This document shows, in pieces, positions 1 through 64,000 of a stretch of 64,000 bases of DNA. The first letter of the stretch is position 1. Each line of letters begins with the position of its first letter. The DNA is from Microbacterium profundi. Lineage in GTDB: Bacteria; Actinomycetota; Actinomycetes; Actinomycetales; Microbacteriaceae. The notes under the pieces were generated by a model. It made no database searches. It saw only the letters and a program-made list of their open reading frames with translations, and was not told the origin of the DNA. The stretch is from NCBI RefSeq assembly GCF_000763375.1, contig NZ_JPSY01000001.1:744001-808000 (forward strand), written 5' to 3'. A program made the position numbers and the translations under genes.

Positions 1-1
1 G

Positions 2-1582
2 TTCGTCGTGCTCGGCTTCGCGGCGATCAGCCTGCTCTACCTCGGCAGCCTCGCTGACGTGGAGCACGCACTCGCCATCCTGCTCGTGCTGTCGGTCGAC
101 CGATCTCTCCGTGTGCAGCGCACCACAGTGCACGAGCAGCGGATGCTCGCGGTGAGCATCGTCGTCGCCCTCGGCGTGGTCCAGCTCATCGTGATGCTGA
201 TTCCGACGAACGGCCCGTTCGGGGAGACCGACCTCTGGCTCGAGACCGCGCTGCCTGACGTGCTGTTCGACACCGCCGTGATCCTCGTGATCGCGGCGGG
301 GCTGTGGCGCGGGCGTCGCTGGGCGTGGATCATCGCGATCATCCTTGCGGCGATCAACATCATCATCGGGTTGCTCGCCGTGCTGGTGCGCGTCGCGGTC
401 GTGCTGTCGATCGAGGAGGATGCCGCCGGCTCTGTGCAGGGTGACCTCGACGTCACAGCATCCGCCGGAGTGCTCTGGCTGGCGTATCTGATCTTCCTCA
501 TCGTCACCCGCGCGGCATTCCGCGTGTGGCGCCGAGCACGCAGTCTCGGCGGGACTCCGGTGAGCGTCGACGAGGTGAAGCAGATCATCAAGAAGGACGG
601 CGGCGGGACGCTGTCGTGGATGACCACGTGGGACAACATGGAGTACCTGCGCACGTCTTCGGGCGGGATCGTGCCGTTCCAGCTGCGCTCCGGCGCGGCG
701 ATCGCACTCGCCGACCCGCTCGGACCACCGGAAGGGCACGCCGACTCCGTGCGCGAGTTCATCGCGGCGGCCGAGGAGCACGCCGTCACACCGTGCTTCT
801 TCAGCGCATCCGCGCGCACACGCGAGCATCTTCCCGAGGGGTGGCAGGCGCTCACCGTCGCGGATGACACCATCATCGACCTCGCCGGGCTCACCTTCCA
901 GGGCAAGGCGTGGGCGCGCGTGCGCCAGTCGTTCAGCCGGGCCGAGCGCGAGGGGATGACGTTCCGTCTGACCAGGCTCGCCGAGGTCAGCTGGGGCACC
1001 CGCCAGCAGCTGAAGGCGATCTCTGAGTCCTGGGTCGGCGACAAGGGCCTGCCCGAGATGCGCTTCACCCTCGGAACACTGCACGAGGCCGAGGACCCCG
1101 AGGTGCGCCTCGCCCTCGCGATCTCTCCGGAGGGCGACGTCGACGGGCTCCTCAGCTGGCTTCCGGTGTACGGCGCGGGCGGACGCATCGACGGATGGAC
1201 GCTCGACCTGATGCGCAGGCGCGACGGCGGCTTCGGCGCGGTGATGGAGTTCCTGATCGGTTCATCCGCGAAGGCGTTCTCCGAGGAGGGCGCCGAGATC
1301 CTGTCTCTCTCCGGCGCACCGCTCGCGCACGAATCGCCGGTGGACGAGGGCGGGATCGCATCGCTGCTGTCGAGGATGGGCGGGATGCTGGAGCCGGTCT
1401 ACGGATTCCGCTCGCTGCACCAGTTCAAGAAGAAGTTCAATCCCCGCTACGAGCCGATCTATCTGCTGTACCGCGACGAAGGCGACCTCGCGCGCATCGG
1501 CGGAGGACTGACCAGGGCGTTCCTGCCCGATGCGACGCTGCGTCAGTTCACGGCCGCCGGAGTCGATCTGATCCGCAACTGA
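2..1582 (+). CDS. MprF-like membrane protein, DUF2156 domain (5' partial)
   Basis: The frame is open to the left edge, so the true start lies outside the window. The visible 526 residues begin with several hydrophobic segments (to about residue 190) and continue as a soluble domain that resembles the C-terminal catalytic half of phosphatidylglycerol lysyltransferases (DUF2156/LPG_synthase_C). The tail 'FKKKFNPRYEPIYLLY' is typical of that family. Members transfer aminoacyl groups from charged tRNA to membrane phosphatidylglycerol, changing surface charge. Which amino acid this one uses, or whether it is a lysyltransferase at all, cannot be read here. Its 3' end faces the convergent hxlR-like gene, with a 61-bp palindromic repeat between them. 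Confidence 0.75.
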   Translation, partial: FVVLGFAAISLLYLGSLADVEHALAILLVLSVDRSLRVQRTTVHEQRMLAVSIVVALGVVQLIVMLIPTNGPFGETDLWLETALPDVLFDTAVILVIAAGLWRGRRWAWIIAIILAAINIIIGLLAVLVRVAVVLSIEEDAAGSVQGDLDVTASAGVLWLAYLIFLIVTRAAFRVWRRARSLGGTPVSVDEVKQIIKKDGGGTLSWMTTWDNMEYLRTSSGGIVPFQLRSGAAIALADPLGPPEGHADSVREFIAAAEEHAVTPCFFSASARTREHLPEGWQALTVADDTIIDLAGLTFQGKAWARVRQSFSRAEREGMTFRLTRLAEVSWGTRQQLKAISESWVGDKGLPEMRFTLGTLHEAEDPEVRLALAISPEGDVDGLLSWLPVYGAGGRIDGWTLDLMRRRDGGFGAVMEFLIGSSAKAFSEEGAEILSLSGAPLAHESPVDEGGIASLLSRMGGMLEPVYGFRSLHQFKKKFNPRYEPIYLLYRDEGDLARIGGGLTRAFLPDATLRQFTAAGVDLIRN

Positions 1583-1595
1583 GGCGGCCGGCTCG

Positions 1596-1656
1596 GTTCA
1601 GGTCGCACTTTTGGTCGTTCTGAGCGCCGCATACCGACGAAAACTGCGACGTGAAC
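1596..1656. repeat. 61-bp palindromic repeat, copy 1
   Basis: Near-perfect inverted repeat with 17-bp outer arms (15/17 paired), left arm starting 'gttcaggtcgcactttt'. A second element of exactly the same length and with the same first 16 bases lies at 3030-3090. Both sit between convergent genes, so they could act as bidirectional terminators or as REP-like dispersed elements. Confidence 0.7.
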
Positions 1657-1687
1657 ATGGTGAGGCGACGCGGCGGGCGGGCGCGGC

Positions 1688-2059
1688 TCAGGCGCCGTCG
1701 CGTCCCAGCATCCGGTCGGAGTTGTCGGCGACCCACGCGACAAGCGGGAGCATGCGCTCCATGAGGTCGACCCCGAGCGGGGCCAGACTGTACTCGACGT
1801 GCGGAGGCACCGACGGAAAGGCCTCCCGATGCACGAGCCCGTCGCTCGCGAGGGTGCGGAGGGTCGAGGCGAGCATCTTCTCGCTGATGCCGTCGACCTC
1901 GCGGCGCAGCTCTCCCCAGCGGCGGGTGCCGTCGGACAGACTCGACAGCACGAGCACCCCCCACTTGCTCATCACATGATCGAGGACGACCCGGGTGCTG
2001 CAGCCGTCTTCGAAGACGTTGGGAATCGTCTCCTTTATCTGCGCAAAACTAACCGTCAT
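1688..2059 (-). CDS. HxlR-family transcriptional regulator
   Basis: A 123-residue winged-helix protein of the usual HxlR length. The family signature is visible: a Cys near residue 20 (DGCSTR), then 'VMSKWGVLVLSSLSDGTRRW', 'EKMLASTLRTLASDGLV' and 'YSLAPLG'. HxlR/QorR proteins are often redox or aldehyde sensors in which the N-terminal Cys is the switch. It is divergent from a QorB-like reductase, and the inverted repeat just upstream of its ATG is the likely operator for both. The -10-like TAAGGT (complement of 2066-2071) lies 6 nt before the ATG, so the transcript is probably leaderless. Confidence 0.85.
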   Translation of the reverse strand: MTVSFAQIKETIPNVFEDGCSTRVVLDHVMSKWGVLVLSSLSDGTRRWGELRREVDGISEKMLASTLRTLASDGLVHREAFPSVPPHVEYSLAPLGVDLMERMLPLVAWVADNSDRMLGRDGA

Positions 2060-2061
2060 GT

Positions 2062-2088
2062 GGGTACCTTACTTCAAAGTGGGTACCC
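2062..2088. promoter_or_regulatory. Operator-like inverted repeat between hxlR and qorB-like gene
   Basis: Two GGTACC palindromes flank an ACTT-CA-AAGT core, giving a roughly symmetric 27-bp site. It begins 2 bp upstream of the hxlR start and overlaps its -10-like hexamer, as expected for autorepression. It also lies upstream of the divergent reductase. Confidence 0.6.
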
Positions 2089-2152
2089 TCGGATCGGAAT
2101 GTCATGAGCCGTGACGGGTTGTCATCGGAGACCGCTCCTCGAAAGGATCCTC

Positions 2153-3007
2153 ATGACCATTCTCATCACCGGTGCCACCGGACAGCTCGGCCGCCTCACG
2201 ATCGACAGTCTGCTCGCACGCGGCGCCGACCCGCAGACGATCGTCGCCGGTGCCCGTGACGTCTCGAAGGCCGCGGATCTCGCTGATCGCGGCATCCGTG
2301 TCGTGGCCTTGGACTACGACGACGCAGCATCCGTCACCGCGGCGCTCGACGGCGTCGACTCGGTGCTGCTCATCTCCGGCTCGGAGGTCGGCAGGCGCAC
2401 GCCGCAGCACAAGGCCGTCATCGACGCAGCCAAGGCGGCCGGCGTCAGCAAGCTCGTCTACACGAGTGCGCCCAAGGCGACCACGAGCGACCTGATCCTC
2501 GCGCCGGAGCACAAGGCGACCGAGGAGCTGATCGCCGCATCCGGCGTCCCCGCCGTGATTCTGCGCAACAACTGGTACACCGAGAACTATCTCGGCACCC
2601 TCGCCCAGGCCGCCGAGTCCGGCGTGCTCGCGGCGAGCGCGGGAGACGGCAAGGTCGCCTCGGCAAGCCGGCGCGACTTCGCGGATGCCGCGGCCGCCGT
2701 GCTGCTCGAAGACGGCCACATCGGCGAGGTGTACGAGCTCGCCGGCGACGTCGCGTGGGACTTCGCCGAGCTCGCCGCCGCGATCGCAGAGGTCGTCGGC
2801 CGTCCGGTCGAGTACAGGGCTCTGTCCACCGAGGAGCACGCGGCACTTCTCGCCGCGGCCGGCCTCGATGAGGGCACGATCGGCTTCGTGACGACTCTGG
2901 ATGCTGACATCCGAGGCGGCGCGCTCGCCCACACCGACGGCACGCTCGCGCGCCTCATCGGGCATCCGACGACTCCGCTCGTCGAGGGGCTGCGCGCGGC
3001 CGCCTGA
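2153..3007 (+). CDS. NAD(P)H-binding quinone reductase, QorB/NmrA type
   Basis: A 284-residue single-domain atypical SDR. The N-terminal Rossmann motif 'ITGATGQLG' binds NAD(P). 'VDSVLLISGSEVGRR', 'KLVYTSAPKA' and 'AVILRNNWYTENY' match the QOR2/QorB group, which reduces quinones. ATG 2153 is preferred over an upstream GTG at 2111 because GAAAGGA lies 5 nt before it and the Rossmann strand then starts at once. The pairing with a divergent HxlR regulator is the classic qorR-qorB arrangement, which suggests induction by electrophiles or quinones. Confidence 0.82.
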   Translation: MTILITGATGQLGRLTIDSLLARGADPQTIVAGARDVSKAADLADRGIRVVALDYDDAASVTAALDGVDSVLLISGSEVGRRTPQHKAVIDAAKAAGVSKLVYTSAPKATTSDLILAPEHKATEELIAASGVPAVILRNNWYTENYLGTLAQAAESGVLAASAGDGKVASASRRDFADAAAAVLLEDGHIGEVYELAGDVAWDFAELAAAIAEVVGRPVEYRALSTEEHAALLAAAGLDEGTIGFVTTLDADIRGGALAHTDGTLARLIGHPTTPLVEGLRAAA

Positions 3008-3029
3008 GGCGCCCAGCCTCACCACCCCC

Positions 3030-3090
3030 GTTCAGGTCGCACTTTCTGCCGTTATCCGCGTGCTATTCCGGCAGATACTGCGACCTGAAC
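3030..3090. repeat. 61-bp palindromic repeat, copy 2
   Basis: Inverted repeat with 22-bp arms (20/22 paired) and a 17-bp loop. It has the same length and outer sequence as the element at 1596-1656, and again sits between convergent genes. Confidence 0.72.
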
Positions 3091-3107
3091 GCGCGGTCAG
3101 CGGCGCG

Positions 3108-3575
3108 TCAGCGCTCGACCAGGATGCCGTCTTCGTCGCTGTAGAGGTGAGCTCCCACCCGGAACAGCACTCCCCCGAACGACACGTCGATGTCGACCTC
3201 GCCGGCGCCGAGCTTCGCGCTCTTGCGCGGATTGGTGCCGAGAGCCTTCACGCCGAGATCCAAGCCGTTGATCGCGACGCTGTCGCGGATCGCGCCGTTG
3301 ATGACGACGCCGGCCCAGCCGTTCTCCACCGCGGATGCTGCGATCAGGTCGCCCATCAGCGCGGTGTTCAGCGAGCCGAGCCCGTTGACCACGAGCACCG
3401 CCCCGTCGCCGGGGGTCGCGAGCATCGCCTTCACGAGCGCGTTGTCCTCATGGCAGCGGATCGTGCGGATCGGACCGTCGAATGCGGCTCTGCGACCGAA
3501 GCTGCGCAGCTGCAGCGGGAGCGACTGGAGCGCTTCTCCGAACTCGTCATACAGGTCTGCGGTGGCTTTGGTCAT
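3108..3575 (-). CDS. rraA: RraA family protein
   Basis: 155 residues from ATG 3575, the normal RraA length. Family landmarks are 'DLYDEFGEALQSL' at the N-terminus and 'WAGVVINGAIRDS', the glycine-rich turn with the conserved Arg-Asp. RraA-fold proteins include RNase E activity inhibitors and class II 4-hydroxy-4-methyl-2-oxoglutarate aldolases. In actinobacteria the annotation is often RraA without proof, so the symbol is by homology only. The frame extends upstream without a Shine-Dalgarno signal, so the internal ATG was chosen. Divergent from the copper genes. Confidence 0.75.
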   Translation of the reverse strand: MTKATADLYDEFGEALQSLPLQLRSFGRRAAFDGPIRTIRCHEDNALVKAMLATPGDGAVLVVNGLGSLNTALMGDLIAASAVENGWAGVVINGAIRDSVAINGLDLGVKALGTNPRKSAKLGAGEVDIDVSFGGVLFRVGAHLYSDEDGILVER

Positions 3576-3619
3576 GGCGTCATTGTGGCATGTCGGCGCT
3601 TCTTTCAAGGTCGGTGGAA

Positions 3620-3634
3620 TACCCCCTGGGGGTA
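3620..3634. promoter_or_regulatory. CsoR-type copper operator
   Basis: The perfect palindrome 'TACCCCCTGGGGGTA' (odd centre) closely resembles known CsoR boxes, in which a G/C-tract pseudopalindrome is bound by apo-CsoR and released by Cu(I). It lies 53 bp before the copper chaperone gene. No csoR gene is present nearby, so the repressor must be encoded elsewhere. Confidence 0.75.
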
Positions 3635-3686
3635 CGCTGTTATGGTTGTGGAACGCCGGCGAACGGCATCCGATCGAAGGGAACAG

Positions 3687-3896
3687 ATGAACACCACCGA
3701 GTACAAGGTCACCGGAATGACGTGCGGTCACTGCGAGATGTCCGTGCGCGAAGAGGTCAGCCAGATCGCGGGAGTCGAGGACATCCAGGTCAGCGCGCAG
3801 AGCGGCACGCTCGTCGTCACCACCACCGAGACGCTCGACGACGCCGAGGTGCTCGCCGCCGTCGGCGAAGCGGGCTACTCAGCCGTCCGCGCCTGA
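3687..3896 (+). CDS. copZ: Copper chaperone, CopZ-like HMA protein
   Basis: A 69-residue single heavy-metal-associated domain. The metal loop 'GMTCGHCEMSV' supplies the MxCxxC Cu(I) ligands at about residues 11-16, and the fold pattern continues to 'AGYSAV'. It delivers cytosolic Cu(I) to the CopA ATPase encoded 33 bp downstream. The start is ATG 3687, preceded by GAAGGGAA. The operon is probably repressed by CsoR through the site at 3620-3634. Confidence 0.92.
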   Translation: MNTTEYKVTGMTCGHCEMSVREEVSQIAGVEDIQVSAQSGTLVVTTTETLDDAEVLAAVGEAGYSAVRA

Positions 3897-3929
3897 ACGC
3901 CTGAACGTCTGTCACGAGAGGAGTCTGCG

Positions 3930-6170
3930 ATGAGTGTGTCCGGATCGAGTGTCGAGTTGGAGATCGGCGGCATGACGTGCGCCTCGTGCGCGATGCGCAT
4001 CGAGAAGAAGCTCAACAAGCTCGACGGCGTCGCCGCGACGGTCAACTACGCCACCGAGAAGGCGAAGGTGACCGTGCCTGCCGGATACGAGGCCGCACAG
4101 CTCATCGCCGAGGTCGAGAAGGCCGGATACACCGCCGCGGTGCCGGCGCCCAAGAACGCGAAGACCACCGAGGCGACGGATGCCGACCCCGAGCTCGCTT
4201 CGCTGCGCCAGCGTCTGATCATCTCGATCATCCTCACGGTGCCGGTCATCGCGATGGCGATGATCCCCGCACTGCAGTTCACGTACTGGCAGTGGGCGTC
4301 GCTGGCGCTCGCTGCACCCGTGATCGTGTGGGGCGCATGGCCGTTCCACAAGGCCGCCTGGACCAATCTGCGCCACGGCGCGGCCACGATGGACACGCTC
4401 ATCTCGATGGGCACTCTGGCCGCGTTCCTGTGGTCGCTGTATGCGCTGTTCCTCGGCTCGGCGGGCATGCCGGGCATGACGCACCCGTTCGAGTTCACGC
4501 TCTCGCGTTCGGACGGCACGGCGAACATCTACCTCGAGGTCGGCGCCGGCGTGACGATGTTCATCCTCGCCGGCCGCTACTTCGAGAAGCGCTCGAAGCG
4601 CCAGGCTGGTGCGGCCATGCGGGCGCTCCTCGAGCTCGGGGCGAAGGAAGTCTCGGTGCTGCGCGACGGCGTCGAGACCCTCATCCCGGTGGACGATCTG
4701 CAGGTCGGCGACGAGTTCATCGTGCGTCCGGGCGAGAAGATCGCCACCGACGGCGTCGTCGTCTCCGGCACGTCTGCGGTCGACGCCTCCATGCTCACCG
4801 GTGAATCGGTGCCCGTCGAGGTCGGGCCGGCGGATGCGGTCACCGGGGCGACCGTCAACGCCGGAGGGCGGTTGGTGGTGCGCGCCACGCGCGTCGGCAC
4901 CGACACCCAGCTCGCGCAGATGGCGCAGCTGGTCGAGGACGCGCAGACCGGCAAGGCAGAGGTGCAGCGTCTCGCCGATCGCATCTCCGGCGTCTTCGTA
5001 CCGATCGTCATCGGCATCGCCGTGGTCACGCTGGCCGGATGGCTGATCGCCGGGTTCCCGGCCGCTGCGGCGTTCACCGCCGCCGTCGCCGTGCTGGTGA
5101 TCGCCTGCCCGTGCGCACTCGGCCTCGCCACACCCACCGCGTTGCTGGTGGGCACGGGCCGCGGCGCGCAGATGGGCATCCTCATCAAGGGCCCTGAGGT
5201 ACTCGAGTCGACCCGCAAGGTCGACACGGTCGTGCTCGACAAGACCGGCACCGTCACCACGGGGCGGATGGCGCTCGTCGACGTCATCCCCGAGCCGGAG
5301 ATGGATGCTGATGAGCTGCTGCGCCTGGCCGGAGCACTGGAGGATGCGTCAGAGCATCCGATCGCCCAGGCCATCGCGAAGGCCGCGACCGCGCGTGTCG
5401 GCGCTGCACAGGTCGGCACGCTCCCGAGTGTCGAGAGTTTCGCGAACGTCGAGGGCAGGGGCGTGCAGGGCGTCGTCGACGGGCACAGCGTGATCGTGGG
5501 ACGGGAATCGCTGCTCGCCGACTGGGGCCTCGCGCTCTCACCCGCCGTCGCCGAGGCGAAGGCCGCGGCCGAGAACGACGGGCAAACGGTCGTGGCCGTC
5601 GCGTGGGACGGCGCCGCCCGCGGCATCCTCATCGTCGCCGACACGGTCAAGCCGACCAGCGCCGAGGCGATCGCACAGCTGAAGAAGCTCGGCCTGCGCC
5701 CCATCCTGCTCACCGGCGACAACGAGGCTGTCGCCCGGCGGATCGCGGCCGACGTCGGTATAGACGAGGTCATCGCCGAGGTGCTCCCGAAGGACAAGGT
5801 CGACGTCGTGGCACGGCTTCAGCGCGAAGGCAAGGTCGTCGCGATGGTCGGCGACGGCGTCAACGACGCACCCGCGCTGGTGCAGGCCGACCTCGGCCTC
5901 GCGATGGGCACGGGCACAGACGTCGCGATCGAAGCATCCGACATCGCCCTCGTCCGCGGCGATCTGCGCAGCGCCGCCGACGCGATCCGCCTGTCGCGCA
6001 AGACGCTCGGCACCATCAAGTCGAACCTGTTCTGGGCCTTCGCATACAACGTCGCCGCGATCCCGGTCGCCGCGCTCGGAATGCTGAACCCGATGCTCGC
6101 GGGTGCGGCCATGGCACTGTCGAGCGTGTTCGTCGTCGGCAACAGTCTGCGGCTGCGGGCGTTCCGATGA
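3930..6170 (+). CDS. copA: Copper-exporting P1B-type ATPase CopA
   Basis: A 746-residue heavy-metal ATPase with one N-terminal HMA domain ('[14 protein letters not shown]', residues ~14-27), the transmembrane '[19 protein letters not shown]' CPC ion site, the phosphorylation motif DKTGT, the SEHP nucleotide motif, and 'TGDNEA' and '[10 protein letters not shown]' hinge motifs. CPC plus MTCxSC defines the Cu(I)-exporting P1B-1 class. It pumps Cu(I) from cytosol to outside. GAGAGGAG lies 6 nt before the ATG. It follows copZ and is presumably co-transcribed under CsoR control. Confidence 0.95.
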
Positions 6171-6280
6171 TCCGCCTCCAAGCACGTCGGGCGATGCGTG
6201 TCAAGGCGGAAGACGACGCGGCGCGGAGTTCGTAAGGTCGGCGGAAGTGCGGTACCCGAGCCGCACGACATGGAGTGGCC

Positions 6281-7576
6281 ATGGGTGCGATCGACGAGCA
6301 TACGACCGAGCTTCTGCTGGACGGACGCTACCGGCTGGGGCCCTGCCTCGGTCGGGGCGGGATGGCCGCGGTGTACCGCGCTGAGGACACGATCCTCGGG
6401 CGCACCGTGGCCATCAAGCTGCTCGGCACCGCGGACGAGGCGTCAACCGATGATCGGGTGCACGGCGAGACCACGGTTCTCGCGTCTCTGAACCACCCCT
6501 CGCTCGTCACGCTCTACGACGCGAGGCTCGACCCCGGACATGCCCGCTACCTTGCGATCGAGTACGTCGACGGGCCCACGCTCGCATCACGGCTCTCGCA
6601 GGGACCGCTCTCCGGTTCGGAGGCGGCCGCTCTCGCCCGCGATCTCTCGGAGGCTCTGCAGGTCGTGCACGACGCGGGCATCATCCATCGGGACATCAAG
6701 CCCTCGAACGTGATGCTGGCGCGCACGTCCCGGCGCGGATCCGGGTGGACCGCGAAGCTCATGGACTTCGGCATCGCGTACAACGTCTCCGATGCGCGGG
6801 TGACTTCACCGGGCGTCGTCATCGGCACGGCCGCGTATATGGCGCCCGAACAGGTCAGCGGGGCCGAGCTCACTCCTGCGGTGGACATCTACTCGCTGGG
6901 GCTCGTGCTCATCGAAGCGCTGACAGGCGAGCCCGCGTTCCCCGTGATGGGAAAGGTGCCGACGGCCCTCCGTCGGCTCTCTGAGGCTCCGGAGATACCC
7001 GCTTCGATCGGGCCGCGCTGGGGAGCGCTCCTCACGCGCATGACGCGCGTCTCCCCCGAGGAACGCCCCTCAGCACTGGAGGTGTCTCAGGCGGCCGTGG
7101 TTCTCGGCGGCGGTCCACCGCTCGAGCAGTCCGCGCGCCAGCCCCTTCCGCCGGCCCTCACCCCGATCCTGTCTGATGCTCAGCCCACCGGGCCGACCAA
7201 GGAGATCACCACCGTTCCCGGTGAGGGGTCGTCGGCGCCGCGCCCCCGCGCACGGAGACTGCGCAGGGCGGCACTGGCGACCATGGCCATCGCCGCGGCG
7301 GCGATGATCGCCATCGCGGGGTTGTCGACCTTCGCGCTTGCACCCGACTCCGCAGGGCGTGTCGCCTCACGGATGTCCGCCGACGAGGTGTTCACGCCGC
7401 CGACCCCCGAGACCGGCGAGCCCACGGAGTCGGATCAGACGGGCACCGAGCCCGAAACCGTGGATGACCCCGTGAACGATGTGGGCGAGGACGAGCAGAA
7501 GTCGAACCCCAACAAGGGCCCGGGCAACAACTCCGGAGACCGGAAGGATGACAAGGACGACAAGAAGGGCAAGTGA
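6281..7576 (+). CDS. Membrane-anchored serine/threonine protein kinase
   Basis: A 431-residue PknB-type (Hanks) kinase. The glycine loop 'LGRGGMAAVY' lies near residue 25, the ATP-binding Lys is in 'VAIKLLG' (~43), the catalytic loop is 'HRDIKPSNVML' (~136), and the DFG motif is at ~161. A single transmembrane helix follows at about 330-352, and then a short, charged extracytoplasmic tail rich in Asp/Lys/Pro. No PASTA repeats are present, so its external ligand is unknown. ATG 6281 was preferred over GTG 6275 because GGAG lies 5 nt before it. It is monocistronic as far as can be seen. Confidence 0.9.
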   Translation: MGAIDEHTTELLLDGRYRLGPCLGRGGMAAVYRAEDTILGRTVAIKLLGTADEASTDDRVHGETTVLASLNHPSLVTLYDARLDPGHARYLAIEYVDGPTLASRLSQGPLSGSEAAALARDLSEALQVVHDAGIIHRDIKPSNVMLARTSRRGSGWTAKLMDFGIAYNVSDARVTSPGVVIGTAAYMAPEQVSGAELTPAVDIYSLGLVLIEALTGEPAFPVMGKVPTALRRLSEAPEIPASIGPRWGALLTRMTRVSPEERPSALEVSQAAVVLGGGPPLEQSARQPLPPALTPILSDAQPTGPTKEITTVPGEGSSAPRPRARRLRRAALATMAIAAAAMIAIAGLSTFALAPDSAGRVASRMSADEVFTPPTPETGEPTESDQTGTEPETVDDPVNDVGEDEQKSNPNKGPGNNSGDRKDDKDDKKGK

Positions 7577-7625
7577 CGTGATTCCGAGCGGCCGTGCCGC
7601 GGGATGCCCTCTTGGTCGCGCTCGC

Positions 7626-8336
7626 CTAGCTCGTGCGCGCCGCCCTGCTGGCCCACAGCATCCCGCGCTCGACGATCGTGCGCACGTTCGGGTCCTCGAG
7701 CACGTCGACGCTGTGACCAGGGGTCGCGACGAAGACGCGGCCTGCGCCCCACTGCCGCGTCCACACCGCGGGTGACGTCACGGGCCGATGCCACGGGTGA
7801 TACGGCTGAACCGGGTGGGTCGTGGTCGCGAGAACGTCGATGAGGTCATCGTGCAGCACCCAGTACTGCTCGGTCGTCAGCGAGAAGTCCGAGATGCCCG
7901 CGGTGATCTCGTGCTCGCGTCCGAGCTCGGTCATGTCGACCGTGTACGACAGGTAGTTGTCGGTCTCGTCGCCGGGGCGCTCTGCCGGCGGACGCCCTGG
8001 GTGAGTGGCGAACTGCCCGCCGATGAGGTGCAGGTAGTCGGAGTTCGCTCGATACGAATCGGCGATACCGCCGTGCCAACCGGCCAGCCCTGTCCCCGCC
8101 TCGACGGCGGAGCGGAGCCCGGCGAACGCCTCCTTCGAGATCTCCGACATCGTCACGGACTGCACGATGAGGTCGGTCGCGGCCATCACCTCGGCATCCG
8201 CGTAGATCTCGTTGGACTCCTCGACGCGCACGTCGAATCCCGACTTCTCGAGGAAGGGGAGGAACAGTTCCGTCGTCTCGACGGGGTGGTGCCCGTCCCA
8301 GCCGCCGCGGACGACGAGTGCACGTCGATCGGTCAT
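7626..8336 (-). CDS. ThuA-domain protein
   Basis: 236 residues with the ThuA-like glutamine-amidotransferase-type fold: 'RALVVRGGWDGHHP' at the start, 'GLAGWHGGIADSYR' in the middle and 'VWTRQWGAGRVFVATPGHS' near the end. ThuA proteins accompany disaccharide and sugar-acid catabolic operons, and their exact reaction is poorly defined. The start at ATG 8336 is set by the strong ribosome site GAAAGGAA. It lies just downstream of a Gfo/Idh/MocA dehydrogenase on the same strand, which supports a shared sugar-oxidation role. Confidence 0.85.
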   Translation of the reverse strand: MTDRRALVVRGGWDGHHPVETTELFLPFLEKSGFDVRVEESNEIYADAEVMAATDLIVQSVTMSEISKEAFAGLRSAVEAGTGLAGWHGGIADSYRANSDYLHLIGGQFATHPGRPPAERPGDETDNYLSYTVDMTELGREHEITAGISDFSLTTEQYWVLHDDLIDVLATTTHPVQPYHPWHRPVTSPAVWTRQWGAGRVFVATPGHSVDVLEDPNVRTIVERGMLWASRAARTS

Positions 8337-8377
8337 GAAGTCTTTCCTTTCGCTGCCGCCGTTGAGAATGCCAAGAT

Positions 8378-9475
8378 CTACCACCGATCCGGGGACGAAC
8401 CGGCCGGGACGGATTCGGGTCGCTCGGCAGTGCTCGTGAGCTCCACCACGCGACGCTCGCGTCCGGCCGACAGCACCGCCTCCATGATCTCGAGCACGTG
8501 GAAGGCGAGCGCGCCAGAGGCCCTATGCGGGCGCCCGGTCTCGATCGCCCGGGCCATGTCGGCAAGACCCGCACCGCGCCCTGTGTCGGCATAGCCGCCG
8601 GAGACGGGAGCGACCCTCCACTCGGGGGCGTCCTGGGTCCAGACCTCAGTCGCGTCGTCGAAGCCGTTCGGGTCGCCCACCGAGATCGTTCCCGCCGTTC
8701 CGTAGATCTCGATCATCGGCGCCCGCGTCTGCCAGATGTCGAAACTCATCGTGACGGTCGAACTGACGCCGCTCTCGTGGAACAGGATGGCGGAGATGTG
8801 CGTGTCGATCGACACATCGAGCGGAGTGCCCTGCAACGGACCGCTGCCGATCGACCGACGGCGATCCGACGTACCCACAGATCCGGCGACCGAGACGACC
8901 GGTCCGAACATCGTGACCAGCGTCGTCAGGTAGTACGGGCCCATGTCGAAGAGCGGCCCACCGCCGGGCTGGTAGTAGAACTGGGGCGACGGATGCCACG
9001 ACTCGTGCCCCGGCGACGACCAGTGCGCGGAGGCGCCCACGGGCGCGCCGATCGTACCGGCATCGAGAAGGTTCCGCGCCGTCTGCACGCCGGTGCCGAG
9101 CACGGTGTCCGGTGCCGAACCGACACGGAGGCCGGCGGCATCCGCCGCGCGCAGCAGTTCGGCGGCCTCGGCGACGTTCAGGCCGAGCGGCTTCTCGGCG
9201 AACACGTGCTTTCCGGCGGCGATCGCGCGCAGCCCGACCTCGACGTGAGCCGCGGGGATCGTCAGGTTCAGCACCGCGTCGATGCGATCGTCCGCAAGAA
9301 GGTCGTCGACGCTGAGCGCCTCGACGTTCTGCTCGATCGCGACGGCGTCCGCGCGCTCCGCGTTGACATCCGCGACCGCCACGAGCTCGAGGTTCGACAG
9401 CTTCGGGATCTGAGCGAAGTACTGCTCGGCGATCTTGCCGACGCCGATGACGCCGATCCTCATCGGAGTGGTCAT
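8378..9475 (-). CDS. Gfo/Idh/MocA family oxidoreductase
   Basis: 365 residues. An N-terminal NAD(P)-binding Rossmann fold is seen in 'RIGVIGVGKIAEQYFAQ', the signature Lys of the family in 'GKHVFAEKPLG', and the C-terminal substrate-binding domain contains 'YYQPGGGPLFDMGPYYL'. Such enzymes oxidise sugars, inositols or sugar acids. ATG 9475 has AAGGAA upstream. A 12-bp perfect hairpin sits 20 bp further upstream and a 7-bp inverted repeat lies at 9598-9613, so the gene may have its own regulated promoter separate from the second dehydrogenase cluster. Confidence 0.9.
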   Translation of the reverse strand: MTTPMRIGVIGVGKIAEQYFAQIPKLSNLELVAVADVNAERADAVAIEQNVEALSVDDLLADDRIDAVLNLTIPAAHVEVGLRAIAAGKHVFAEKPLGLNVAEAAELLRAADAAGLRVGSAPDTVLGTGVQTARNLLDAGTIGAPVGASAHWSSPGHESWHPSPQFYYQPGGGPLFDMGPYYLTTLVTMFGPVVSVAGSVGTSDRRRSIGSGPLQGTPLDVSIDTHISAILFHESGVSSTVTMSFDIWQTRAPMIEIYGTAGTISVGDPNGFDDATEVWTQDAPEWRVAPVSGGYADTGRGAGLADMARAIETGRPHRASGALAFHVLEIMEAVLSAGRERRVVELTSTAERPESVPAGSSPDRW

Positions 9476-9495
9476 GGATGTTCCTTCAGTTCGGC

Positions 9496-9531
9496 GCACG
9501 ACCGCCGTCCTTCATCTCGCGGCGGTCGTGC
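9496..9531 (-). promoter_or_regulatory. 5'-UTR hairpin upstream of dehydrogenase gene
   Basis: A perfect 12-bp stem (GCACGACCGCCG / CGGCGGTCGTGC) with a 12-nt loop lies between the candidate operator at 9598 and the ribosome site of the 8378-9475 gene. It could be a leader structure or a weak terminator. No T-tract follows. Confidence 0.5.
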
Positions 9532-9597
9532 CCGCGACGACGAGCGACGTCGTGAGGTTCATGTGGAAGCCATGCAGGTCGCCGATGAACCGATTTG

Positions 9598-9613
9598 TTG
9601 TCGGCTCCGACAA
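9598..9613. promoter_or_regulatory. Operator-like inverted repeat TTGTCGG-CT-CCGACAA
   Basis: Perfect 7-bp arms with a 2-bp spacer, upstream of the dehydrogenase-ThuA pair. It has the size and symmetry of a GntR- or LacI-type operator. It differs from the TetR operator at 12067, so a different regulator is implied. Confidence 0.5.
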
Positions 9614-9676
9614 TGCATGACGTGACCAATGTACCGAACTTCGAACGGTGGGGTCCGATTCATCCGGACTCGCCGA

Positions 9677-9856
9677 TCACGGCAGATCAGCCAGGTCCAC
9701 GTCCTCGTCGTCTTCGTCAGAGTGTTTCTCAGGGTCATCCTCCGAGTCATCGGACGCCCCTGTACTCGGACCGAGGTCGGGGTCGACGTCCTGACCGGGC
9801 AGCACGCCGTCCTCGTCGGGCATGGTGCCTTCTTCATCGGGCAACGAATCGGACAT
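9677..9856 (-). CDS. Small acidic protein, function unknown
   Basis: A 59-residue frame starting MSDSLPDEEG and ending EDVDLADLP. It is extremely rich in Asp and Glu, with no membrane segment and repeated PDE/DED clusters. The sequence CGGAGAA lies about 8 nt upstream of the ATG. The biased composition and good ribosome site favour a real gene. I do not recognise the family. It is monocistronic, with a hairpin terminator belonging to the next operon just upstream. Confidence 0.55.
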   Translation of the reverse strand: MSDSLPDEEGTMPDEDGVLPGQDVDPDLGPSTGASDDSEDDPEKHSDEDDEDVDLADLP

Positions 9857-9970
9857 GGTGTTCTCCGTTCTGGTCGGGATCGGTTACCACCAGACTCGCG
9901 CTGCCCGTCGATTTCGCCATCCCGTTGACACGCGGGCTCGCGCAGTCTCCACACACGACCAACGCCGTAT

Positions 9971-10024
9971 GAAAGGAGAAAAGTGCCGGTCATTCTGCTG
10001 CCTGACCGGCACTCTTCTCCTTTC
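9971..10024 (-). terminator. Strong hairpin terminator of the 10050-12001 operon
   Basis: Arms of 22 bp pair at 21 positions around a 10-nt loop. The arm ends are A/T rich (GAAAGGAG...CTCCTTTC), so the structure can work in both directions. Confidence 0.8.
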
Positions 10025-10049
10025 AACGCCCACAAGGGGCGTCGAGCGC

Positions 10050-11180
10050 CTAGACGAGCGTCGCCGCGAACGGATCGAAGTCGGCCGGCACCACCGGCAC
10101 CTCGCCGACCGTGCTCTCGATCTCGAGGTACTCGCCGGTCGCCGCCGAATCCTGCGCCGACAGCAGCACGTCGAGCACGTGGTAGCCCAGCTCGCCGGTG
10201 GCGATGTGCGGGCGATCAGCCGCGATGGCGCGCGCCATGTCGAGCACGCCGAGGCCGCGGCCGACGACCGTGCCCTGCTCCTCGATGTCGATCCACTCCT
10301 GCACCGTCGACATGCCGTCGCGCAGCACCCCGAGCGGCTTGACGTACGCGGTGCGCCCCGAGAACGTGTTCGGGTCCGGCATCACGAGTGTGCCCTCGCT
10401 GCCGTGGATCTCGATGACGCCGTGACGCTCAAGCGCCGAGTCGAAGCTCAGCAGATGCGTGCCCTGCTGGCCGCCTTCGAACGTCGAGAGCACCTGCACA
10501 GTCGACGGCACCTCGACGGAGAAGCTCTCCCCCGCACGCGGCCCGGTGCGGATCTGCCGTTCGGTGCGCCACCGCGATCCGCGCGCAGCGACCCCGGCGA
10601 TCGGGCCGAGCAGGCTCACGAGTGCAGAGAAGTAGTACGGCCCCATGTCGAGCAGCGGGCCGGCGCCGGCGGCGAACAGGAAGGCGGGCTCCGGATGCCA
10701 CAGGTCGGGGCCCTGCGTCTGGAACGCGGTGTGCACGAACTGCGGAGTCCCGATGATGCCCTCGGCGATCGCGCGCTTGGCGGTCTGGAAGCCCGGTCCG
10801 AGGATCGTGTCGGGTGCCGACCCGATGCGCACGCCCGCGGCTTCCGCTTCGCGAAGCAGCGCGAGCGTGCTCTCGCGGTCCATCCCGATCGGCTTCTCGG
10901 TCCACACGTGCTTGCCCGCGGCGACGGCGCGAGCGGAGATCTCGATGTGCGTGGCGGGGATCGTGAGATTCACGACGAGGTCGACGTCGGGGTGCGACAG
11001 CACAGCATCCGCGTCACCCCACACCGGCACACCGTGCTCTTCCGCCTTCGCGCGGGCGCGCTCGGGAATCAGGTCGCCGACGGCGACGACGCGCACGTCG
11101 GGGAACGAGGTGAGGTTCTCGAGGTAGGTCTGGCTGATGACACCCGTGCCGATGATGCCGACGCCGAGGGGCGCGCTCAC
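10050..11180 (-). CDS. Gfo/Idh/MocA family oxidoreductase (second)
   Basis: 376 residues, homologous to the product of 8378-9475 along its length. It has the Rossmann motif 'VGIIGTGVISQTYL', the family EKP motif 'GKHVWTEKPIG', and 'AAGAGPLLDMGPYYF' in the C-terminal domain. The GTG start overlaps the stop of the isomerase/epimerase gene by 4 bp (GTGA), so the two are translationally coupled. The pairing suggests oxidation to a keto-sugar followed or preceded by epimerisation, as in inositol- or glucoside-degrading pathways. The substrate is unknown. Confidence 0.9.
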   Translation of the reverse strand: MSAPLGVGIIGTGVISQTYLENLTSFPDVRVVAVGDLIPERARAKAEEHGVPVWGDADAVLSHPDVDLVVNLTIPATHIEISARAVAAGKHVWTEKPIGMDRESTLALLREAEAAGVRIGSAPDTILGPGFQTAKRAIAEGIIGTPQFVHTAFQTQGPDLWHPEPAFLFAAGAGPLLDMGPYYFSALVSLLGPIAGVAARGSRWRTERQIRTGPRAGESFSVEVPSTVQVLSTFEGGQQGTHLLSFDSALERHGVIEIHGSEGTLVMPDPNTFSGRTAYVKPLGVLRDGMSTVQEWIDIEEQGTVVGRGLGVLDMARAIAADRPHIATGELGYHVLDVLLSAQDSAATGEYLEIESTVGEVPVVPADFDPFAATLV

Positions 11181-12001
11181 GCGACGAACCCGCCGTCACG
11201 CAGGAAGGCGAAGCCGGCCGCGATGTCATCGAACACGTCGCCGGGCGCGTGGTCGTACTCGATCACGGCGTAGTGGATGCTGTCGTTCGCGCGCAGCGCC
11301 TCGGCGAGGGGAACATCGCCTGTTCCCGGATGCCGCTGGTCGAGGCTGTCCGACGAGAACGTGGAGCCCTCCGGGCCCCACGGGTTCACCCCGGGAATGA
11401 CGCCGTCCTTGACGTGGACGGCCGTGAGGCGGTTCCCGAGGCGTGCGGTCAGGGCCGTGACGTCCTGCCCGCCGGTCTGCGCCCAGAAGAGATCGAGCTC
11501 GATCTGCACTCGGTCGTCGGTGAGTTCGATGAAGCGCTCGTACGCGCTCTGGTCGCCGAACGATGCGACGAACTCCTGAGCGTGGTTGTGATATCCGACC
11601 GACAGGCCGAAGCTCGCGGCGACGTCGGCCGCACGATTGAGGCGCTCGGCGATGTCGGCGACGCCGTCTTCCGTGACCCACCGCTCCGGTGCGACGAAGG
11701 GGTCGAAGACGGTCGTCATACCGATGGCGGCGGCCGCCTCGAACACGACCCCGGGCTCGGGCGTGGGGATGGCTCCGTCCGGAGTCCAGAGCTCATCCGA
11801 GAGCAGCGGCGCGTGGCCCGTGGATGCGACGATGCCCGTCGCGTCGAACGCGGCCCGGATCTCGGCGGGACGGTCGACGAAGTCGAACGCCTCCACCGTC
11901 GTGAACCCGATCGCAGCGAGGCGTTCGAGTGAGCCGTGCATGTCGGCCGAGAACTCGCTCGCAAGCGAATACAGCTGCACTGAGGCGAGGGGCAGAGCCA
12001 T
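11177..12001 (-). CDS. Sugar phosphate isomerase/epimerase (TIM barrel)
   Basis: 274 residues of the xylose-isomerase-like TIM-barrel superfamily (IolE/IolI/YcjR group). Metal-ligand segments are visible: 'GLSVGYHNHAQEF', 'VQIELDLFWAQTGG', 'LTAVHVKDG' and the C-terminal 'HYAVIEYDHAPGD' with conserved Glu and His residues. The start at ATG 12001 follows GAAGGAA. It is the first gene of a two-gene operon with the second dehydrogenase, and its promoter region holds the TetR operator. Confidence 0.87.
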   Translation of the reverse strand: MALPLASVQLYSLASEFSADMHGSLERLAAIGFTTVEAFDFVDRPAEIRAAFDATGIVASTGHAPLLSDELWTPDGAIPTPEPGVVFEAAAAIGMTTVFDPFVAPERWVTEDGVADIAERLNRAADVAASFGLSVGYHNHAQEFVASFGDQSAYERFIELTDDRVQIELDLFWAQTGGQDVTALTARLGNRLTAVHVKDGVIPGVNPWGPEGSTFSSDSLDQRHPGTGDVPLAEALRANDSIHYAVIEYDHAPGDVFDDIAAGFAFLRDGGFVA

Positions 12002-12066
12002 GATTCTTCCTTCGTACGTCGTTGTGGAGGGCCGCTCGAGGCGCGGATGCGACGAGATTATCACGA

Positions 12067-12084
12067 AACCTCCACATGGAGGTT
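12067..12084. promoter_or_regulatory. TetR operator AACCTCC-ACAT-GGAGGTT
   Basis: Perfect 7-bp inverted repeat with a 4-bp spacer, midway between the divergent isomerase gene (start 12001) and tetR gene (start 12118). Position and symmetry fit a TetR-family autoregulatory operator controlling both directions. Confidence 0.75.
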
Positions 12085-12117
12085 AATTGTCGGCGACCGT
12101 CGGATAGGTTGTCTCGT

Positions 12118-12747
12118 ATGGACTCAGAGCCGGTTATCGGACGCCGCGGAGCGCATGCCAAGGGCGTCGCCAGGCGGCAGGAGATCCTGGATCGCGCGAT
12201 CGAGGTGTTCCGCGAACGCGGCGCCGACGGCACATCCCTGCGCCGCATCGCCGAGGCGATCGGAGTCTCGCACGCCGCGCTGCTGCACTACTTCGACTCG
12301 CGGGAGCAGCTGCTGGTCGCGGTCTACGCGCACGCCGAGGCGATGCGGTCGGCGCGCAGCGCTGCCCCGCCCACGCCGCCCGGCGTCGAGATGATGGTCA
12401 ACGCCGCCATCGCGAACGTCGAGGTTCCGGGGCTCGTGCAGCTGTACTCGACGCTCGTCGCGGCAGCGCTGGAAAGTGGCAGCGAGGTCAGCCGCGACTA
12501 CTTCTCGGCCCGGTTCGCGCGTCTGCGCACCTCTCTGACGACGAGTTTCCGCGCGCAGCAGGAAGACGGCCGCATCCGTGATGACGTTCCGGCAGAGCAT
12601 CTCGCGGCGCTCGTCGTCGCAGCATCCGATGGTCTTCAGATCCAGTGGCTGCTGGAACCGTCCGTGGAGCTGGAAGGTGCACTCCGCTCTATCGCGACGC
12701 TGTTGCAGCCCGCATCGGGCGCTGAACGTCAGGGCGCCACCGGATGA
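12118..12747 (+). CDS. TetR/AcrR family regulator
   Basis: 209 residues. The N-terminal helix-turn-helix is clear: 'RRQEILDRAIEVFRERGADG', then 'RRIAEAIGVSHAALLHYFDS'. The C-terminal ligand domain is typical in length. The ATG at 12118 follows TAGGTT (12105-12110) by 7 nt with no Shine-Dalgarno sequence, so the message is probably leaderless. It likely represses the divergent isomerase-dehydrogenase operon through the 12067 palindrome, with a sugar derivative as inducer. That last point is inference from context. Confidence 0.88.
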   Translation: MDSEPVIGRRGAHAKGVARRQEILDRAIEVFRERGADGTSLRRIAEAIGVSHAALLHYFDSREQLLVAVYAHAEAMRSARSAAPPTPPGVEMMVNAAIANVEVPGLVQLYSTLVAAALESGSEVSRDYFSARFARLRTSLTTSFRAQQEDGRIRDDVPAEHLAALVVAASDGLQIQWLLEPSVELEGALRSIATLLQPASGAERQGATG

Positions 12748-12907
12748 TGGCCGCGCACCGCGATGCGATTCCAGCCGCCATCACGATCGCCGGCCGGCGA
12801 CGCGCCGTCGGTTCATCTGATCGTCGTTCGGGACATGCGCTGTCAAGTCCACGCCGGCCATAGACGGATCAGGCGAGCGGCGCCCGGAACACCGGCCGAT
12901 CGCAAGC
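12748..12907. other. Intergenic sequence, nothing recognised
   Basis: No credible reading frame, RNA or repeat was seen between the tetR stop and the promoter-like hexamer at 12910. Confidence 0.5.
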
Positions 12908-12923
12908 TATAAGGTTGTGGGAG

Positions 12924-13112
12924 ATGGTTCCCACAGTTCGATTCAGGCATCTCGCGAGTGGCCGCGAGAGCCGACTGATAGTGATGTCCGCTATCAGTGT
13001 TGCTCCGGCCAGAAGATTCTTGCCGAGTCAGCGAGCTTCAAGCATCACGAAGCATCCGGGATGGTTCGACATCGGCTTGTCCTCGACAAAGTTACGGATC
13101 TCTCGGGCCTGA
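12924..13112 (+). pseudogene. Remnant or leader of the small membrane protein family (copy 1)
   Basis: The ATG at 12924 follows TAAGGT (12910-12915) by 8 nt. The first ~25 codons resemble the starts of the intact copies at 16377 and 22914 ('MVPTVRFRHLASGRESRLIV' against MASLVRSHLLGRSSERVLI), but the membrane segments and the C-terminal '-SRT' end are missing. A palindrome at 12975-12997 sits at the same place as in the intact copies. It is either a truncated gene or a retained regulatory leader for the operon starting at 13235. Confidence 0.45.
12975..12997. promoter_or_regulatory. Conserved palindrome in copy 1: CTGATAG-N9-CTATCAG
   Basis: Perfect 7-bp arms centred +62 from the ATG at 12924. 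Equivalent palindromes lie at +59 and +62 in the two intact paralogues. Confidence 0.5.
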
Positions 13113-13196
13113 TCGTGTGAGCCGTTCACCTTCGCCCCTCGTCGAGCATTGCCCGAGGGCCCTTTACTGCGACGCGGAAGACTTGGAGCACTACGA

Positions 13197-13238
13197 ATGA
13201 CGAATCCCGACTCGGTCACGAGGAACGGTTCCGCATGA
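13197..13238 (+). CDS. Possible 13-residue upstream ORF coupled to the lipoprotein gene
   Basis: ATG 13197 is preceded by TTGGAG at 8 nt, encodes MTNPDSVTRNGSA, and its TGA overlaps the next ATG (ATGA at 13235). This is a translational-coupling geometry; function unknown. Confidence 0.35.
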   Translation: MTNPDSVTRNGSA

Positions 13239-13759
13239 TCACCCTCACCCGGATGTCGAGGGGCTTTTTCGCGCTGGCCTGCGTCGTCGGAGCGTCTGCA
13301 GCCTTGGCCGGATGCGCGCCCACCGTAGCCTTGAACCCTGCCGAGAATGCCAACGCCCCCGAGTGTGCAGAGGTCACCGTTCGGTTGCCTGATGCCATCG
13401 AGGAGCTGTCCCTGCGCACTACAGACGCACAGGCCACTGCGGCTTGGGGCGACCCGACGGCGGTCGTCTTCACCTGCGGTCTCACGCCACCTGGTCCGAC
13501 CACCCTGCAGTGCGTCACCATCAACGCTGTCGATTGGATCGTCGACGACACGGATCTGCCCAACCTGCGCCTGACGACGTACGGACGTACGCCTGCTGCA
13601 CAGGCGTACGTCGACACCAGTCGTCTGTCAGCGGATGCCGCACTGGGCGCCCTCGCGTCCGCCGTGCAGAAGCTGCCGAAGACGGGGGCGTGCACAGCAC
13701 CGGACACGGACACGGACACGGACACCTCGACACCGGGTGGAACCGAGGACACGCCGTGA
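13235..13759 (+). CDS. DUF3515-like lipoprotein
   Basis: 174 residues. A lipoprotein signal peptide ends in the lipobox 'ALAGCAP'. The rest fits the actinobacterial DUF3515 pattern: paired Cys residues around 'VVFTCGLTPPGPTTLQCV' and 'WIVDD'. A low-complexity DTDTDTDTST tail follows. It would be anchored to the outer face of the membrane. Its stop overlaps the GTG start of the CopD-CtaG gene (GTGA), which suggests coupling and a role in the copper island. The molecular role of DUF3515 is not known. Confidence 0.75.
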   Translation: MITLTRMSRGFFALACVVGASAALAGCAPTVALNPAENANAPECAEVTVRLPDAIEELSLRTTDAQATAAWGDPTAVVFTCGLTPPGPTTLQCVTINAVDWIVDDTDLPNLRLTTYGRTPAAQAYVDTSRLSADAALGALASAVQKLPKTGACTAPDTDTDTDTSTPGGTEDTP

Positions 13760-15600
13760 AACCAGCGGAACTGCGACTGGCAGGACCGGCGATCCTCATC
13801 GTCGCCGGAGTTCTCACCCTTCTGGCGGGTCTGATGATCGGCGGCGGCGCAGTGCCTCGCCTCATCAGCGACCCGGGGGCGATCGTCCGCTGGGGACTGC
13901 CGACCGCCAAGCTCCTCGTCAATCTGTCCGGCGCAGTGATGGCCGGCTCAGCGATCCTCGCGCTCTTTGCACTGCGTGCGGAGAAGAAAGAGTTCGACGC
14001 TGCGCTGGCTATGACCTCGATCGGCGCCGCGATCCTCACAGTCAGCAGCGGGACGACGGGCTTCCTCACGTTCTTGTCCTCCTTCAATCCGCAGGTGTCG
14101 CTGGGATCGGAGTTCGGTCAGCAGCTGGGCCGATTCCTGCTCGAGACCGAGCTCGGTCAGACCTGGCTGATCACCACCATCGCGGCCGCGACCATCACTC
14201 TTGTGGCGTACGCCTTCCGAGGGTGGGCCGCCGCGCTGATCATCGGACTGCTTTCGCTCGCGGCTCTTGTTCCGATGGCGACACAAGGGCATTCGGGTAC
14301 CCTCGCCAATCACGACGCCGCGGTCATGGCACTCGTCCTCCACATCACAGGCGCGGCCGTGTGGCTCGGAGGCCTTCTCGCCGTGGTCTTCTTGAGGCCC
14401 CTCCTGGAGGAGACCAGGCTTCGGATCATCGTCGAACGGTACTCGACGCTCGCTCTCATCGCGTTCATCGTCGTCACCGTATCGGGCGTCGCCCGCACGC
14501 TGGCATCGATCACCGGCATCGGCGACCTGATCAGCGCCTACGGTGCCGTTCTCGCGATAAAGATCGTTGCTCTTGTCATCCTCGGGGCGATCGGAGTCGC
14601 CCATCGGCGGTGGTTCATCCGGCGCGAGCGCGGCGAAGGCAGTGCGTTCTGGTCGTTCGTGGCGCTGGAGTTGGCGGTGATGGGCTTGGCCAGCGGAGGG
14701 GCCGCCGCTCTGGCGCGCACGCCTTCGCCTGCCGACGCCATCGCTCCCGCGCTCACCACGCCGGCCGAGATCCGCACGGAGGCGCCGTTGCCTGCCGAAC
14801 TCACGCTGGACCGGTGGTTCACCAGCTGGGATGTCGATCTCCTCTGGGCGATCGTCGCCGTCTTCGGCATCTTTTTCTACATCGCGGGAGTGCGGCGGCT
14901 TCGTCGACGAGGTGAAGACTGGACGCCCGCACGCATCATCGCATGGACGGCCGGCATGCTGCTGCTCGTCTGGGTGACGTCCGGGCCCGTTGCGGTGTAT
15001 TCGGACTACCTGCACAGCATGGACGCGCTCGGCCGAGTACTCCTCGCCACCGCGGTGCCGCTGCTTCTGGTACTCGGCGCACCCTATCGACTCGCGCTGT
15101 CCGCCATCACGATCCGTACCGACGGCAGCCGCGGCATCCGCGAATGGCTTCAGGCCGGCGCTCGCTCACGAACGGCGAGCCTTTTCGCGCATCCGCTCGG
15201 TGCCGCATGTCTGTTCGCCGGGTCGCTCTGGGTGACATCGGCGACCGGTGTACTGCGCTGGACCCTCGAAGATCCGTTGGCACACCAGCTGAGGATCGTC
15301 CTGCTCCTGAGCGCCGGCAGTTTCGTCATGATTTCTGTCATACGACCAAGACGCGTCCGCTCGGGCACCTTCCGGACGATTACCGCACTTCTGGTGATGC
15401 TCGCACCTGTCCTCGTGGCCGCCTGGGTTGCGTTCGAGGGCGGCCTCATCGCGGCCGACTGGTTCGGAGCCATGGGGCGCACCTGGGGTCTCGATCCGCT
15501 GGCCGATCAGCGGATGGCTGGCATCATTCTGGCATTCGGCGTCGTCTGCGTCGGCATCGCGGTCGCAGTCGCACACCGGTTCCGAATGAGGCAGCCGTGA
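13756..15600 (+). CDS. Fused CopD / CtaG (caa3) copper membrane protein
   Basis: 614 residues with about 14 predicted hydrophobic segments. The N-terminal half matches CopD-type copper importers ('VLHITGAAVWLGGLLAVVF', 'IVVTVSGVARTLASITG' and a final 'KIVALVILGAIGVAHRRW'). The C-terminal half, from about residue 350, matches the caa3_CtaG family that helps copper insertion into cytochrome oxidase ('YLHSMDALGRVLLATAVPLL', 'DPLADQRMAGIILAFG'). The fusion itself is a known actinobacterial arrangement. It directly precedes copC, so CopC probably hands copper to this protein. Confidence 0.88.
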   Translation: MKPAELRLAGPAILIVAGVLTLLAGLMIGGGAVPRLISDPGAIVRWGLPTAKLLVNLSGAVMAGSAILALFALRAEKKEFDAALAMTSIGAAILTVSSGTTGFLTFLSSFNPQVSLGSEFGQQLGRFLLETELGQTWLITTIAAATITLVAYAFRGWAAALIIGLLSLAALVPMATQGHSGTLANHDAAVMALVLHITGAAVWLGGLLAVVFLRPLLEETRLRIIVERYSTLALIAFIVVTVSGVARTLASITGIGDLISAYGAVLAIKIVALVILGAIGVAHRRWFIRRERGEGSAFWSFVALELAVMGLASGGAAALARTPSPADAIAPALTTPAEIRTEAPLPAELTLDRWFTSWDVDLLWAIVAVFGIFFYIAGVRRLRRRGEDWTPARIIAWTAGMLLLVWVTSGPVAVYSDYLHSMDALGRVLLATAVPLLLVLGAPYRLALSAITIRTDGSRGIREWLQAGARSRTASLFAHPLGAACLFAGSLWVTSATGVLRWTLEDPLAHQLRIVLLLSAGSFVMISVIRPRRVRSGTFRTITALLVMLAPVLVAAWVAFEGGLIAADWFGAMGRTWGLDPLADQRMAGIILAFGVVCVGIAVAVAHRFRMRQP

Positions 15601-15607
15601 CCTATAT

Positions 15608-15661
15608 GGGAAAGGACCCAACTATGACATCTGCGGGAAAGGACCCAGCTATGACATCGAA
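15608..15661 (+). repeat. Tandem 27-bp duplication of a ribosome site and start codon
   Basis: Two 27-bp units, 15608-15634 and 15635-15661, identical at 23 of the first 24 positions. Each contains GGGAAAGGA followed by ATGACATC, so the copC gene has two in-frame ribosome sites and ATGs (15624 and 15651). Confidence 0.85.
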
Positions 15662-16322
15662 ACTCGTCCGCTCACTACGCATCACGGTTACCGCCCTGGC
15701 GACGGCCGTAGCCGCCATTCTCCTGGTCGCCGCGCCGGCCTCCGCGCACGACAACCTCCTCGAATCCGATCCTTCAGCCGGAGCGACGGTCACCAGCCTC
15801 GACGCGGTGTCCATGACATTCAGTGGTGAGCTGATCGACTTTGAGCAGACGAGCTTCGCCCAGGTCCAGGGGCCAGACGGCCCCTACTACGAGACCTCGT
15901 GCTCCACGATCGAGTTCAACGTGCTCACGACGCCCGTCGCACTCGGGGATGCCGGAACCTATACGGTCGTATGGAACGCGGTGTCCAGTGACGGACACCC
16001 GATCTCGGAGAGTTTCACCTTCGAGTACGCCCCGGACGCGAGTACTCAGGCCGCGCTCGGATGGGATCTGCCTGCGTGCGGCAGCGGCGAGGCTCGAGTG
16101 CAGCCAGAAGCGGTGCCCACGGCCACTGCGACACCTCCGGGGAGCGAAGCGATCAGCCCTGCTCCCGCCGAAACCAGCGGTGCGGAATCGAGCGGTGCGC
16201 AATCGAGCACCGGCGGTGATCTCGTCGTCGTTCTCAGCATCGCGGCGGGAGTCATCGTGATCGCCGCGTCGGTCATCGGCATCGTGTGGCTCGGTCGCGC
16301 TCGAAAGCGTCGATCGGAATAG
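15651..16322 (+). CDS. copC: CopC-domain copper resistance protein with C-terminal anchor
   Basis: 223 residues from ATG 15651. A signal peptide ends at 'PASAHDN', placing His at the mature N-terminus, as in CopC/YcnJ proteins where it ligates copper. The CopC beta-sandwich follows ('LLESDPSAGATV', 'YTVVWNAVSSDGHPISESF'), then a Ser/Ala/Pro linker and one membrane helix at about 190-212 with a basic tail. An alternative in-frame start at 15624 adds 9 residues through a tandem duplication. 15651 gives the better signal peptide. It probably binds extracytoplasmic copper for the upstream CopD-CtaG protein. Confidence 0.88.
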   Translation: MTSKLVRSLRITVTALATAVAAILLVAAPASAHDNLLESDPSAGATVTSLDAVSMTFSGELIDFEQTSFAQVQGPDGPYYETSCSTIEFNVLTTPVALGDAGTYTVVWNAVSSDGHPISESFTFEYAPDASTQAALGWDLPACGSGEARVQPEAVPTATATPPGSEAISPAPAETSGAESSGAQSSTGGDLVVVLSIAAGVIVIAASVIGIVWLGRARKRRSE

Positions 16323-16376
16323 TCGCATTCACTCTGCTTGATCATGGACGGGATGCGAAGAGGTAGGATTCACGTG

Positions 16377-16823
16377 ATGCTTCGTCTCCCGATCCGCCGA
16401 TTCGGGGATGTGAAAGATCAGCTATTGATAATGCGCCTCATTACCATCGTTGCGCTGTCGCTGCTTCTATTCGTCGGCATAGCCGCCACCAGCCACAGCG
16501 AGGCTGAAGGCATCACGCCCGCGCAGTCGGCTTCCTCTGGCGTCGTTGATTTCGCAGACAGCGACGATGTCGCCGATCTCGGGTCTGCACAGGTGTCCGC
16601 GACGGCTGATGGATCGAATGCGCTCCTGGGAGCAGCGCTCTGCGTTCTCGGCATCCTGTGCGGATTCACTGCAATCGTCTTGTCGTTGCAGCTCTTGCGG
16701 ACTCCGCGCATGTCTCATGTCGGTTTCACGAAAGGCAGTGCGCTTCATCCGCTGACTGCCCCGGGGACGCGCACGCGAACGACGGGCCCGTCATTGATTC
16801 GACTGAGCGTCTCGCGTACCTGA
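16377..16823 (+). CDS. Small membrane protein with C-x5-C helix, DUF6153-like (copy 2)
   Basis: 148 residues. It has an N-terminal hydrophobic segment ('LITIVALSLLLFVGIAA'), a polar linker, a second helix bearing 'ALCVLGILCG', and a tail ending 'SVSRT'. The architecture and the '-SRT' end resemble actinobacterial DUF6153 proteins; that assignment is from memory and uncertain. The paralogue at 22914 shares both motifs. TAGGAT (16364-16369) lies 7 nt before the ATG, so the gene looks leaderless. A start at ATG 16431 is possible. It lies next to copC and the DsbA-like gene. Confidence 0.65.
   Translation: MLRLPIRRFGDVKDQLLIMRLITIVALSLLLFVGIAATSHSEAEGITPAQSASSGVVDFADSDDVADLGSAQVSATADGSNALLGAALCVLGILCGFTAIVLSLQLLRTPRMSHVGFTKGSALHPLTAPGTRTRTTGPSLIRLSVSRT
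16426..16446. promoter_or_regulatory. Conserved palindrome in copy 2: TGATAATG-N5-CATTACCA
   Basis: Inverted repeat (7/8) centred +59 from ATG 16377, matching the placement in the other copies. Confidence 0.45.
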
Positions 16824-16909
16824 CACCGACGCGCCATCAGTGTTGATGGCGCCTTCCGATGAGCCTGAGCTCGTGCTGTCGACTGTCCCCTCTTGATCTG
16901 GAGTACCCG

Positions 16910-17575
16910 ATGAAGCCTGCTGTAAAGACCACTATCATCACGATCGCCATCGCTGTGGTGCTGATAGTCGGCGCATTGATCTTTGTTCTCGTCAATCAGA
17001 ATCCGAAGGAGCCGCCCGCCTCCGCTGACGGCTCCTCATCCACTCCCGTGGTGCGGGAGAGCTCGCATGTTCTCGATGATGCAGGCGAAGGCGCCGTCAC
17101 TGTGGTCGAGTTCCTTGATTTCGAGTGCGAAGCCTGCGGCGCCTTCTACCCAGTCGTGGAGGACCTACGCAAGAAGTATGACGGCGAGATCACATACGTC
17201 ATCCGCTACTTTCCCGTCCCCGGCCACCTGAACTCGAGGAACGCAGCGCTCGCCGCCGAAGCAGCCGCGCAGCAGGGACGACTCGAAGACATGTACCGCG
17301 AACTGTTCGAGACACAGGCGGAATGGGGCGAAGCACAGGAGTCGCGAGCCGATGTCTTCCGCGGGTTCGCTGAACAACTGGGCCTCGACATGACGGCATA
17401 CGATAAAGCCGTTGCTGATCCCGCCACGACCGCACGCATCGATGTGGACTTCAACGACGGGCAGGCCCTCGGCGTGAACAGCACTCCTACCTTCTTCGTC
17501 GATGGGGAGATGCTTCAGCTGGAGAGGTACGACGATCTGGAGAACGCGATCAACGCCGCGATGGAGGACCGGTGA
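16910..17575 (+). CDS. Membrane-anchored DsbA-like thioredoxin-fold protein
   Basis: 221 residues. One N-terminal membrane helix (about 6-28), then a DsbA/thioredoxin-fold domain with the redox pair in 'FLDFECEACGAFYPV' and the cis-proline loop 'GVNSTPTFFVDG'. Proteins of this type form or isomerise disulfides outside the membrane. GGAG lies 6 nt before ATG 16910. Its last codons overlap the next gene (GTGA), which encodes a flavoprotein, so the two are coupled. It may oxidise cysteines of copper proteins encoded nearby. Confidence 0.87.
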   Translation: MKPAVKTTIITIAIAVVLIVGALIFVLVNQNPKEPPASADGSSSTPVVRESSHVLDDAGEGAVTVVEFLDFECEACGAFYPVVEDLRKKYDGEITYVIRYFPVPGHLNSRNAALAAEAAAQQGRLEDMYRELFETQAEWGEAQESRADVFRGFAEQLGLDMTAYDKAVADPATTARIDVDFNDGQALGVNSTPTFFVDGEMLQLERYDDLENAINAAMEDR

Positions 17576-18588
17576 CGGTTCCAGGATTGTCACACCGCCG
17601 CGTGATCATCGTCGGCGCAGGGCAGGCCGGACTGGCAGTCGCGGACGCACTCAGGAACGGCGGCTTGGTCCCGCAGAGCGACTTCACCGTCATCGACGCG
17701 AACATGAACGGCCAACGATCCTGGGCTTCACGTTGGCATTCCATGGCGCTTCTCAGTGATGCTCACCACAGTTCGATCGCCCGCCGACCACTTCCAGGCG
17801 ATCAGTCCCGACGCCCGCGTGCGGATGAGATGCAGGACTACCTCGCGTCGGTCGAGGCGTCCCTCGGTATCGCCGTCATGTGGGGGATGCGCGCCACAGG
17901 TGTGGGCCCGTACGGCAGGGGTTCGTCACTCCTGCTGTCCACGAACGAAGGGCCGGTGCAGACCCGCAATGTAGTGTGCGCGACGGGTTCGTCGTCCCGG
18001 CCCTGGGTACCGTCCTGGGCGGCAGACCTCATCGTGCCGGGCGTGGCGATCCACAGCGCCGATTACCAGTTCCCTCGACAGATCCCTGCCGGCGACGTAC
18101 TGATAATCGGCGGCGGAGACAGCGGAGCGCAGATCGCGAGGGAGCTCGCACCCTCGCACACAGTGACGCTATCGGTCCGACACCGCGGACGCGACCCGAA
18201 ACCCGGAAAGGGTGCCGGCCGCTGGCCATGGTCTGCACACCCGCGTTCGAGACTCCCGAACGAGGATCAAGAGGCACAGCTGCAACAACACGGAGTGTCG
18301 ATAGTTCCGCCCGCACGAGGTGCCGACGGCGGACAGATCAACTTCGAGGATGGCGCGCGGGTGAAACCTCGGTCTGTGATCTTCGCCACCGGATACCTGC
18401 CGGCCGACGATTGGCTCCCGCAGGTCGTCCGGGACCCGGTGTCCCGTCGCCGGCGACACGGCACGACCTCGATACCGGGTTTGTTCGTGGCGGGGTTCCC
18501 GAAATACAGTACACCTGGCGCAGACAGCTTCATCGGCGTGCGGCGAGACGCCGCCTCGATCGCGCGACGCATCCTGAACCGCCCCTGA
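17572..18588 (+). CDS. FAD/NAD(P)-dependent flavoprotein oxidoreductase
   Basis: 338 residues with two dinucleotide-binding motifs: 'VIIVGAGQAGLAVADAL' for FAD near the N-terminus and 'VLIIGGGDSGAQIAREL' for NAD(P)H in the middle. It also has 'VIFATGYLP' near the end. The pattern is that of flavin monooxygenase/thioredoxin-reductase-like enzymes. No CxxC redox pair typical of thioredoxin reductase is visible. Translational coupling to the DsbA-like gene suggests it supplies or drains electrons for that protein, but the substrate is not known. Confidence 0.8.
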   Translation: MTVPGLSHRRVIIVGAGQAGLAVADALRNGGLVPQSDFTVIDANMNGQRSWASRWHSMALLSDAHHSSIARRPLPGDQSRRPRADEMQDYLASVEASLGIAVMWGMRATGVGPYGRGSSLLLSTNEGPVQTRNVVCATGSSSRPWVPSWAADLIVPGVAIHSADYQFPRQIPAGDVLIIGGGDSGAQIARELAPSHTVTLSVRHRGRDPKPGKGAGRWPWSAHPRSRLPNEDQEAQLQQHGVSIVPPARGADGGQINFEDGARVKPRSVIFATGYLPADDWLPQVVRDPVSRRRRHGTTSIPGLFVAGFPKYSTPGADSFIGVRRDAASIARRILNRP

Positions 18589-18605
18589 GGAAAGAGGAGA
18601 AGCTC

Positions 18606-18742
18606 ATGGGAACGCAGCACGATCATGCCTCGGTCGGGATACCTCGAAGACGCCTGCTCATTGCTTTCACTATCACCTCAGTGGTTCCGCCTTCCAGATC
18701 GAACCCAGATCTCACCCCGAAGAACATGTGACCCACGCATGA
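18606..18742 (+). pseudogene. Internally deleted cation diffusion facilitator (CzcD-like)
   Basis: A strong ribosome site (AGAGGAG) precedes ATG 18606. The first 25 codons read like the start of a CDF transporter ('MGTQHDHASVGIPRRRLLIA'). The original frame stops at 18731. In another frame the same stretch ends in a CDF-like C-terminus ('GSAFQIEPRSHPEEHVTHA', stop 18740-18742). About 250 internal codons are therefore missing, and the two ends meet out of frame around 18670-18685. Cd/Zn/Co efflux by this copy is lost. The CDF identity rests on remembered family patterns. Confidence 0.6.
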
Positions 18743-18793
18743 CGATCTCGAAGCACGCCCGTCACCTGCAGCCTCATTCAAAGGAGAGCCGAC

Positions 18794-18892
18794 ATGAAGT
18801 GCTCCATCGGCGACATCGACCTGCTGGTCACCGACCGACTGGTCACGGACCGACTGGTCCCCGACCGACCCGGCGTGGGGATCGACCTTTGA
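18794..18892 (+). CDS. Short repeat-containing ORF coupled to downstream gene
   Basis: A 32-residue frame with an excellent ribosome site (AAAGGAGA, 7 nt spacing). It encodes a triple LVTDR-type repeat from three 15-bp tandem repeats (18824-18868). Its stop TGA overlaps the next likely start TTG (TTGA at 18889). It may be a leader peptide or a decayed gene. No family was recognised. Confidence 0.4.
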   Translation: MKCSIGDIDLLVTDRLVTDRLVPDRPGVGIDL

Positions 18893-19272
18893 TTCCGGCC
18901 GCCCCGTCCCGGCGGAAGTCCACGCTTCTCGCGGTCATCGTGGTCGCCGCATTCTGTGCCATCGCTCCATTCGTCGGGGCCGAGTCGGCGACTGCGTCTT
19001 CCGACTCGTACGCGAGCTCCACGCCGGATCCCACGGATACCCCGTCATCGTCGCCCACCCCTGGCGAGAGCACCGACGAGCCTCACCAGGAACGACTCGA
19101 TGAGCAAGGTGCCGACCGCGGTGATCTCGGTCTCTTTGGTGTCATGCTCATTGGCGGACTCGGATTCGTGCTCGCCGCCGGAGCAGTAGGCGTCTCCATG
19201 GTCGCCCGCGAACGGCGACGCAGAGATCGCGCGGAGACCGCGTCGAAGAAGGAGACCCCTGATGCTGGATGA
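18889..19272 (+). CDS. Small secreted/anchored protein of unknown function
   Basis: 127 residues if started at TTG 18889. It has an N-terminal signal-like helix ('STLLAVIVVAAFCAIAPFVG'), a Ser/Thr/Pro/Asp-rich extracytoplasmic stretch, and a second membrane helix ('LFGVMLIGGLGFVLAAGAVG') with a very basic cytoplasmic end (RERRRRDR). The start codon is uncertain because the frame continues upstream. TTG overlaps the stop of the short upstream ORF. It overlaps the lspA start by 11 bp, so it belongs to the same operon. Confidence 0.6.
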   Translation: MIPAAPSRRKSTLLAVIVVAAFCAIAPFVGAESATASSDSYASSTPDPTDTPSSSPTPGESTDEPHQERLDEQGADRGDLGLFGVMLIGGLGFVLAAGAVGVSMVARERRRRDRAETASKKETPDAG

Positions 19273-19798
19273 CAAGACGCCGAGATATGCCTTCGCCTTC
19301 ATCGCGGCGGGGCTGGTCGTGCTCGTCGACCAGGCGAGCAAGGCCGCCGCGCTTGCCGGTCTCAGTGAGACGGAGCGCATCCCGCTACTGGGCGACTTCC
19401 TCGGCCTGCAGCTGGCGTTCAACCCCGGTGCGATCCTGTCCTTCGGTTCGGAGGCGACGTGGGCGTTGACCCTCGTCGGTGTGGGAGCGATCGCCGTGCT
19501 GTTCGTCGCAGCAAAGCGCTCCCGCACCATCTGGTGGGCGACCGGAATCGGATTCATTCTCGGCGGCGCACTGGGAAACGTACTGGATCGGTTGTTTTCG
19601 CCTCCCGGATTCGGGCGTGGACATGTGACGGATTTCCTCGCATACGGAAACTGGTTCATCGGCAATCTTGCCGACGTGGCTCTCGCGATCGGGGCCGTCA
19701 TCCTGGCTCTCGATCTCTGGATCCGCAGCCGTGCGGCTTCGCAGGAGGCGGTCGCCGCGTCGGTACCCGCTGATGATGTTCAGGAGGGTCGATCGTGA
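19262..19798 (+). CDS. lspA: Signal peptidase II (LspA), island copy 1
   Basis: 178 residues with four membrane helices. Catalytic Asp residues lie in 'GGALGNVLDRLF' and 'FIGNLADVALA', and the N-terminal 'VVLVDQASKAAAL' is also conserved. LspA cleaves the signal peptide of diacylglyceryl-prolipoproteins. The start ATG 19262 has AAGGAGA upstream and overlaps the previous gene. Its stop overlaps the GTG of the next gene. It sits in the same transcription unit as CtaG and Lnt and near several lipoprotein genes, so it is a dedicated accessory copy rather than the house-keeping enzyme (inference). Confidence 0.93.
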   Translation: MLDDKTPRYAFAFIAAGLVVLVDQASKAAALAGLSETERIPLLGDFLGLQLAFNPGAILSFGSEATWALTLVGVGAIAVLFVAAKRSRTIWWATGIGFILGGALGNVLDRLFSPPGFGRGHVTDFLAYGNWFIGNLADVALAIGAVILALDLWIRSRAASQEAVAASVPADDVQEGRS

Positions 19799-20130
19799 CT
19801 GAGAAGAAGCGCACTCCTTCGGCCTATCAGCGCAATGCGCTCGCGCCCGGCTTGCTTGCCGCAGCAGTATTGTTCGTTGCGCCCGCGCTGCTGACGGGAA
19901 GCTGGTCGTCCGTTGTTCTGTTCGTCGCCTCGATCCTCGCTGTGATCGTCGGGTGGTTCGCGTGGCAAGCGCGACAGTGGTGGTGGCTTCCGGTGTTCGC
20001 CGCCGTCGCCATCATCTGGAACCCGGTGTTCCCGTTGCCTTTCGAGGGCCCGGTCTGGATCGGTGCGCAGCCTGCCGCAGCGGTGTTGTTCCTTGTTGCC
20101 GGCGGATTGATCAAGGTCAAACGCGTATGA
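19795..20130 (+). CDS. Small membrane protein, DUF6804-like
   Basis: 111 residues with three to four hydrophobic segments and the distinctive central motif 'IIWNPVFPLPFEGPVWIG', typical of a small actinobacterial/cyanobacterial membrane family (DUF6804, by recollection). GTG 19795 overlaps the lspA stop by 4 bp. Function unknown. Its place between lspA and ctaG is the only clue. Confidence 0.7.
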   Translation: MTEKKRTPSAYQRNALAPGLLAAAVLFVAPALLTGSWSSVVLFVASILAVIVGWFAWQARQWWWLPVFAAVAIIWNPVFPLPFEGPVWIGAQPAAAVLFLVAGGLIKVKRV

Positions 20131-20252
20131 CGAGCCTTCGCCGCCCCATCGGTGCCATCAGCCGCAATTGTGGGGGGCGCACTGCCCTGCGCACCGCGGG
20201 GGCTGGCGGCCCCAGGCATGTCATCGGTCACCACGAGCAATCGGGTCGATGA
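20127..20252 (+). CDS. Possible 41-residue coupled ORF
   Basis: ATG 20127 overlaps the upstream stop (ATGA), and its own TGA overlaps the ctaG ATG at 20249. The product is basic with no recognisable fold (begins MTSLRRPIGAIS). It may serve only to carry ribosomes to ctaG. Confidence 0.3.
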   Translation: MTSLRRPIGAISRNCGGRTALRTAGAGGPRHVIGHHEQSGR

Positions 20253-21187
20253 ACACCTGGATCCCTGACACTCCTCCGACACTCGCGGCCTTCTTCAGCT
20301 TGCTGCCGGGGCCGTTCCCCCTGCTGCCGCTCATTGCGACGGTACTGGCAGTCGGATATCTGGTGGGAGCAATCCGATTGTGGAGACAGGGTCGTCGCTG
20401 GCCGGTGTGGCGCACTGTCAGCTTCCTCGTGGGATGCGGTGCCCTCGCAGCGACGACAGGCCTGGGCGTGGAGGCCTACGGGTATGCGCTGATGTCGGTG
20501 TTCATGTTCCAGCAGCTCACCTTGATGATGGCCATCCCGCCGCTTCTCGTGCTCGGCTCCCCCGGAACGCTGCTCCTGCGTGCCACCGCGCACCATGGAC
20601 CGGGGAAGGCCGTCCTCCGCGCCGCTCATTGGGGTCTTCGCTCTGCGGCCGCCCGATGGGTGCTCAGCCCCTGGCTGGCGTTGCCGATCTATCTTGCGTC
20701 GTTCTACGGTCTGTATCTGGCAGGATTCGCCGACCGCATCCTCGCCGTCCCCGGTGGGCACATGGCTATGGAGGTCCTGTTCCTCCTTGCCGGGATCGTC
20801 TTCACCATCCCGATACTCAGCTCCGACCCGCTCCCGATGCGAATCAGCCATGGTGGACGCGCCCTCGACGTGTTCGCCGAAGCCGCACTTCACGCCTTCT
20901 TCGGAGTGTTCCTGATGATGGCCACCACCATGCTCGTCACGCAGTTCGTCGCCCCGACCGAAGCGCTCGGCATCGACCCGCTCGAAGATCAACGGGTGGC
21001 CGGCGGTCTGGCATGGTCGTACGGGGAAGCGCCCACATTGTTTATGCTCGTTTATGTGATGCATCGTTGGTTTCGCGACGACACGGCCCGCGCCGCGGCT
21101 GACGACCGATTCACCGACGCCCACGGCACGAGCGAGCTGGACGCGTATAACGCTTACCTTTCGAAGCTGCGTGAGAAGGACATCTGA
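20249..21187 (+). CDS. CtaG-family cytochrome c oxidase assembly protein
   Basis: 312 residues with about seven membrane helices of the caa3_CtaG family. Landmarks are 'YGYALMSVFMFQQLTLMMA', 'PPLLVLGSPGTLLLRA' and the C-terminal 'DPLEDQRVAGGLAWSYGEAP', the same 'D-x-Q-x-xG' segment seen in the CopD-CtaG fusion and in the 26599 protein. Members assist copper-site assembly of terminal oxidases. The tail 'ELDAYNAYLSKLRE' is shared with the minus-strand paralogue. It is co-directional with lspA and lnt. Confidence 0.85.
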   Translation: MNTWIPDTPPTLAAFFSLLPGPFPLLPLIATVLAVGYLVGAIRLWRQGRRWPVWRTVSFLVGCGALAATTGLGVEAYGYALMSVFMFQQLTLMMAIPPLLVLGSPGTLLLRATAHHGPGKAVLRAAHWGLRSAAARWVLSPWLALPIYLASFYGLYLAGFADRILAVPGGHMAMEVLFLLAGIVFTIPILSSDPLPMRISHGGRALDVFAEAALHAFFGVFLMMATTMLVTQFVAPTEALGIDPLEDQRVAGGLAWSYGEAPTLFMLVYVMHRWFRDDTARAAADDRFTDAHGTSELDAYNAYLSKLREKDI

Positions 21188-21190
21188 GAT

Positions 21191-22804
21191 ATGGCCACGA
21201 AACCACCCCGAACTCCGGCGATGACGACGAGCACCGCGGAGCGTCGCACCGTCATACCCCGCAGCACACCGATGCTTCCGATGCGTGCAGCGCTGCCCGT
21301 TGCCATCATCGCCGGCGTAGCACTCGATCTCGCCACTCCCGACGTCGGCTGGTGGCCGCTCGCCTTCATCAGCGTCATCCTCGCTCTGGCGACGCTGGTG
21401 GGTCGAAGCATCGGCGGCGCATTGATGGTGGGACTCGTTTTCGGTATCAGTTTCTACGTCCTCCACCTCGCTTGGGTCGGCCAGTTCCTCGGCCCGATAC
21501 CCCGAATTGCCTTGTCTGGCCTGCAGGCGCTGTTCCTGGGTCTCGGTGCGATTCCGATTGCGCTCGCATACCGGTGGACGAGTCAGTTCCGTCGCCGAGG
21601 TATCGGGCAGTTGATCGTGGTGCCGCTCATGATCGCGGGGCTGTGGACGGCCCGCGAAGTGGCGATGGGTTCGTGGCCGTACGGCGGATTCCCCTGGGTG
21701 CGTCTGGGGATGACGCAGGTGAACGGGCCCTTCCCTGAGGTCGCTTCCTGGATCGGAGTCACCGGGCTGTCGTTCCTCGTCGCGTTCGCTTCCGCCGCGC
21801 TCCTGCAATGGCTCCGCGCCGGTGTCCGATTCCTCCCGGGAGCGCTTCCCGCCGGCATCGTGATCGTCGTGCTTGCCTTGACACCTCAGTTTCCGACCGC
21901 GAGCGCCGGGACCTTCACCGTTGGGTGGGTGCAGGGCAACGGCCCTTCCGGGTACTTCGATGACAAAGAACCCGGAGACATTCTCGACGCTCACTCCACC
22001 GCCTCAGAGTCGATCATCGGACAGCCGATGGACTTGCTCGTGTGGCCCGAGGGCGCCGTCGACTCCGACCCGTTCCGTGAACGGGGCACCGCGGCGGAGC
22101 TGGATCGTATCGTCGCGTCGGCTGGAGCTCCGCTTCTGGCCAACGCAGCCACCACGCGAGGGGAGAACACGTTCAACACAACGATGCTGTGGACAGCCGA
22201 CCCAGCCGAGCGGCAGATACACGACAAGGTCCACCCGGTGCCGTTCGGGGAGTATGTGCCGGATCGCTGGTTCTACGAGAAGCTCGCGCCAGACCTGGTC
22301 GGGCTCATCCGACGCGAATACACCCCCGGCACGATCGCCCCTGTCGTGAGTGTGGGATCGGTGCGTGTCGGGCTCGCCATCTGTTTCGACGTCATCTTCG
22401 ACGATGTGATCCGGGACGGCGCACAGGCGGGAGCGCAGCTGTTCGTGTTCCAGACCAACAACGCAGATTTCCGCGACACCGATGAGAACCTGCAGCAACT
22501 CGCATTCGCTCGCATGCGTGCGATTGAGACCGGACGGGCCGTGGTCAACGTCTCCACGGTGGGCACCAGCCAGGTCATCAGTCCAGCCGGCGTACCGATC
22601 GAAACGATCGACGTCGATCAAGCCGATGCCAAGGTCACCACCGTTCCGCTGCGTACCGGGCTGACCCCTGGAATCGTCCTCGGGCCGTGGCTGTCCTGGC
22701 TCATCACCGTGGCGCCGTTCGTGCTCCTCGTCATCACCGCAATAGCATCCCGCCGTGGTTCCTCCCCCACCCTTCGCCTTCGTCGACGGCCGACAACGCC
22801 TTGA
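21191..22804 (+). CDS. lnt: Apolipoprotein N-acyltransferase (Lnt)
   Basis: 537 residues. About seven N-terminal membrane helices precede a nitrilase-fold periplasmic domain whose catalytic triad is visible: Glu in 'LVWPEGAVD', Lys in 'HDKVHPVPFGEYVPDR' and Cys in 'VGLAICFDVIFDD'. A final membrane helix follows. Lnt adds the third acyl chain to lipoproteins. It lies 3 bp after ctaG. With LspA in the same unit, the island carries two of the three lipoprotein-maturation steps; Lgt is absent. Confidence 0.93.
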   Translation: MATKPPRTPAMTTSTAERRTVIPRSTPMLPMRAALPVAIIAGVALDLATPDVGWWPLAFISVILALATLVGRSIGGALMVGLVFGISFYVLHLAWVGQFLGPIPRIALSGLQALFLGLGAIPIALAYRWTSQFRRRGIGQLIVVPLMIAGLWTAREVAMGSWPYGGFPWVRLGMTQVNGPFPEVASWIGVTGLSFLVAFASAALLQWLRAGVRFLPGALPAGIVIVVLALTPQFPTASAGTFTVGWVQGNGPSGYFDDKEPGDILDAHSTASESIIGQPMDLLVWPEGAVDSDPFRERGTAAELDRIVASAGAPLLANAATTRGENTFNTTMLWTADPAERQIHDKVHPVPFGEYVPDRWFYEKLAPDLVGLIRREYTPGTIAPVVSVGSVRVGLAICFDVIFDDVIRDGAQAGAQLFVFQTNNADFRDTDENLQQLAFARMRAIETGRAVVNVSTVGTSQVISPAGVPIETIDVDQADAKVTTVPLRTGLTPGIVLGPWLSWLITVAPFVLLVITAIASRRGSSPTLRLRRRPTTP

Positions 22805-22913
22805 CCGCATCCATCCGTCGCCGGCGAGTATCGGATGCTCACCGGAACCTTCCGATATGCGACAGCTCAGATTGTCCGAATCCGAGCCGAACGTCGCGGG
22901 TATGCTGGTACTG

Positions 22914-23378
22914 ATGGCTTCGCTGGTTCGCTCACACCTTCTCGGGAGGTCGTCTGAGCGCGTGCTGATAACGAGTCTCGTTATCGTCTTGTTCTCGACG
23001 TTGCTCTTCGCGATCGGCGTAGCCGGCGCCACCTATGAGAACGCAGACGGTGCCTCTGTCTCGCGTTCGAGCGTCCAATCCCCCAGCCTGCAGACGAGTG
23101 ACAGAACCGATATCGGCGCAGTCCTGTCCGCCGGCCCCCGAGCTGCAACCGTTTTGAACGAGTCACCCGGGTCCACCACCCCCGTCAGCGCTGTGCTGTG
23201 CGTACTCGGGCTCATGTGCGGGCTGGTCTTCACGACCCTCTGGCGCGGTCTGTGCCGACGACCTCCACTCCGTGATCGCGGGTCAGCACGAGTCCTCTTG
23301 CCGTCTGTTCCGGCACCTTTCTTCCGGCCGCGTGAGACGGCTCTCTCCCTGACGCAGCTGAGCTTGTCGCGAACCTGA
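22914..23378 (+). CDS. Small membrane protein with C-x5-C helix, DUF6153-like (copy 3)
   Basis: 154 residues. An N-terminal hydrophobic segment ('LITSLVIVLFSTLLFAIGVA'), a polar Ser/Thr-rich region, a second helix with 'VLCVLGLMCG', and a tail ending 'SLSRT' all match the product of 16377. TATGCT (22901-22906) stands 7 nt before the ATG, so the transcript should be leaderless. GTG 22962 with GGGAGG upstream is an alternative. The gene precedes the TlpA-CcdA pair. The two spaced Cys in a membrane helix could bind metal or form a redox pair (speculation). Confidence 0.65.
   Translation: MASLVRSHLLGRSSERVLITSLVIVLFSTLLFAIGVAGATYENADGASVSRSSVQSPSLQTSDRTDIGAVLSAGPRAATVLNESPGSTTPVSAVLCVLGLMCGLVFTTLWRGLCRRPPLRDRGSARVLLPSVPAPFFRPRETALSLTQLSLSRT
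22967..22985. promoter_or_regulatory. Conserved palindrome in copy 3: GATAACGA-GTC-TCGTTATC
   Basis: Perfect 8-bp arms centred +62 from ATG 22914. This is the best example of the element shared by all three copies. Confidence 0.55.
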
Positions 23379-23564
23379 TTCCCACGCAGCCTCCCTCATC
23401 GGTTCGCAACGAGCAGGTGAGCTTCATCCGGGCTGCGTCGATCGCACGGGGCTGATCCGGCAACCGCAGGCGTCTGTTCTCACGCGCCTGGAGCCTCCAG
23501 AACCGTTCCGACTGCGCCCAACTCCTTTTCGACCAAGACTGCTACACAAGCAAGGACCCACATC

Positions 23565-24251
23565 ATGAGCCCTGAGCGGACAAGGCGCCTCGTCGCCGAT
23601 CGCACGCCCACCGACCGCATCCACTCCCCTGTCTCGCGGCGACGTCGAGCTCTTGCCACCCGCGTCGGTCTTTCCAGCGTCGCTGTGATGCTCATCGCCG
23701 GCTTCCTCGCCGGGTGCTCGAACGATTCGCTCACGGAGCAATACCGCGCGGGCGACGACAAGGGTTACATCGCCGGTGACTTCCAAGTCGTCGAGTTGCC
23801 GAAAGAGGAGCGTAGCGCGCCGGTTGTCTTCGACGGCGTCACGGAAACGGGAGAAGTCGTCTCCAGCGACGACTATCGGGGCGAGGTGCTCGTGGTGAAC
23901 TTCTGGTACGCCGCCTGCGCGCCGTGCATCGTCGAAGCGCCCATGCTCGAGCAGGTCTGGAAGGACTATCAGGACGACGGCGTGGCCTTCCTCGGCGTGA
24001 ACACCTACGACCAGCCTGCGACCGCACTGTCATTCGCCCGAGACAACGAGATCACATATCCGAGTGTCATCGACGTGAACGACGGGAATGTCAAGCTCGC
24101 CTTCGCTCAGGTCACCCCGATTCAAGCCACCCCGACGACACTGGTCATCGATCGCAGCGGGCGGGTCGCCGCGCGGATCATCGGCCAGTTGGCGGGCGCC
24201 TCCATCCTGTCCACCCTGGTCGCCGACGCACTCGAGGAGAACCCATCGTGA
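23565..24251 (+). CDS. TlpA/ResA-like thioredoxin lipoprotein
   Basis: 228 residues. A long basic N-terminus leads into a hydrophobic segment and lipobox 'AGFLAGCSN', so the mature protein should be lipid-anchored. The AhpC/TlpA-type thioredoxin fold follows, with the redox pair in 'NFWYAACAPCIVEAP' and the cis-Pro 'TPIQATPTTLVID'. TlpA-like proteins reduce disulfides in apocytochromes or copper-site proteins. Coupled by GTGA overlap to ccdA, which would keep it reduced. AAGGA lies 9 nt before the ATG. It is a plausible substrate of the island LspA and Lnt. Confidence 0.9.
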   Translation: MSPERTRRLVADRTPTDRIHSPVSRRRRALATRVGLSSVAVMLIAGFLAGCSNDSLTEQYRAGDDKGYIAGDFQVVELPKEERSAPVVFDGVTETGEVVSSDDYRGEVLVVNFWYAACAPCIVEAPMLEQVWKDYQDDGVAFLGVNTYDQPATALSFARDNEITYPSVIDVNDGNVKLAFAQVTPIQATPTTLVIDRSGRVAARIIGQLAGASILSTLVADALEENPS

Positions 24252-25012
24252 ATCCTGGATCGATGATCGTCGACGGTGCCCTGTGGCTGTCGATTCCGAT
24301 CGCGATCCTTGCGGGGCTGGTGTCCTTCGTCTCACCGTGCGTCCTGCCACTCGTGCCCGGGTACCTCGGGTATCTCGGCAGTGCCACGTCCGGCCCGACC
24401 CAAGGGCCAAGGGCAACCGGACCGTTCGCACATGAGCGGGCGAGACTGCTGCTGGGGGTGACACTCTTCATCGCCGGGTTCACCGTGGTGTTCGTCGCCG
24501 TGACGATTCTGGGCGGCGCGTTCGGATTCGCCCTGCTGCAGTACGCCAACGTCCTCACGCGGGTGTTCGGTGTCGTCATCATCGTTCTCGGACTCGTATT
24601 CCTCGGCCTTTTCGGCATGGCTCAACGCACTGTCCGCCCCCGCACACATGGCCGGGCCGGGTTGGTCGGAGCGCCGCTGCTCGGATTCGCGCTCGGCGTC
24701 GGGTGGACTCCGTGCATCGGGCCGACCCTGGCTGCGATCATCTCGATGTCCTGGAATCTCGGCGACCCGGCGCGGGCGGGATTGCTAGGACTCGCTTATT
24801 CCCTCGGCCTGGGCATCCCATTCCTCATCCTTGCGGCCGGCTGGGGCTGGGCTTCCCGGTCCGTGGCATTTCTTCGTCGGCATGTGCGCCTCCTGAACAT
24901 CATCGGCGGGTCGATGCTCATCGCGCTGGGGTTGCTCATGGTCACGGGACTTTGGTCGGCGCTGATGTCACAGCTCCAGCAGTTGGTGATCAATGTTCCC
25001 CTCCCGCTCTGA
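24248..25012 (+). CDS. ccdA: CcdA-type thiol-disulfide membrane transporter
   Basis: 254 residues with six hydrophobic helices of the DsbD/CcdA family. The two electron-carrying Cys are in 'FVSPCVLPLVPGYLGYLG' and 'GVGWTPCIGPTLAAI'. The protein carries electrons from cytosolic thioredoxin to external thioredoxin-like proteins. The GTG start overlaps the stop of the TlpA-like lipoprotein gene, so the two form one reducing pathway. Confidence 0.92.
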   Translation: MNPGSMIVDGALWLSIPIAILAGLVSFVSPCVLPLVPGYLGYLGSATSGPTQGPRATGPFAHERARLLLGVTLFIAGFTVVFVAVTILGGAFGFALLQYANVLTRVFGVVIIVLGLVFLGLFGMAQRTVRPRTHGRAGLVGAPLLGFALGVGWTPCIGPTLAAIISMSWNLGDPARAGLLGLAYSLGLGIPFLILAAGWGWASRSVAFLRRHVRLLNIIGGSMLIALGLLMVTGLWSALMSQLQQLVINVPLPL

Positions 25013-25077
25013 CACCGGCGCTGACCGCTGACATCACAACCGATGGCTATCGGGGCGCGGTCGGCGCAGCCGATGGC

Positions 25078-26436
25078 TCACACGTAGATTCCCCGGTCTT
25101 CCATGAATCTGATCGGGTTGGTGTACCCGCCGTTGATGTAGACCTCGAAGTGCAAGTGGCAACCGAAGGAGCGTCCGGTGTCGCCCGCGTACGCGATGAC
25201 CTGGCCGGAACTGACCCATTGACCGCTGCGGACGATGATGCCGCCCGACTGTATGTGCGCATACCCGGTGCTGACTCCTCCGCCATGCTGGATACGGACG
25301 TAGTTGCCGTAGTTTCCATTGGGACCGGCGTAGTCGACGGTGCCGGAGTTCGCCGCGTAGATGGCTGCTCCACAACCATTGGCGAGATCGGCGCCGTAGT
25401 GGTAGCTCGACGAGCAGCCCTGGGAACCACACATCGGAGTCCGTGGCCCGTAGCTCGAGCTGCGAGCGCCGCCGTGAGGGCGGACCCAGCCGCCGGATCC
25501 GCTTGCCCCACCTCCCCCGCCGTTGCCGCCGCCGTTCGCGGCGGCTTCAGCGGCTTCGCGTTCGCGGCGCGCCTTCTCCTCCGCCGCACGGGCCGCAACG
25601 CCGGCCTGGTAGCCGGCGACGGTCTGAGTGGTGGTGTCCTTCAGCGCAGCGAGTTGAGCCTTCATCGTTTCGAGATTCGCGGCCTGCTCATCGAGCGCGG
25701 TCTGCGCCGCCTCCGCCGCCTGCTGTGCCACGACCATCTTCTGCTCAGCGACTTTCTGCAGGCGGTCGCGCTCGTCACGGGCAACATTGGCTTGGTCGGT
25801 CAATGCCTGGGCGGCATTGCGCGCCGAAACTGCGTCATCGTAGATCGACTGGTTGTATTCGAGAAGCTTGTCCATCGTGCCCAAGCGCGAAAGCAGCTCG
25901 TCGGCGTCGGCGGCTGAGTCTGCGAAGAAGAGCTTGAGCGCGGTATCGTCACCGCCGTTTCGGTAGATCTGCGCGGCGACCTGACCGGCCTTGCGTGCTG
26001 ATTCATCGGCAATCTGCGACTGCTCGTCGGCTTGTGCCTGCAGGCTCTCGGCTTCAGTGATCGCGGCGAAATACTGCTGCTGTGCGGTATAGAACTCATC
26101 AGATGCCGTCTTCGCGGCAGCTTGCGTCTCTGCGACCTTCTGCGCCAACGACTGGATCAGGCCCTCGATGCGGGTGATCTCGGCGGTCTTCGCGGCCTCG
26201 TTGTTCTTGGCGCGTTGCACATCGTCCCAGCTGGGATACGACGCGGCGTACGCGGCGGAGACACCAGAGCCGACGCCGAACGCGGCGAGGGTGGCTATGC
26301 CGAGGATTCCGATACCGAAGGCTCCACGCCGGCTGACATTCTTCTTCCAGAAGGAGTCGCGTTCAGCAGGTGTGGGCGCGCAGCCGCACTCTTCGGCTGC
26401 CGCGACTGCCGCAGCATCAGTCGACTTCTCGTTCAC
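25078..26436 (-). CDS. Exported M23 metallopeptidase with coiled coil
   Basis: 452 residues. The N-terminus has a cytoplasmic CGC motif and a Tat-like signal ('NVSRRGAFGIGILG...'). A long Ala/Gln/Glu-rich coiled coil spans about residues 75-290, followed by a Gly-rich linker and an M23 domain. Zn ligands are visible in 'YHYGADLANG' and 'GCHLHFEVYING'. Such proteins cleave peptidoglycan cross-links or activate other hydrolases. The start GTG 26436 has GAGAGGA upstream. It is convergent with ccdA. Confidence 0.9.
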   Translation of the reverse strand: MNEKSTDAAAVAAAEECGCAPTPAERDSFWKKNVSRRGAFGIGILGIATLAAFGVGSGVSAAYAASYPSWDDVQRAKNNEAAKTAEITRIEGLIQSLAQKVAETQAAAKTASDEFYTAQQQYFAAITEAESLQAQADEQSQIADESARKAGQVAAQIYRNGGDDTALKLFFADSAADADELLSRLGTMDKLLEYNQSIYDDAVSARNAAQALTDQANVARDERDRLQKVAEQKMVVAQQAAEAAQTALDEQAANLETMKAQLAALKDTTTQTVAGYQAGVAARAAEEKARREREAAEAAANGGGNGGGGGASGSGGWVRPHGGARSSSYGPRTPMCGSQGCSSSYHYGADLANGCGAAIYAANSGTVDYAGPNGNYGNYVRIQHGGGVSTGYAHIQSGGIIVRSGQWVSSGQVIAYAGDTGRSFGCHLHFEVYINGGYTNPIRFMEDRGIYV

Positions 26437-26598
26437 TTGGTCCTCTCTGATGGTCGCTCAGACATGGGGCGGAGCGGAGGTCGGTTGCGCCCGTGCTGGC
26501 GTTTCTATCGTGCATTGAAACTTCCGCGATACGGGTTCGGCTCGCCACTGCACTCGACATTCCCAGTGGCGTCCACCTGTGTGTGCGAGGTCACGCCA

Positions 26599-27519
26599 TC
26601 AATGCCGGTTCTTTTGATCGATCCGCTCAAGGTAGGCGTTGTACTCGTCCAGTTCTGCTTCCTCCCGCGATTCATTCATGCGGGCCTGGCGCCGATCGCG
26701 CGAGTGCCAGCGGGAGAGGCAGACGATGAGTACGACCAGGAGCGGAAGCTCGGCGTAAGTCCACAGCAGCATTCCGGCGACCGCTTGGTCGTATGCGGGA
26801 TCCACTGCTTGCTGAGGGGTCGAGTAGGCGGCGAACAGGGGTTTGCCCGCTCGGATCAGGATGAGTCCGAGGATTGCGTGAATCTGTATCTCGACGAAGA
26901 TGTCGATCAGCCGTGCCGGGAACGACGGCGCCCGCGGGAGCGGATCCGAGGACCAGAGCGGCACTGCTGCGACAATGCCTGCCACAACGAAGAACGCGAG
27001 GAGAAGGGCGGCTCCGATCGGGGTGGCCATCACAGCGCTGATGGCATCCGTCAGATAGAGAGCCGGGAATACTGCGAGCGCGATCGCGATGGGCATGAAG
27101 GGGTGCAGGAGCATGCGCGTCCAGCGGGACCGGAGTCCAGCGTGAGCGGCTTTCAGGATGAGCAACCCGATTCGGCGGTGCGGTGTGCTGCGCAACAGGA
27201 GGCGTCCTGGTGAGCCCACGATGAGAAGCGGTGGGATGACGGTGATGGCGGTGATCTGCTGGAACATCAGTGCGGTCAGCGAAACACTCGCGTACCGGTT
27301 CACGCCGAAGGTCGCGATGACGAACATCACGGCACACCCCAAGACGAAGGAGAGCGTCCTGGGGACTGACCATCTCCTGCGGTGCGACCACAGCCAGATT
27401 GCACCACGGAGGTACCACACGAACAGCAATATCGCCGCCACCGCGACGATCGGAGACCCGCCGGTGGGGTCGAATCTGAACCAGTCGGGGAAGAATGGAA
27501 GGATAGCGTCAGTCGACAC
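26599..27519 (-). CDS. CtaG-family cytochrome c oxidase assembly protein (second)
   Basis: 306 residues, seven hydrophobic helices, paralogous to 20249-21187: 'VSLTALMFQQITAITVIPPL', 'LIVGSPGRLLLRS', 'DQAVAGMLLWTYAELP' and the tail 'ELDEYNAYLERIDQ'. The start GTG 27519 has GAGGAGG upstream. With the CopD-CtaG fusion this makes three CtaG domains in 14 kb. Predicted role: copper delivery to a terminal oxidase. Confidence 0.83.
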   Translation of the reverse strand: MSTDAILPFFPDWFRFDPTGGSPIVAVAAILLFVWYLRGAIWLWSHRRRWSVPRTLSFVLGCAVMFVIATFGVNRYASVSLTALMFQQITAITVIPPLLIVGSPGRLLLRSTPHRRIGLLILKAAHAGLRSRWTRMLLHPFMPIAIALAVFPALYLTDAISAVMATPIGAALLLAFFVVAGIVAAVPLWSSDPLPRAPSFPARLIDIFVEIQIHAILGLILIRAGKPLFAAYSTPQQAVDPAYDQAVAGMLLWTYAELPLLVVLIVCLSRWHSRDRRQARMNESREEAELDEYNAYLERIDQKNRH

Positions 27520-27754
27520 GGAGCCTCCTCGGCGGGTTCATGATAAGCGCTGTCGAGCATGCGCAAGCGAGAGGCGAACACAGGATTCGGGCCCCAGCCA
27601 CATGCCCAAGCCTAATCGTCGAGATCGCGACGTTCGCAACCAGCCGGAGCCGAGTCTGGTCGCATCGCCATGGGCTCCGCTGTCGACGGGTGACGCTCGT
27701 GTCCGCACTTTCGCCGAGCGTCCAGTGCGGATTGCCGCCTACGACGTGCATTCC
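27520..27754. other. Intergenic sequence without a supported gene
   Basis: Only short frames of poor composition are present. A -10-like TAGGCT five nt before a 21-codon minus-strand frame was noticed but is not convincing. Confidence 0.4.
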
Positions 27755-28294
27755 TCACTGTTCATGTCCGTCCTTGTCGGCACGAAACATCAGAAGCGCT
27801 GCTGCGACCGCCGCGGTGACGATCACGATGTCGGCTATGTTCCCGATGAACCAGTTGCCGTAAGCGAGGAAGTCGACGACGTGCCCCTGGGCGAATCCCG
27901 GTTGGCGGAAGAGCCGGTCACCGGCGTGGGAAGCCGCAGCCCCGCCGAGCGCTCCGATCACGATCGCCCACCCCGGACGTCGGACACGGAACGCGAACAC
28001 GATGGCTGTGACAGCGGCCGCCACAGCCACCACCGCGAACACCCAGGTGGAGTCCGCCCCGAACGAGAAGGCCGCGCCGGGATTGTACGCGAGCTGCAGG
28101 CCCAGCAGGTCGCCGACCAACGGGATGCGCTCGTACTCCGACAGGGTGGCCTCGGCCCATGCCTTCGTCCCCTGATCGATAAGCACGACGAGCAGGGCGA
28201 TCACCAGCGTCCAGACCGTGAGCCGCCAGCGCCTTTTCTGCGGCTTCCCTCCCGACGCCGGCTCGACGTCGCTATTCGTGTCCGGGCTCATCAT
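27755..28294 (-). CDS. lspA: Signal peptidase II variant (LspA), cadmium operon
   Basis: About 179 residues with four helices. It has 'LLVVLIDQGTKAWAEA', 'LGLQLAYNPGAAFSFG', 'GHVVDFLAYGNWFIGNIADI' with the second catalytic Asp, and the first Asp in 'GGAAASHAGDRLF'. That last segment normally reads G-N-x-x-D-R. Here the conserved Asn is replaced and one residue is added, so activity may be altered. The start overlaps the cadD stop (ATGATGA). It is the last gene of a cmtR-cadA-cadD-lspA unit. lspA-like genes in cadmium cassettes are also known from Listeria. Confidence 0.85.
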   Translation of the reverse strand: MMSPDTNSDVEPASGGKPQKRRWRLTVWTLVIALLVVLIDQGTKAWAEATLSEYERIPLVGDLLGLQLAYNPGAAFSFGADSTWVFAVVAVAAAVTAIVFAFRVRRPGWAIVIGALGGAAASHAGDRLFRQPGFAQGHVVDFLAYGNWFIGNIADIVIVTAAVAAALLMFRADKDGHEQ

Positions 28295-28896
28295 GCGAGG
28301 ACCTCGAAGAAGCGGATGATGACGCCGGACTCGATCAGGATGAACAGGCCCAGGCCGATGAACACGACCGGGACGAGCCAGTGCTCGACGCGTTCGAGCG
28401 TTTCGGTGACGGCCTTGTGGGTGCCGATCAGTCGGCCGGCAGCGCACCAGACGGCGACGAGGATCAGGAACACGACGATCATGACCGCCACGTCGCCGGG
28501 CGAGCTGGTGCGGAAGATCGGTGTGTACAGGGAGATGTTGTCCGCACCGTTGGCGATCGTGATCCCGGCGACGCCCCACACGCCGACCGCGGTGATCTTG
28601 TCATCGTCATCGTCGTCGCCGTTGCGGCGCAAGCCGCGAATGAGCGTCCAGATGCCGATGCCGAGCGGGATCAGGCCGAGGAAGCCGACCCATTCGTCCG
28701 GGACGACGGTCAGGCCGAGCGCGGCGATCACACTGATCACGACGAGGGTGATGAACCCGAGGTACTGGCCCGCGACGATCTGCCACGGTCGCGGCTTTCC
28801 CCGGCTGGAGGCGAGGAACAGCACGGTGAGCACGACGATGTCGTCGATGTTGGTCGCCGCGAACAGGCCGATCGCCGACCCGATGGTGGCGAGCAT
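28291..28896 (-). CDS. cadD: CadD-family cadmium resistance transporter
   Basis: 201 residues, about five to six membrane helices. The CadD signature is clear: 'FAATNIDDIVVLTVLFL' at the N-terminus and a repeat of the same idea in 'GITIANGADNISLYTPIF' (N-x-D-D / G-A-D-N). An acidic DDDDDD loop lies between the halves. The family confers cadmium tolerance by efflux or binding. Its ATG shares one base with the stop of the upstream ATPase gene. Confidence 0.9.
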   Translation of the reverse strand: MLATIGSAIGLFAATNIDDIVVLTVLFLASSRGKPRPWQIVAGQYLGFITLVVISVIAALGLTVVPDEWVGFLGLIPLGIGIWTLIRGLRRNGDDDDDDKITAVGVWGVAGITIANGADNISLYTPIFRTSSPGDVAVMIVVFLILVAVWCAAGRLIGTHKAVTETLERVEHWLVPVVFIGLGLFILIESGVIIRFFEVLA

Positions 28897-30812
28897 CAGC
28901 TCTCCAACCGTGGCGTGCGGGTGCGTGCGGCGCGCAAGCCGTTGAGGATCACGATGACCTCCGCGACCTCGTGGACCAAGACGACCGCCGCGAGCCCCAG
29001 GACGCCGAACAGCGCGAGCGGGAGCAGCGCCGCGATGATCAACAGCGACAGGATGATGTTCTGGTTGATGATCCGTCGACCCCGCCGGGCGTGATCGAAC
29101 GCCCGCGGGATCAGGCGGAGGTCGTGCCCGGTGAAGGCCACGTCGGCGGACTCGATCGCCGCGTCGGAGCCGGTCGCCCCCATCGCGATACCGATGTCCG
29201 CGGACGCGAGGGCCGGGGCGTCGTTGATGCCGTCGCCGATCATCGCGACCGGCCCCGCCTTCGACAGCTCGCCGATCGCGGTCGCCTTGTCCTCGGGACG
29301 CAACTCCGCGCGCACGTCGCTGACACCGGCCTGCGCGGCCAGTGCACGAGCGGTGCGGGCGTTGTCTCCGGTGAGCATCGTCACGCCGATGCCTTGGTCG
29401 GTGAGCGTCCGGACCACCTCGGGGACTTCAGGACGCAGTTCGTCGCGGACGCCGATCGCGGCGACGGGGGATCCGTCGCGGTGGACGATGACGACAGTCA
29501 TGCCCTGCTCCTCCAGGGTGGAGACCTGGCCTCCGAGCTCGCCGGCATCGAGCCAGCGGGGGCTGCCGACGGTGATCCTCGATCCGTCGACGGTGCCGTC
29601 GATGCCGTGCCCGGCCTGCTCGGTCACACCTGCAGCTGCCGGTGTCCCCGGGGCCGCGGCGGTGATCGCTGAGGCGAGAGGGTGCGTGCTGTGCTGCTCC
29701 AGCGCAGCCGCCCAGGCAAGCGCCTGTGCCTCCGTCACGCCGTTCGCGGTGAGCACGGCGGTGACCGCAGGTTCGTTGCGAGTGAGCGTGCCGGTCTTGT
29801 CGAGCGCGACGTGCCGGACCGTGCCGAAGCGCTCGAAAACGGCGCCGGACTTGATGATCACGCCGAACTTGCTCGCCGCGCCGATCGCAGCGACGACCGT
29901 CAGCGGCACCGAGATCGCCAGCGCACACGGCGAGGCTGCGACCAGCACGACGAGCGCGCGGGTGATCCACACCTCTGGATCGCCCAGCAGCGACCCGATG
30001 ATCGCGACGAGCGCTGCGAGGATCAGAACGCCGGGCACGAGCGGGCGGGCGATCCTGTCCGCGAGACGCGCACGCTCGCCCTTCTCGGTCTGCGCTTTCT
30101 CCACCAGCTCGACGATCGTGGTGAGCGAGTTGTCGGTGCCCGCAGCACTTGCCTCAACCTCCAGCACGCCGGCGCTGTTGATCGCACCGGCCGACACCGC
30201 ATCGCCGGGCTCGACCTCGACCGGGATCGACTCCCCGGTGATCGCCGAGGTGTCCAGGCTGGAGCGGCCAGAACGCACGATCCCATCGGTTGCGATCCGC
30301 TCACCCGGACGGACCACCATGACCTGGCCGACCGTCAACGCTCTCGCCGGCACCTGCACGGAGACGCCGTCACGCAGCACGGTCGCCGTCTCCGGCACGA
30401 GCTTCAGCAGCGCCCGCAAGCCGCCCCGGGCGCGGTCCATCGCCTTGTCCTCGAGCGCCTCCGCAATCGAATACAGGAACGCCAGGGCAGCAGCCTCCTC
30501 GACATAGCCGAGGATGACCGCGCCGATCGCGCTGATCGTCATCAGCAGCCCGATGCCGAGCTTGCCCTTGAACAGCTTTCGGATCGCGCCAGGAGTGAAC
30601 GTCGATGCGCCCAGCAGCAGGCCGGCCCAGAACAGCACCAGCGCCGGGATCTCGAGTCCGGACCACTCGAAGATCAGACCCGCCAGGAACGCAACGCCGG
30701 AGAAGACCGGCACCATGATCCCGCGGTCCTTCCACCAGGGGCGCTCGGCCTCTTCGATCTCATCGTCCGCCGAAGCGGCAGGCTCGTGCTCGCAGCCGCA
30801 CGCCGCGCTCAC
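28896..30812 (-). CDS. Heavy-metal P1B-type ATPase (CadA-like)
   Basis: 638 residues from GTG 30812, which overlaps the cmtR stop by 4 bp. No HMA domain is present. Instead a short Cys/His N-terminus (ACGCEHE) may bind metal. Core motifs are the membrane 'VLVAASPCALAISVP' (SPC instead of CPC), DKTGT, THPLAS, 'TGDNARTA' and 'GDGINDAPALASADIGIAMG'. The last helix has 'VLVHEVAEVIVILNGLRA'. SPC points to the divalent P1B-4-like group. With CmtR and CadD as partners, export of Cd/Pb/Zn/Co is most likely. Confidence 0.9.
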   Translation of the reverse strand: MSAACGCEHEPAASADDEIEEAERPWWKDRGIMVPVFSGVAFLAGLIFEWSGLEIPALVLFWAGLLLGASTFTPGAIRKLFKGKLGIGLLMTISAIGAVILGYVEEAAALAFLYSIAEALEDKAMDRARGGLRALLKLVPETATVLRDGVSVQVPARALTVGQVMVVRPGERIATDGIVRSGRSSLDTSAITGESIPVEVEPGDAVSAGAINSAGVLEVEASAAGTDNSLTTIVELVEKAQTEKGERARLADRIARPLVPGVLILAALVAIIGSLLGDPEVWITRALVVLVAASPCALAISVPLTVVAAIGAASKFGVIIKSGAVFERFGTVRHVALDKTGTLTRNEPAVTAVLTANGVTEAQALAWAAALEQHSTHPLASAITAAAPGTPAAAGVTEQAGHGIDGTVDGSRITVGSPRWLDAGELGGQVSTLEEQGMTVVIVHRDGSPVAAIGVRDELRPEVPEVVRTLTDQGIGVTMLTGDNARTARALAAQAGVSDVRAELRPEDKATAIGELSKAGPVAMIGDGINDAPALASADIGIAMGATGSDAAIESADVAFTGHDLRLIPRAFDHARRGRRIINQNIILSLLIIAALLPLALFGVLGLAAVVLVHEVAEVIVILNGLRAARTRTPRLES

Positions 30813-31168
30813 GCGTCCGCCCCCGCTCCACAGCAACCAGGAACCGTACACGCAGAGTCCTCGCACGGCGCATGCTCGTCGACGGCCAGCGTCACATCCA
30901 CCAGCGCGACGAGGGCAGCAGCGAGATGCGGATCCGCGATCTCATATCGGGTCTGGCGACCCTCGGGCTCAGCGACCACGATCCCGCAGTCTCGCAGGCA
31001 AGTGAGGTGGTTCGACACGTTCGAGCGAGTCAGGTCGAGACCGCGCGACAGCATCGCCGGGTAGCTGGGGCCTTCGAGCAGGGTCATCAGGATCCGGGAA
31101 CGCGTCGGGTCGGCCATGGCCCGGCCGAGCCGGTTCATGACGTCCATTCGTGAAGCAATAGTCAGCAT
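30809..31168 (-). CDS. cmtR: CmtR-like cadmium/lead-sensing ArsR repressor
   Basis: 119 residues. The sequence follows Mycobacterium CmtR closely: 'LGRAMADPTRSRILMTLLEG', then 'LTRSNVSNHLTCLRDCGIVV', which carries the paired Cys (Cys57/Cys61 in M. tuberculosis), 'EGRQTRYEIADPHL', and a C-terminal Cys-rich end (CEDSACTVPGCCG) in the region of the third ligand. It should repress the cadA-cadD-lspA genes until Cd(II)/Pb(II) binds. It appears leaderless: TATAGT (complement of 31176-31181) lies 7 nt before the ATG. Confidence 0.92.
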   Translation of the reverse strand: MLTIASRMDVMNRLGRAMADPTRSRILMTLLEGPSYPAMLSRGLDLTRSNVSNHLTCLRDCGIVVAEPEGRQTRYEIADPHLAAALVALVDVTLAVDEHAPCEDSACTVPGCCGAGADA

Positions 31169-31185
31169 GTACTGAACTATACAGC
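31169..31185 (-). promoter_or_regulatory. cmtR -10 region and putative operator
   Basis: The TATAGT hexamer, 7 nt before the cmtR ATG, lies within an AT-rich pseudopalindrome (TGTA...TACA). This is the expected place for CmtR autorepression. Confidence 0.5.
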
Positions 31186-31233
31186 GTCCGCTGATGTCTA
31201 CTGGACTCGATGGGCGTCGTCGCGTCGAGGGCC

Positions 31234-31605
31234 CTACGCGTTGCGCGTGAGATGCGCGAGGTGGCCAATCGCTTCCTCGAGCAGGTCGTTGACGTGATTA
31301 TCGAACAAGGCGTAGTGCACGTGGCGCCCGTCCCTCCGGCCGGTGACCAAGCTGAGGTGGCGTAGCAGCCTCATATGATTCGACACGGTGGTCTGCCCTG
31401 CATCCAGTATCTCGCTGAGCTCGGTCACGGTCCGTGGTTGCGCGCGCAAGGCGCTGAGAATGCGAAGCCGCAACGGGGATGCGAGGGCCTGCATGATCTG
31501 TGCCAATTGTTCGGCATCAGCGTTCGTGAATTCGGTGTGCCGTCGCGCCGCCGCGCTCGGGCGTGCGACTTCTGGCGATTGCACTCGATCATGAGAATCA
31601 TTCAC
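31234..31605 (-). CDS. SmtB/CzrA-type zinc-sensing ArsR repressor
   Basis: 123 residues. Winged helix 'TVSNHMRLLRHLSLVTGRRD'. The last helix contains the exact alpha-5 metal site D-x-H-x10-H-x2-H ('FDNHVNDLLEEAIGHLAH') that defines zinc/cobalt sensors such as CzrA and SmtB. No alpha-3 Cys site is present. The GTG start at 31605 is 6 nt after TATATT, so the gene is probably leaderless. It is divergent from a P1B ATPase and should control it through the palindrome at 31614-31635. Confidence 0.9.
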   Translation of the reverse strand: MNDSHDRVQSPEVARPSAAARRHTEFTNADAEQLAQIMQALASPLRLRILSALRAQPRTVTELSEILDAGQTTVSNHMRLLRHLSLVTGRRDGRHVHYALFDNHVNDLLEEAIGHLAHLTRNA

Positions 31606-31613
31606 ACCTGCAA

Positions 31614-31635
31614 TATATCACGATATTGTGATGTA
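31614..31635. promoter_or_regulatory. SmtB/ArsR-type operator between repressor and ATPase
   Basis: TATATCAC-gatatt-GTGATGTA: inverted repeat with 7/8 matching positions. It lies in the 40-bp gap between the two divergent starts and overlaps both predicted -10 elements (TATATT leftward, TAACAT at 31634-31639 rightward). Confidence 0.72.
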
Positions 31636-31645
31636 ACATCGAGGC

Positions 31646-33670
31646 ATGTCCACAACTGAGAGCACCGTGAGGCCTTCCGAAGAGACCCACGCCCACGGGT
31701 CCGCGCGCTGGGAGCTGTGGTTCGCCATCGCGTCCGGAGTCACTTACGCGGGTGGAATGATCACCGAGTATGCGCTCGGGCTGCCGATGATCGGTTGGCC
31801 GCTGGTCTTCTTCCTGGCCACGTACTTCTTCGGCGGGTATTTCACGATCCGTACCGCGATCTCCTCTACGTTGCGAGGGAAGTTCGAAGTCGACTTCCTC
31901 ATGCTGGTGGCTGCAATTGGCGCAGCACTCATCGGCCGGTGGGCGGAAGGTGCGGTTCTGCTCTTCCTGTTCAGCCTCGGCCATGCTCTTGAGGAGTATG
32001 CCCTCAGCCGGGCCAGCAGGTCGATCGAGGCCCTGGCCGAACTCGCCCCGAGGAGCGCACTGGTGCGGCGGGGTACGGGCGAGCCCGCCGAAGTGCCAGT
32101 GGAGGACGTCGTCGTCGGTGACATCGTCGTGATCCGCCCGAACTCACGTGTCCCCTCCGACGGGTTCGTGATCGCCGGCAACTCGGCCGTGGACCAGTCG
32201 GCGGTGACCGGGGAATCGATCCCGGTCGAGAAGGAGGCGGTGGCGGACGCGGAGCGGGCAATGCGGATGCTCGACACACTGCCACCGGCGAATCGAGTGT
32301 TCGCCGGCACCGTGAACGGATCCGGCGTCCTGGAGATCGAGGTCACCGCGACGTCTGCGGACTCCACATTGAGCAAGGTCGTCGAACTCGTCCGAAATGC
32401 AGACCAGGCCGCATCCCCCACGCAGCAGTTCATTGACCGGTTCCAGCGCTGGTACGTGCCCGGCGTGATCGTGGGTGTCATCGTGACTTTGCTGGTCGCG
32501 ATGTTCGCCTTCTCGCAGCCCTTCGCAGATGCCTTCTATCTGGCGATGACGGTACTCGTGGCCGCCAGCCCGTGCGCGCTTGCCATCGCGACGCCGGCCG
32601 CCGTGCTTGCCGGGGTGGCACGAGCTGCCCGCGCCGGCGTTCTGGTCAAGGGCGGGGGTCCTCTGGAGACGCTGGGACGAGTCAAGGCGATGGCCTTCGA
32701 TAAGACCGGAACGCTGACGTGGGGCGCGCCTCGCGTCACTTCCCTCGTCCATGCTGACGACACCACGGAAGAGGAGCTGATCGCTGCACTCGTCGCCGTC
32801 GAGTCGCTGAGCGATCACCCGCTCGCCACCGCCATCGTCCGCGACCTTGCACCGCGCCTCACAGGTGCACAGCTCGTGGCAGATGATCTGAACGCGGTCA
32901 TCGGACGCGGAGTCACGGCTACCATCGACGGGCAGCGCGTCGAGGTCGGCAACCTCCGCATGTTCGAGGAGCAGCAGCTTCAGCTTTCCACAGCGCTGGC
33001 CGATGCCTATCAGAGTGCTCGGGACTCCGGTCAGACGCTGATGATCGTTCGGCGCGGTGATGCCTTCCTCGGTATCGTCGGCGTCATGGACAGCTCCCGT
33101 GCGGAGTCAGCACAAGTCCTGCTCGCCCTTCGGGAGGCGAACGTGGGCCAACTGGTCATGATCTCCGGCGACAACCAGCGCGTCGCCGACGCCGTGGGGC
33201 TGGAAGTCGGAATCGATACTGCGATCGGCGAGCTGCTTCCCGAAGACAAGGTGGCCGAGATCACTCGCCTCGCCGAGACCCACCGCCCGATCGCGATGGT
33301 CGGAGACGGCGTCAATGACGCGCCGGCGATGGCGCGCGCCGACGTCGGAATCGCGATGGGGGCCGCCGGATCGACTGTGGCACTCGAGACCTGCGACATC
33401 GCGCTGATGAGCGACGACCTCGGCAGGGTTCCCTTCGCCGTGCGGCTGAGTCGGGCGACGAGCCGGATCATCCGGCAGAACCTCATCGCCAGCCTCGCGA
33501 TCGTCGCGTTCCTCATTCTCGCAACGTTCATGGGGCTCAACATCGGCGCGGTGGTTCTCATCCATGAGGGGTCCACACTGGTCGTCGTGATCAACGCCCT
33601 GCGCCTTCTCGGATTCGAGAAGGGCAAGGAGCACGCGGGCATCGATCATGAGGACAAGCCCACAGGTTGA
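31646..33670 (+). CDS. P1B-4-like heavy-metal ATPase (Zn/Co/Cd)
   Basis: 674 residues. There is no HMA domain, only a short His-bearing N-terminus (EETHAHG). Core motifs are 'AASPCALAIATPAAVLAG' (SPC), DKTGT, SDHPLAT, 'SGDNQRVA' and '[20 protein letters not shown]'. The final helix has 'HEGSTLVVVINALRLL', close to the HEGG[T/S] motif of P1B-4 pumps that export Co/Zn. Control by the divergent DxH/HxxH sensor fits zinc or cobalt. The ATG 31646 is 6 nt after TAACAT, so a leaderless start is likely. Confidence 0.9.
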   Translation: MSTTESTVRPSEETHAHGSARWELWFAIASGVTYAGGMITEYALGLPMIGWPLVFFLATYFFGGYFTIRTAISSTLRGKFEVDFLMLVAAIGAALIGRWAEGAVLLFLFSLGHALEEYALSRASRSIEALAELAPRSALVRRGTGEPAEVPVEDVVVGDIVVIRPNSRVPSDGFVIAGNSAVDQSAVTGESIPVEKEAVADAERAMRMLDTLPPANRVFAGTVNGSGVLEIEVTATSADSTLSKVVELVRNADQAASPTQQFIDRFQRWYVPGVIVGVIVTLLVAMFAFSQPFADAFYLAMTVLVAASPCALAIATPAAVLAGVARAARAGVLVKGGGPLETLGRVKAMAFDKTGTLTWGAPRVTSLVHADDTTEEELIAALVAVESLSDHPLATAIVRDLAPRLTGAQLVADDLNAVIGRGVTATIDGQRVEVGNLRMFEEQQLQLSTALADAYQSARDSGQTLMIVRRGDAFLGIVGVMDSSRAESAQVLLALREANVGQLVMISGDNQRVADAVGLEVGIDTAIGELLPEDKVAEITRLAETHRPIAMVGDGVNDAPAMARADVGIAMGAAGSTVALETCDIALMSDDLGRVPFAVRLSRATSRIIRQNLIASLAIVAFLILATFMGLNIGAVVLIHEGSTLVVVINALRLLGFEKGKEHAGIDHEDKPTG

Positions 33671-33770
33671 CCGCCGCCTGATCCTGATCTCCCTGACGCA
33701 GTGAGGTCACGAATGCCATCGGCGTCTTGCTTCTATCGCTCGTCTTGCTTCTATGCGCTCGTCGCTGAGA

Positions 33771-34754
33771 TCAGTGGATATCTGGATCGGATTGCGGTGT
33801 TCTGGTGAGCGCGGGAACGAGCCGAAGGAACACGACCATGCCGACGAGTTCGATGAGCGTCTGAGTGACCACCGCCAGCGGGGCGATCGCGAGCGGGGCG
33901 GGAAGAGCGAGCGCAAGCGGAAGCACCACGAGGGAGTTGCGGGTAGCTCCGCTGAACATAACCGCCCGGGTCTCGGGAACGGCCAGCCTGGCCACTCGCC
34001 CTGCAGCAACACCGACCAGCAGCATGATGGCGAGGAACGCAGCATACAGTGGCACGACCCGGAGCAAGACGACGGCTTGACTGCCGACGCCGGCGATCTG
34101 TGAGCCGACCACCACGGCGAGGGTCCCCATCATCAGCGGCACCATTGCCGCGGCGAAGACCTCCTCGATCACCCGCCCAACTCGATGGCGACGGGCGAGG
34201 GTTTGCACGATCGCGGCCGCAGTGAGCGGGATCACGATGAGGATCAGGAACGCCTCGACGAAGGGCTCGAGTTCGATATGTTCGACGGCGTCGCTGCCGA
34301 CGAACAACCACAGATATGCAGGGAGCAGCACGATCTGCAGCAGCATGAGCAGCGGCGTCGCGGCAAGCAACCGAGCACGGGCACCGCCGGCGAGACCGGT
34401 GAAGACGATCACGTAGTCCACGCACGGTGCGAGCAGCACCAGCAACAGTCCGACCAGCAGCCCCTGGTCGTCGGCCACGAACCTTGACAGCCCGAAGGCG
34501 ATGAGAGGGACGGCCAGGAAGTTGACGACCAGCACAGTACCGAGGAATCGGAAGTCGCGGAACGCGCGACCGACCTCGATCAGCGGGACGCCGAGGAACG
34601 TCGCGAAGAGCAGCAGGGCCAACGCTGGATTGGTCGCCCTGGACAGCACGGGCGCGACCGGAGGCCAGATCAACCCGACGGCGATGCCGGTACCGATCGC
34701 GGCGACATAAAGCGCTACCTGGTGCTGTTCCCACCACTTCACCGCTGCGCGCAT
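33771..34754 (-). CDS. ACR3/bile-acid-symporter-like arsenic resistance permease
   Basis: 327 residues, ten hydrophobic helices. The helix-4 motif 'LLVLLAPCVDYVIVFTGLAGG' places the conserved Cys of arsenite permeases (APC) in the right context, and 'MFSGATRNSLVVLPLALALP' matches the second discontinuous helix. Likely exports arsenite or a related oxyanion. No arsC or ars-specific arsR is adjacent, so the substrate is not certain. ATG 34754 is chosen because hydrophobic sequence starts soon after it. Confidence 0.8.
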   Translation of the reverse strand: MRAAVKWWEQHQVALYVAAIGTGIAVGLIWPPVAPVLSRATNPALALLLFATFLGVPLIEVGRAFRDFRFLGTVLVVNFLAVPLIAFGLSRFVADDQGLLVGLLLVLLAPCVDYVIVFTGLAGGARARLLAATPLLMLLQIVLLPAYLWLFVGSDAVEHIELEPFVEAFLILIVIPLTAAAIVQTLARRHRVGRVIEEVFAAAMVPLMMGTLAVVVGSQIAGVGSQAVVLLRVVPLYAAFLAIMLLVGVAAGRVARLAVPETRAVMFSGATRNSLVVLPLALALPAPLAIAPLAVVTQTLIELVGMVVFLRLVPALTRTPQSDPDIH

Positions 34755-34897
34755 GTGCACCAGCCTAGAGAACCCCCGGGGGCTCGACATTGAGACGGGT
34801 TCAACGCCAAGCGTCACCGTTGTGGCCGATTCCCGATGCGCGCTCGACGCGATCATGACCGTGACCGCTTGTGCGGCCCGCACCGCGGACTGCGCTC

Positions 34898-34915
34898 TTT
34901 TCGGTCTACCGAAAT
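34898..34915 (+). promoter_or_regulatory. MntR/DtxR-like box 1
   Basis: TTTTCGGTCTACCGAAAT is an 18-bp palindrome (perfect 7-bp arms) in the same register as box 2, 27 bp downstream. It overlaps the -35 region for the TATTAT -10. Confidence 0.65.
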
Positions 34916-34924
34916 ATTGCTATT

Positions 34925-34942
34925 ATTTCGGCATGCCTAAAT
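34925..34942 (+). promoter_or_regulatory. MntR/DtxR-like box 2 covering the mntH start codon
   Basis: ATTTCGGCATGCCTAAAT is an 18-bp near-palindrome close to known DtxR-family manganese boxes (TTTAGGC-like half sites). The ATG of mntH lies at its centre, and the -10 TATTAT (34921-34926) abuts it. Confidence 0.7.
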
Positions 34943-36402
34943 CTCTCGCGGATGAGACCCGACCACCACTTTCGAGAGCCCGTCGCGCGGCTGCGACACC
35001 AAGAGGTGCCAAACGACCGGATGCCGCGGGGCGAAAGCCGCAGCGCGGTGCAGCATCAGTGGGACGCACTGCTTGGCTCATCGGTCCGGCACTCGTCGCC
35101 GGCGTCGCGTACCTCGATCCGGGCAACGTCGCGAGCAATATGACGGCGGGGGCACGATACGGATACATGCTCGTTTGGGTCGTGATCCTCGCGAACATAA
35201 TGGCGTGGCTGATCCAGTACCTCTCGGCGAAGCTCGGCGTCGTGACCGGCGAAAGCCTGCCTGAGGTGCTCGGCCGGCGTCTGCGCAACCGATGGGGAAG
35301 GCGCGCGTACTGGCTGCAGGCGGAACTCGTCGCCATGGCGACGGACCTTGCCGAAGTCATCGGCGGTGCGGTGGCCCTCTATCTTCTGTTCGACGTACCT
35401 CTCGTTTGGGGCGGCCTGATCACCGGTGCGGTCTCGATCGTACTGCTCATGATTCAGTCGCGGCACGGGCACCGCACGTTCGAGTTCGTCATCATCGGGC
35501 TCCTCATGATCATCACCGTGGGATTCACCGTCGGGGTCTTCGTCGCCCCACCCGACCCTGGAGGACTCCTGGCCGGGGTCGTGCCGCGTTTCGAGGGAGC
35601 GAACTCGGTGCTGCTCGCCGCGTCGATCCTGGGTGCGACGATCATGCCGCATGCGATCTATGCGCACTCGGCACTCAGCCGCGACCGATTCGTGACCCGG
35701 GAGGTCAGCTTTCCATCTGCCGCGGTGGCGAGCGCATCGGGCGGTTGGGGTCGCAGGATGCTGTCGGCGCTCGCCGTTCGTGAAGGGCCGTCCTCAGGCG
35801 GTGCGGATCGTCCGGTTCGCGAACCGGGGACCTCGACCGTCATGCCCACGGACACGCTGGTGCGCGCCACACGATGGGACGTTTCGATCGCGATGGCGAT
35901 CGCCGGCACCGTGAACCTCTGCATCATGCTGCTCGCGGCGGTGAACCTCGCGGGTGTCGAAGGCACCGACAGCCTCGAAGGCGCCTATGCCGCTCTCGAC
36001 GTCTCCCTCGGCCCGATGATCGCGACGCTCTTCGCCGTGGGTCTTCTCGCATCCGGTCTCGCCTCGACATCGGTCGGTGCATACGCCGGCGCCGAAATCA
36101 TGCAGGGGTTGCTGCACGTGAGGATCCCACTCATCGTGCGGCGACTTGTCACGCTGGTTCCCGCGATCGTGATCCTCTCGCTCGGCTTCGATCCGACCAT
36201 CTCGCTCGTCCTGAGTCAGGTCGTGCTGTCCTTCGGCATCCCGTTCGCGCTCATACCGCTGGTCGCTCTCACAGCCAAGAGGAGCGTGCTGGGCCGGTGG
36301 CGGAACCACTGGGCGACGACCGCCGTCGGCATCACGGCATCCGTGTTCCTCATCACCCTCAACGGAGTGCTGCTCTGGCTGATCCTGAGCGGCGCGAACT
36401 GA
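34933..36402 (+). CDS. mntH: Nramp-family divalent metal transporter (MntH)
   Basis: 489 residues, about eleven helices after a basic N-terminal extension. Metal-site motifs are 'VAGVAYLDPGNVASN' (DPGN, helix 1) and 'ILGATIMPHAIYAHS' (MPH, helix 6). Proton-coupled Mn(II)/Fe(II) uptake is expected. The message looks leaderless (TATTAT, 6 nt, ATG), and two MntR-like boxes cover the promoter and the start codon. That predicts repression by manganese or iron through a DtxR-family protein encoded elsewhere. Confidence 0.93.
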   Translation: MPKSLADETRPPLSRARRAAATPRGAKRPDAAGRKPQRGAASVGRTAWLIGPALVAGVAYLDPGNVASNMTAGARYGYMLVWVVILANIMAWLIQYLSAKLGVVTGESLPEVLGRRLRNRWGRRAYWLQAELVAMATDLAEVIGGAVALYLLFDVPLVWGGLITGAVSIVLLMIQSRHGHRTFEFVIIGLLMIITVGFTVGVFVAPPDPGGLLAGVVPRFEGANSVLLAASILGATIMPHAIYAHSALSRDRFVTREVSFPSAAVASASGGWGRRMLSALAVREGPSSGGADRPVREPGTSTVMPTDTLVRATRWDVSIAMAIAGTVNLCIMLLAAVNLAGVEGTDSLEGAYAALDVSLGPMIATLFAVGLLASGLASTSVGAYAGAEIMQGLLHVRIPLIVRRLVTLVPAIVILSLGFDPTISLVLSQVVLSFGIPFALIPLVALTAKRSVLGRWRNHWATTAVGITASVFLITLNGVLLWLILSGAN

Positions 36403-36416
36403 GCCTTGATCCGTCC

Positions 36417-36648
36417 GGGGTTTGATGTGGTCTGATTCCGGCCGACCTCACTACCGCGCGATCGATCACGTGCTCTTCTGGGTAGACCTCGGCGAGGGGT
36501 AGACCTCGGCGAGGGCCGTGATGCGGTTGAGAGCCGCGTACATCACGCCGAAGCCCGGGTGATCGTCCTCGGTTCAGAGGGATGCGGGTCGAAGCGCATG
36601 CCCGGAATGGGTCCGAACTCGCACATCTCGTCCCAGTCCTGAGGGTGA
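36417..36648 (-). pseudogene. RES-domain toxin remnant, frameshifted
   Basis: Reading the minus strand and joining frames gives 'DWDEMCEFGPIPGMRFDPHP', then 'DHPGFGVMYAALNRITALAE', then 'VYPEEHVIDRAVVRS'. This order (RFDPHP, GV-Y-A, TALAEV) is the pattern of RES-domain NAD-degrading toxins. One shift occurs after 'PSEP', and a second comes from a tandem 17-bp duplication (36482-36515 region). The gene cannot make a full toxin. Family call by pattern memory. Confidence 0.5.
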
Positions 36649-36870
36649 TCACCCGACCTGTTCGGCGGTCAGGGTACGGGTGGTCGCACCCAGCCGAGTC
36701 TCGCGCTCGAAACGGGCCAGATCGCCGGCGCCGGCGCTGACGCTGACGCTGACGCGACACTCGAGCTCGGTGAGACGGTCAGCGGAGAGCGCGCCCGAAC
36801 GGACGAGCACGTCGGCATGACTCTTCGTGAGTCCTCCGCCGCGCGACCGCACCGCGGAACCCCAGTCGCC
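36649..36870 (-). pseudogene. Truncated gene upstream of RES remnant (antitoxin position)
   Basis: A frame ending in 'LARFERETRLGATTRTLTAE' and stop at 36649 overlaps the start of the RES remnant, the position expected for its partner. Upstream the frame runs into the antisense of the Abi-like gene with unconvincing sequence, so the 5' part appears lost. I do not recognise the family. Confidence 0.35.
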
Positions 36871-36921
36871 CGACTTCGCCTGATTTCGGACCCGCCGCGC
36901 CCCGTTTAGTTCATGGGCTGA

Positions 36922-37601
36922 GTGTCTACCGCATCTGGTGACTTCGACCCGGCCTTCTACGGTGACCTCGTACCACTTGTCACCGCAGACCGGCTGGGCT
37001 CGTACCTTCGCGCGACCGGTGGTAACCTCGCGGACGCGTTCACTTTGTGTGAGTGGAACATGCGTGGCGGGGCAAGCATCATGGAACTCACTTCGATGGT
37101 CGAGGTCCTTGCACGCAACGCGCCAGATCGCGAGCTTCGTGATTGGGCTCATCGTCGACGCGGCGGCGCTTCCTGGTTGAACGTCTCGCCGCTGGACAGT
37201 CAAGGTGCCGCCGACATTCAGAAGGCGCGCGACCGGGCAACCCGGCGAGGCAAGCGCGCAGAAGTTCACGGCCGGGTCGTTGCGGAACTCCCCCTCGGTT
37301 TCTGGCGCTACCTCGTCGAGTCTCGATATCTGACCATGCTCAGGATCCCAGCGACTCATCGCGCGTTCCCCAACGGAGATCCCGATCTCCGCACTCGTCA
37401 ACGCGAAGTTGCCTTCCGGATGCAGCAGCTCAACTTCGTGCGGAACCGTGCCGCCCATCACGCTTGGCTGAGATGCGTCGGCCAACGGTCAAGCGCGACG
37501 TCCGGCGAAGGCGACCCGCTATCGTCGTTCATTTGCCCGCGTGGGATCCTGGTCAGGAGCAGGTGCCAATTGTTCCAGCCCGTACGCCGACGCCGTGTTG
37601 A
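36922..37601 (+). pseudogene. Abi-like (HEPN) protein gene, frameshifted
   Basis: From GTG 36922 the product resembles actinobacterial Abi-like proteins: 'DRLGSYLRATGG', 'LCEWNMRGGASIMEL', 'LPLGFWRYLVESRYLTML' and the HEPN motif 'RNRAAHH'. Near 37455-37470 the family-like sequence moves to another frame ('VKRDVRRRRPAIVVHLPAW', 'VPARTPTP'), which stops at 37601. The first frame runs on with unrelated sequence to 37617. A single indel therefore broke the C-terminus, although the HEPN motif itself is intact. Confidence 0.55.
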
Positions 37602-37662
37602 TCGAGCCCCGTGCTGATCGACACGGCCCCGCGGACGCTGCGCGACCTCATCCCCATCGTCG

Positions 37663-38598
37663 GTGCGAACCACGGAAGTTCGGGGAGTCGCTCGCCCCGA
37701 TGACGACGGGTACACGTTCGGCCAGGTCGACGACACGTTCCGCGTCTACGCGAACAAGATCGAAGACCTCGTCTGGCGCTACCTCGACGACTTCGCCGAC
37801 CTGACCGACATTCTGCAGGTGCGGCTCCGCGAGGACACCCTGGCAGCGATCGAGGCTGACGTGCTCTCCGGCGACGGCCTCGAGGACCGCTTCACCGGCG
37901 TCCTCGAAACCTCCGGCGTGCAGGTGCATGCCTTCACCGGGGACCTGCTCGGCCAGGAGCGCGAGCTGACAGGCTGGGCGCTGAACCCGCTCGACCTCAT
38001 GGCGCTCGAGGCGCTGCGCGAGAACGGCGACGACGAGCTGGTCTTCGACAGTACCTGCCTGTGGCATCTACGGGGGTTCGGTGCCAAGCTGAGACGGATG
38101 AACCGCTCTCAGAAGGTCGCCGTTACCGTGTGCGTACTCGTCGTCGCGGGCCTCGCCGCTGTGGCTGCTCCCGCTGTTGCGTCGGTCGCGTCGGATATCG
38201 GCGGCTGGGCGCTGTTCAATCAGCCCGCCGCTGATGCCCCGGCTGATGCCTCTGATGCTCCGGCTGATGCCGCTGCTGTTCCAGCTGATGAGCCGGTCGC
38301 CTCTCCCGCGCCGATCCCGGATCGCACCCACGGCGACTGCGCACTGCTGTACTATCCGACCGGCCCGTCGAGCATTCCGCGGCTCGACGCACCCATCGAC
38401 AACGGTCCGCGCGAGTTCGCGATTGGCGAGGTCGGCCTCGTCGACGGCATCCCGACGACCTACACCGTCGCGCCGGGCGATGCGATCCAGGGAATCGGTG
38501 CCCGCTTCTGCGTGTTCGGGACGGGCCTGTTCTACTTAAACGAAGTTCACCTGCAGGGCACCATCCAGCCGGGAGACGTGCTGCGCCTGCGCCCATAG
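37663..38598 (+). CDS. LysM-like secreted protein with N-terminal extension
   Basis: The continuous frame encodes 311 residues. Residues 1-145 form an acidic, soluble stretch I do not recognise. Residues 146-172 ('MNRSQKVAVTVCVLVVAGLA...') form a signal peptide or membrane helix. An Ala/Asp/Pro spacer follows, then a C-terminal LysM-like module ('YTVAPGDAIQGIGARFCV', 'GTIQPGDVLRLRP'). The real gene may start at ATG 38098 and give a 166-residue secreted protein, with the upstream half a fused gene fragment. The module is paralogous to that in the convergent lipoprotein 38732-39322. Confidence 0.55.
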   Translation: MRTTEVRGVARPDDDGYTFGQVDDTFRVYANKIEDLVWRYLDDFADLTDILQVRLREDTLAAIEADVLSGDGLEDRFTGVLETSGVQVHAFTGDLLGQERELTGWALNPLDLMALEALRENGDDELVFDSTCLWHLRGFGAKLRRMNRSQKVAVTVCVLVVAGLAAVAAPAVASVASDIGGWALFNQPAADAPADASDAPADAAAVPADEPVASPAPIPDRTHGDCALLYYPTGPSSIPRLDAPIDNGPREFAIGEVGLVDGIPTTYTVAPGDAIQGIGARFCVFGTGLFYLNEVHLQGTIQPGDVLRLRP

Positions 38599-38731
38599 CG
38601 CTCGATCATCCGAAGGCCCCTCCCCGTCTCGCTGGTAGATGCCGTTGCAGAGTGCGCTGCGCATGGAGGTATCCCCTCGTCGGTCGCGGCCCCACGCGCG
38701 GGGCTAGCGTTGGCAGCTCATGCGCCCGACT

Positions 38732-39322
38732 CTACCGCTGCGGTGGGATGGTGAAGCTGGGCGAGAAATCGTGCACCGCTCCCGCCTCGTCGCCGACGCT
38801 CGCGATCGTGTACGGGTTCAGGTTGATCGTGTCGCCCGCGTAGACGACGGCGCGCTGCTGGCCTTCCGAGCTGTACAGCCCGGTACGGCGGATCGCGTTC
38901 AGCATTTCGAGGTACGTGGGGTTCGCGCCGACGCAGAACCGCTGGGCGATGCCGTTGATGGTGTCGCCCTCGGCAGCGACGTAGGCGACGGGTTCACCGT
39001 TCTCGTTGAGCACCGACTCGCCCTGCGCCTGAGCGCGGGGTCCGGAATCGCCCAGCAGCGTAGGCTCCAGGCCGTTCATCGTCCCCTCGACATGGTCAGC
39101 GGGGATCAGCTCCGGTGCGGCGTCGCACGTGATATATGTCTGCAACGGTTCCTCGACGACCGGCTCCACGGTCGGCGTCGGCATCGCAACCGGAGTCGTT
39201 GTGCGGGGCGCGACTGTCGGTGCCTCGGCAGCCGCCTGACCCGTGGCGCACCCAGTGAGGATGAGGACGGTGAGCGCAAGCGCGGCGGCAGCGGGGACGG
39301 TCTTGGCTGTGCGGTTCATCAT
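38732..39322 (-). CDS. LysM-like lipoprotein
   Basis: 196 residues. Lipobox 'LTVLILTGCAT' after a short basic start, a Pro/Thr-rich spacer, and a C-terminal LysM-like module with 'AEGDTINGIAQRFCVGANPT' and 'VYAGDTINLNPYT'. The unusual Cys inside the module (RFCV) is shared with the neighbour at 37663-38598. It probably binds peptidoglycan or another glycan at the cell surface. The two genes converge. Confidence 0.75.
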   Translation of the reverse strand: MMNRTAKTVPAAAALALTVLILTGCATGQAAAEAPTVAPRTTTPVAMPTPTVEPVVEEPLQTYITCDAAPELIPADHVEGTMNGLEPTLLGDSGPRAQAQGESVLNENGEPVAYVAAEGDTINGIAQRFCVGANPTYLEMLNAIRRTGLYSSEGQQRAVVYAGDTINLNPYTIASVGDEAGAVHDFSPSFTIPPQR

Positions 39323-39492
39323 ATGAACGAACGGTACCGGTCACTCGCGGGGTAAAGCTAGCGCGCCTCACCAGACGGGATTCCGTGCGTGCCGTCGCGG
39401 CCCCGTCCGGACTAGCGAGTTGAAACCCAACTGCACCGTCTACTGCACCGGATTCCCGCTGCGCAGGTTCTCATACCTCGCCATTCAAGCAG

Positions 39493-39517
39493 AAAACCCC
39501 CGTTCCCCGGGTGTTTT
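39493..39517 (-). terminator. Rho-independent terminator
   Basis: AAAACACCCG / CGGGGGTTTT stem of 10 bp (one mismatch) with a 5-nt loop, followed on the minus strand by TTTTCT. It lies beside the duplicated tRNA end. Confidence 0.7.
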
Positions 39518-39522
39518 CATCT

Positions 39523-39557
39523 GTAGCAGGAGCGGGGCTTGAACCCGCGACCTCACG
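39523..39557. repeat. 35-bp direct repeat of the tRNA-Met 3' end (att-like, left)
   Basis: Identical over 35 bp to 41161-41195, the 3' third of tRNA-Met including the T-arm and acceptor strand. No 5' half of a tRNA follows, so it is the footprint of site-specific integration. Confidence 0.8.
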
Positions 39558-39715
39558 CTACGCACTCAATCCTCGACGCATCTGGAGTGCCATGGGCAGG
39601 ACTCGGCATTTCATGATTGATCAGGGAATACCTGGTTCGCGATGGGCCGGTGGCCTTGACGCCTGCTCGAGAATGATGCCCGACGAGCGCAATTGTGATG
39701 AGTTCCTATGACTCA

Positions 39716-40693
39716 TCAAGTCCGTAACCGCCAAAGGCTGGACGATGCCCAGTCGGCCGGCGCGCCCATCGACGTCAACTCCATGCCGCTGTCGGCGGGG
39801 AAGGTGCGAAGCACGGAGGGCAGGAGTCGCGTGTTCGCGCCGAGGGTGTTCAGCGCGAGGTGCTGAAGCAGAGTGAGCATCGCGAAGGTGCTGTCTTTCA
39901 CGGGCACGATCGCGTCGAGGGCCGGGTACAGGCCGCGTCGTGGCAGCTTCGGAGTCAGTGAGTAGTACCGGTTGTAGAGGCGCGAATGGTGGGCGCAGAC
40001 GTTGCGGACGACGTTCAGTGCCCGGACCCAGGACTTCAGCTGCGCAGCATTCAGCCCGAACGCCTGGGCGACGTTGTCGCGGACACCGAGCGGCGCGAAG
40101 CTGTAGAGGTACGAGAGCCCTCCCCAGTCGAGAACGTCGACAGCGACCCAGATCGGGACAACGGAGTTGCGCTTCTCGCGATGGTGGACGACGAACTCTT
40201 CGCGTGAGTCTCTGACCTGCCGATCAAGCTTCGCGATCCAGACTGGATAGTCGGACGCTCGGTCCATCGAGAGCCGCTCGGGCTTGCGGTGGATCATTGG
40301 GTCGACCTCGCCGAGACGGTACCCGAGCAGCGCGCGAAGGTAGGTTTCGACGTGCTGAAGCGGTCCGAACGCCGCCGCACGCAGACGATTGTCGAACTCC
40401 CATATCGCTTCGACCTGCGTCAGCGAGGTGCCGGGGCGAAAACGACCGGTCCGCACGCCAGCCGAGTCCTTGAAACGAAACGGGTACGAGTAGCCGCTGA
40501 GCGTGTAATACCCGACACGACGCAGGAGCGCCATCGCCGCATCCTCATCGTCGATCAGCATCCCACGATCCGCGAGAAGAGCAACCTGCTCGCGATAGGT
40601 CTTGTGCGGCTTCGGCTCCACGAACCCCGTACTCCGGTAGAAGAAAGACCGGCCCTGGACTCCCAAGGGAGCGGAACCGGTCGTGTTACTCAC
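39716..40693 (-). CDS. Abi_2 family (AbiD/F-like) HEPN defence protein
   Basis: 325 residues matching the Abi_2 family: 'PHKTYREQVALLADRGMLI', 'RRVGYYTLSGYSYPFR', 'ALLGYRL', and the HEPN RNase motif 'RNVCAHHSRLYNRYY'. Such proteins act in abortive infection or as RNase toxins. It is intact and is the only complete gene between the two 35-bp repeats, i.e. the cargo of the relic element. The last ~25 residues near the left end are less typical. Confidence 0.85.
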   Translation of the reverse strand: MSNTTGSAPLGVQGRSFFYRSTGFVEPKPHKTYREQVALLADRGMLIDDEDAAMALLRRVGYYTLSGYSYPFRFKDSAGVRTGRFRPGTSLTQVEAIWEFDNRLRAAAFGPLQHVETYLRALLGYRLGEVDPMIHRKPERLSMDRASDYPVWIAKLDRQVRDSREEFVVHHREKRNSVVPIWVAVDVLDWGGLSYLYSFAPLGVRDNVAQAFGLNAAQLKSWVRALNVVRNVCAHHSRLYNRYYSLTPKLPRRGLYPALDAIVPVKDSTFAMLTLLQHLALNTLGANTRLLPSVLRTFPADSGMELTSMGAPADWASSSLWRLRT

Positions 40694-40743
40694 ACGCTAT
40701 CACGCTCGACTGACACTCAGCCGGGGGACTCATCGCCGAGCGA

Positions 40744-40908
40744 CTAATCCTGGATCCACCGATGTTCTTGAGCGCTGAGGTGTGGGACCTGCCGTGTCTG
40801 CCCGTCCCAGTCTCGGAGTCGAGCCGACGCACGGTACCGGCGGACGCTGATCTGGCGCGTCGCGATCTCCCCGAACGTGCCGATCGGCATCCGTGGCCGC
40901 CCGCGCAT
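40744..40908 (-). pseudogene. Tyrosine integrase remnant (N-terminal arm domain)
   Basis: From ATG 40908 the minus strand encodes 'RGRPRMPIGTFGEI' and 'RYRASARLRDWDGQTRQV', the start of actinobacterial phage/ICE integrases. The frame then changes to unrelated residues and stops at 40744. The catalytic domain is missing. Position just inside the tRNA-Met gene is where an integrase is expected. Confidence 0.6.
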
Positions 40909-41160
40909 CAGAACTCGCCCCCACACGCGCCAGCAACGACATGCGAAGTGTGAACCGGCCAGGGCACGAGGCGAGCATTTCTTCTCATGCCAGGGAGGTG
41001 CGCCAAATCAGCCGACACCAGTCGAGGCCGACCGAACACCAGCTCCACACGATCAGCGCAAACAAGCCAACCTGTGGACAACTCGCGAATAAGTGTTGAA
41101 TACATCAGATTTCCGTCCCTTCATTCGGGACAAGAAAACTTGGTCAAACCATATTTCGAA
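40909..41160. other. Non-coding stretch between integrase remnant and tRNA-Met
   Basis: No supported gene. It probably held the integrase promoter and attachment core sequences. Confidence 0.4.
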
Positions 41161-41195
41161 GTAGCAGGAGCGGGGCTTGAACCCGCGACCTCACG
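41161..41195. repeat. 35-bp direct repeat (att-like, right) within tRNA-Met
   Basis: Exact match to 39523-39557. It includes the T-arm and acceptor 3' strand of the functional tRNA gene. Confidence 0.8.
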
Positions 41196-41235
41196 ATTAT
41201 GAGTCGTGCGCTCTCACCAACTGAGCTACCCTGCC
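41162..41235 (-). tRNA. tRNA-Met (CAT), elongator type
   Basis: Full cloverleaf on the minus strand: acceptor GGCAGGG paired with TCCTGCT (two G-U pairs), D-arm GCTC-AGTTGGTGA-GAGC, anticodon loop CTCATAA giving CAT, and T-loop TTCAAGC. The 3' end is not CCA-encoded. It served as integration site. Confidence 0.92.
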
Positions 41236-41279
41236 GCACGGCATCCCCGCCCATGAAGAACATGAAAGCGAATGCTGCG

Positions 41280-41351
<72 letters not shown>

Positions 41352-41417
41352 GCTGTCACCCGCGAGGGCAACCACACGAGAATACCATTTCTTCGGCGTT
41401 CTCAAAAACTGAGAGGG

Positions 41418-42632
41418 TCAGTAGGACTTGCGTCCCGCGTTCGCCTGCAGCCAAGGGAGCGGGTCGATCGTCGAGTCGTTGACGATGAGCTCGAAGTGCA
41501 TGTGCGCACCGTACGAGCGACCGGTGTTTCCGACCAGTCCGACGATGTCTCCGACCTTGACCTTATCGCCGGGCGCGACCCGCAGCGAGCCGTACTGCAT
41601 GTGCGAGTAATGGCTGGTGATCAGCACACCGTCGATGACGTGATCGATGTAGACCGTGACGCCGTAGTTGCCGCCGGACTCCGTCGCGATGCGCACCGTT
41701 CCGTCGGCGATCGCCTGCGCTGGTGCTCCGTTGCCGGGCACGAGGTCGAGCCCCTCGTGCAGGCGTCCGTCACGCATCCCGTACCCGTAGGTCATGCCGA
41801 CGCCGACGACGAACGGCCACTGGATGGCCGCCGTCGGGTCGTTCGTGTACACAGAGTTCGAATAGGCGATGCCCTGCTCCGCAGCGAGGTCACCGAGCGA
41901 GAGCGTCGAGAAATTCTCCGCCCGCTGGATCGCGTCGTTGCGCACATCGGACGATGCGACATACGCCTGGATCTCGTCGTCGGAGACAGCGGATGCCGTG
42001 CCCTCCGACGCGGCGACAAGTGAAGTCGCCGACTGCACCGAAATGCCCTGAGCCGCGGCGACAGCCTCAGCGGGCAGCGTCATGGAGACGGCGAGCAGCC
42101 CCACGATACCCATCATGCTCACCGTGGCTCCGGCTGCGACGAGTTTGCGACGCGATCGGGCCTTGCGCGGAGCGACGTGGACGGTGGTCGCCTCGGTGGG
42201 AAGCACGCTCTTGACCGGCAGAACGGACTCAGCCACCGCGGGCTGCTCACCCGTCACCGCACGGAACGCGCGGGATGCCGCGACGAACGTGTCAACATCG
42301 GCATCGGCATCCGCATCCGCATCCGCATCCGCATCCGTCGATGATTTCACGACTCCGATGACCGGCTCTCGCCCGATCTCGGCGTCAGCCGTCGATTCGA
42401 CGACGACGGGAGCATCGGCCACAGCGTCGTCGACGCTCTTGACTCCGACGCTCTGAGGCGCGACGACCTGAGATTCAGCCGTCACGCCACGGAGGCGATC
42501 ACGCGCAGCTCGACGTGAGAGGACCGGCACGACGACCTCGATCGAGGAGGTCTCCTTCTGCACACCTGCCAGTGTCACCGAATCCGCAGCCTGGCGACGG
42601 CTGGAGCGGCGCGTGGGCGCAGGCGCAGCCAT
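41418..42632 (-). CDS. Membrane-anchored M23 metallopeptidase
   Basis: 404 residues from ATG 42632; the frame also continues 40 codons upstream. A basic cytoplasmic region carries a (DA)n tract, one membrane helix follows at about residues 165-190 ('SMMGIVGLLAVSMTLP'), and the M23 domain carries the Zn ligands 'LHEGLDLVPG' and 'YGAHMHFELIVN'. It should trim peptidoglycan at the outer surface. Tandem 21-bp direct repeats at 42715-42756 lie upstream and suggest control by an OmpR-type response regulator such as MtrA. Confidence 0.88.
   Translation of the reverse strand: MAAPAPTRRSSRRQAADSVTLAGVQKETSSIEVVVPVLSRRAARDRLRGVTAESQVVAPQSVGVKSVDDAVADAPVVVESTADAEIGREPVIGVVKSSTDADADADADADADVDTFVAASRAFRAVTGEQPAVAESVLPVKSVLPTEATTVHVAPRKARSRRKLVAAGATVSMMGIVGLLAVSMTLPAEAVAAAQGISVQSATSLVAASEGTASAVSDDEIQAYVASSDVRNDAIQRAENFSTLSLGDLAAEQGIAYSNSVYTNDPTAAIQWPFVVGVGMTYGYGMRDGRLHEGLDLVPGNGAPAQAIADGTVRIATESGGNYGVTVYIDHVIDGVLITSHYSHMQYGSLRVAPGDKVKVGDIVGLVGNTGRSYGAHMHFELIVNDSTIDPLPWLQANAGRKSY
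42301..42339. repeat. Hexanucleotide coding microsatellite (GCATCC)n
   Basis: About six GCATCC/GCATCG units in a row, encoding an alternating Asp-Ala tract in the M23 peptidase. In-frame unit changes would alter only the tract length. Confidence 0.85.
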
Positions 42633-42714
42633 AGGGGTGTCAAGGGGCAAAACGGGTTCTCTCGGGGTTCGCGCTGGGGGCTGAAGACCTTCGAAGTTCG
42701 GGTCGAACGAAGGT

Positions 42715-42756
42715 AATGATCGCGTAAACACTATCAATGATCGCGTAAACACTATC
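42715..42756 (-). promoter_or_regulatory. Two perfect tandem 21-bp direct repeats upstream of M23 gene
   Basis: Units 42715-42735 and 42736-42756 are identical. On the minus strand each contains TGTTTACGCGATCAT. The 21-bp period (two helical turns) is typical of tandem binding by OmpR/PhoB-type regulators. The repeats lie 80-125 bp upstream of the ATG at 42632. Confidence 0.65.
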
Positions 42757-42788
42757 GTGGTCGTACTGAGAATGCCATGTACAGATCC

Positions 42789-43583
42789 TCAAATCTCCTT
42801 GTCGAGGACCCCGGTGATCCGAGCGTGCAACGGCGCTCCAGCAGCGATCAGCATCGGACGAGCGGATGCCGTGTCCAGCCGAGTCACGATCCCTCCCGCT
42901 TCGGTGACCAGAAGCGACCCAGCCGCGAAGTCCCACGGACTCAGTCCTCGCTCGAAGTAGCCGTCCAACCTCCCGGCCGCCACGTAGCTGAGATCGAGCG
43001 CCGCCGATCCGCCCCTGCGCAGGTCCCGCGCGAGCGGCATTACCTGCCGCACGGTCAGCAGGTCGCCGTCGTGCGTCGACGGGTCGTAGCCGAAGCCGGT
43101 CGCCAGCAACCCGCCCGCCGGCGTCTCCGAGGTGACGGCGAGCCGCGCGTCATCGAGCCATGCGCCCTCGCCGCGGCCGGCAGTGAACAGCTCGCCGAGC
43201 ACGGGCGCGTAGACGGCCGCGGCGAGCGGTCGCCAATTGTTCGGATCGGCGCCGCCCTCGACCGCCGCGATGCTCACGCAGTAGGCGGGCAGGCCGTACG
43301 CGTAGTTCACGGTGCCGTCTATCGGGTCGACCACCCAGGTCACTCCGGTCGTGCCGTCGCCACCACCGGACTCCTCACCGAGGAACCCGTCACCAGGACG
43401 CTCGGCGTCCAGCCGTGCGCGGATCAGCGCCTCGACCTCGCGGTCGGCCTCGGTGACGATGTCGGCGAGCGTCGACTTCGTGGCCGCGAGGGCGAACCCA
43501 GCAGACCTTCGGAGCCGTGCGAGCTCGCCCGCCTCGCGGGCGATGTCGGCAGCGAGTTCCTTCAGCTGCGATGCCGAGGTCAC
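42789..43583 (-). CDS. Inositol monophosphatase family phosphatase
   Basis: 264 residues. Mg-binding and catalytic motifs are all present: 'FLGEES', 'WVVDPIDGTVNYAYGLP', and 'GLSPWDFAAGSLLVTEAGG'. The family hydrolyses inositol-1-phosphate, histidinol-phosphate, FBP or PAP. The substrate is not decided by these motifs. The GTG start overlaps the stop of the upstream proline-rich membrane protein gene (GTGA). Confidence 0.9.
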   Translation of the reverse strand: MTSASQLKELAADIAREAGELARLRRSAGFALAATKSTLADIVTEADREVEALIRARLDAERPGDGFLGEESGGGDGTTGVTWVVDPIDGTVNYAYGLPAYCVSIAAVEGGADPNNWRPLAAAVYAPVLGELFTAGRGEGAWLDDARLAVTSETPAGGLLATGFGYDPSTHDGDLLTVRQVMPLARDLRRGGSAALDLSYVAAGRLDGYFERGLSPWDFAAGSLLVTEAGGIVTRLDTASARPMLIAAGAPLHARITGVLDKEI

Positions 43584-44809
43584 AGCGGCGGCGCGGGGGG
43601 CGGCGGCGGGAACGCACCGGGCGCGGCCGGCGGCACGTTCGGAGCCGGCGGCGCATCCGGAGCCGGCGGTGCATCCGGAGCCGGCGGCGCATCCGGAGCC
43701 GGCGGTGCATCCGGAGCCGGCGGTGCATCCGGAGCCGGCGGTGCATCCGGAGACGGCGGCAGGTCGGGAACGGGCGGGACGTCGGGTGCCGGGGGAACGT
43801 TCAAAACGGACGTGTCGCCGGCGATGCCGTCGGGAGCGGCCGGCGCCCCGGCAGGCGGAACCGGCAGACCATCGGGTCCGATCGGAGCATCAGGAGACGA
43901 GACGAACCCCTGCTGCGGAGGCGACGGCGTGTACGACTGCTCGTAGTACTGATTCGGTTCCAGGAACTGGCTCTGCTGAGCCGTCGGGTAGCCGGTGTAG
44001 TAGGCGTTCCAGTCCGGCGAGCCGTCCTGCAGCACCGGAAGCGGCGTCACGCCGTCGGCATAGGTCGGCCACTGCTGCTGAATCGGCTGCTGTTGAGCGG
44101 GCTGCTGGACCGGTGCCGCAATCGCCGCGGCGGAGCCGTAGGTCTGAGGCGCGTAGTAGCCGACGGGCGCCGCAGGCGCCTTCTTCGGAGCGAACAACGC
44201 GTTCAGCAGCGGGATCAGTGTCGTACCGACCGCTGCGAGGATCGCGAGCGCGACGACGATGCGCCAGTAGAGGTCGCCGTAGCGGAAGGTGTCGGGGAGC
44301 GTGAGATAGATGATGAGCATCGCGACCAGCAGCACGAGAACCGCGATCGTCACGTAGTAGATGACCGTGGTGAACGTCGTGATGTAGCGCTTGACCGCAG
44401 GAGTGAACAGTCGCACGTGCAGCAGCGCGAGTTGCAGCACGCCGATCACGAGCAGCAGCATGAAGAAGCGCCCGACGCCACCGGCGTACTCCCCCGGCTC
44501 TTCCGGCAGCCAGATCTTGATGGCGCCGACCAGCAGCGCGACGATCCAGGTGATCATGCTCGCAAGGGCCAGCCAGTCCGGCCTCTTCGGCGCGAGACCC
44601 GCCTCGAGGATCGCGATCCCGGCGAATCCCGCGAGCAGCAGGATCGTCAGGAAGGCGCGGCCGACGATGCCGTCCTGATCACCGATCAGCACCCACACCA
44701 CGCAGACGAGCGCTGCCGCGATCAGCGCACCGATGGCGATCCAGATCGCCCCTCGGATCAACAGGGAGGCGTTCGTCTCCCCCTTGGTTTCCGTGCTGAC
44801 CTCTGACAT
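43580..44809 (-). CDS. Membrane protein with proline-rich repeat tail
   Basis: 409 residues. Six hydrophobic helices occupy about residues 18-210. A cytoplasmic tail follows that is Gln/Tyr/Pro rich and then strictly repetitive (PPAPDA units, from six 18-bp repeats at 43653-43760). Family not recognised. Pro-rich tails of this kind often dock cell-division or wall-synthesis proteins, but that is only a suggestion. GAGGGGAA precedes the ATG. Coupled to the downstream IMPase gene. Confidence 0.75.
   Translation of the reverse strand: MSEVSTETKGETNASLLIRGAIWIAIGALIAAALVCVVWVLIGDQDGIVGRAFLTILLLAGFAGIAILEAGLAPKRPDWLALASMITWIVALLVGAIKIWLPEEPGEYAGGVGRFFMLLLVIGVLQLALLHVRLFTPAVKRYITTFTTVIYYVTIAVLVLLVAMLIIYLTLPDTFRYGDLYWRIVVALAILAAVGTTLIPLLNALFAPKKAPAAPVGYYAPQTYGSAAAIAAPVQQPAQQQPIQQQWPTYADGVTPLPVLQDGSPDWNAYYTGYPTAQQSQFLEPNQYYEQSYTPSPPQQGFVSSPDAPIGPDGLPVPPAGAPAAPDGIAGDTSVLNVPPAPDVPPVPDLPPSPDAPPAPDAPPAPDAPPAPDAPPAPDAPPAPDAPPAPNVPPAAPGAFPPPPPAPPL
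43653..43760. repeat. Six tandem 18-bp coding repeats
   Basis: Unit GCATCCGGAGCCGGCGGT, nearly perfect six times, encoding PPAPDA on the minus strand. Confidence 0.9.
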
Positions 44810-44904
44810 GGCGTTCCCCTCTTCGGCCGACTGCTCTCATCCTGCCACGCCGTGCGGCGCGCGCGCAGGGCTCGCCGCCGGCCTGTGGGCAACTCGCGCT
44901 GAAC

Positions 44905-45702
44905 TCAGCGTGCCTTCTTCGCGGATGCTGCGGCGAACGCCGCGACGCGAGCCTTGGCATCCGGAGTCTCGAAAGCCGCGCCGATCGAACGTGCCTCTTC
45001 ATCGAGCTGCTCGGCGAACGTGCGCTCGGGACGCGAGCGGACCAGCCGCTTCGCCTGCCCGTATGCGCCCGCGGCACCAGCGAGCCAGAAGCGTGCCACC
45101 TGCTCCGCGCGTTCGCGCACGCGATCGGCCTCGTCCGCAGCATCCGCACCGCTCACGACCTCGGCGACCAGGCCCCATTCCTGCGCTTCCTCCGCGCTCA
45201 AGAGGCGATCCTGCAGCACCAACTGCAGCGCGCGCCGCTGTCCCACGGCGGCGGCGAGCTGCGCAGATACCGAGAGGTCGGGGGTGAGGCCGATGTTCGC
45301 GTAGAGGCTGCCGATCTTGGACCGCCCGCCGACGACCGCGTAGTCGGAGCAGAGCAGGATGCCGAGGCCGCCGCCCGCCGTCGTACCGTGTGCTGCGGCG
45401 ACCACCGGGATGGCCGACTGCGTGAGCGCACGGATGCCGACGTTGATCACTTCGGCGAGGTCGGCGATGTCGGATCCTGCGCCCATCGTGGTCGCCATGT
45501 CGAGCACGTCGCCACCGGCGCAGAAGGCCGGACCGGACGCATCCAGCAGGATCGCCTTGACGTCATCGCGCGAGGTCGCCTCACTCGTCACATCGCGCCA
45601 GGCCCTGGCAAGATCCGCATTGAACGCGTTGAGACGTGTCGGACGATTCAGCGTCAGCCGCGCCAGTCCGTCGTCGACCGAGAACAGGATGGGATCGCTC
45701 AT
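44905..45702 (-). CDS. Enoyl-CoA hydratase/isomerase family protein
   Basis: 265 residues. Crotonase fold with oxyanion-hole segments 'AFCAGGDVLDMA' and 'AAHGTTAGGGLGILLCSDY'. 'RPTRLNAFNADLARAW' is the usual beginning. The Glu normally found after the second segment is not obvious, so it may be an isomerase-type or non-hydratase member. GAAGGAGA precedes ATG 45702. Likely part of fatty-acid or amino-acid CoA-thioester metabolism. No other CoA genes are nearby. Confidence 0.87.
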   Translation of the reverse strand: MSDPILFSVDDGLARLTLNRPTRLNAFNADLARAWRDVTSEATSRDDVKAILLDASGPAFCAGGDVLDMATTMGAGSDIADLAEVINVGIRALTQSAIPVVAAAHGTTAGGGLGILLCSDYAVVGGRSKIGSLYANIGLTPDLSVSAQLAAAVGQRRALQLVLQDRLLSAEEAQEWGLVAEVVSGADAADEADRVRERAEQVARFWLAGAAGAYGQAKRLVRSRPERTFAEQLDEEARSIGAAFETPDAKARVAAFAAASAKKAR

Positions 45703-45751
45703 GGCATCTCCTTCGAAGCACAGGGTGAAGTCGTCGCGCCCAGCGTATGGC

Positions 45752-46246
45752 TCAGACCAGCGGCTCCAGAACTCGTTTGGCGAAACCCTCCATACGACGC
45801 CGTGTCCCGTCGAGGCGAACGTCAACTTGGCCGGGGACGCGGATCTCGTTCGGTGCGAGCGGATGCGCGAGCCGCACGTTCTCATGACACGACAGGTCGG
45901 CGCAGATGTAGGTGCCGACGCTGTCGCCACGGCGTCCGGAATCCCCCGCCCGGCGTGCGGAGAACAGGGCGACCTGATTGCCGGGCTGCATCGTGTGGCA
46001 GATGTTGCACATGCCCGTACGTGCAGGTCCGGGGTCGGTGGAGCGCAGTACGACGCCGACGAGGCGCCCGTCGATCTCGACGACGACGCATCCGCGCTTG
46101 CTCGACGCCGGATCGCGCCAGGCGAGGAAATCGTGGAAGTCCCAGTCGACGAGCACGAAGTCGTGCGGCATCTCGATGAGCCGCAACTCCTCCTCCGTGG
46201 CGTTGACGAACGCCCCGCGGACATCGGATTCGGTGAGCGCTCGCAT
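45752..46246 (-). CDS. FBP-domain (treble-clef zinc finger) protein
   Basis: 164 residues. Four Cys in two pairs ('GMCNICHTM' and 'YICADLSCHENVR') form the treble-clef zinc site of the FBP C-terminal family, also seen near EF-G-binding proteins. Those relatives can bind EF-G and affect fusidic acid tolerance, but this cannot be inferred from sequence alone. It lies just downstream of the GH32 operon. Confidence 0.8.
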   Translation of the reverse strand: MRALTESDVRGAFVNATEEELRLIEMPHDFVLVDWDFHDFLAWRDPASSKRGCVVVEIDGRLVGVVLRSTDPGPARTGMCNICHTMQPGNQVALFSARRAGDSGRRGDSVGTYICADLSCHENVRLAHPLAPNEIRVPGQVDVRLDGTRRRMEGFAKRVLEPLV

Positions 46247-46295
46247 CGAACCAGTCTATGAAACCAGCGGAGCACGAGCGCCCGCCGTCGCCTGC

Positions 46296-47804
46296 TCAGC
46301 CGATCGGCATGTCGGGTCCGACTGCGTCTGCCACCGCGATCCGTTCGATGTGCACCTGCCCGCCGACACCTTCCACGGCAAGCGCACGGCCGTGCTGCGG
46401 TGCGAGCAGATCGGTGAGCACGCGCGTGCCCCCGTCGGCGAACACCTCGATCGAGGCTCGGTCGAGCCAGATCTCGAGATCGATCAGATTCCCGCCCGCG
46501 ACCGGCATCATCTGGCTGCCGGGGAAGTCATCATGGATCGCGACATTCCCATCGGTGCGACCCACGCTCAACTGACGAGCATCGGCGTCGTATGTCAGCA
46601 TCACTACGCCTTCATCCGCGCCATCGAACCGCAGTCTCAACGCGAACCCGGCAGCGCCGAGGACATCGATGCGCACCGAGATGCGACCGGCATCCGGAAT
46701 CTCCTCGAACACGACGCGCGACCCGGCTACCGGGATGTCCTCCAGGACCCTCTCGTCGGCGAGTTGCACGCTGACGGGCTGCTGACGCAACCGGAGACTT
46801 CCATCCCGGCTCACCAGAGACAGTCGCCGGGGCAGCGTCATCATGGGATGGCGCAGGGTGCCGTCCGCAGCGTGAAGCGATCCGACGTAATCCCAGTTCG
46901 ACATCCACGCGATCAGCGTGCGATCCGCTTGCGCAAGCGCATCGAAGGTGACTCCGGCGTAGCAGTCCCGGCCGAAATCCAGCCAGTCGATCGCGTCGCC
47001 GGTGGCATCGTCATCCGCAGCGAACGTCACCCCGTCGAAGTCTCCGATGAAGTACTGCGTACCGGAGCCACCGGCGATGCCGCCGGGGTTGAGGCTGATC
47101 AGCAGCACCCAGCGCACATCTCCCGGGTCTCCCTCGACCGCGAGTGGGAACAGGTCAGGGCACTCCCACACCCCGTCGACAGCGCGCTGAGGACCGAACG
47201 CCGACAAGAACGTCCAGTTGATGAGGTCATCCGAGCGGTACAGCATCGCCTGGCGGTCCACAGCCTCGACGGCCACCATCACCCAGTACGCCCCGGCCGG
47301 TCCGTCGTAGCGGAACACCTTCGGATCGCGGAAATCACTCGTACCGCGATCGAGCACGGGGTTGCCGGCGTACTTGGTCCACGTCAGGCCGTCATCGATG
47401 CTGTAAGCCAGCGCCTGCGACTGCCTGTTCGGATTCTGCGCCGCCTGCGTGTACAAAGCGACGAGGGCAGGATCGTCAGTCGTGCCGAGCCCCGATGTGT
47501 TGCCGACATCGACGACCACCGAACCCGAGAAGATCTGACCTGCCTCGTCGTCGCGGATCGCGACAGGATGGTGTTCCCAGTCGATCAGGTCAGTGCTCGA
47601 GGCATGCCCCCAGCTCAGATTCGCGTGGACCACGCCCTCCGGGTTGCACTGATAGAACAGGTGATAGCGACCCTTGTGGAAGACGAGCCCGTTGGGGTCG
47701 TTCATCCAGTTCTGCTCCGGTGCGAAATGCAGCAGCGGGCGGGTAGCGGAGGGGGCAGTCACGGACGGTTCCTTGCGTTTCTGGTCGAGGGCGATGGTCG
47801 TCAC
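46296..47804 (-). CDS. Glycoside hydrolase family 32 (fructan/sucrose hydrolase)
   Basis: 502 residues. Signature motifs are the nucleophile region 'QNWMNDPNGLVFHKGRYHLF', 'SDFRDPKVFRYDG' for the RDP stabiliser and 'VWECPDLFPL' for the acid/base EC. A C-terminal beta-sandwich follows. No signal peptide is seen, so it works in the cytosol on an imported beta-fructoside (sucrose, kestose or levan fragments). The GTG start overlaps the stop of the upstream permease gene by 4 bp, which ties it to the ABC importer. Confidence 0.93.
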   Translation of the reverse strand: MTTIALDQKRKEPSVTAPSATRPLLHFAPEQNWMNDPNGLVFHKGRYHLFYQCNPEGVVHANLSWGHASSTDLIDWEHHPVAIRDDEAGQIFSGSVVVDVGNTSGLGTTDDPALVALYTQAAQNPNRQSQALAYSIDDGLTWTKYAGNPVLDRGTSDFRDPKVFRYDGPAGAYWVMVAVEAVDRQAMLYRSDDLINWTFLSAFGPQRAVDGVWECPDLFPLAVEGDPGDVRWVLLISLNPGGIAGGSGTQYFIGDFDGVTFAADDDATGDAIDWLDFGRDCYAGVTFDALAQADRTLIAWMSNWDYVGSLHAADGTLRHPMMTLPRRLSLVSRDGSLRLRQQPVSVQLADERVLEDIPVAGSRVVFEEIPDAGRISVRIDVLGAAGFALRLRFDGADEGVVMLTYDADARQLSVGRTDGNVAIHDDFPGSQMMPVAGGNLIDLEIWLDRASIEVFADGGTRVLTDLLAPQHGRALAVEGVGGQVHIERIAVADAVGPDMPIG

Positions 47805-48646
47805 TTTCCGGCTCCGGCGGTCAGACCCTCACGCAGCGGCTTCTGGCCGAAGATGAACACGAGCAGCGCAGGGATCATCGACAGCACGACGCCGGCGAGC
47901 ACGGTCGAGATGCTTCCTGAGCCGAGGTTTCCCTGCAGCGTCACGAGCCCGAGCGGAAGGGTGAAGTTCTGCTCACTGATCGTCATGATCAGCGGCCGGA
48001 AGAACTCGTTCCAGTGATAGTTGAACGCGAGGATGCCGACGATCGCCAGCCCCGGCGTCGCAAGCGGCAGGTAGACCGCGAAGAACACCCGCCAAGGTCC
48101 CGCACCGTCGATCTCGGCCGCTTCGGCGAGCTCGGCAGGCAGCCCCATGAAGTACTGCCGCATCAGGAAGGTGCCGAACGCCGTAGGGATCATCGGCACG
48201 ATCAGCGCCAGCAGGGTGTCGGCCAGGCCCATGCCGCGCACCAGCATGAAGACCGGCACGATCGTGACCTGCATCGGAACCATCATGGTCGCGAGGATCA
48301 GTCCGAACAGTACCTTCTTGCTGCGGAACTCGAACCGAGCGAAGACGTATCCCGCCATCGCTGCCGTGAGCATCTGGCAGACGGCGATGATGAGAGTCAC
48401 CAGCGCGCTGTTCCAGGTGTAGAGCCAGACCGGGATCTGGCTGAACACATCGGCGAAGGCGCCGAAGCCCGGCTGAGTCACACCGGTGTCGGCATCCGTC
48501 ACGCTCAACGCCGTGACGAGCGTCCACACCACCGGTGCGAGTGTGAAGAAAGCGGCGAGCCCGAGGAGCACGAACTTGCCGATGGAGCCCGCGCGACGCA
48601 TCGGCGAGCGGGTTGCAACTGCTTCGATGGACATGTTCGGCCTCAC
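47801..48646 (-). CDS. Sugar ABC transporter permease (MalG type)
   Basis: 281 residues, six helices, and the EAA loop 'ELAEAAEIDGAGPWRVFFAVYLP' that contacts the ATPase. GTG 48646 overlaps the stop of the partner permease; ATG 48634 is an alternative. No ATPase gene is in this operon, so a shared MsiK-type ATPase encoded elsewhere is expected, as common in actinobacteria. Confidence 0.92.
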   Translation of the reverse strand: MRPNMSIEAVATRSPMRRAGSIGKFVLLGLAAFFTLAPVVWTLVTALSVTDADTGVTQPGFGAFADVFSQIPVWLYTWNSALVTLIIAVCQMLTAAMAGYVFARFEFRSKKVLFGLILATMMVPMQVTIVPVFMLVRGMGLADTLLALIVPMIPTAFGTFLMRQYFMGLPAELAEAAEIDGAGPWRVFFAVYLPLATPGLAIVGILAFNYHWNEFFRPLIMTISEQNFTLPLGLVTLQGNLGSGSISTVLAGVVLSMIPALLVFIFGQKPLREGLTAGAGK

Positions 48647-49593
48647 CCGTAGAAGACGTAGCGCTTGCTGAGCTGGAATTGGGCGGCGGTGACCAGCATG
48701 ATCAACACCGTGAGCACGATCCCGATCGCCGAGGCGAGTCCGAAATCGAGTTGTTGGAAAGCGGATTCGTAGATCACCATCACCGCGGTGCGGGTCTCGT
48801 CGCCCGGCCCGCCCCTGGTGAGGACGTACGGCTGGTCGAAGATCTGCAGCGCGCCGATGATCGCCATCACGCTCGCGACGAGCATGGTCGGGCTCACCAA
48901 CGGGATCGTGATCTGGCGGAACTGCTTCCAGCCCGTGGCCCCGTCAAGTGATGACGCCTCGTAGACCTCTTTCGGAATCGCGGAGACGCCGCCGAGGAAC
49001 AGCAGGAACGTGAAGCCGAAGTTCTGCCAGACATACACCAGCAACACGACGATCTTCGCGCCGAACCCCGTCGTCAGCCAGCCGATCTTGCCGATGCCGA
49101 CCCACCCCAGGATCTCGTTGATCAGCCCGAACTCCTGATTGAACAAGTACGCCATCACGAGCGAGACGGATGCTGCCGACAGGATGAGCGGGAAGAACAG
49201 TGCCGAGCGGAAGAAGGTGCGAAGCCAGTTCGGCATCTTCGACTGCACCAGCACCGCCAGCAGGAGCGCCACCGCGATCTGCAGCGTCACGGCGACGATG
49301 ACGAAGCCGATGGTGTTCAGGAACGACACCCGCACCGTGGGGTTCGCGGCGAGATCGACGAAGTTGCCGAAACCGATGAACTCCGGAGCGGTGATGATGT
49401 CCCAGCGGAAGAATGCCAGCAGGAACGATCCGATGATCGGCACGAAACTGAACAGGCCGAGGCCGATCAGCGTCGGGGCGAGGAACACCCAGATCAGCAG
49501 GCGGCTCCCCTTGCGCTTGTCGGGAGTGCGCCGCGTGCCCTTGGGTACGATCAGGGCGCGAGTGCTCTCGTCGATTGCCGTCAGTGCGGACAT
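48643..49593 (-). CDS. Sugar ABC transporter permease (MalF type)
   Basis: 316 residues, six helices, with the EAA loop 'EVYEASSLDGATGWKQFRQI'. Two adjacent ATGs (49596 and 49593) overlap the stop of the binding-protein gene. GAGGAG sits 6 nt before the second, which is used here. Forms the membrane channel together with the MalG-type permease. Confidence 0.92.
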   Translation of the reverse strand: MSALTAIDESTRALIVPKGTRRTPDKRKGSRLLIWVFLAPTLIGLGLFSFVPIIGSFLLAFFRWDIITAPEFIGFGNFVDLAANPTVRVSFLNTIGFVIVAVTLQIAVALLLAVLVQSKMPNWLRTFFRSALFFPLILSAASVSLVMAYLFNQEFGLINEILGWVGIGKIGWLTTGFGAKIVVLLVYVWQNFGFTFLLFLGGVSAIPKEVYEASSLDGATGWKQFRQITIPLVSPTMLVASVMAIIGALQIFDQPYVLTRGGPGDETRTAVMVIYESAFQQLDFGLASAIGIVLTVLIMLVTAAQFQLSKRYVFYG

Positions 49594-50975
49594 CATCGGC
49601 TCCTCAATGCGACTTCGAGGTCGCGCTGCATGGTCTCGAGACCCCGCCTCACGCCGTTCGGCCCGTTCGTGATCGTGCCGACCACGTTCTTGATCAGGGC
49701 CGATTCCACGGCCGCCTGCTGCGGAGGCGCGGGCATCGGAGCGGTGGTCGGGAACTTGTCGAGAGTGTCGTAGAACACGTTCCAATGCGCGGGCCCGATG
49801 CCGGCTCCGTAGAGCTCGTCGTTCAGCGACCGACGCGCCACAGACGAATCCGGCTTCGCATGCGCGATGCGCATTCCTTCGACCGAAGTCGTGTACTTCA
49901 GCCACTCCCAGGCCTCGTCCTTGCGCTGCGATGTGGACATGATCGCGTAGCCTGCAGTGCCGAACTGATGGCGCTGGCTGCGCATCTTCGGGAAGTAGGT
50001 GACGTCGTAGTCGTCGTTCGCGAACCCCGCTTCGTTCAGCCCCTGCACCCAGTAGCCGCCGGCGGCCGTCATGCCGACGGATCCGGTCGAGAACAGCGCG
50101 ACGAGCTCGTTGCCGCCGCCCTGCGCGGGGTTGGCCGCGAGGCCCTCGGAGACCATCTCCTGGATCACCTGGAAGCTCTCGATGGTGCGCTCGTTCAGCG
50201 CATCCGCGTTCTCCCAGAGGAAGCCGCCGCCGCGGGGCTTCTCGTCGGGGTAAAAGCTCTTCCAGAGCCAGTCGCCTCCGGCGGCCTTCTCCTCGGTGAG
50301 GAAGCTGGTGTCGTTGTTGTAGAGCCACGGCACGACTCCGCCCCAGAGCCTGTTGTTCCAGAAGTAGGGCAGGAAGTTCCCGTCCGCCGACTTCTTCATC
50401 GTGCGTGCGACGTTCAGGAAGTCGTCCACCGTCCAGTCGTCGCGCGGACGCTCGAGGCCGGCGCGCTCGAGAGCCGTGGTGTTGTAGAACACGTTCGGCG
50501 CGTTGAAGTTGTCCGGCAGCTGGTAGAGGCTCCCCTTGTACATGAACGCCTCGACGAGCGAGGGATGCACGTCGTCGAAGTAGTCCTTCATCTCCGCCGC
50601 ATCGCGCTGCACGTACTCGTCGAGCGGGTGCGCCATGCGCGAGGCGAAGAGCTGCGTTCCCTCGGTGGCGACCATCACGACGTCCGGCGGGTTGCCCGCG
50701 GCCACCATGGTCAGGATCTTGGCGAAGAAGTTGCTCCAGTCCTGCCCCTGGATCGCCACGATGCGCACCGGGATGTCGGGGTGCAGCTTCTGGAATCCGT
50801 CGACGAGTCCCTGGCGGGCCGCGGCATCCTGTGCCGTGCCGAACAGGGCGACGGTGAGGGCGTCGCTGCCGCGCCCCGGGATGTCACCGCCAGTGAGCCG
50901 CGGCCACGAGATCGCGGTGCCGACCGCTCCGAGACCGAGAAGAGCGATCATCGCCCGTCGACTGAGTTCAACCAC
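49593..50975 (-). CDS. Sugar-binding protein of ABC transporter
   Basis: 460 residues, family 1 extracellular solute-binding protein. The N-terminus 'LSRRAMIALLGLGAVGTA' looks like a Tat-type signal without an obvious lipobox Cys. Ligand-domain features include 'HPDIPVRIVAIQGQDW', 'GNPPDVVMV' and 'WEWLKYTTS'. GTG 50975 has GGAGG 8 nt upstream. As the first gene of the operon it is controlled by the divergent LacI regulator. Predicted ligand: a fructo-oligosaccharide or sucrose, inferred from the GH32 gene. Confidence 0.88.
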   Translation of the reverse strand: MVELSRRAMIALLGLGAVGTAISWPRLTGGDIPGRGSDALTVALFGTAQDAAARQGLVDGFQKLHPDIPVRIVAIQGQDWSNFFAKILTMVAAGNPPDVVMVATEGTQLFASRMAHPLDEYVQRDAAEMKDYFDDVHPSLVEAFMYKGSLYQLPDNFNAPNVFYNTTALERAGLERPRDDWTVDDFLNVARTMKKSADGNFLPYFWNNRLWGGVVPWLYNNDTSFLTEEKAAGGDWLWKSFYPDEKPRGGGFLWENADALNERTIESFQVIQEMVSEGLAANPAQGGGNELVALFSTGSVGMTAAGGYWVQGLNEAGFANDDYDVTYFPKMRSQRHQFGTAGYAIMSTSQRKDEAWEWLKYTTSVEGMRIAHAKPDSSVARRSLNDELYGAGIGPAHWNVFYDTLDKFPTTAPMPAPPQQAAVESALIKNVVGTITNGPNGVRRGLETMQRDLEVALRSR

Positions 50976-51028
50976 GATGTCGTCCTCCGCTTCATTGCTC
51001 GACCCGGTTGCGTGTAGCGATCCCGGGG

Positions 51029-51046
51029 TGCTGAATTGATTCAGCA
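51029..51046. promoter_or_regulatory. LacI operator O1, TGCTGAAT-TG-ATTCAGCA
   Basis: Perfect 8-bp arms in the intergenic region of the divergent lacI-type and binding-protein genes. It covers the probable promoter of the transport operon. Confidence 0.82.
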
Positions 51047-51085
51047 AACAGAAACTAGCATCTGGAGAACCGAGTTGCAAGAATA

Positions 51086-51103
51086 AGCTGAAATGATTCA
51101 GCA
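51086..51103. promoter_or_regulatory. LacI operator O2, AGCTGAAATGATTCAGCA
   Basis: Variant of O1 (16 of 18 positions shared), 57 bp away centre to centre and 23 bp before the lacI-type ATG. It suits autoregulation and looping. Confidence 0.78.
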
Positions 51104-51125
51104 AAAGAATCCCGGAAGGATGCCG

Positions 51126-52157
51126 ATGGCCGAGCGCAGCACACGACGGGTGACACTCGCCGATGTCGCCGAAGCCGCGGGCATGTCGAAGTCCGCCGTG
51201 AGCATGATCCTCAACGACCGACCGGGTACTCGCCTGTCCGAAGATGCCGTGAAGCGCGTGCGCGCGGCCGCCGAAGAACTCGGCTATCGCCCCGACCCGG
51301 CTGCGCAGAGCCTGCGGCTCGGACGCAGCAAGTCGATCGGATTCATCTCCGACAAGGTTACGCTCACCAGGTTCGCCTCCCCGATGATCCTCGGCATCCT
51401 TGACGAGGCGAAAGCGCGCGGCCGGACGGTCCTCATCGCCGAGACCCGGGGGGAGCCGGGCGAGCTCGAGCACGCGGTGGACGCGATGCTCGACCGCCGT
51501 GTCGACGGCCTGCTCATCGGCCTGATGGTGGCCCGTCTGATCGACGTGCCCTCGATCCCCCGCGGTATGCCCCTGGTCGTCGTCAACGGCACGACCGCAC
51601 TCGATCACCCCAGCATCCTGCCTGATGAATGGCACGCAGGGCATACGGTCGCCGAGCATCTGGTCGCGGCCGGTCACCGGCGGATCGGAATAGTCGGCGA
51701 CCTTCCACGGGTGATGGACGATCTCAGGGAATCGGCGACGATCCCCTCACGGTTCGAAGGCATGATGGCGGCGTTCGATGCCGCCGGGGTCGCACCGGAG
51801 CGTGTCGAGGTCGACGCTTGGGATCCGACCGCCGGCTACGACGGCGCCAATCGCATCCTCGATGCCCACCCTGATCTGACGGCGGTCATCGCCGCCAACG
51901 ACGGCGTCGCGTTCGGCGTCTACCAGGCGCTCGGCGAGCGCGGCATCCGAATCCCAGCGGACGTTTCGGTGATCTCCTTCGACGATGAGGAGCTGGCCGG
52001 ATTCCACCGCCCCGGATTGACCACGGCCCGCCTGCCGTACGAGGAGATGGGTCAGCGTGGCATCAGGATGCTCCTCGGCGAGAACGAGCCTGCACACGAG
52101 CGCGTGGCGATGCCTTTGATCGTGCGCGACTCGGTGGCTGGGCCGCGGCCCGTCTGA
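51126..52157 (+). CDS. LacI-family transcriptional regulator of the fructan operon
   Basis: 343 residues. The N-terminal helix-turn-helix and hinge are clear: 'RVTLADVAEAAGMSKSAVSM', then 'RPDPAAQSLRLGRS'. A periplasmic-binding-protein-like effector domain follows, ending in 'VSVISFDDEELAGFHRPGLT'. ATG 51126 is chosen because GGAAGGA lies 5 nt upstream; ATG 51120 is also possible. The two palindromes between it and the divergent operon are its likely binding sites. Confidence 0.9.
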   Translation: MAERSTRRVTLADVAEAAGMSKSAVSMILNDRPGTRLSEDAVKRVRAAAEELGYRPDPAAQSLRLGRSKSIGFISDKVTLTRFASPMILGILDEAKARGRTVLIAETRGEPGELEHAVDAMLDRRVDGLLIGLMVARLIDVPSIPRGMPLVVVNGTTALDHPSILPDEWHAGHTVAEHLVAAGHRRIGIVGDLPRVMDDLRESATIPSRFEGMMAAFDAAGVAPERVEVDAWDPTAGYDGANRILDAHPDLTAVIAANDGVAFGVYQALGERGIRIPADVSVISFDDEELAGFHRPGLTTARLPYEEMGQRGIRMLLGENEPAHERVAMPLIVRDSVAGPRPV

Positions 52158-52212
52158 AGGACTCGAGATGCAGTCGGAGCCCCCCGAACCCCGCTCTGCT
52201 CGATGAACGGCT

Positions 52213-52239
52213 GAAGGCCCCCGCTGCGCGGAGGCCTTC
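52213..52239. terminator. Hairpin terminator between lacI-type gene and tRNA-Tyr
   Basis: 12-bp stem (one mismatch) GAAGGCCCCCGC / GCGGAGGCCTTC with a 3-nt loop. It is placed to end both the lacI-type transcript and the leftward tRNA-Tyr transcript. Confidence 0.75.
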
Positions 52240-52251
52240 ATCTATGTGGTG

Positions 52252-52333
52252 TGGCGAGTGAGGGATTCGAACCCCCGAATGCGATGCAGTCTGATTTACA
52301 GTCAGATCCCTTTGGCCGCTTGGGTAACTCGCC
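52252..52333 (-). tRNA. tRNA-Tyr (GTA)
   Basis: Minus strand. Acceptor GGCGAGT / ACTCGCC, anticodon loop CTGTAAA giving GTA, a long variable arm as in bacterial tRNA-Tyr, and T-loop TTCGAAT. 82 nt without CCA. Confidence 0.93.
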
Positions 52334-52420
52334 AAGTGCACACCCGTCCAGCTTGTACAGCCAATCGGGGGCGCGAGTATCAAGCATACCCGCCAGAAGC
52401 GGGTGCAAGAAATCGGCAGT

Positions 52421-53341
52421 TCAGCTGCCGCGGACCCCGCGTTCGCCGTCCTCGAGCGACTCCGGTGTGCGCAGCAGCCCACCCTCCGCGCGGCAGGTTG
52501 CGGCGGCGACATCCATCGCTCGATCGAGCAGCTTCTGCCATTCCTCTACCGCCTCCGGACGGGCACCGACGAGTCCCTCCGCCACGGCGGAGAGCGTCGC
52601 ATCCCCCGCCCCGACCGTGTCGATCACTGGTCCGGGAAGGCTGGCGATCGGAGCGGTGAGGATGCCGGCATCCGCCTCGAGGATCGCACCGTCCTTGCCC
52701 GCCGTCGCCAGCACGGCATCGGCTCCCAGCGCGCGCAGCCGCGCGCGCAGCGCATCGAGATCGCCGTCGTACAGCAGCGCGGCGTCGTCGGCTCCGACCT
52801 TCACGATCGCGGCATCCGCGGCAAGGCGCTCGAACCCGCGCACGAACTCACCGCGGTCGCTGAGCATGCCGGCGCGCGGATTCGGGTCGATCGCCACCCT
52901 GACGCCCGCCAGGGCATCGGCGACAGCATCCACCTCGGCGGGCACGTCGAACGGGAAGCAGCTGATCACCGCGAGATCGGCGTCGGCGAGCACCGCGCGC
53001 GCCTCGTCTCCGTAACGGATGCTGCGCCCCTGAGCCGCCTCGTTGAAGACGTACGTCGGCTCGCCGCCGGCATCGCGCTGCACGACCGCGCGCGACGACC
53101 CGAGCGGAGCGTCACTGGAGATCAGGCTCACGTCGTGATCGGCAAGGTACTCGCGGATGTGGGCACCGGCCTCGTCATCACCGACCATCGCGATGAGCGT
53201 CGTGGGCACGCCGAGCCGGCGGAGTCCGACGGCGACGTTCAACGCCGCGCCACCGACCAGTTCGCGCACTCCTCCGCTGTCATGGATCTCGTCGATCAAC
53301 GCATCGCCGATGACGACGGCGCTGGGGGTGCTCTGCTGCAT
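52421..53341 (-). CDS. PfkB-family carbohydrate kinase, likely fructokinase
   Basis: 306 residues. N-terminal PfkB signature 'GGAALNVAVGLRRLGVPTTL' and C-terminal signature 'VIDTVGAGDATLSAVAEGL', with the catalytic Asp of GAGD. Proximity to the GH32 transport operon makes fructose the most likely substrate, but other sugars or nucleosides are possible. The ATG at 53341 has only a weak ribosome site; sequence upstream is repetitive and non-coding. Confidence 0.87.
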   Translation of the reverse strand: MQQSTPSAVVIGDALIDEIHDSGGVRELVGGAALNVAVGLRRLGVPTTLIAMVGDDEAGAHIREYLADHDVSLISSDAPLGSSRAVVQRDAGGEPTYVFNEAAQGRSIRYGDEARAVLADADLAVISCFPFDVPAEVDAVADALAGVRVAIDPNPRAGMLSDRGEFVRGFERLAADAAIVKVGADDAALLYDGDLDALRARLRALGADAVLATAGKDGAILEADAGILTAPIASLPGPVIDTVGAGDATLSAVAEGLVGARPEAVEEWQKLLDRAMDVAAATCRAEGGLLRTPESLEDGERGVRGS

Positions 53342-53380
53342 CCTGCCATTCTCGCGTATCCCGCGGCGGCTCGTTGCTGC

Positions 53381-53420
53381 GCGAGTGGGCGCGACTGGGC
53401 GCGAGTGGGCGCGACTGGGC
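53381..53420. repeat. Two perfect 20-bp tandem repeats
   Basis: Unit GCGAGTGGGCGCGACTGGGC twice, followed by degenerate 10-bp echoes to about 53440, upstream of the PfkB gene. The stretch to 53595 holds no supported gene and is low in complexity. Confidence 0.8.
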
Positions 53421-53595
53421 GGGAGGTGGCGCGAGTGGCCGCCTGCGACCTGTGGAGACGGCACAACGCGCCACCTCCTCGCCAGGTGCACGACGCACCG
53501 CCGCGCGAGGTGTCGCGAAGTGCCGCCAAAAACGGTCCCACGCGGCACCAAGCGCCACCTCCCGCACGGGCTCCGGCCACCACCCGCTCAGGTAC

Positions 53596-53631
53596 GAAGA
53601 AAGCCCCAGGGCGAACCCTGGGGCTTTCTTC
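53596..53631 (-). terminator. rpoC terminator
   Basis: Perfect 16-bp stem GAAGAAAGCCCCAGGG / CCCTGGGGCTTTCTTC around a CGAA tetraloop, 15 bp after the rpoC stop. Confidence 0.92.
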
Positions 53632-53646
53632 AGTGGGCTAGAACAC

Positions 53647-57522
<3,876 letters not shown>

Positions 57523-57558
57523 TAGTTCTCCTGTGTCTCAATAAATATTTAGGGACCC

Positions 57559-57580
57559 GGTCCCTGAGCTTGTCGAAGGG
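57559..57580. repeat. Dispersed repeat (CCTGAGCTTGTCGAAGGG type) in rpoB-rpoC gap
   Basis: Contains CCCTGAGCTTGTCGAAGGG, a short repeat I recall as common in Microbacteriaceae genomes, next to a perfect GGGACC-c-GGTCCC palindrome (57552-57564). Confidence 0.5.
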
Positions 57581-57586
57581 TGCGCG

Positions 57587-61081
<3,495 letters not shown>

Positions 61082-61207
61082 GGGAATAACCTCCGTGAGC
61101 CCCGCAGGGCTTCTCGATTCCTTTGTCGTCAGGTGGAGTGCGCACTCAATTGCTCAACATCTGCCGACCACCATATGAGGGCAGGGAGAACCGAGGCGCA
61201 AAGAACA

Positions 61208-61236
61208 ACTATACGTCCGATTTCACGACATGGCAA
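61208..61236 (-). promoter_or_regulatory. rpoB promoter, TTGCCA-N17-TATAGT
   Basis: On the minus strand TTGCCA (61231-61236) and TATAGT (61208-61213) are separated by exactly 17 bp, a strong house-keeping sigma promoter. The leader to the rpoB TTG is about 120 nt. Confidence 0.82.
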
Positions 61237-61255
61237 GCTGAATCCTTGACCAATT

Positions 61256-61309
61256 CCGGATGCTGCGGTAAAAGCATCCGGATCGACAGCCCCGCGCTCG
61301 TCCGCGGGG
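61256..61309 (-). terminator. Double hairpin terminator of the oligopeptide operon
   Basis: Two perfect stems, CCCCGCG/CGCGGGG (61290-61309) and CCGGATGCT/AGCATCCGG (61256-61281), lie between the ABC ATPase stop and the rpoB promoter. Confidence 0.65.
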
Positions 61310-61319
61310 GCAGCGCGGG

Positions 61320-63311
61320 TCAGGCGATGCCCAGTTCGTTGCCCGGGATCGAGGCCAGAAGGCGACGGGTGTACGGGTCGCGCGGGTTCGTGAAGATCTC
61401 CTCGCTCGTCGCAGCCTCCACGAGAGCGCCGTCCTTCATCACGCAGACGTAGTCGCTGATCAGGCGCACGACCGCGAGGTCGTGCGAGATGAACAGGTAG
61501 CTGAGCCCGTACTCGCGCTGCAGATCACCGAGCAGTCGGAGGATCTGATCCTGCACCAGAACGTCGAGCGCCGATACCGGCTCGTCGCACACGATCAGAT
61601 CGGGCGAGAGCGCCAGGGCCCTTGCGATCGCGACGCGCTGACGCTGACCGCCGGACAGCTCGGACGGATACCGCCTGAGCATCGACTGCGGCAGCGCGAC
61701 GTCATCGAGCAGCTGCCGCACGCGCTTGCGGCGATCGGAGGTGCTCCCCCGCCGGTAGAACTCCAGCGGCTCGGCGATCAGGCGTTCGATCGTGAACATC
61801 GGGTTCAGGCTCGAATACGGATCCTGGAAGATCGGCTGCACCCGCTGACGGAAGTCGCGCGTCTCCGCGCGGCTGAGCGTGGACACGTCCTTGCCCTCGA
61901 ACCTGATCAGTCCGCTGGTCGGCTCGATCAGCTTCAGCAGCATCCGTGCCGTCGTGGTCTTGCCGGAGCCGGACTCCCCCACGATCGCGACGGTCTCGCC
62001 GCGCGGGATCACGAGCGACACATCCTTCACCGCGACGAAATCCTCGCCTCGGCCCCGCACCGGATACACCTTCGTGAGGTTCTCGAACTCGACGATGTTG
62101 TCGGATGCTGTGGCGGATGCTGAGGTCTCGGATGCTGCGGTCTCGGATGCTGCGGACGAGGGGGTCGTTTCGACGCGCTCCGCTTGCTCAACGCGTTTCG
62201 TCTCGCTTCGCTCGCTCAACGACCCGTCAGCGGAGTCGCTCCCCACGGGGCGTTCAGCGGAGGCGCCCCCCACGGGTCGTTCAGCGGAGTCGCCCCCCAC
62301 GGGTCGTTCAGCGGAGTCGCCCCCCACGGGGCGTTGAGCGGAGGCGCTCCCCACGGGGCGTTCAGCGGAGTCGCCCCCCACGGGGCGTTCAGAGGAGTCG
62401 CCCCACACGGGTCGTTGAGCGGAGGCGGCGGAGCCGTCGGAGACGAAACGGGGTGAGCGACCGAAGGGAGTCGAAGCCTCTCCGTCCGACTTCACGAACG
62501 TCTCTGGCCGCAGGCGCGCGACGGCGACAGACGGCGCGGCCGCGACGAGCGACTTCGTGTACGGATGCTGCGGGTCCTCGAGGATCTGCTTCGCATCGCC
62601 CTGTTCGACGACCTTGCCGCGGTGCATCACGATCACGCGCTCCGCACGCTCTGCGGCAAGCCCCAGATCGTGCGTGATCAACAGCACGGCCGTGCCGAGC
62701 TCACGCGTCATCGCACCGATCTGATCGAGGATCGTCTGCTGCACGGTGACGTCCAGCGCGCTGGTCGGCTCGTCCGCGATCAGCAGGCGCGGCTTGCAGG
62801 CGAGACCGATCGCGATCAGCGCGCGCTGTCGCATGCCGCCGGAGAACTCGTGCGGATACTGCTTGGCGCGCTTCGCCGCGTCGGGCAGACCTGCGGCCTC
62901 GAGCGCCTCGACGACCTTCGCGGAGACGTTCTGCCGGTTGGCGAGGCCGTGCGCGAGCAGCGTCTCGGCGACCTGCGTGCCGATCTTCGCGACCGGATTG
63001 AGGTTAGACATCGGGTCCTGCGGCACGAGCCCGATGTGGCGTCCGCGGATCGTGCGCATCTCGTGCTCCGGAGCCTTCGAGATCTCCCGACCGTCGAGAC
63101 GGATGCTGCCGGAGGCGATGCGTCCGCCACCGGCGAGGAGGCCGATGATCGCCATCGCGGTCGTCGACTTGCCCGACCCGGACTCCCCCACGATCGCGAC
63201 GGTCTCGCCCTCGGAGATCTCGAGGTCGACGCCCTCGACGGCGTGCACGACGCCGTCGGTGGTGTTGAAGTCGACGGCCAGGCCTTCGACCGACAGCAGC
63301 GGAGTGCTCAT
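61320..63311 (-). CDS. Fused DppD-DppF-type oligopeptide ABC ATPase
   Basis: About 663 residues with two complete ABC domains: Walker A 'GESGSGKSTTAMAI' with signature 'FSGGMRQRALIA', and Walker A 'GESGSGKTTTARML' with signature 'LSGGQRQRVAIARAL'. Each ends in the 'HPYTKSLV' or 'DPYTRRLL' tail of peptide importers. Between them lies a ~130-residue low-complexity linker encoded by 27-bp repeats. ATG 63311 has AAGGAA upstream; ATG 63338 is an alternative. Energises peptide uptake with the adjacent permease. Confidence 0.92.
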   Translation of the reverse strand: MSTPLLSVEGLAVDFNTTDGVVHAVEGVDLEISEGETVAIVGESGSGKSTTAMAIIGLLAGGGRIASGSIRLDGREISKAPEHEMRTIRGRHIGLVPQDPMSNLNPVAKIGTQVAETLLAHGLANRQNVSAKVVEALEAAGLPDAAKRAKQYPHEFSGGMRQRALIAIGLACKPRLLIADEPTSALDVTVQQTILDQIGAMTRELGTAVLLITHDLGLAAERAERVIVMHRGKVVEQGDAKQILEDPQHPYTKSLVAAAPSVAVARLRPETFVKSDGEASTPFGRSPRFVSDGSAASAQRPVWGDSSERPVGGDSAERPVGSASAQRPVGGDSAERPVGGDSAERPVGGASAERPVGSDSADGSLSERSETKRVEQAERVETTPSSAASETAASETSASATASDNIVEFENLTKVYPVRGRGEDFVAVKDVSLVIPRGETVAIVGESGSGKTTTARMLLKLIEPTSGLIRFEGKDVSTLSRAETRDFRQRVQPIFQDPYSSLNPMFTIERLIAEPLEFYRRGSTSDRRKRVRQLLDDVALPQSMLRRYPSELSGGQRQRVAIARALALSPDLIVCDEPVSALDVLVQDQILRLLGDLQREYGLSYLFISHDLAVVRLISDYVCVMKDGALVEAATSEEIFTNPRDPYTRRLLASIPGNELGIA
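62226..62430. repeat. Array of ~27-bp coding repeats in the ABC linker
   Basis: Seven to eight units resembling TTCAGCGGAGTCGCCCCCCA plus CGGGTCG, translating to (G/S)(D/A)SAERPVG. Flanked by sequences resembling dispersed Microbacterium repeats (CGTCTCGCTTCGCTCGCTC and its complement). Confidence 0.85.
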
Positions 63312-63339
63312 CTTCGGTTCCTTGGTGATATCGGCCATC

Positions 63340-64000
63340 TCAGCGCGCCCTCGTCCTCGGGTCCATCGACTCTCTCAGCGCTTCACCGAACAGCGTGAAG
63401 CCGAGAGCGGTGACCGCGATGCAGATGCCGGGGAAGAACGCCAGCCATGGCGCGATCGCGAGCTCGCTCTGCGCGTAGGTCAGCATCCGCCCCCACTCGG
63501 CGGTCTCGGGGCGTCCGCCGCCGAGGCCGAGGAACGAGAGCGCTGCCGCGTCGATCACGGCCGTCGCGAGCGTCAGAGTGCCCTGAACGATGACAGGGCC
63601 GATCGCGTTCGGCAGCACGTGCGACATCGTGATGCGCCCTCGTCCGAGTCCGAGCGTCTGCGCCGAGAGCACGTAGTCGCTCGAGCGCTGCTGCAGCATC
63701 GACGCGCGAAGCAGGCGCGCGAAGATCGGCACCTGCGACGCACCGATCGCGATCATCACCGCGTACGGGGTCTGGCCGAGGATCGCCGCGATCGAGACTG
63801 CGAGCAGCAGGTTCGGCACCGACAGGATGATGTCGACGATGCGCATGATGACCGTGTCGACCCAGCCGCCGAACGTGCCGGCGACGAGTCCGAGGATCAT
63901 GCCGCCGACCAGGCCCATCGCGGTCGAGATGACACCGACCATGAGAGAGGCCTGTGCACCCCAGATGAGCTTGGACAGCACGTCGCCGCCGAAGCGGTCG
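63340..64000 (-). CDS. Oligopeptide ABC transporter permease DppC (5' partial)
   Basis: The frame is open to the right edge (visible residues begin DRFGGDVLSKLIWGAQ), so the start is outside. Helices and the EAA-like loop 'RASMLQQRSSDYVLSAQTLG' match DppC/OppC permeases, and the end 'FTLFGEALRESMDPRTR' is the classic C-terminus. It is immediately upstream of the fused ATPase gene. Confidence 0.93.
   Translation of the reverse strand, partial: DRFGGDVLSKLIWGAQASLMVGVISTAMGLVGGMILGLVAGTFGGWVDTVIMRIVDIILSVPNLLLAVSIAAILGQTPYAVMIAIGASQVPIFARLLRASMLQQRSSDYVLSAQTLGLGRGRITMSHVLPNAIGPVIVQGTLTLATAVIDAAALSFLGLGGGRPETAEWGRMLTYAQSELAIAPWLAFFPGICIAVTALGFTLFGEALRESMDPRTRAR

Follow-up and report, generated by a model that had tools for sequence, protein, structure and literature searches.

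A recurrent, mobile actinobacterial gene set in Microbacterium profundi combines metal handling with thiol redox, oxidase assembly and lipoprotein maturation

Why would a bacterial metal island carry its own enzymes for lipoprotein maturation? Lnt was first identified through copper tolerance, under the name cutE, and copper is reported to block lipoprotein maturation in Escherichia coli in a way that resembles Lgt depletion (PMC6538781). A later paper cites that work for an accumulation of diacyl lipoprotein in E. coli under copper (PMC7387801), a wording that differs from the likeness to Lgt depletion drawn in PMC6538781 itself, which we follow here. The locus that raises the question lies in Microbacterium profundi (contig NZ_JPSY01000001.1, positions 744,001-808,000, forward strand), and this whole 64,000-nt stretch is referred to below as the window. 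An initial annotation had read part of it as a self-contained module that makes and matures its own lipoproteins.

Domains were called with Pfam and NCBIfam profiles against the window proteins. All of the families that the annotation had named (CopC, a CopD-CtaG fusion, two more CtaG proteins, a DsbA-like protein, TlpA, CcdA, DUF3515, LspA and Lnt) were found where it had placed them (Table 1), as were the GTGA gene overlaps, of which five can be read, at 13756, 15597, 17572, 19795 and 24248. The proposed extent, 13235..27519, holds these genes, but the block is longer. Its first gene is DUF3515 rather than CopC, and it continues beyond 27519 through a second LspA (LspA#2), CadD, a P-type ATPase (28896..30866) and ArsR; going by its relatives, we take this ATPase to be of the Cd/Zn type. 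At the corresponding place in the M. aerolatum copy, 25021-26278 (the M23 peptidase region) and 27538-28812 (the LspA#2 region) are absent. GC content was considered as a sign of transfer and set aside as weak, at 64.3% for 13000-28900 against 68.2% for 1-12000 but 65.6% for 38600-64000.

Table 1. Features of the block and its flank, in window coordinates.
Feature	Position	Strand	Evidence and remarks
DUF3515 lipoprotein	13235..13759	+	PF12028 50.4 bits; lipobox ALAGC
CopD-CtaG fusion, CtiP-like	13756..15600	+	PF05425 + PF09678 (48 + 161 bits); GTGA overlap with DUF3515
CopC-domain protein	15612..16322	+	PF04234 66.3 bits; C-terminal hydrophobic segment; start uncertain, GTGA-overlap start at 15597 possible
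Small membrane protein	16338..16823	+	No Pfam match; two Cys six apart in hydrophobic stretch; start uncertain
DsbA-like membrane-anchored oxidoreductase	16910..17575	+	PF13462 (Thioredoxin_4) 88.5 bits, DSBA 60 bits; CEAC
ArsO-like FAD/NAD(P) protein	17572..18588	+	Pyr_redox_3 74 bits; GTGA overlap with DsbA
Small protein with hydrophobic segment	18625..19272	+	DUF7269 below cut-off; start uncertain
LspA#1, signal peptidase II	19262..19798	+	PF01252 98.3 bits; TIGR00077 78 vs cut-off 74
DUF6804 small membrane protein	19795..20130	+	PF20619; GTGA overlap
Stand-alone Caa3_CtaG (second CtaG)	20249..21187	+	PF09678 227 bits
Lnt, apolipoprotein N-acyltransferase (predicted)	21191..22804	+	LNT_N 101 bits; TIGR00546 239 vs cut-off 132.9
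Small membrane protein	22755..23378	+	No Pfam match; C-terminal end resembles 16338-16823; true start probably near 22900
TlpA/ResA-like thioredoxin lipoprotein	23565..24251	+	PF00578 (AhpC-TSA) 70.6 bits; LAGC lipobox, CAPC
CcdA	24248..25012	+	PF02683 (DsbD_TM) 30 bits; GTGA overlap with TlpA
M23 peptidase	25078..26436	-	PF01551
Third CtaG	26599..27519	-	PF09678 165 bits
LspA#2	27755..28294	-	PF01252 83.8 bits; adjoins CadD
CadD-type cadmium transporter	28291..28896	-	PF03596 135.7 bits
P-type ATPase	28896..30866	-	PF00122 156 bits
ArsR-family regulator	30809..31168	-	PF01022
ArsR gene	31234-31605	-	Adjoins second P-type ATPase
Second P-type ATPase	31646..33670	+	PF00122 174 bits

The annotation had staked its reading on conservation of the gene set across genomes, and the set is conserved. 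Thirty close relatives of the locus, some on short contigs, were gathered through CtaG alone; LspA and Lnt occur together in 27 of them. The same 30 loci contain DsbA and CopC (26 each), TlpA and CcdA (24 each), a P-type ATPase (20), a DUF6804 homologue (26) and a DUF3515 homologue (8). At 50 distant CtaG loci, the fetched stretch held TlpA in 16 cases, LspA in four and Lnt in three, while 30 had none of LspA, Lnt, TlpA, CcdA or CtaD; locus L040 has CtaG without any gene of the kit, and L045 has LspA without Lnt. Reshuffled kits are found on plasmids of several actinobacterial genera. The 12 Lnt-bearing actinobacterial plasmid records that we examined include eight with LspA, nine with TlpA or CcdA, eight with an oxidase-assembly protein, five with ctaD, one with lgt and 11 with metal-resistance genes. 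Identical Lnt stretches occur in different named species and on a M. sediminis plasmid. Because the set recurs in other genomes and on plasmids it is more than a chance neighborhood, and these observations support a conserved, mobile unit in which genes for metal handling and thiol redox are combined with those for oxidase assembly and lipoprotein maturation. Not every plasmid candidate belongs to it. The twelfth Lnt record (H3), with RbpA and TatAC next to its lnt, appears to be of the housekeeping type. Of four plasmid LspA places examined, two are outside any such kit and were rejected, those of Rhodococcus sp. PD04 and Streptomyces sp. NBC_01321 (the latter with an ArsR/ACR3 pair about 7 kb off).

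Such a set could also arise by accretion, if mobile elements collected unrelated metal-resistance and envelope genes and LspA and Lnt shared no function with the rest. Gene order is indeed reshuffled between families, and segments like LspA#2-CadD come and go; however, content is more constant than order, and extra copies of Lnt and LspA co-occur in our sample of 59 same-genus genomes (17/19 versus 6/40 genomes). We also scored genes within 20 kb of a P-type ATPase, for 150 of 326 ATPase matches and without regard to shared ancestry. Among the ATPase matches listed, no single-copy genome had its gene near an ATPase (Lnt 0/40, LspA 0/36, Lgt 0/45), whereas multi-copy genomes often had a copy there (Lnt 15/19, LspA 17/23, Lgt 8/14). 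Signal peptidase I, the control, has multiple matches in 37 genomes and was never near one of the listed ATPases (0/110 copies, 0/37 multi-copy genomes), which further argues against accretion and leaves it very improbable. In the window's own genome, the presumed housekeeping Lnt (C3) is itself 11.8 kb away from a P-type ATPase, so a copy cannot be called accessory by nearness alone.

Sequence comparison places the module Lnt in a lineage of its own and the module LspA in another, the latter strongly diverged, with catalytic residues retained in both. The Glu-Lys-Cys triad of Lnt is present in 69/69 aligned rows, including that of the window, and with its score above the family cut-off this predicts that the island Lnt is an N-acyltransferase. 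LspA#1 and LspA#2 both score above the PF01252 cut-off, and the Asp pair is found in 39/40 module LspA rows, the remaining row being gapped. The two Asp are the catalytic residues of the family, in which an Asn and an Arg are also conserved; LspA#2 alone has Asn changed to His in its GN..DR motif, and its predicted activity is less sure. LspA paralogues are a route of self-resistance in producers of LspA inhibitors such as globomycin, and the divergence of the island LspA would suit such a role. This explanation leaves Lnt, Lgt, CadD and the ATPase association unaccounted for, and we give it hardly any credence. We also considered a metal-hardened, Cys-poor module Lnt and rejected the idea, as the first 520 residues contain a mean of 2.4 Cys in 53 module rows versus 1.4 in 16 housekeeping rows.

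The annotation rightly noted that Lgt is missing locally and supposed that the island would borrow the housekeeping enzyme. None was found in the 64-kb window, and the genome as a whole has four matches, three of them outside the apparent trp locus and two of those three no more than about 5 kb away from P-type ATPases. An accessory Lgt of this genome sits in a cluster with CsoR, a Cu-type ATPase, DUF305 and a multicopper oxidase, and a search of that cluster gave no oxidase-assembly homologue. This cluster favors a Lit2-like copper shield, in which LspA and Lnt serve to mask the free N-terminal amines of surface lipoproteins in general against copper binding and the redox and oxidase genes are passengers. 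Also in its favor, lit2 with lgt2 is described on copper mobile elements of Listeria and Enterococcus (PMC8275575, PMC8689077, PMC7387801), and copper is reported to interact with the N-terminus of a diacyl lipopeptide (PMC8275575). In most close kits, though, the redox and oxidase genes stay with LspA and Lnt, interleaved in one transcription direction, and CadD accompanies both LspA#2 and plasmid LspAs, so cadmium is involved too. We think this reading unlikely.

In a heuristic test, 42 of 49 relatives had a TlpA with a lipobox, and the lipoboxes are normal-looking. The initial annotation had the island enzymes serve only the island lipoproteins, TlpA and DUF3515, to load a terminal oxidase. 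The TlpA lipoboxes and the presence of CtaD in related kits are consistent with this, but TlpA also occurs in loci whose fetched stretch has neither LspA nor Lnt, so housekeeping enzymes are presumably able to process it. DUF3515 is present in just 8 of the 30 close loci, and the chromosomal CtaC is an equally good client, so we judge that restriction improbable. The suggested link to the oxidase itself has grown stronger: 16 of the 80 related CtaG loci contain CtaD, a SURF1 gene lies beside one plasmid kit, and the genome's only CtaC (its only COX2 match) has a lipobox and is thus a predicted lipoprotein. CtaC was not found in any related locus searched. In Bacillus subtilis, caa3 biogenesis is reported to involve LspA and Lgt along with CtaG, CcdA and ResABC (PMC9145763). 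The three CtaG proteins are all of the Caa3_CtaG type (PF09678, 161-227 bits, above cut-off), and the two tested against the TIGR02737 equivalog fall below its cut-off; a Cox11 type was ruled out, with no PF04442 match at E up to 0.01 among the window proteins scanned.

Although CcdA and TlpA are present, tblastn found no homologue of ResB or CcsB in the window, which thus lacks the full set of cytochrome c maturation system II (CcsB/ResC and ResB with CcdA and ResA). ResB occurs in 23/30 and CcsB in 21/30 of the close CtaG loci, some on short contigs. The CxxC of the DsbA-like protein is kept in 43/44 relatives. The neighboring flavoprotein (17572..18588) had been proposed as its redox partner, a pairing we do not uphold, as the protein has one Cys, lacks a CxxC and resembles ArsO below the NCBIfam cut-off. 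VKOR is absent from the 64-kb window; it is present elsewhere in the genome, and plasmids of Rhodococcus and Gordonia have it next to the thioredoxin gene.

From these patterns we infer a function for the kit, its metal induction, substrates, enzyme activities and order of events included. We lean toward the view that the block represents an actinobacterial metal-tolerance kit that moves horizontally, reshuffles and backs up extracytoplasmic steps poisoned by metal. Beside metal efflux pumps, such a kit would supply separately evolved spare LspA and Lnt (and Lgt in some kits) for lipoprotein maturation; DsbA, TlpA and CcdA for thiol redox; ResB and CcsB for cytochrome c maturation in most close kits, the window's excepted; and CopC, CopD-CtaG and CtaG for copper delivery to a heme-copper oxidase, with CtaD in mycobacterial-type kits. 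Under a Cu or Cd load, the pumps would reduce cytoplasmic metal, TlpA/CcdA would hold CuA and other cysteines reduced, and the CopC/CopD/CtaG proteins would direct copper to the oxidase. The extra LspA and Lnt would drive prolipoproteins to the triacylated form, anchoring CtaC, TlpA and other lipoproteins and leaving no free N-terminal amine as a copper ligand.

A more ambitious form of this proposal, which we hold only tentatively, is a transmissible replacement biogenesis line. Here a separately evolved, complete Lgt/LspA/Lnt pathway, divided among sister metal islands in one genome, would combine with thiol-redox, heme-c and oxidase-assembly parts under a metal switch. Lipoprotein CtaC and the bc1-aa3 chain would thereby continue to be built when the housekeeping line is blocked by metal, and lipoprotein N-termini would also be capped against copper. 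By similarity, one relative has a second, copper-type kit, CsoR-CopA-Lnt-CcdA-TlpA-CcsB-ResB-Lgt-multicopper oxidase. What stands of the initial annotation is a conserved metal, redox, oxidase and lipoprotein unit; what finds no support is that it is self-contained, given that neither Lgt nor a homologue of CsoR or CopY was found in the window, and that it serves its own lipoproteins.

Related arrangements are known. The cadmium operon cadAC of Listeria includes an extra LspA (LspB) and resembles LspA#2-CadD, as a single gene without Lnt in a firmicute. The lit2-lgt2 elements are alike in placing extra lipoprotein-modifying enzymes, with N-acylated lipoprotein as the product, on a metal-resistance mobile element; Lit2, however, moves an acyl chain within the molecule, whereas here a true Lnt family member and LspA are found, with redox and oxidase-assembly genes, in Actinomycetota. 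The likeness is by analogy, as no Lit-family transacylase matched among the window proteins scanned. In the pbr lead operon of Cupriavidus, PbrC (LspA family) stands beside a metal P-type ATPase, but LspA is alone, fused to PbrB on pMOL30, and the available part of the report mentions no Lnt, CtaG or TlpA/CcdA (PMC3431237); a table elsewhere lists pbrC2 beside cadA (PMC11647585). The window differs from pbr, which has a MerR-type PbrR and a PbrA/PbrB phosphatase fusion, and no PAP2 phosphatase was found among its proteins scanned. The CopD-CtaG fusion and CopC recall CtiP and CopC of Corynebacterium glutamicum, which are reported to occur singly on the chromosome and to be linked to copper starvation (PMC9145763, PMC13344008), whereas here they are additional copies on a metal island. 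The CYT module of Antarctic Arthrobacter plasmids has a COG3682 regulator, two CcdA and a DsbA-family protein, but its authors tie it to sulfur oxidation, and LspA, Lnt and CtaG are unnamed in the available part of that report (PMC6305408). Brevibacterium islands list lspA with cmtR, czcD, resA and copB, as table entries in which no lnt or ctaG is seen and no function is proposed (PMC12467314). Titles and abstract openings among the literature matches listed contained no description of the actinobacterial kit. With lit2/lgt2 and pbrC as precedents, the block is a fuller form of such arrangements.

This suggests that metal-resistance elements protect envelope biogenesis and not efflux alone. 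Because LspA and Lnt, joined in some kits by Lgt, are repeatedly packaged on a mobile unit with metal pumps and oxidase-assembly genes, gene deletion offers a direct test of the role of N-acylation in copper and of why Gram-positives vary N-acylation.

Regulators of the TetR and ArsR families were found among the window proteins scanned. No upstream operator or motif conserved across relatives was found: the stretch 12740-13260 has four palindromes, and none lies upstream of DUF3515 in the three relatives tested. An apparent perfect palindrome near the small membrane-protein genes, seen by eye at ~22967-22985 and considered as an operator, lies inside a coding hydrophobic segment. The small membrane protein at 16338..16823 has weak matches in 17 of the 80 related CtaG loci.

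Family searches bore out the gene list of the initial annotation, which had described the block as a self-contained copper, thiol and lipoprotein island. The genes were found where they had been placed, with a GTGA overlap in five gene pairs, but the end of the block had been set too early, as LspA#2 (a second LspA), CadD, a P-type ATPase, ArsR and a second P-type ATPase lie beyond it. The predicted lack of Lgt held, since tblastn of the window with the queries used found no Lgt homologue. The same approach found no homologue of the queries used for ResB, CcsB, CtaD, VKOR, CtaC, SURF1, multicopper oxidase, CsoR, CopY or M56. Two small membrane proteins, neither with a Pfam match, each have two Cys within one hydrophobic stretch and share the C-terminal end LS.SRT. 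A similar end occurs upstream of DsbA in other kits (our term for the metal-tolerance gene set that includes this block), followed by a GC-rich, hairpin-like stretch.

Features of the window block and its surroundings
Feature	Position	Strand	Basis
P-type ATPase with HMA domain	3930-6170		
TetR gene	upstream of block		
Block, first part: DUF3515 lipoprotein, CopD-CtaG, CopC, small membrane protein		+	family searches
Block, middle part: DsbA-like, flavoprotein, another small protein, LspA, DUF6804		+	family searches
Block, later part: CtaG, Lnt, third small membrane protein, TlpA-like lipoprotein, CcdA		+	family searches
M23 and CtaG		opposite to rest of block	family searches
CopD-CtaG fusion	13756-15600		
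Small membrane protein, LS.SRT end	16338-16823		
LspA#1	19262-19798	+	
Stand-alone CtaG	20249-21187		
Small membrane protein, LS.SRT end	22755-23378		
Third CtaG	26599-27519	-	
LspA#2	27755-28294	-	
Stretch colinear with M. aerolatum	13031-25020		
First stretch missing from the matching place in M. aerolatum	25021-26278		
Second stretch missing from the matching place in M. aerolatum	about 27537-28813		

To survey named genomes, we used an alignment of the stand-alone CtaG as the only query, so LspA and Lnt did not select the loci. In the best 80 of at least 576 relatives, we scored kit genes with proteins of the window and of plasmids as tblastn queries. Among the 30 close CtaG loci, LspA and Lnt were each present in 28 and both in 27, along with DsbA, CopC and DUF6804 (26 each), TlpA, CcdA and the flavoprotein (24 each), ResB (23), CcsB (21) and a P-type ATPase (20). 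The three loci without the pair are a 5.7-kb contig (L027), a locus with zero kit genes (L040) and one with LspA only (L045). The 50 distant loci gave CtaD and TlpA in 16 each, DsbA in 10, LspA in 4, Lnt in 3 and both in 2; 30 of them lacked LspA, Lnt, TlpA, CcdA and CtaD altogether. Co-occurrence of these genes is seen in most of the close loci. In the 27 loci drawn, the usual Microbacterium order, DsbA-flavoprotein-CopC-LspA-DUF6804-TlpA-CcdA-ResB-CtaG-Lnt-M23-CcsB-CopD/CtaG, is partly kept within the genus and reshuffled elsewhere, while a DUF3515-led order without ResB and CcsB is found in the window and Microbacterium aerolatum. A Microbacterium-type kit also turns up in L028, whose title gives Planococcus sp. 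APC 4015 (Bacillota) and which is probably a mislabelled or mixed assembly.

M. aerolatum is the nearest named relative at the locus (CtaG identity 94%), and in the 21 kb of its genome compared, the colinear stretch has about 87-95% DNA identity. Most of M23, and LspA#2 with most of CadD, are absent from the same place, which marks them as separable segments. LspA adjoining CadD recurs in Mycolicibacterium rufum, Cellulosimicrobium and M. schleiferi (L038). LspA is also found in a Listeria cadmium operon.

Kit copies of Lnt and LspA form lineages of their own. A quick maximum-likelihood Lnt tree (69 rows, two own duplicates left out) placed every one of the 45 module rows from Microbacterium-type loci on a single branch (SH-aLRT 99) that excludes the 16 housekeeping rows; this separation is conservative, since nearly every housekeeping row came from the 30 matches with the highest similarity to the query. 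For LspA, 69 of 70 rows entered the tree (L059 was too short), which split on a branch with support 97 into 39 module rows, including the CadD-linked LspAs, and 30 rows called housekeeping by score alone, as best-scoring copies. Catalytic residues, whose roles we take as established, are conserved in module Lnt and LspA; in the GN..DR motif, His replaces Asn in LspA#2 alone.

The extra copies also keep company with metal transporters. At least two Lnt occur in 19 of 59 same-genus genomes, and at least two LspA in 17 of these 19 versus 6 of the other 40. In 16/59 genomes an lnt and an lspA are no more than 15 kb apart, a spacing seen in 0/34 genomes that have one copy of each. With 150 of 326 P-type ATPase matches listed as reference, so that nearness is undercounted for every family, a copy lay <20 kb from an ATPase in 0/40 (Lnt), 0/36 (LspA) and 0/45 (Lgt) single-copy genomes and in 15/19, 17/23 and 8/14 multi-copy genomes. 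For instance, an own-genome Lgt 2 kb from an ATPase scored as not near. The control, signal peptidase I (110 matches, 11 below cut-off; more than one in 37 genomes), was never near a listed ATPase. These counts leave out eight weak Lnt fragments (<=21.6 bits) and five Lgt fragments, one of which (G034) lies 6.6 kb from an ATPase and another of which would turn G044 multi-copy; with all five kept, Lgt gives 0/44 and 9/15. The presumed housekeeping Lnt of M. profundi is 11.8 kb from an ATPase, which counts against a simple nearness rule. All of these statistics ignore kinship between genomes, and their small p-values therefore call for caution.

The M. profundi genome (3.37 Mb, with the window on a 2.2-Mb contig) has three LspA, two Lnt, four Lgt and five CtaG matches (one partial), and one match each to COX1 and COX2. 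We took the third LspA, flanked by what we judge by eye to be DivIVA-like and RluD-like genes, and the second Lnt, 54% identical to the island Lnt and by eye preceded by a helicase-like gene, as housekeeping copies. One Lgt lies in an apparent trp/glutamate-synthase stretch (by eye), and another adjoins DUF1232, DUF305, two ArsR genes and a P-type ATPase. A classical copper cluster at C3:50000-66000, with CsoR, a CopA-like ATPase, DUF305 and a multicopper oxidase, contains a diverged Lgt that lies between two DUF6153-like proteins scoring below cut-off. The fourth (C1:1245761) directly follows a CsoR-like stretch (33% identity). Rhodanese and TauE genes are close by, and this Lgt is perhaps sulfur-linked rather than copper-linked.

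Lnt matched 279 records, mostly distant and many proteobacterial, from which we inspected 12 actinobacterial plasmid records. Eleven are metal-resistance regions, and the twelfth is a housekeeping-looking locus. LspA is annotated in 8 of the 12, TlpA or CcdA in 9, an oxidase-assembly protein in 8, lgt in one (Cnuibacter) and ctaD in 5 (Rhodococcus pyridinivorans, whose kit adjoins a SURF1 gene, R. fascians, R. aetherivorans, Gordonia pKB1 and Pseudonocardia). Of four plasmid LspA records inspected among 41 listed, two are kits and two are not. Named Microbacterium records and same-genus genomes have identical Lnt alleles. Species with different names, and the M. sediminis plasmid, also share identical stretches of Lnt, pointing to recent transfer. 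The CtaD gene of mycobacterial-type kits (L015, L017, L166, L169) is accompanied by a CopY/BlaI repressor and by an M56 peptidase that we take to be BlaR1-like, an arrangement suggesting that an unusual sensor serves a plasmid-borne subunit of the oxidase. An M56 homologue occurs in 11 of the 80 CtaG loci. The Lnt of Kitasatospora pKP058 overlaps a gene for an annotated cytochrome c oxidase assembly protein at that gene's end, and carbonic anhydrases, CDF transporters, CcsB and CopY/M56 lie nearby.

What might such a kit do? In published work, copper blocks E. coli lipoprotein maturation in a manner resembling Lgt depletion, and the copper locus cutE is lnt (PMC6538781); a diacyl lipopeptide N-terminus interacts with copper (PMC8275575); copper-induced mobile elements bear lit2 with lgt2 (PMC8689077, PMC7387801); and B. 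subtilis caa3 factors include LspA, Lgt, CtaG, CcdA and ResABC (PMC9145763). The kit could then be a spare set for these maturation and oxidase-assembly steps. Setting the copper, lit2/lgt2 and caa3 literature beside the kit, we favour by analogy the reading that it would back up envelope biogenesis under metal stress, with the oxidase among the main beneficiaries. The chief rival is that its LspA and Lnt would serve as a copper shield. A copper role is supported by a second kit type in a same-genus genome (G042:C6:4000-40000), in which tblastn found CsoR-CopA, Lnt, a flavoprotein and CcdA-TlpA-CcsB-ResB, then Lgt, M23, a CopA-like ATPase and a multicopper oxidase, putting Lnt together with Lgt. 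Single lipoprotein-pathway genes are already known from metal elements: lit2/lgt2, pbrC (PMC3431237), pbrC2 adjoining cadA (PMC11647585) and lspA in Brevibacterium metal islands (PMC12467314). Among the open-licence papers listed by our searches, we found none that describes a metal element combining LspA and Lnt, or the present actinobacterial kit.

As for candidate clients under the backup reading, a lipobox heuristic picked out 42 of 49 kit TlpA copies, 0/42 DsbA and 0/42 CopC; the 42 include at least one seemingly wrong hit, L043. The loci searched held no CtaC homologue. CtaC is the genome's sole COX2 match, and its signal sequence ends in VALAGC, a lipobox.
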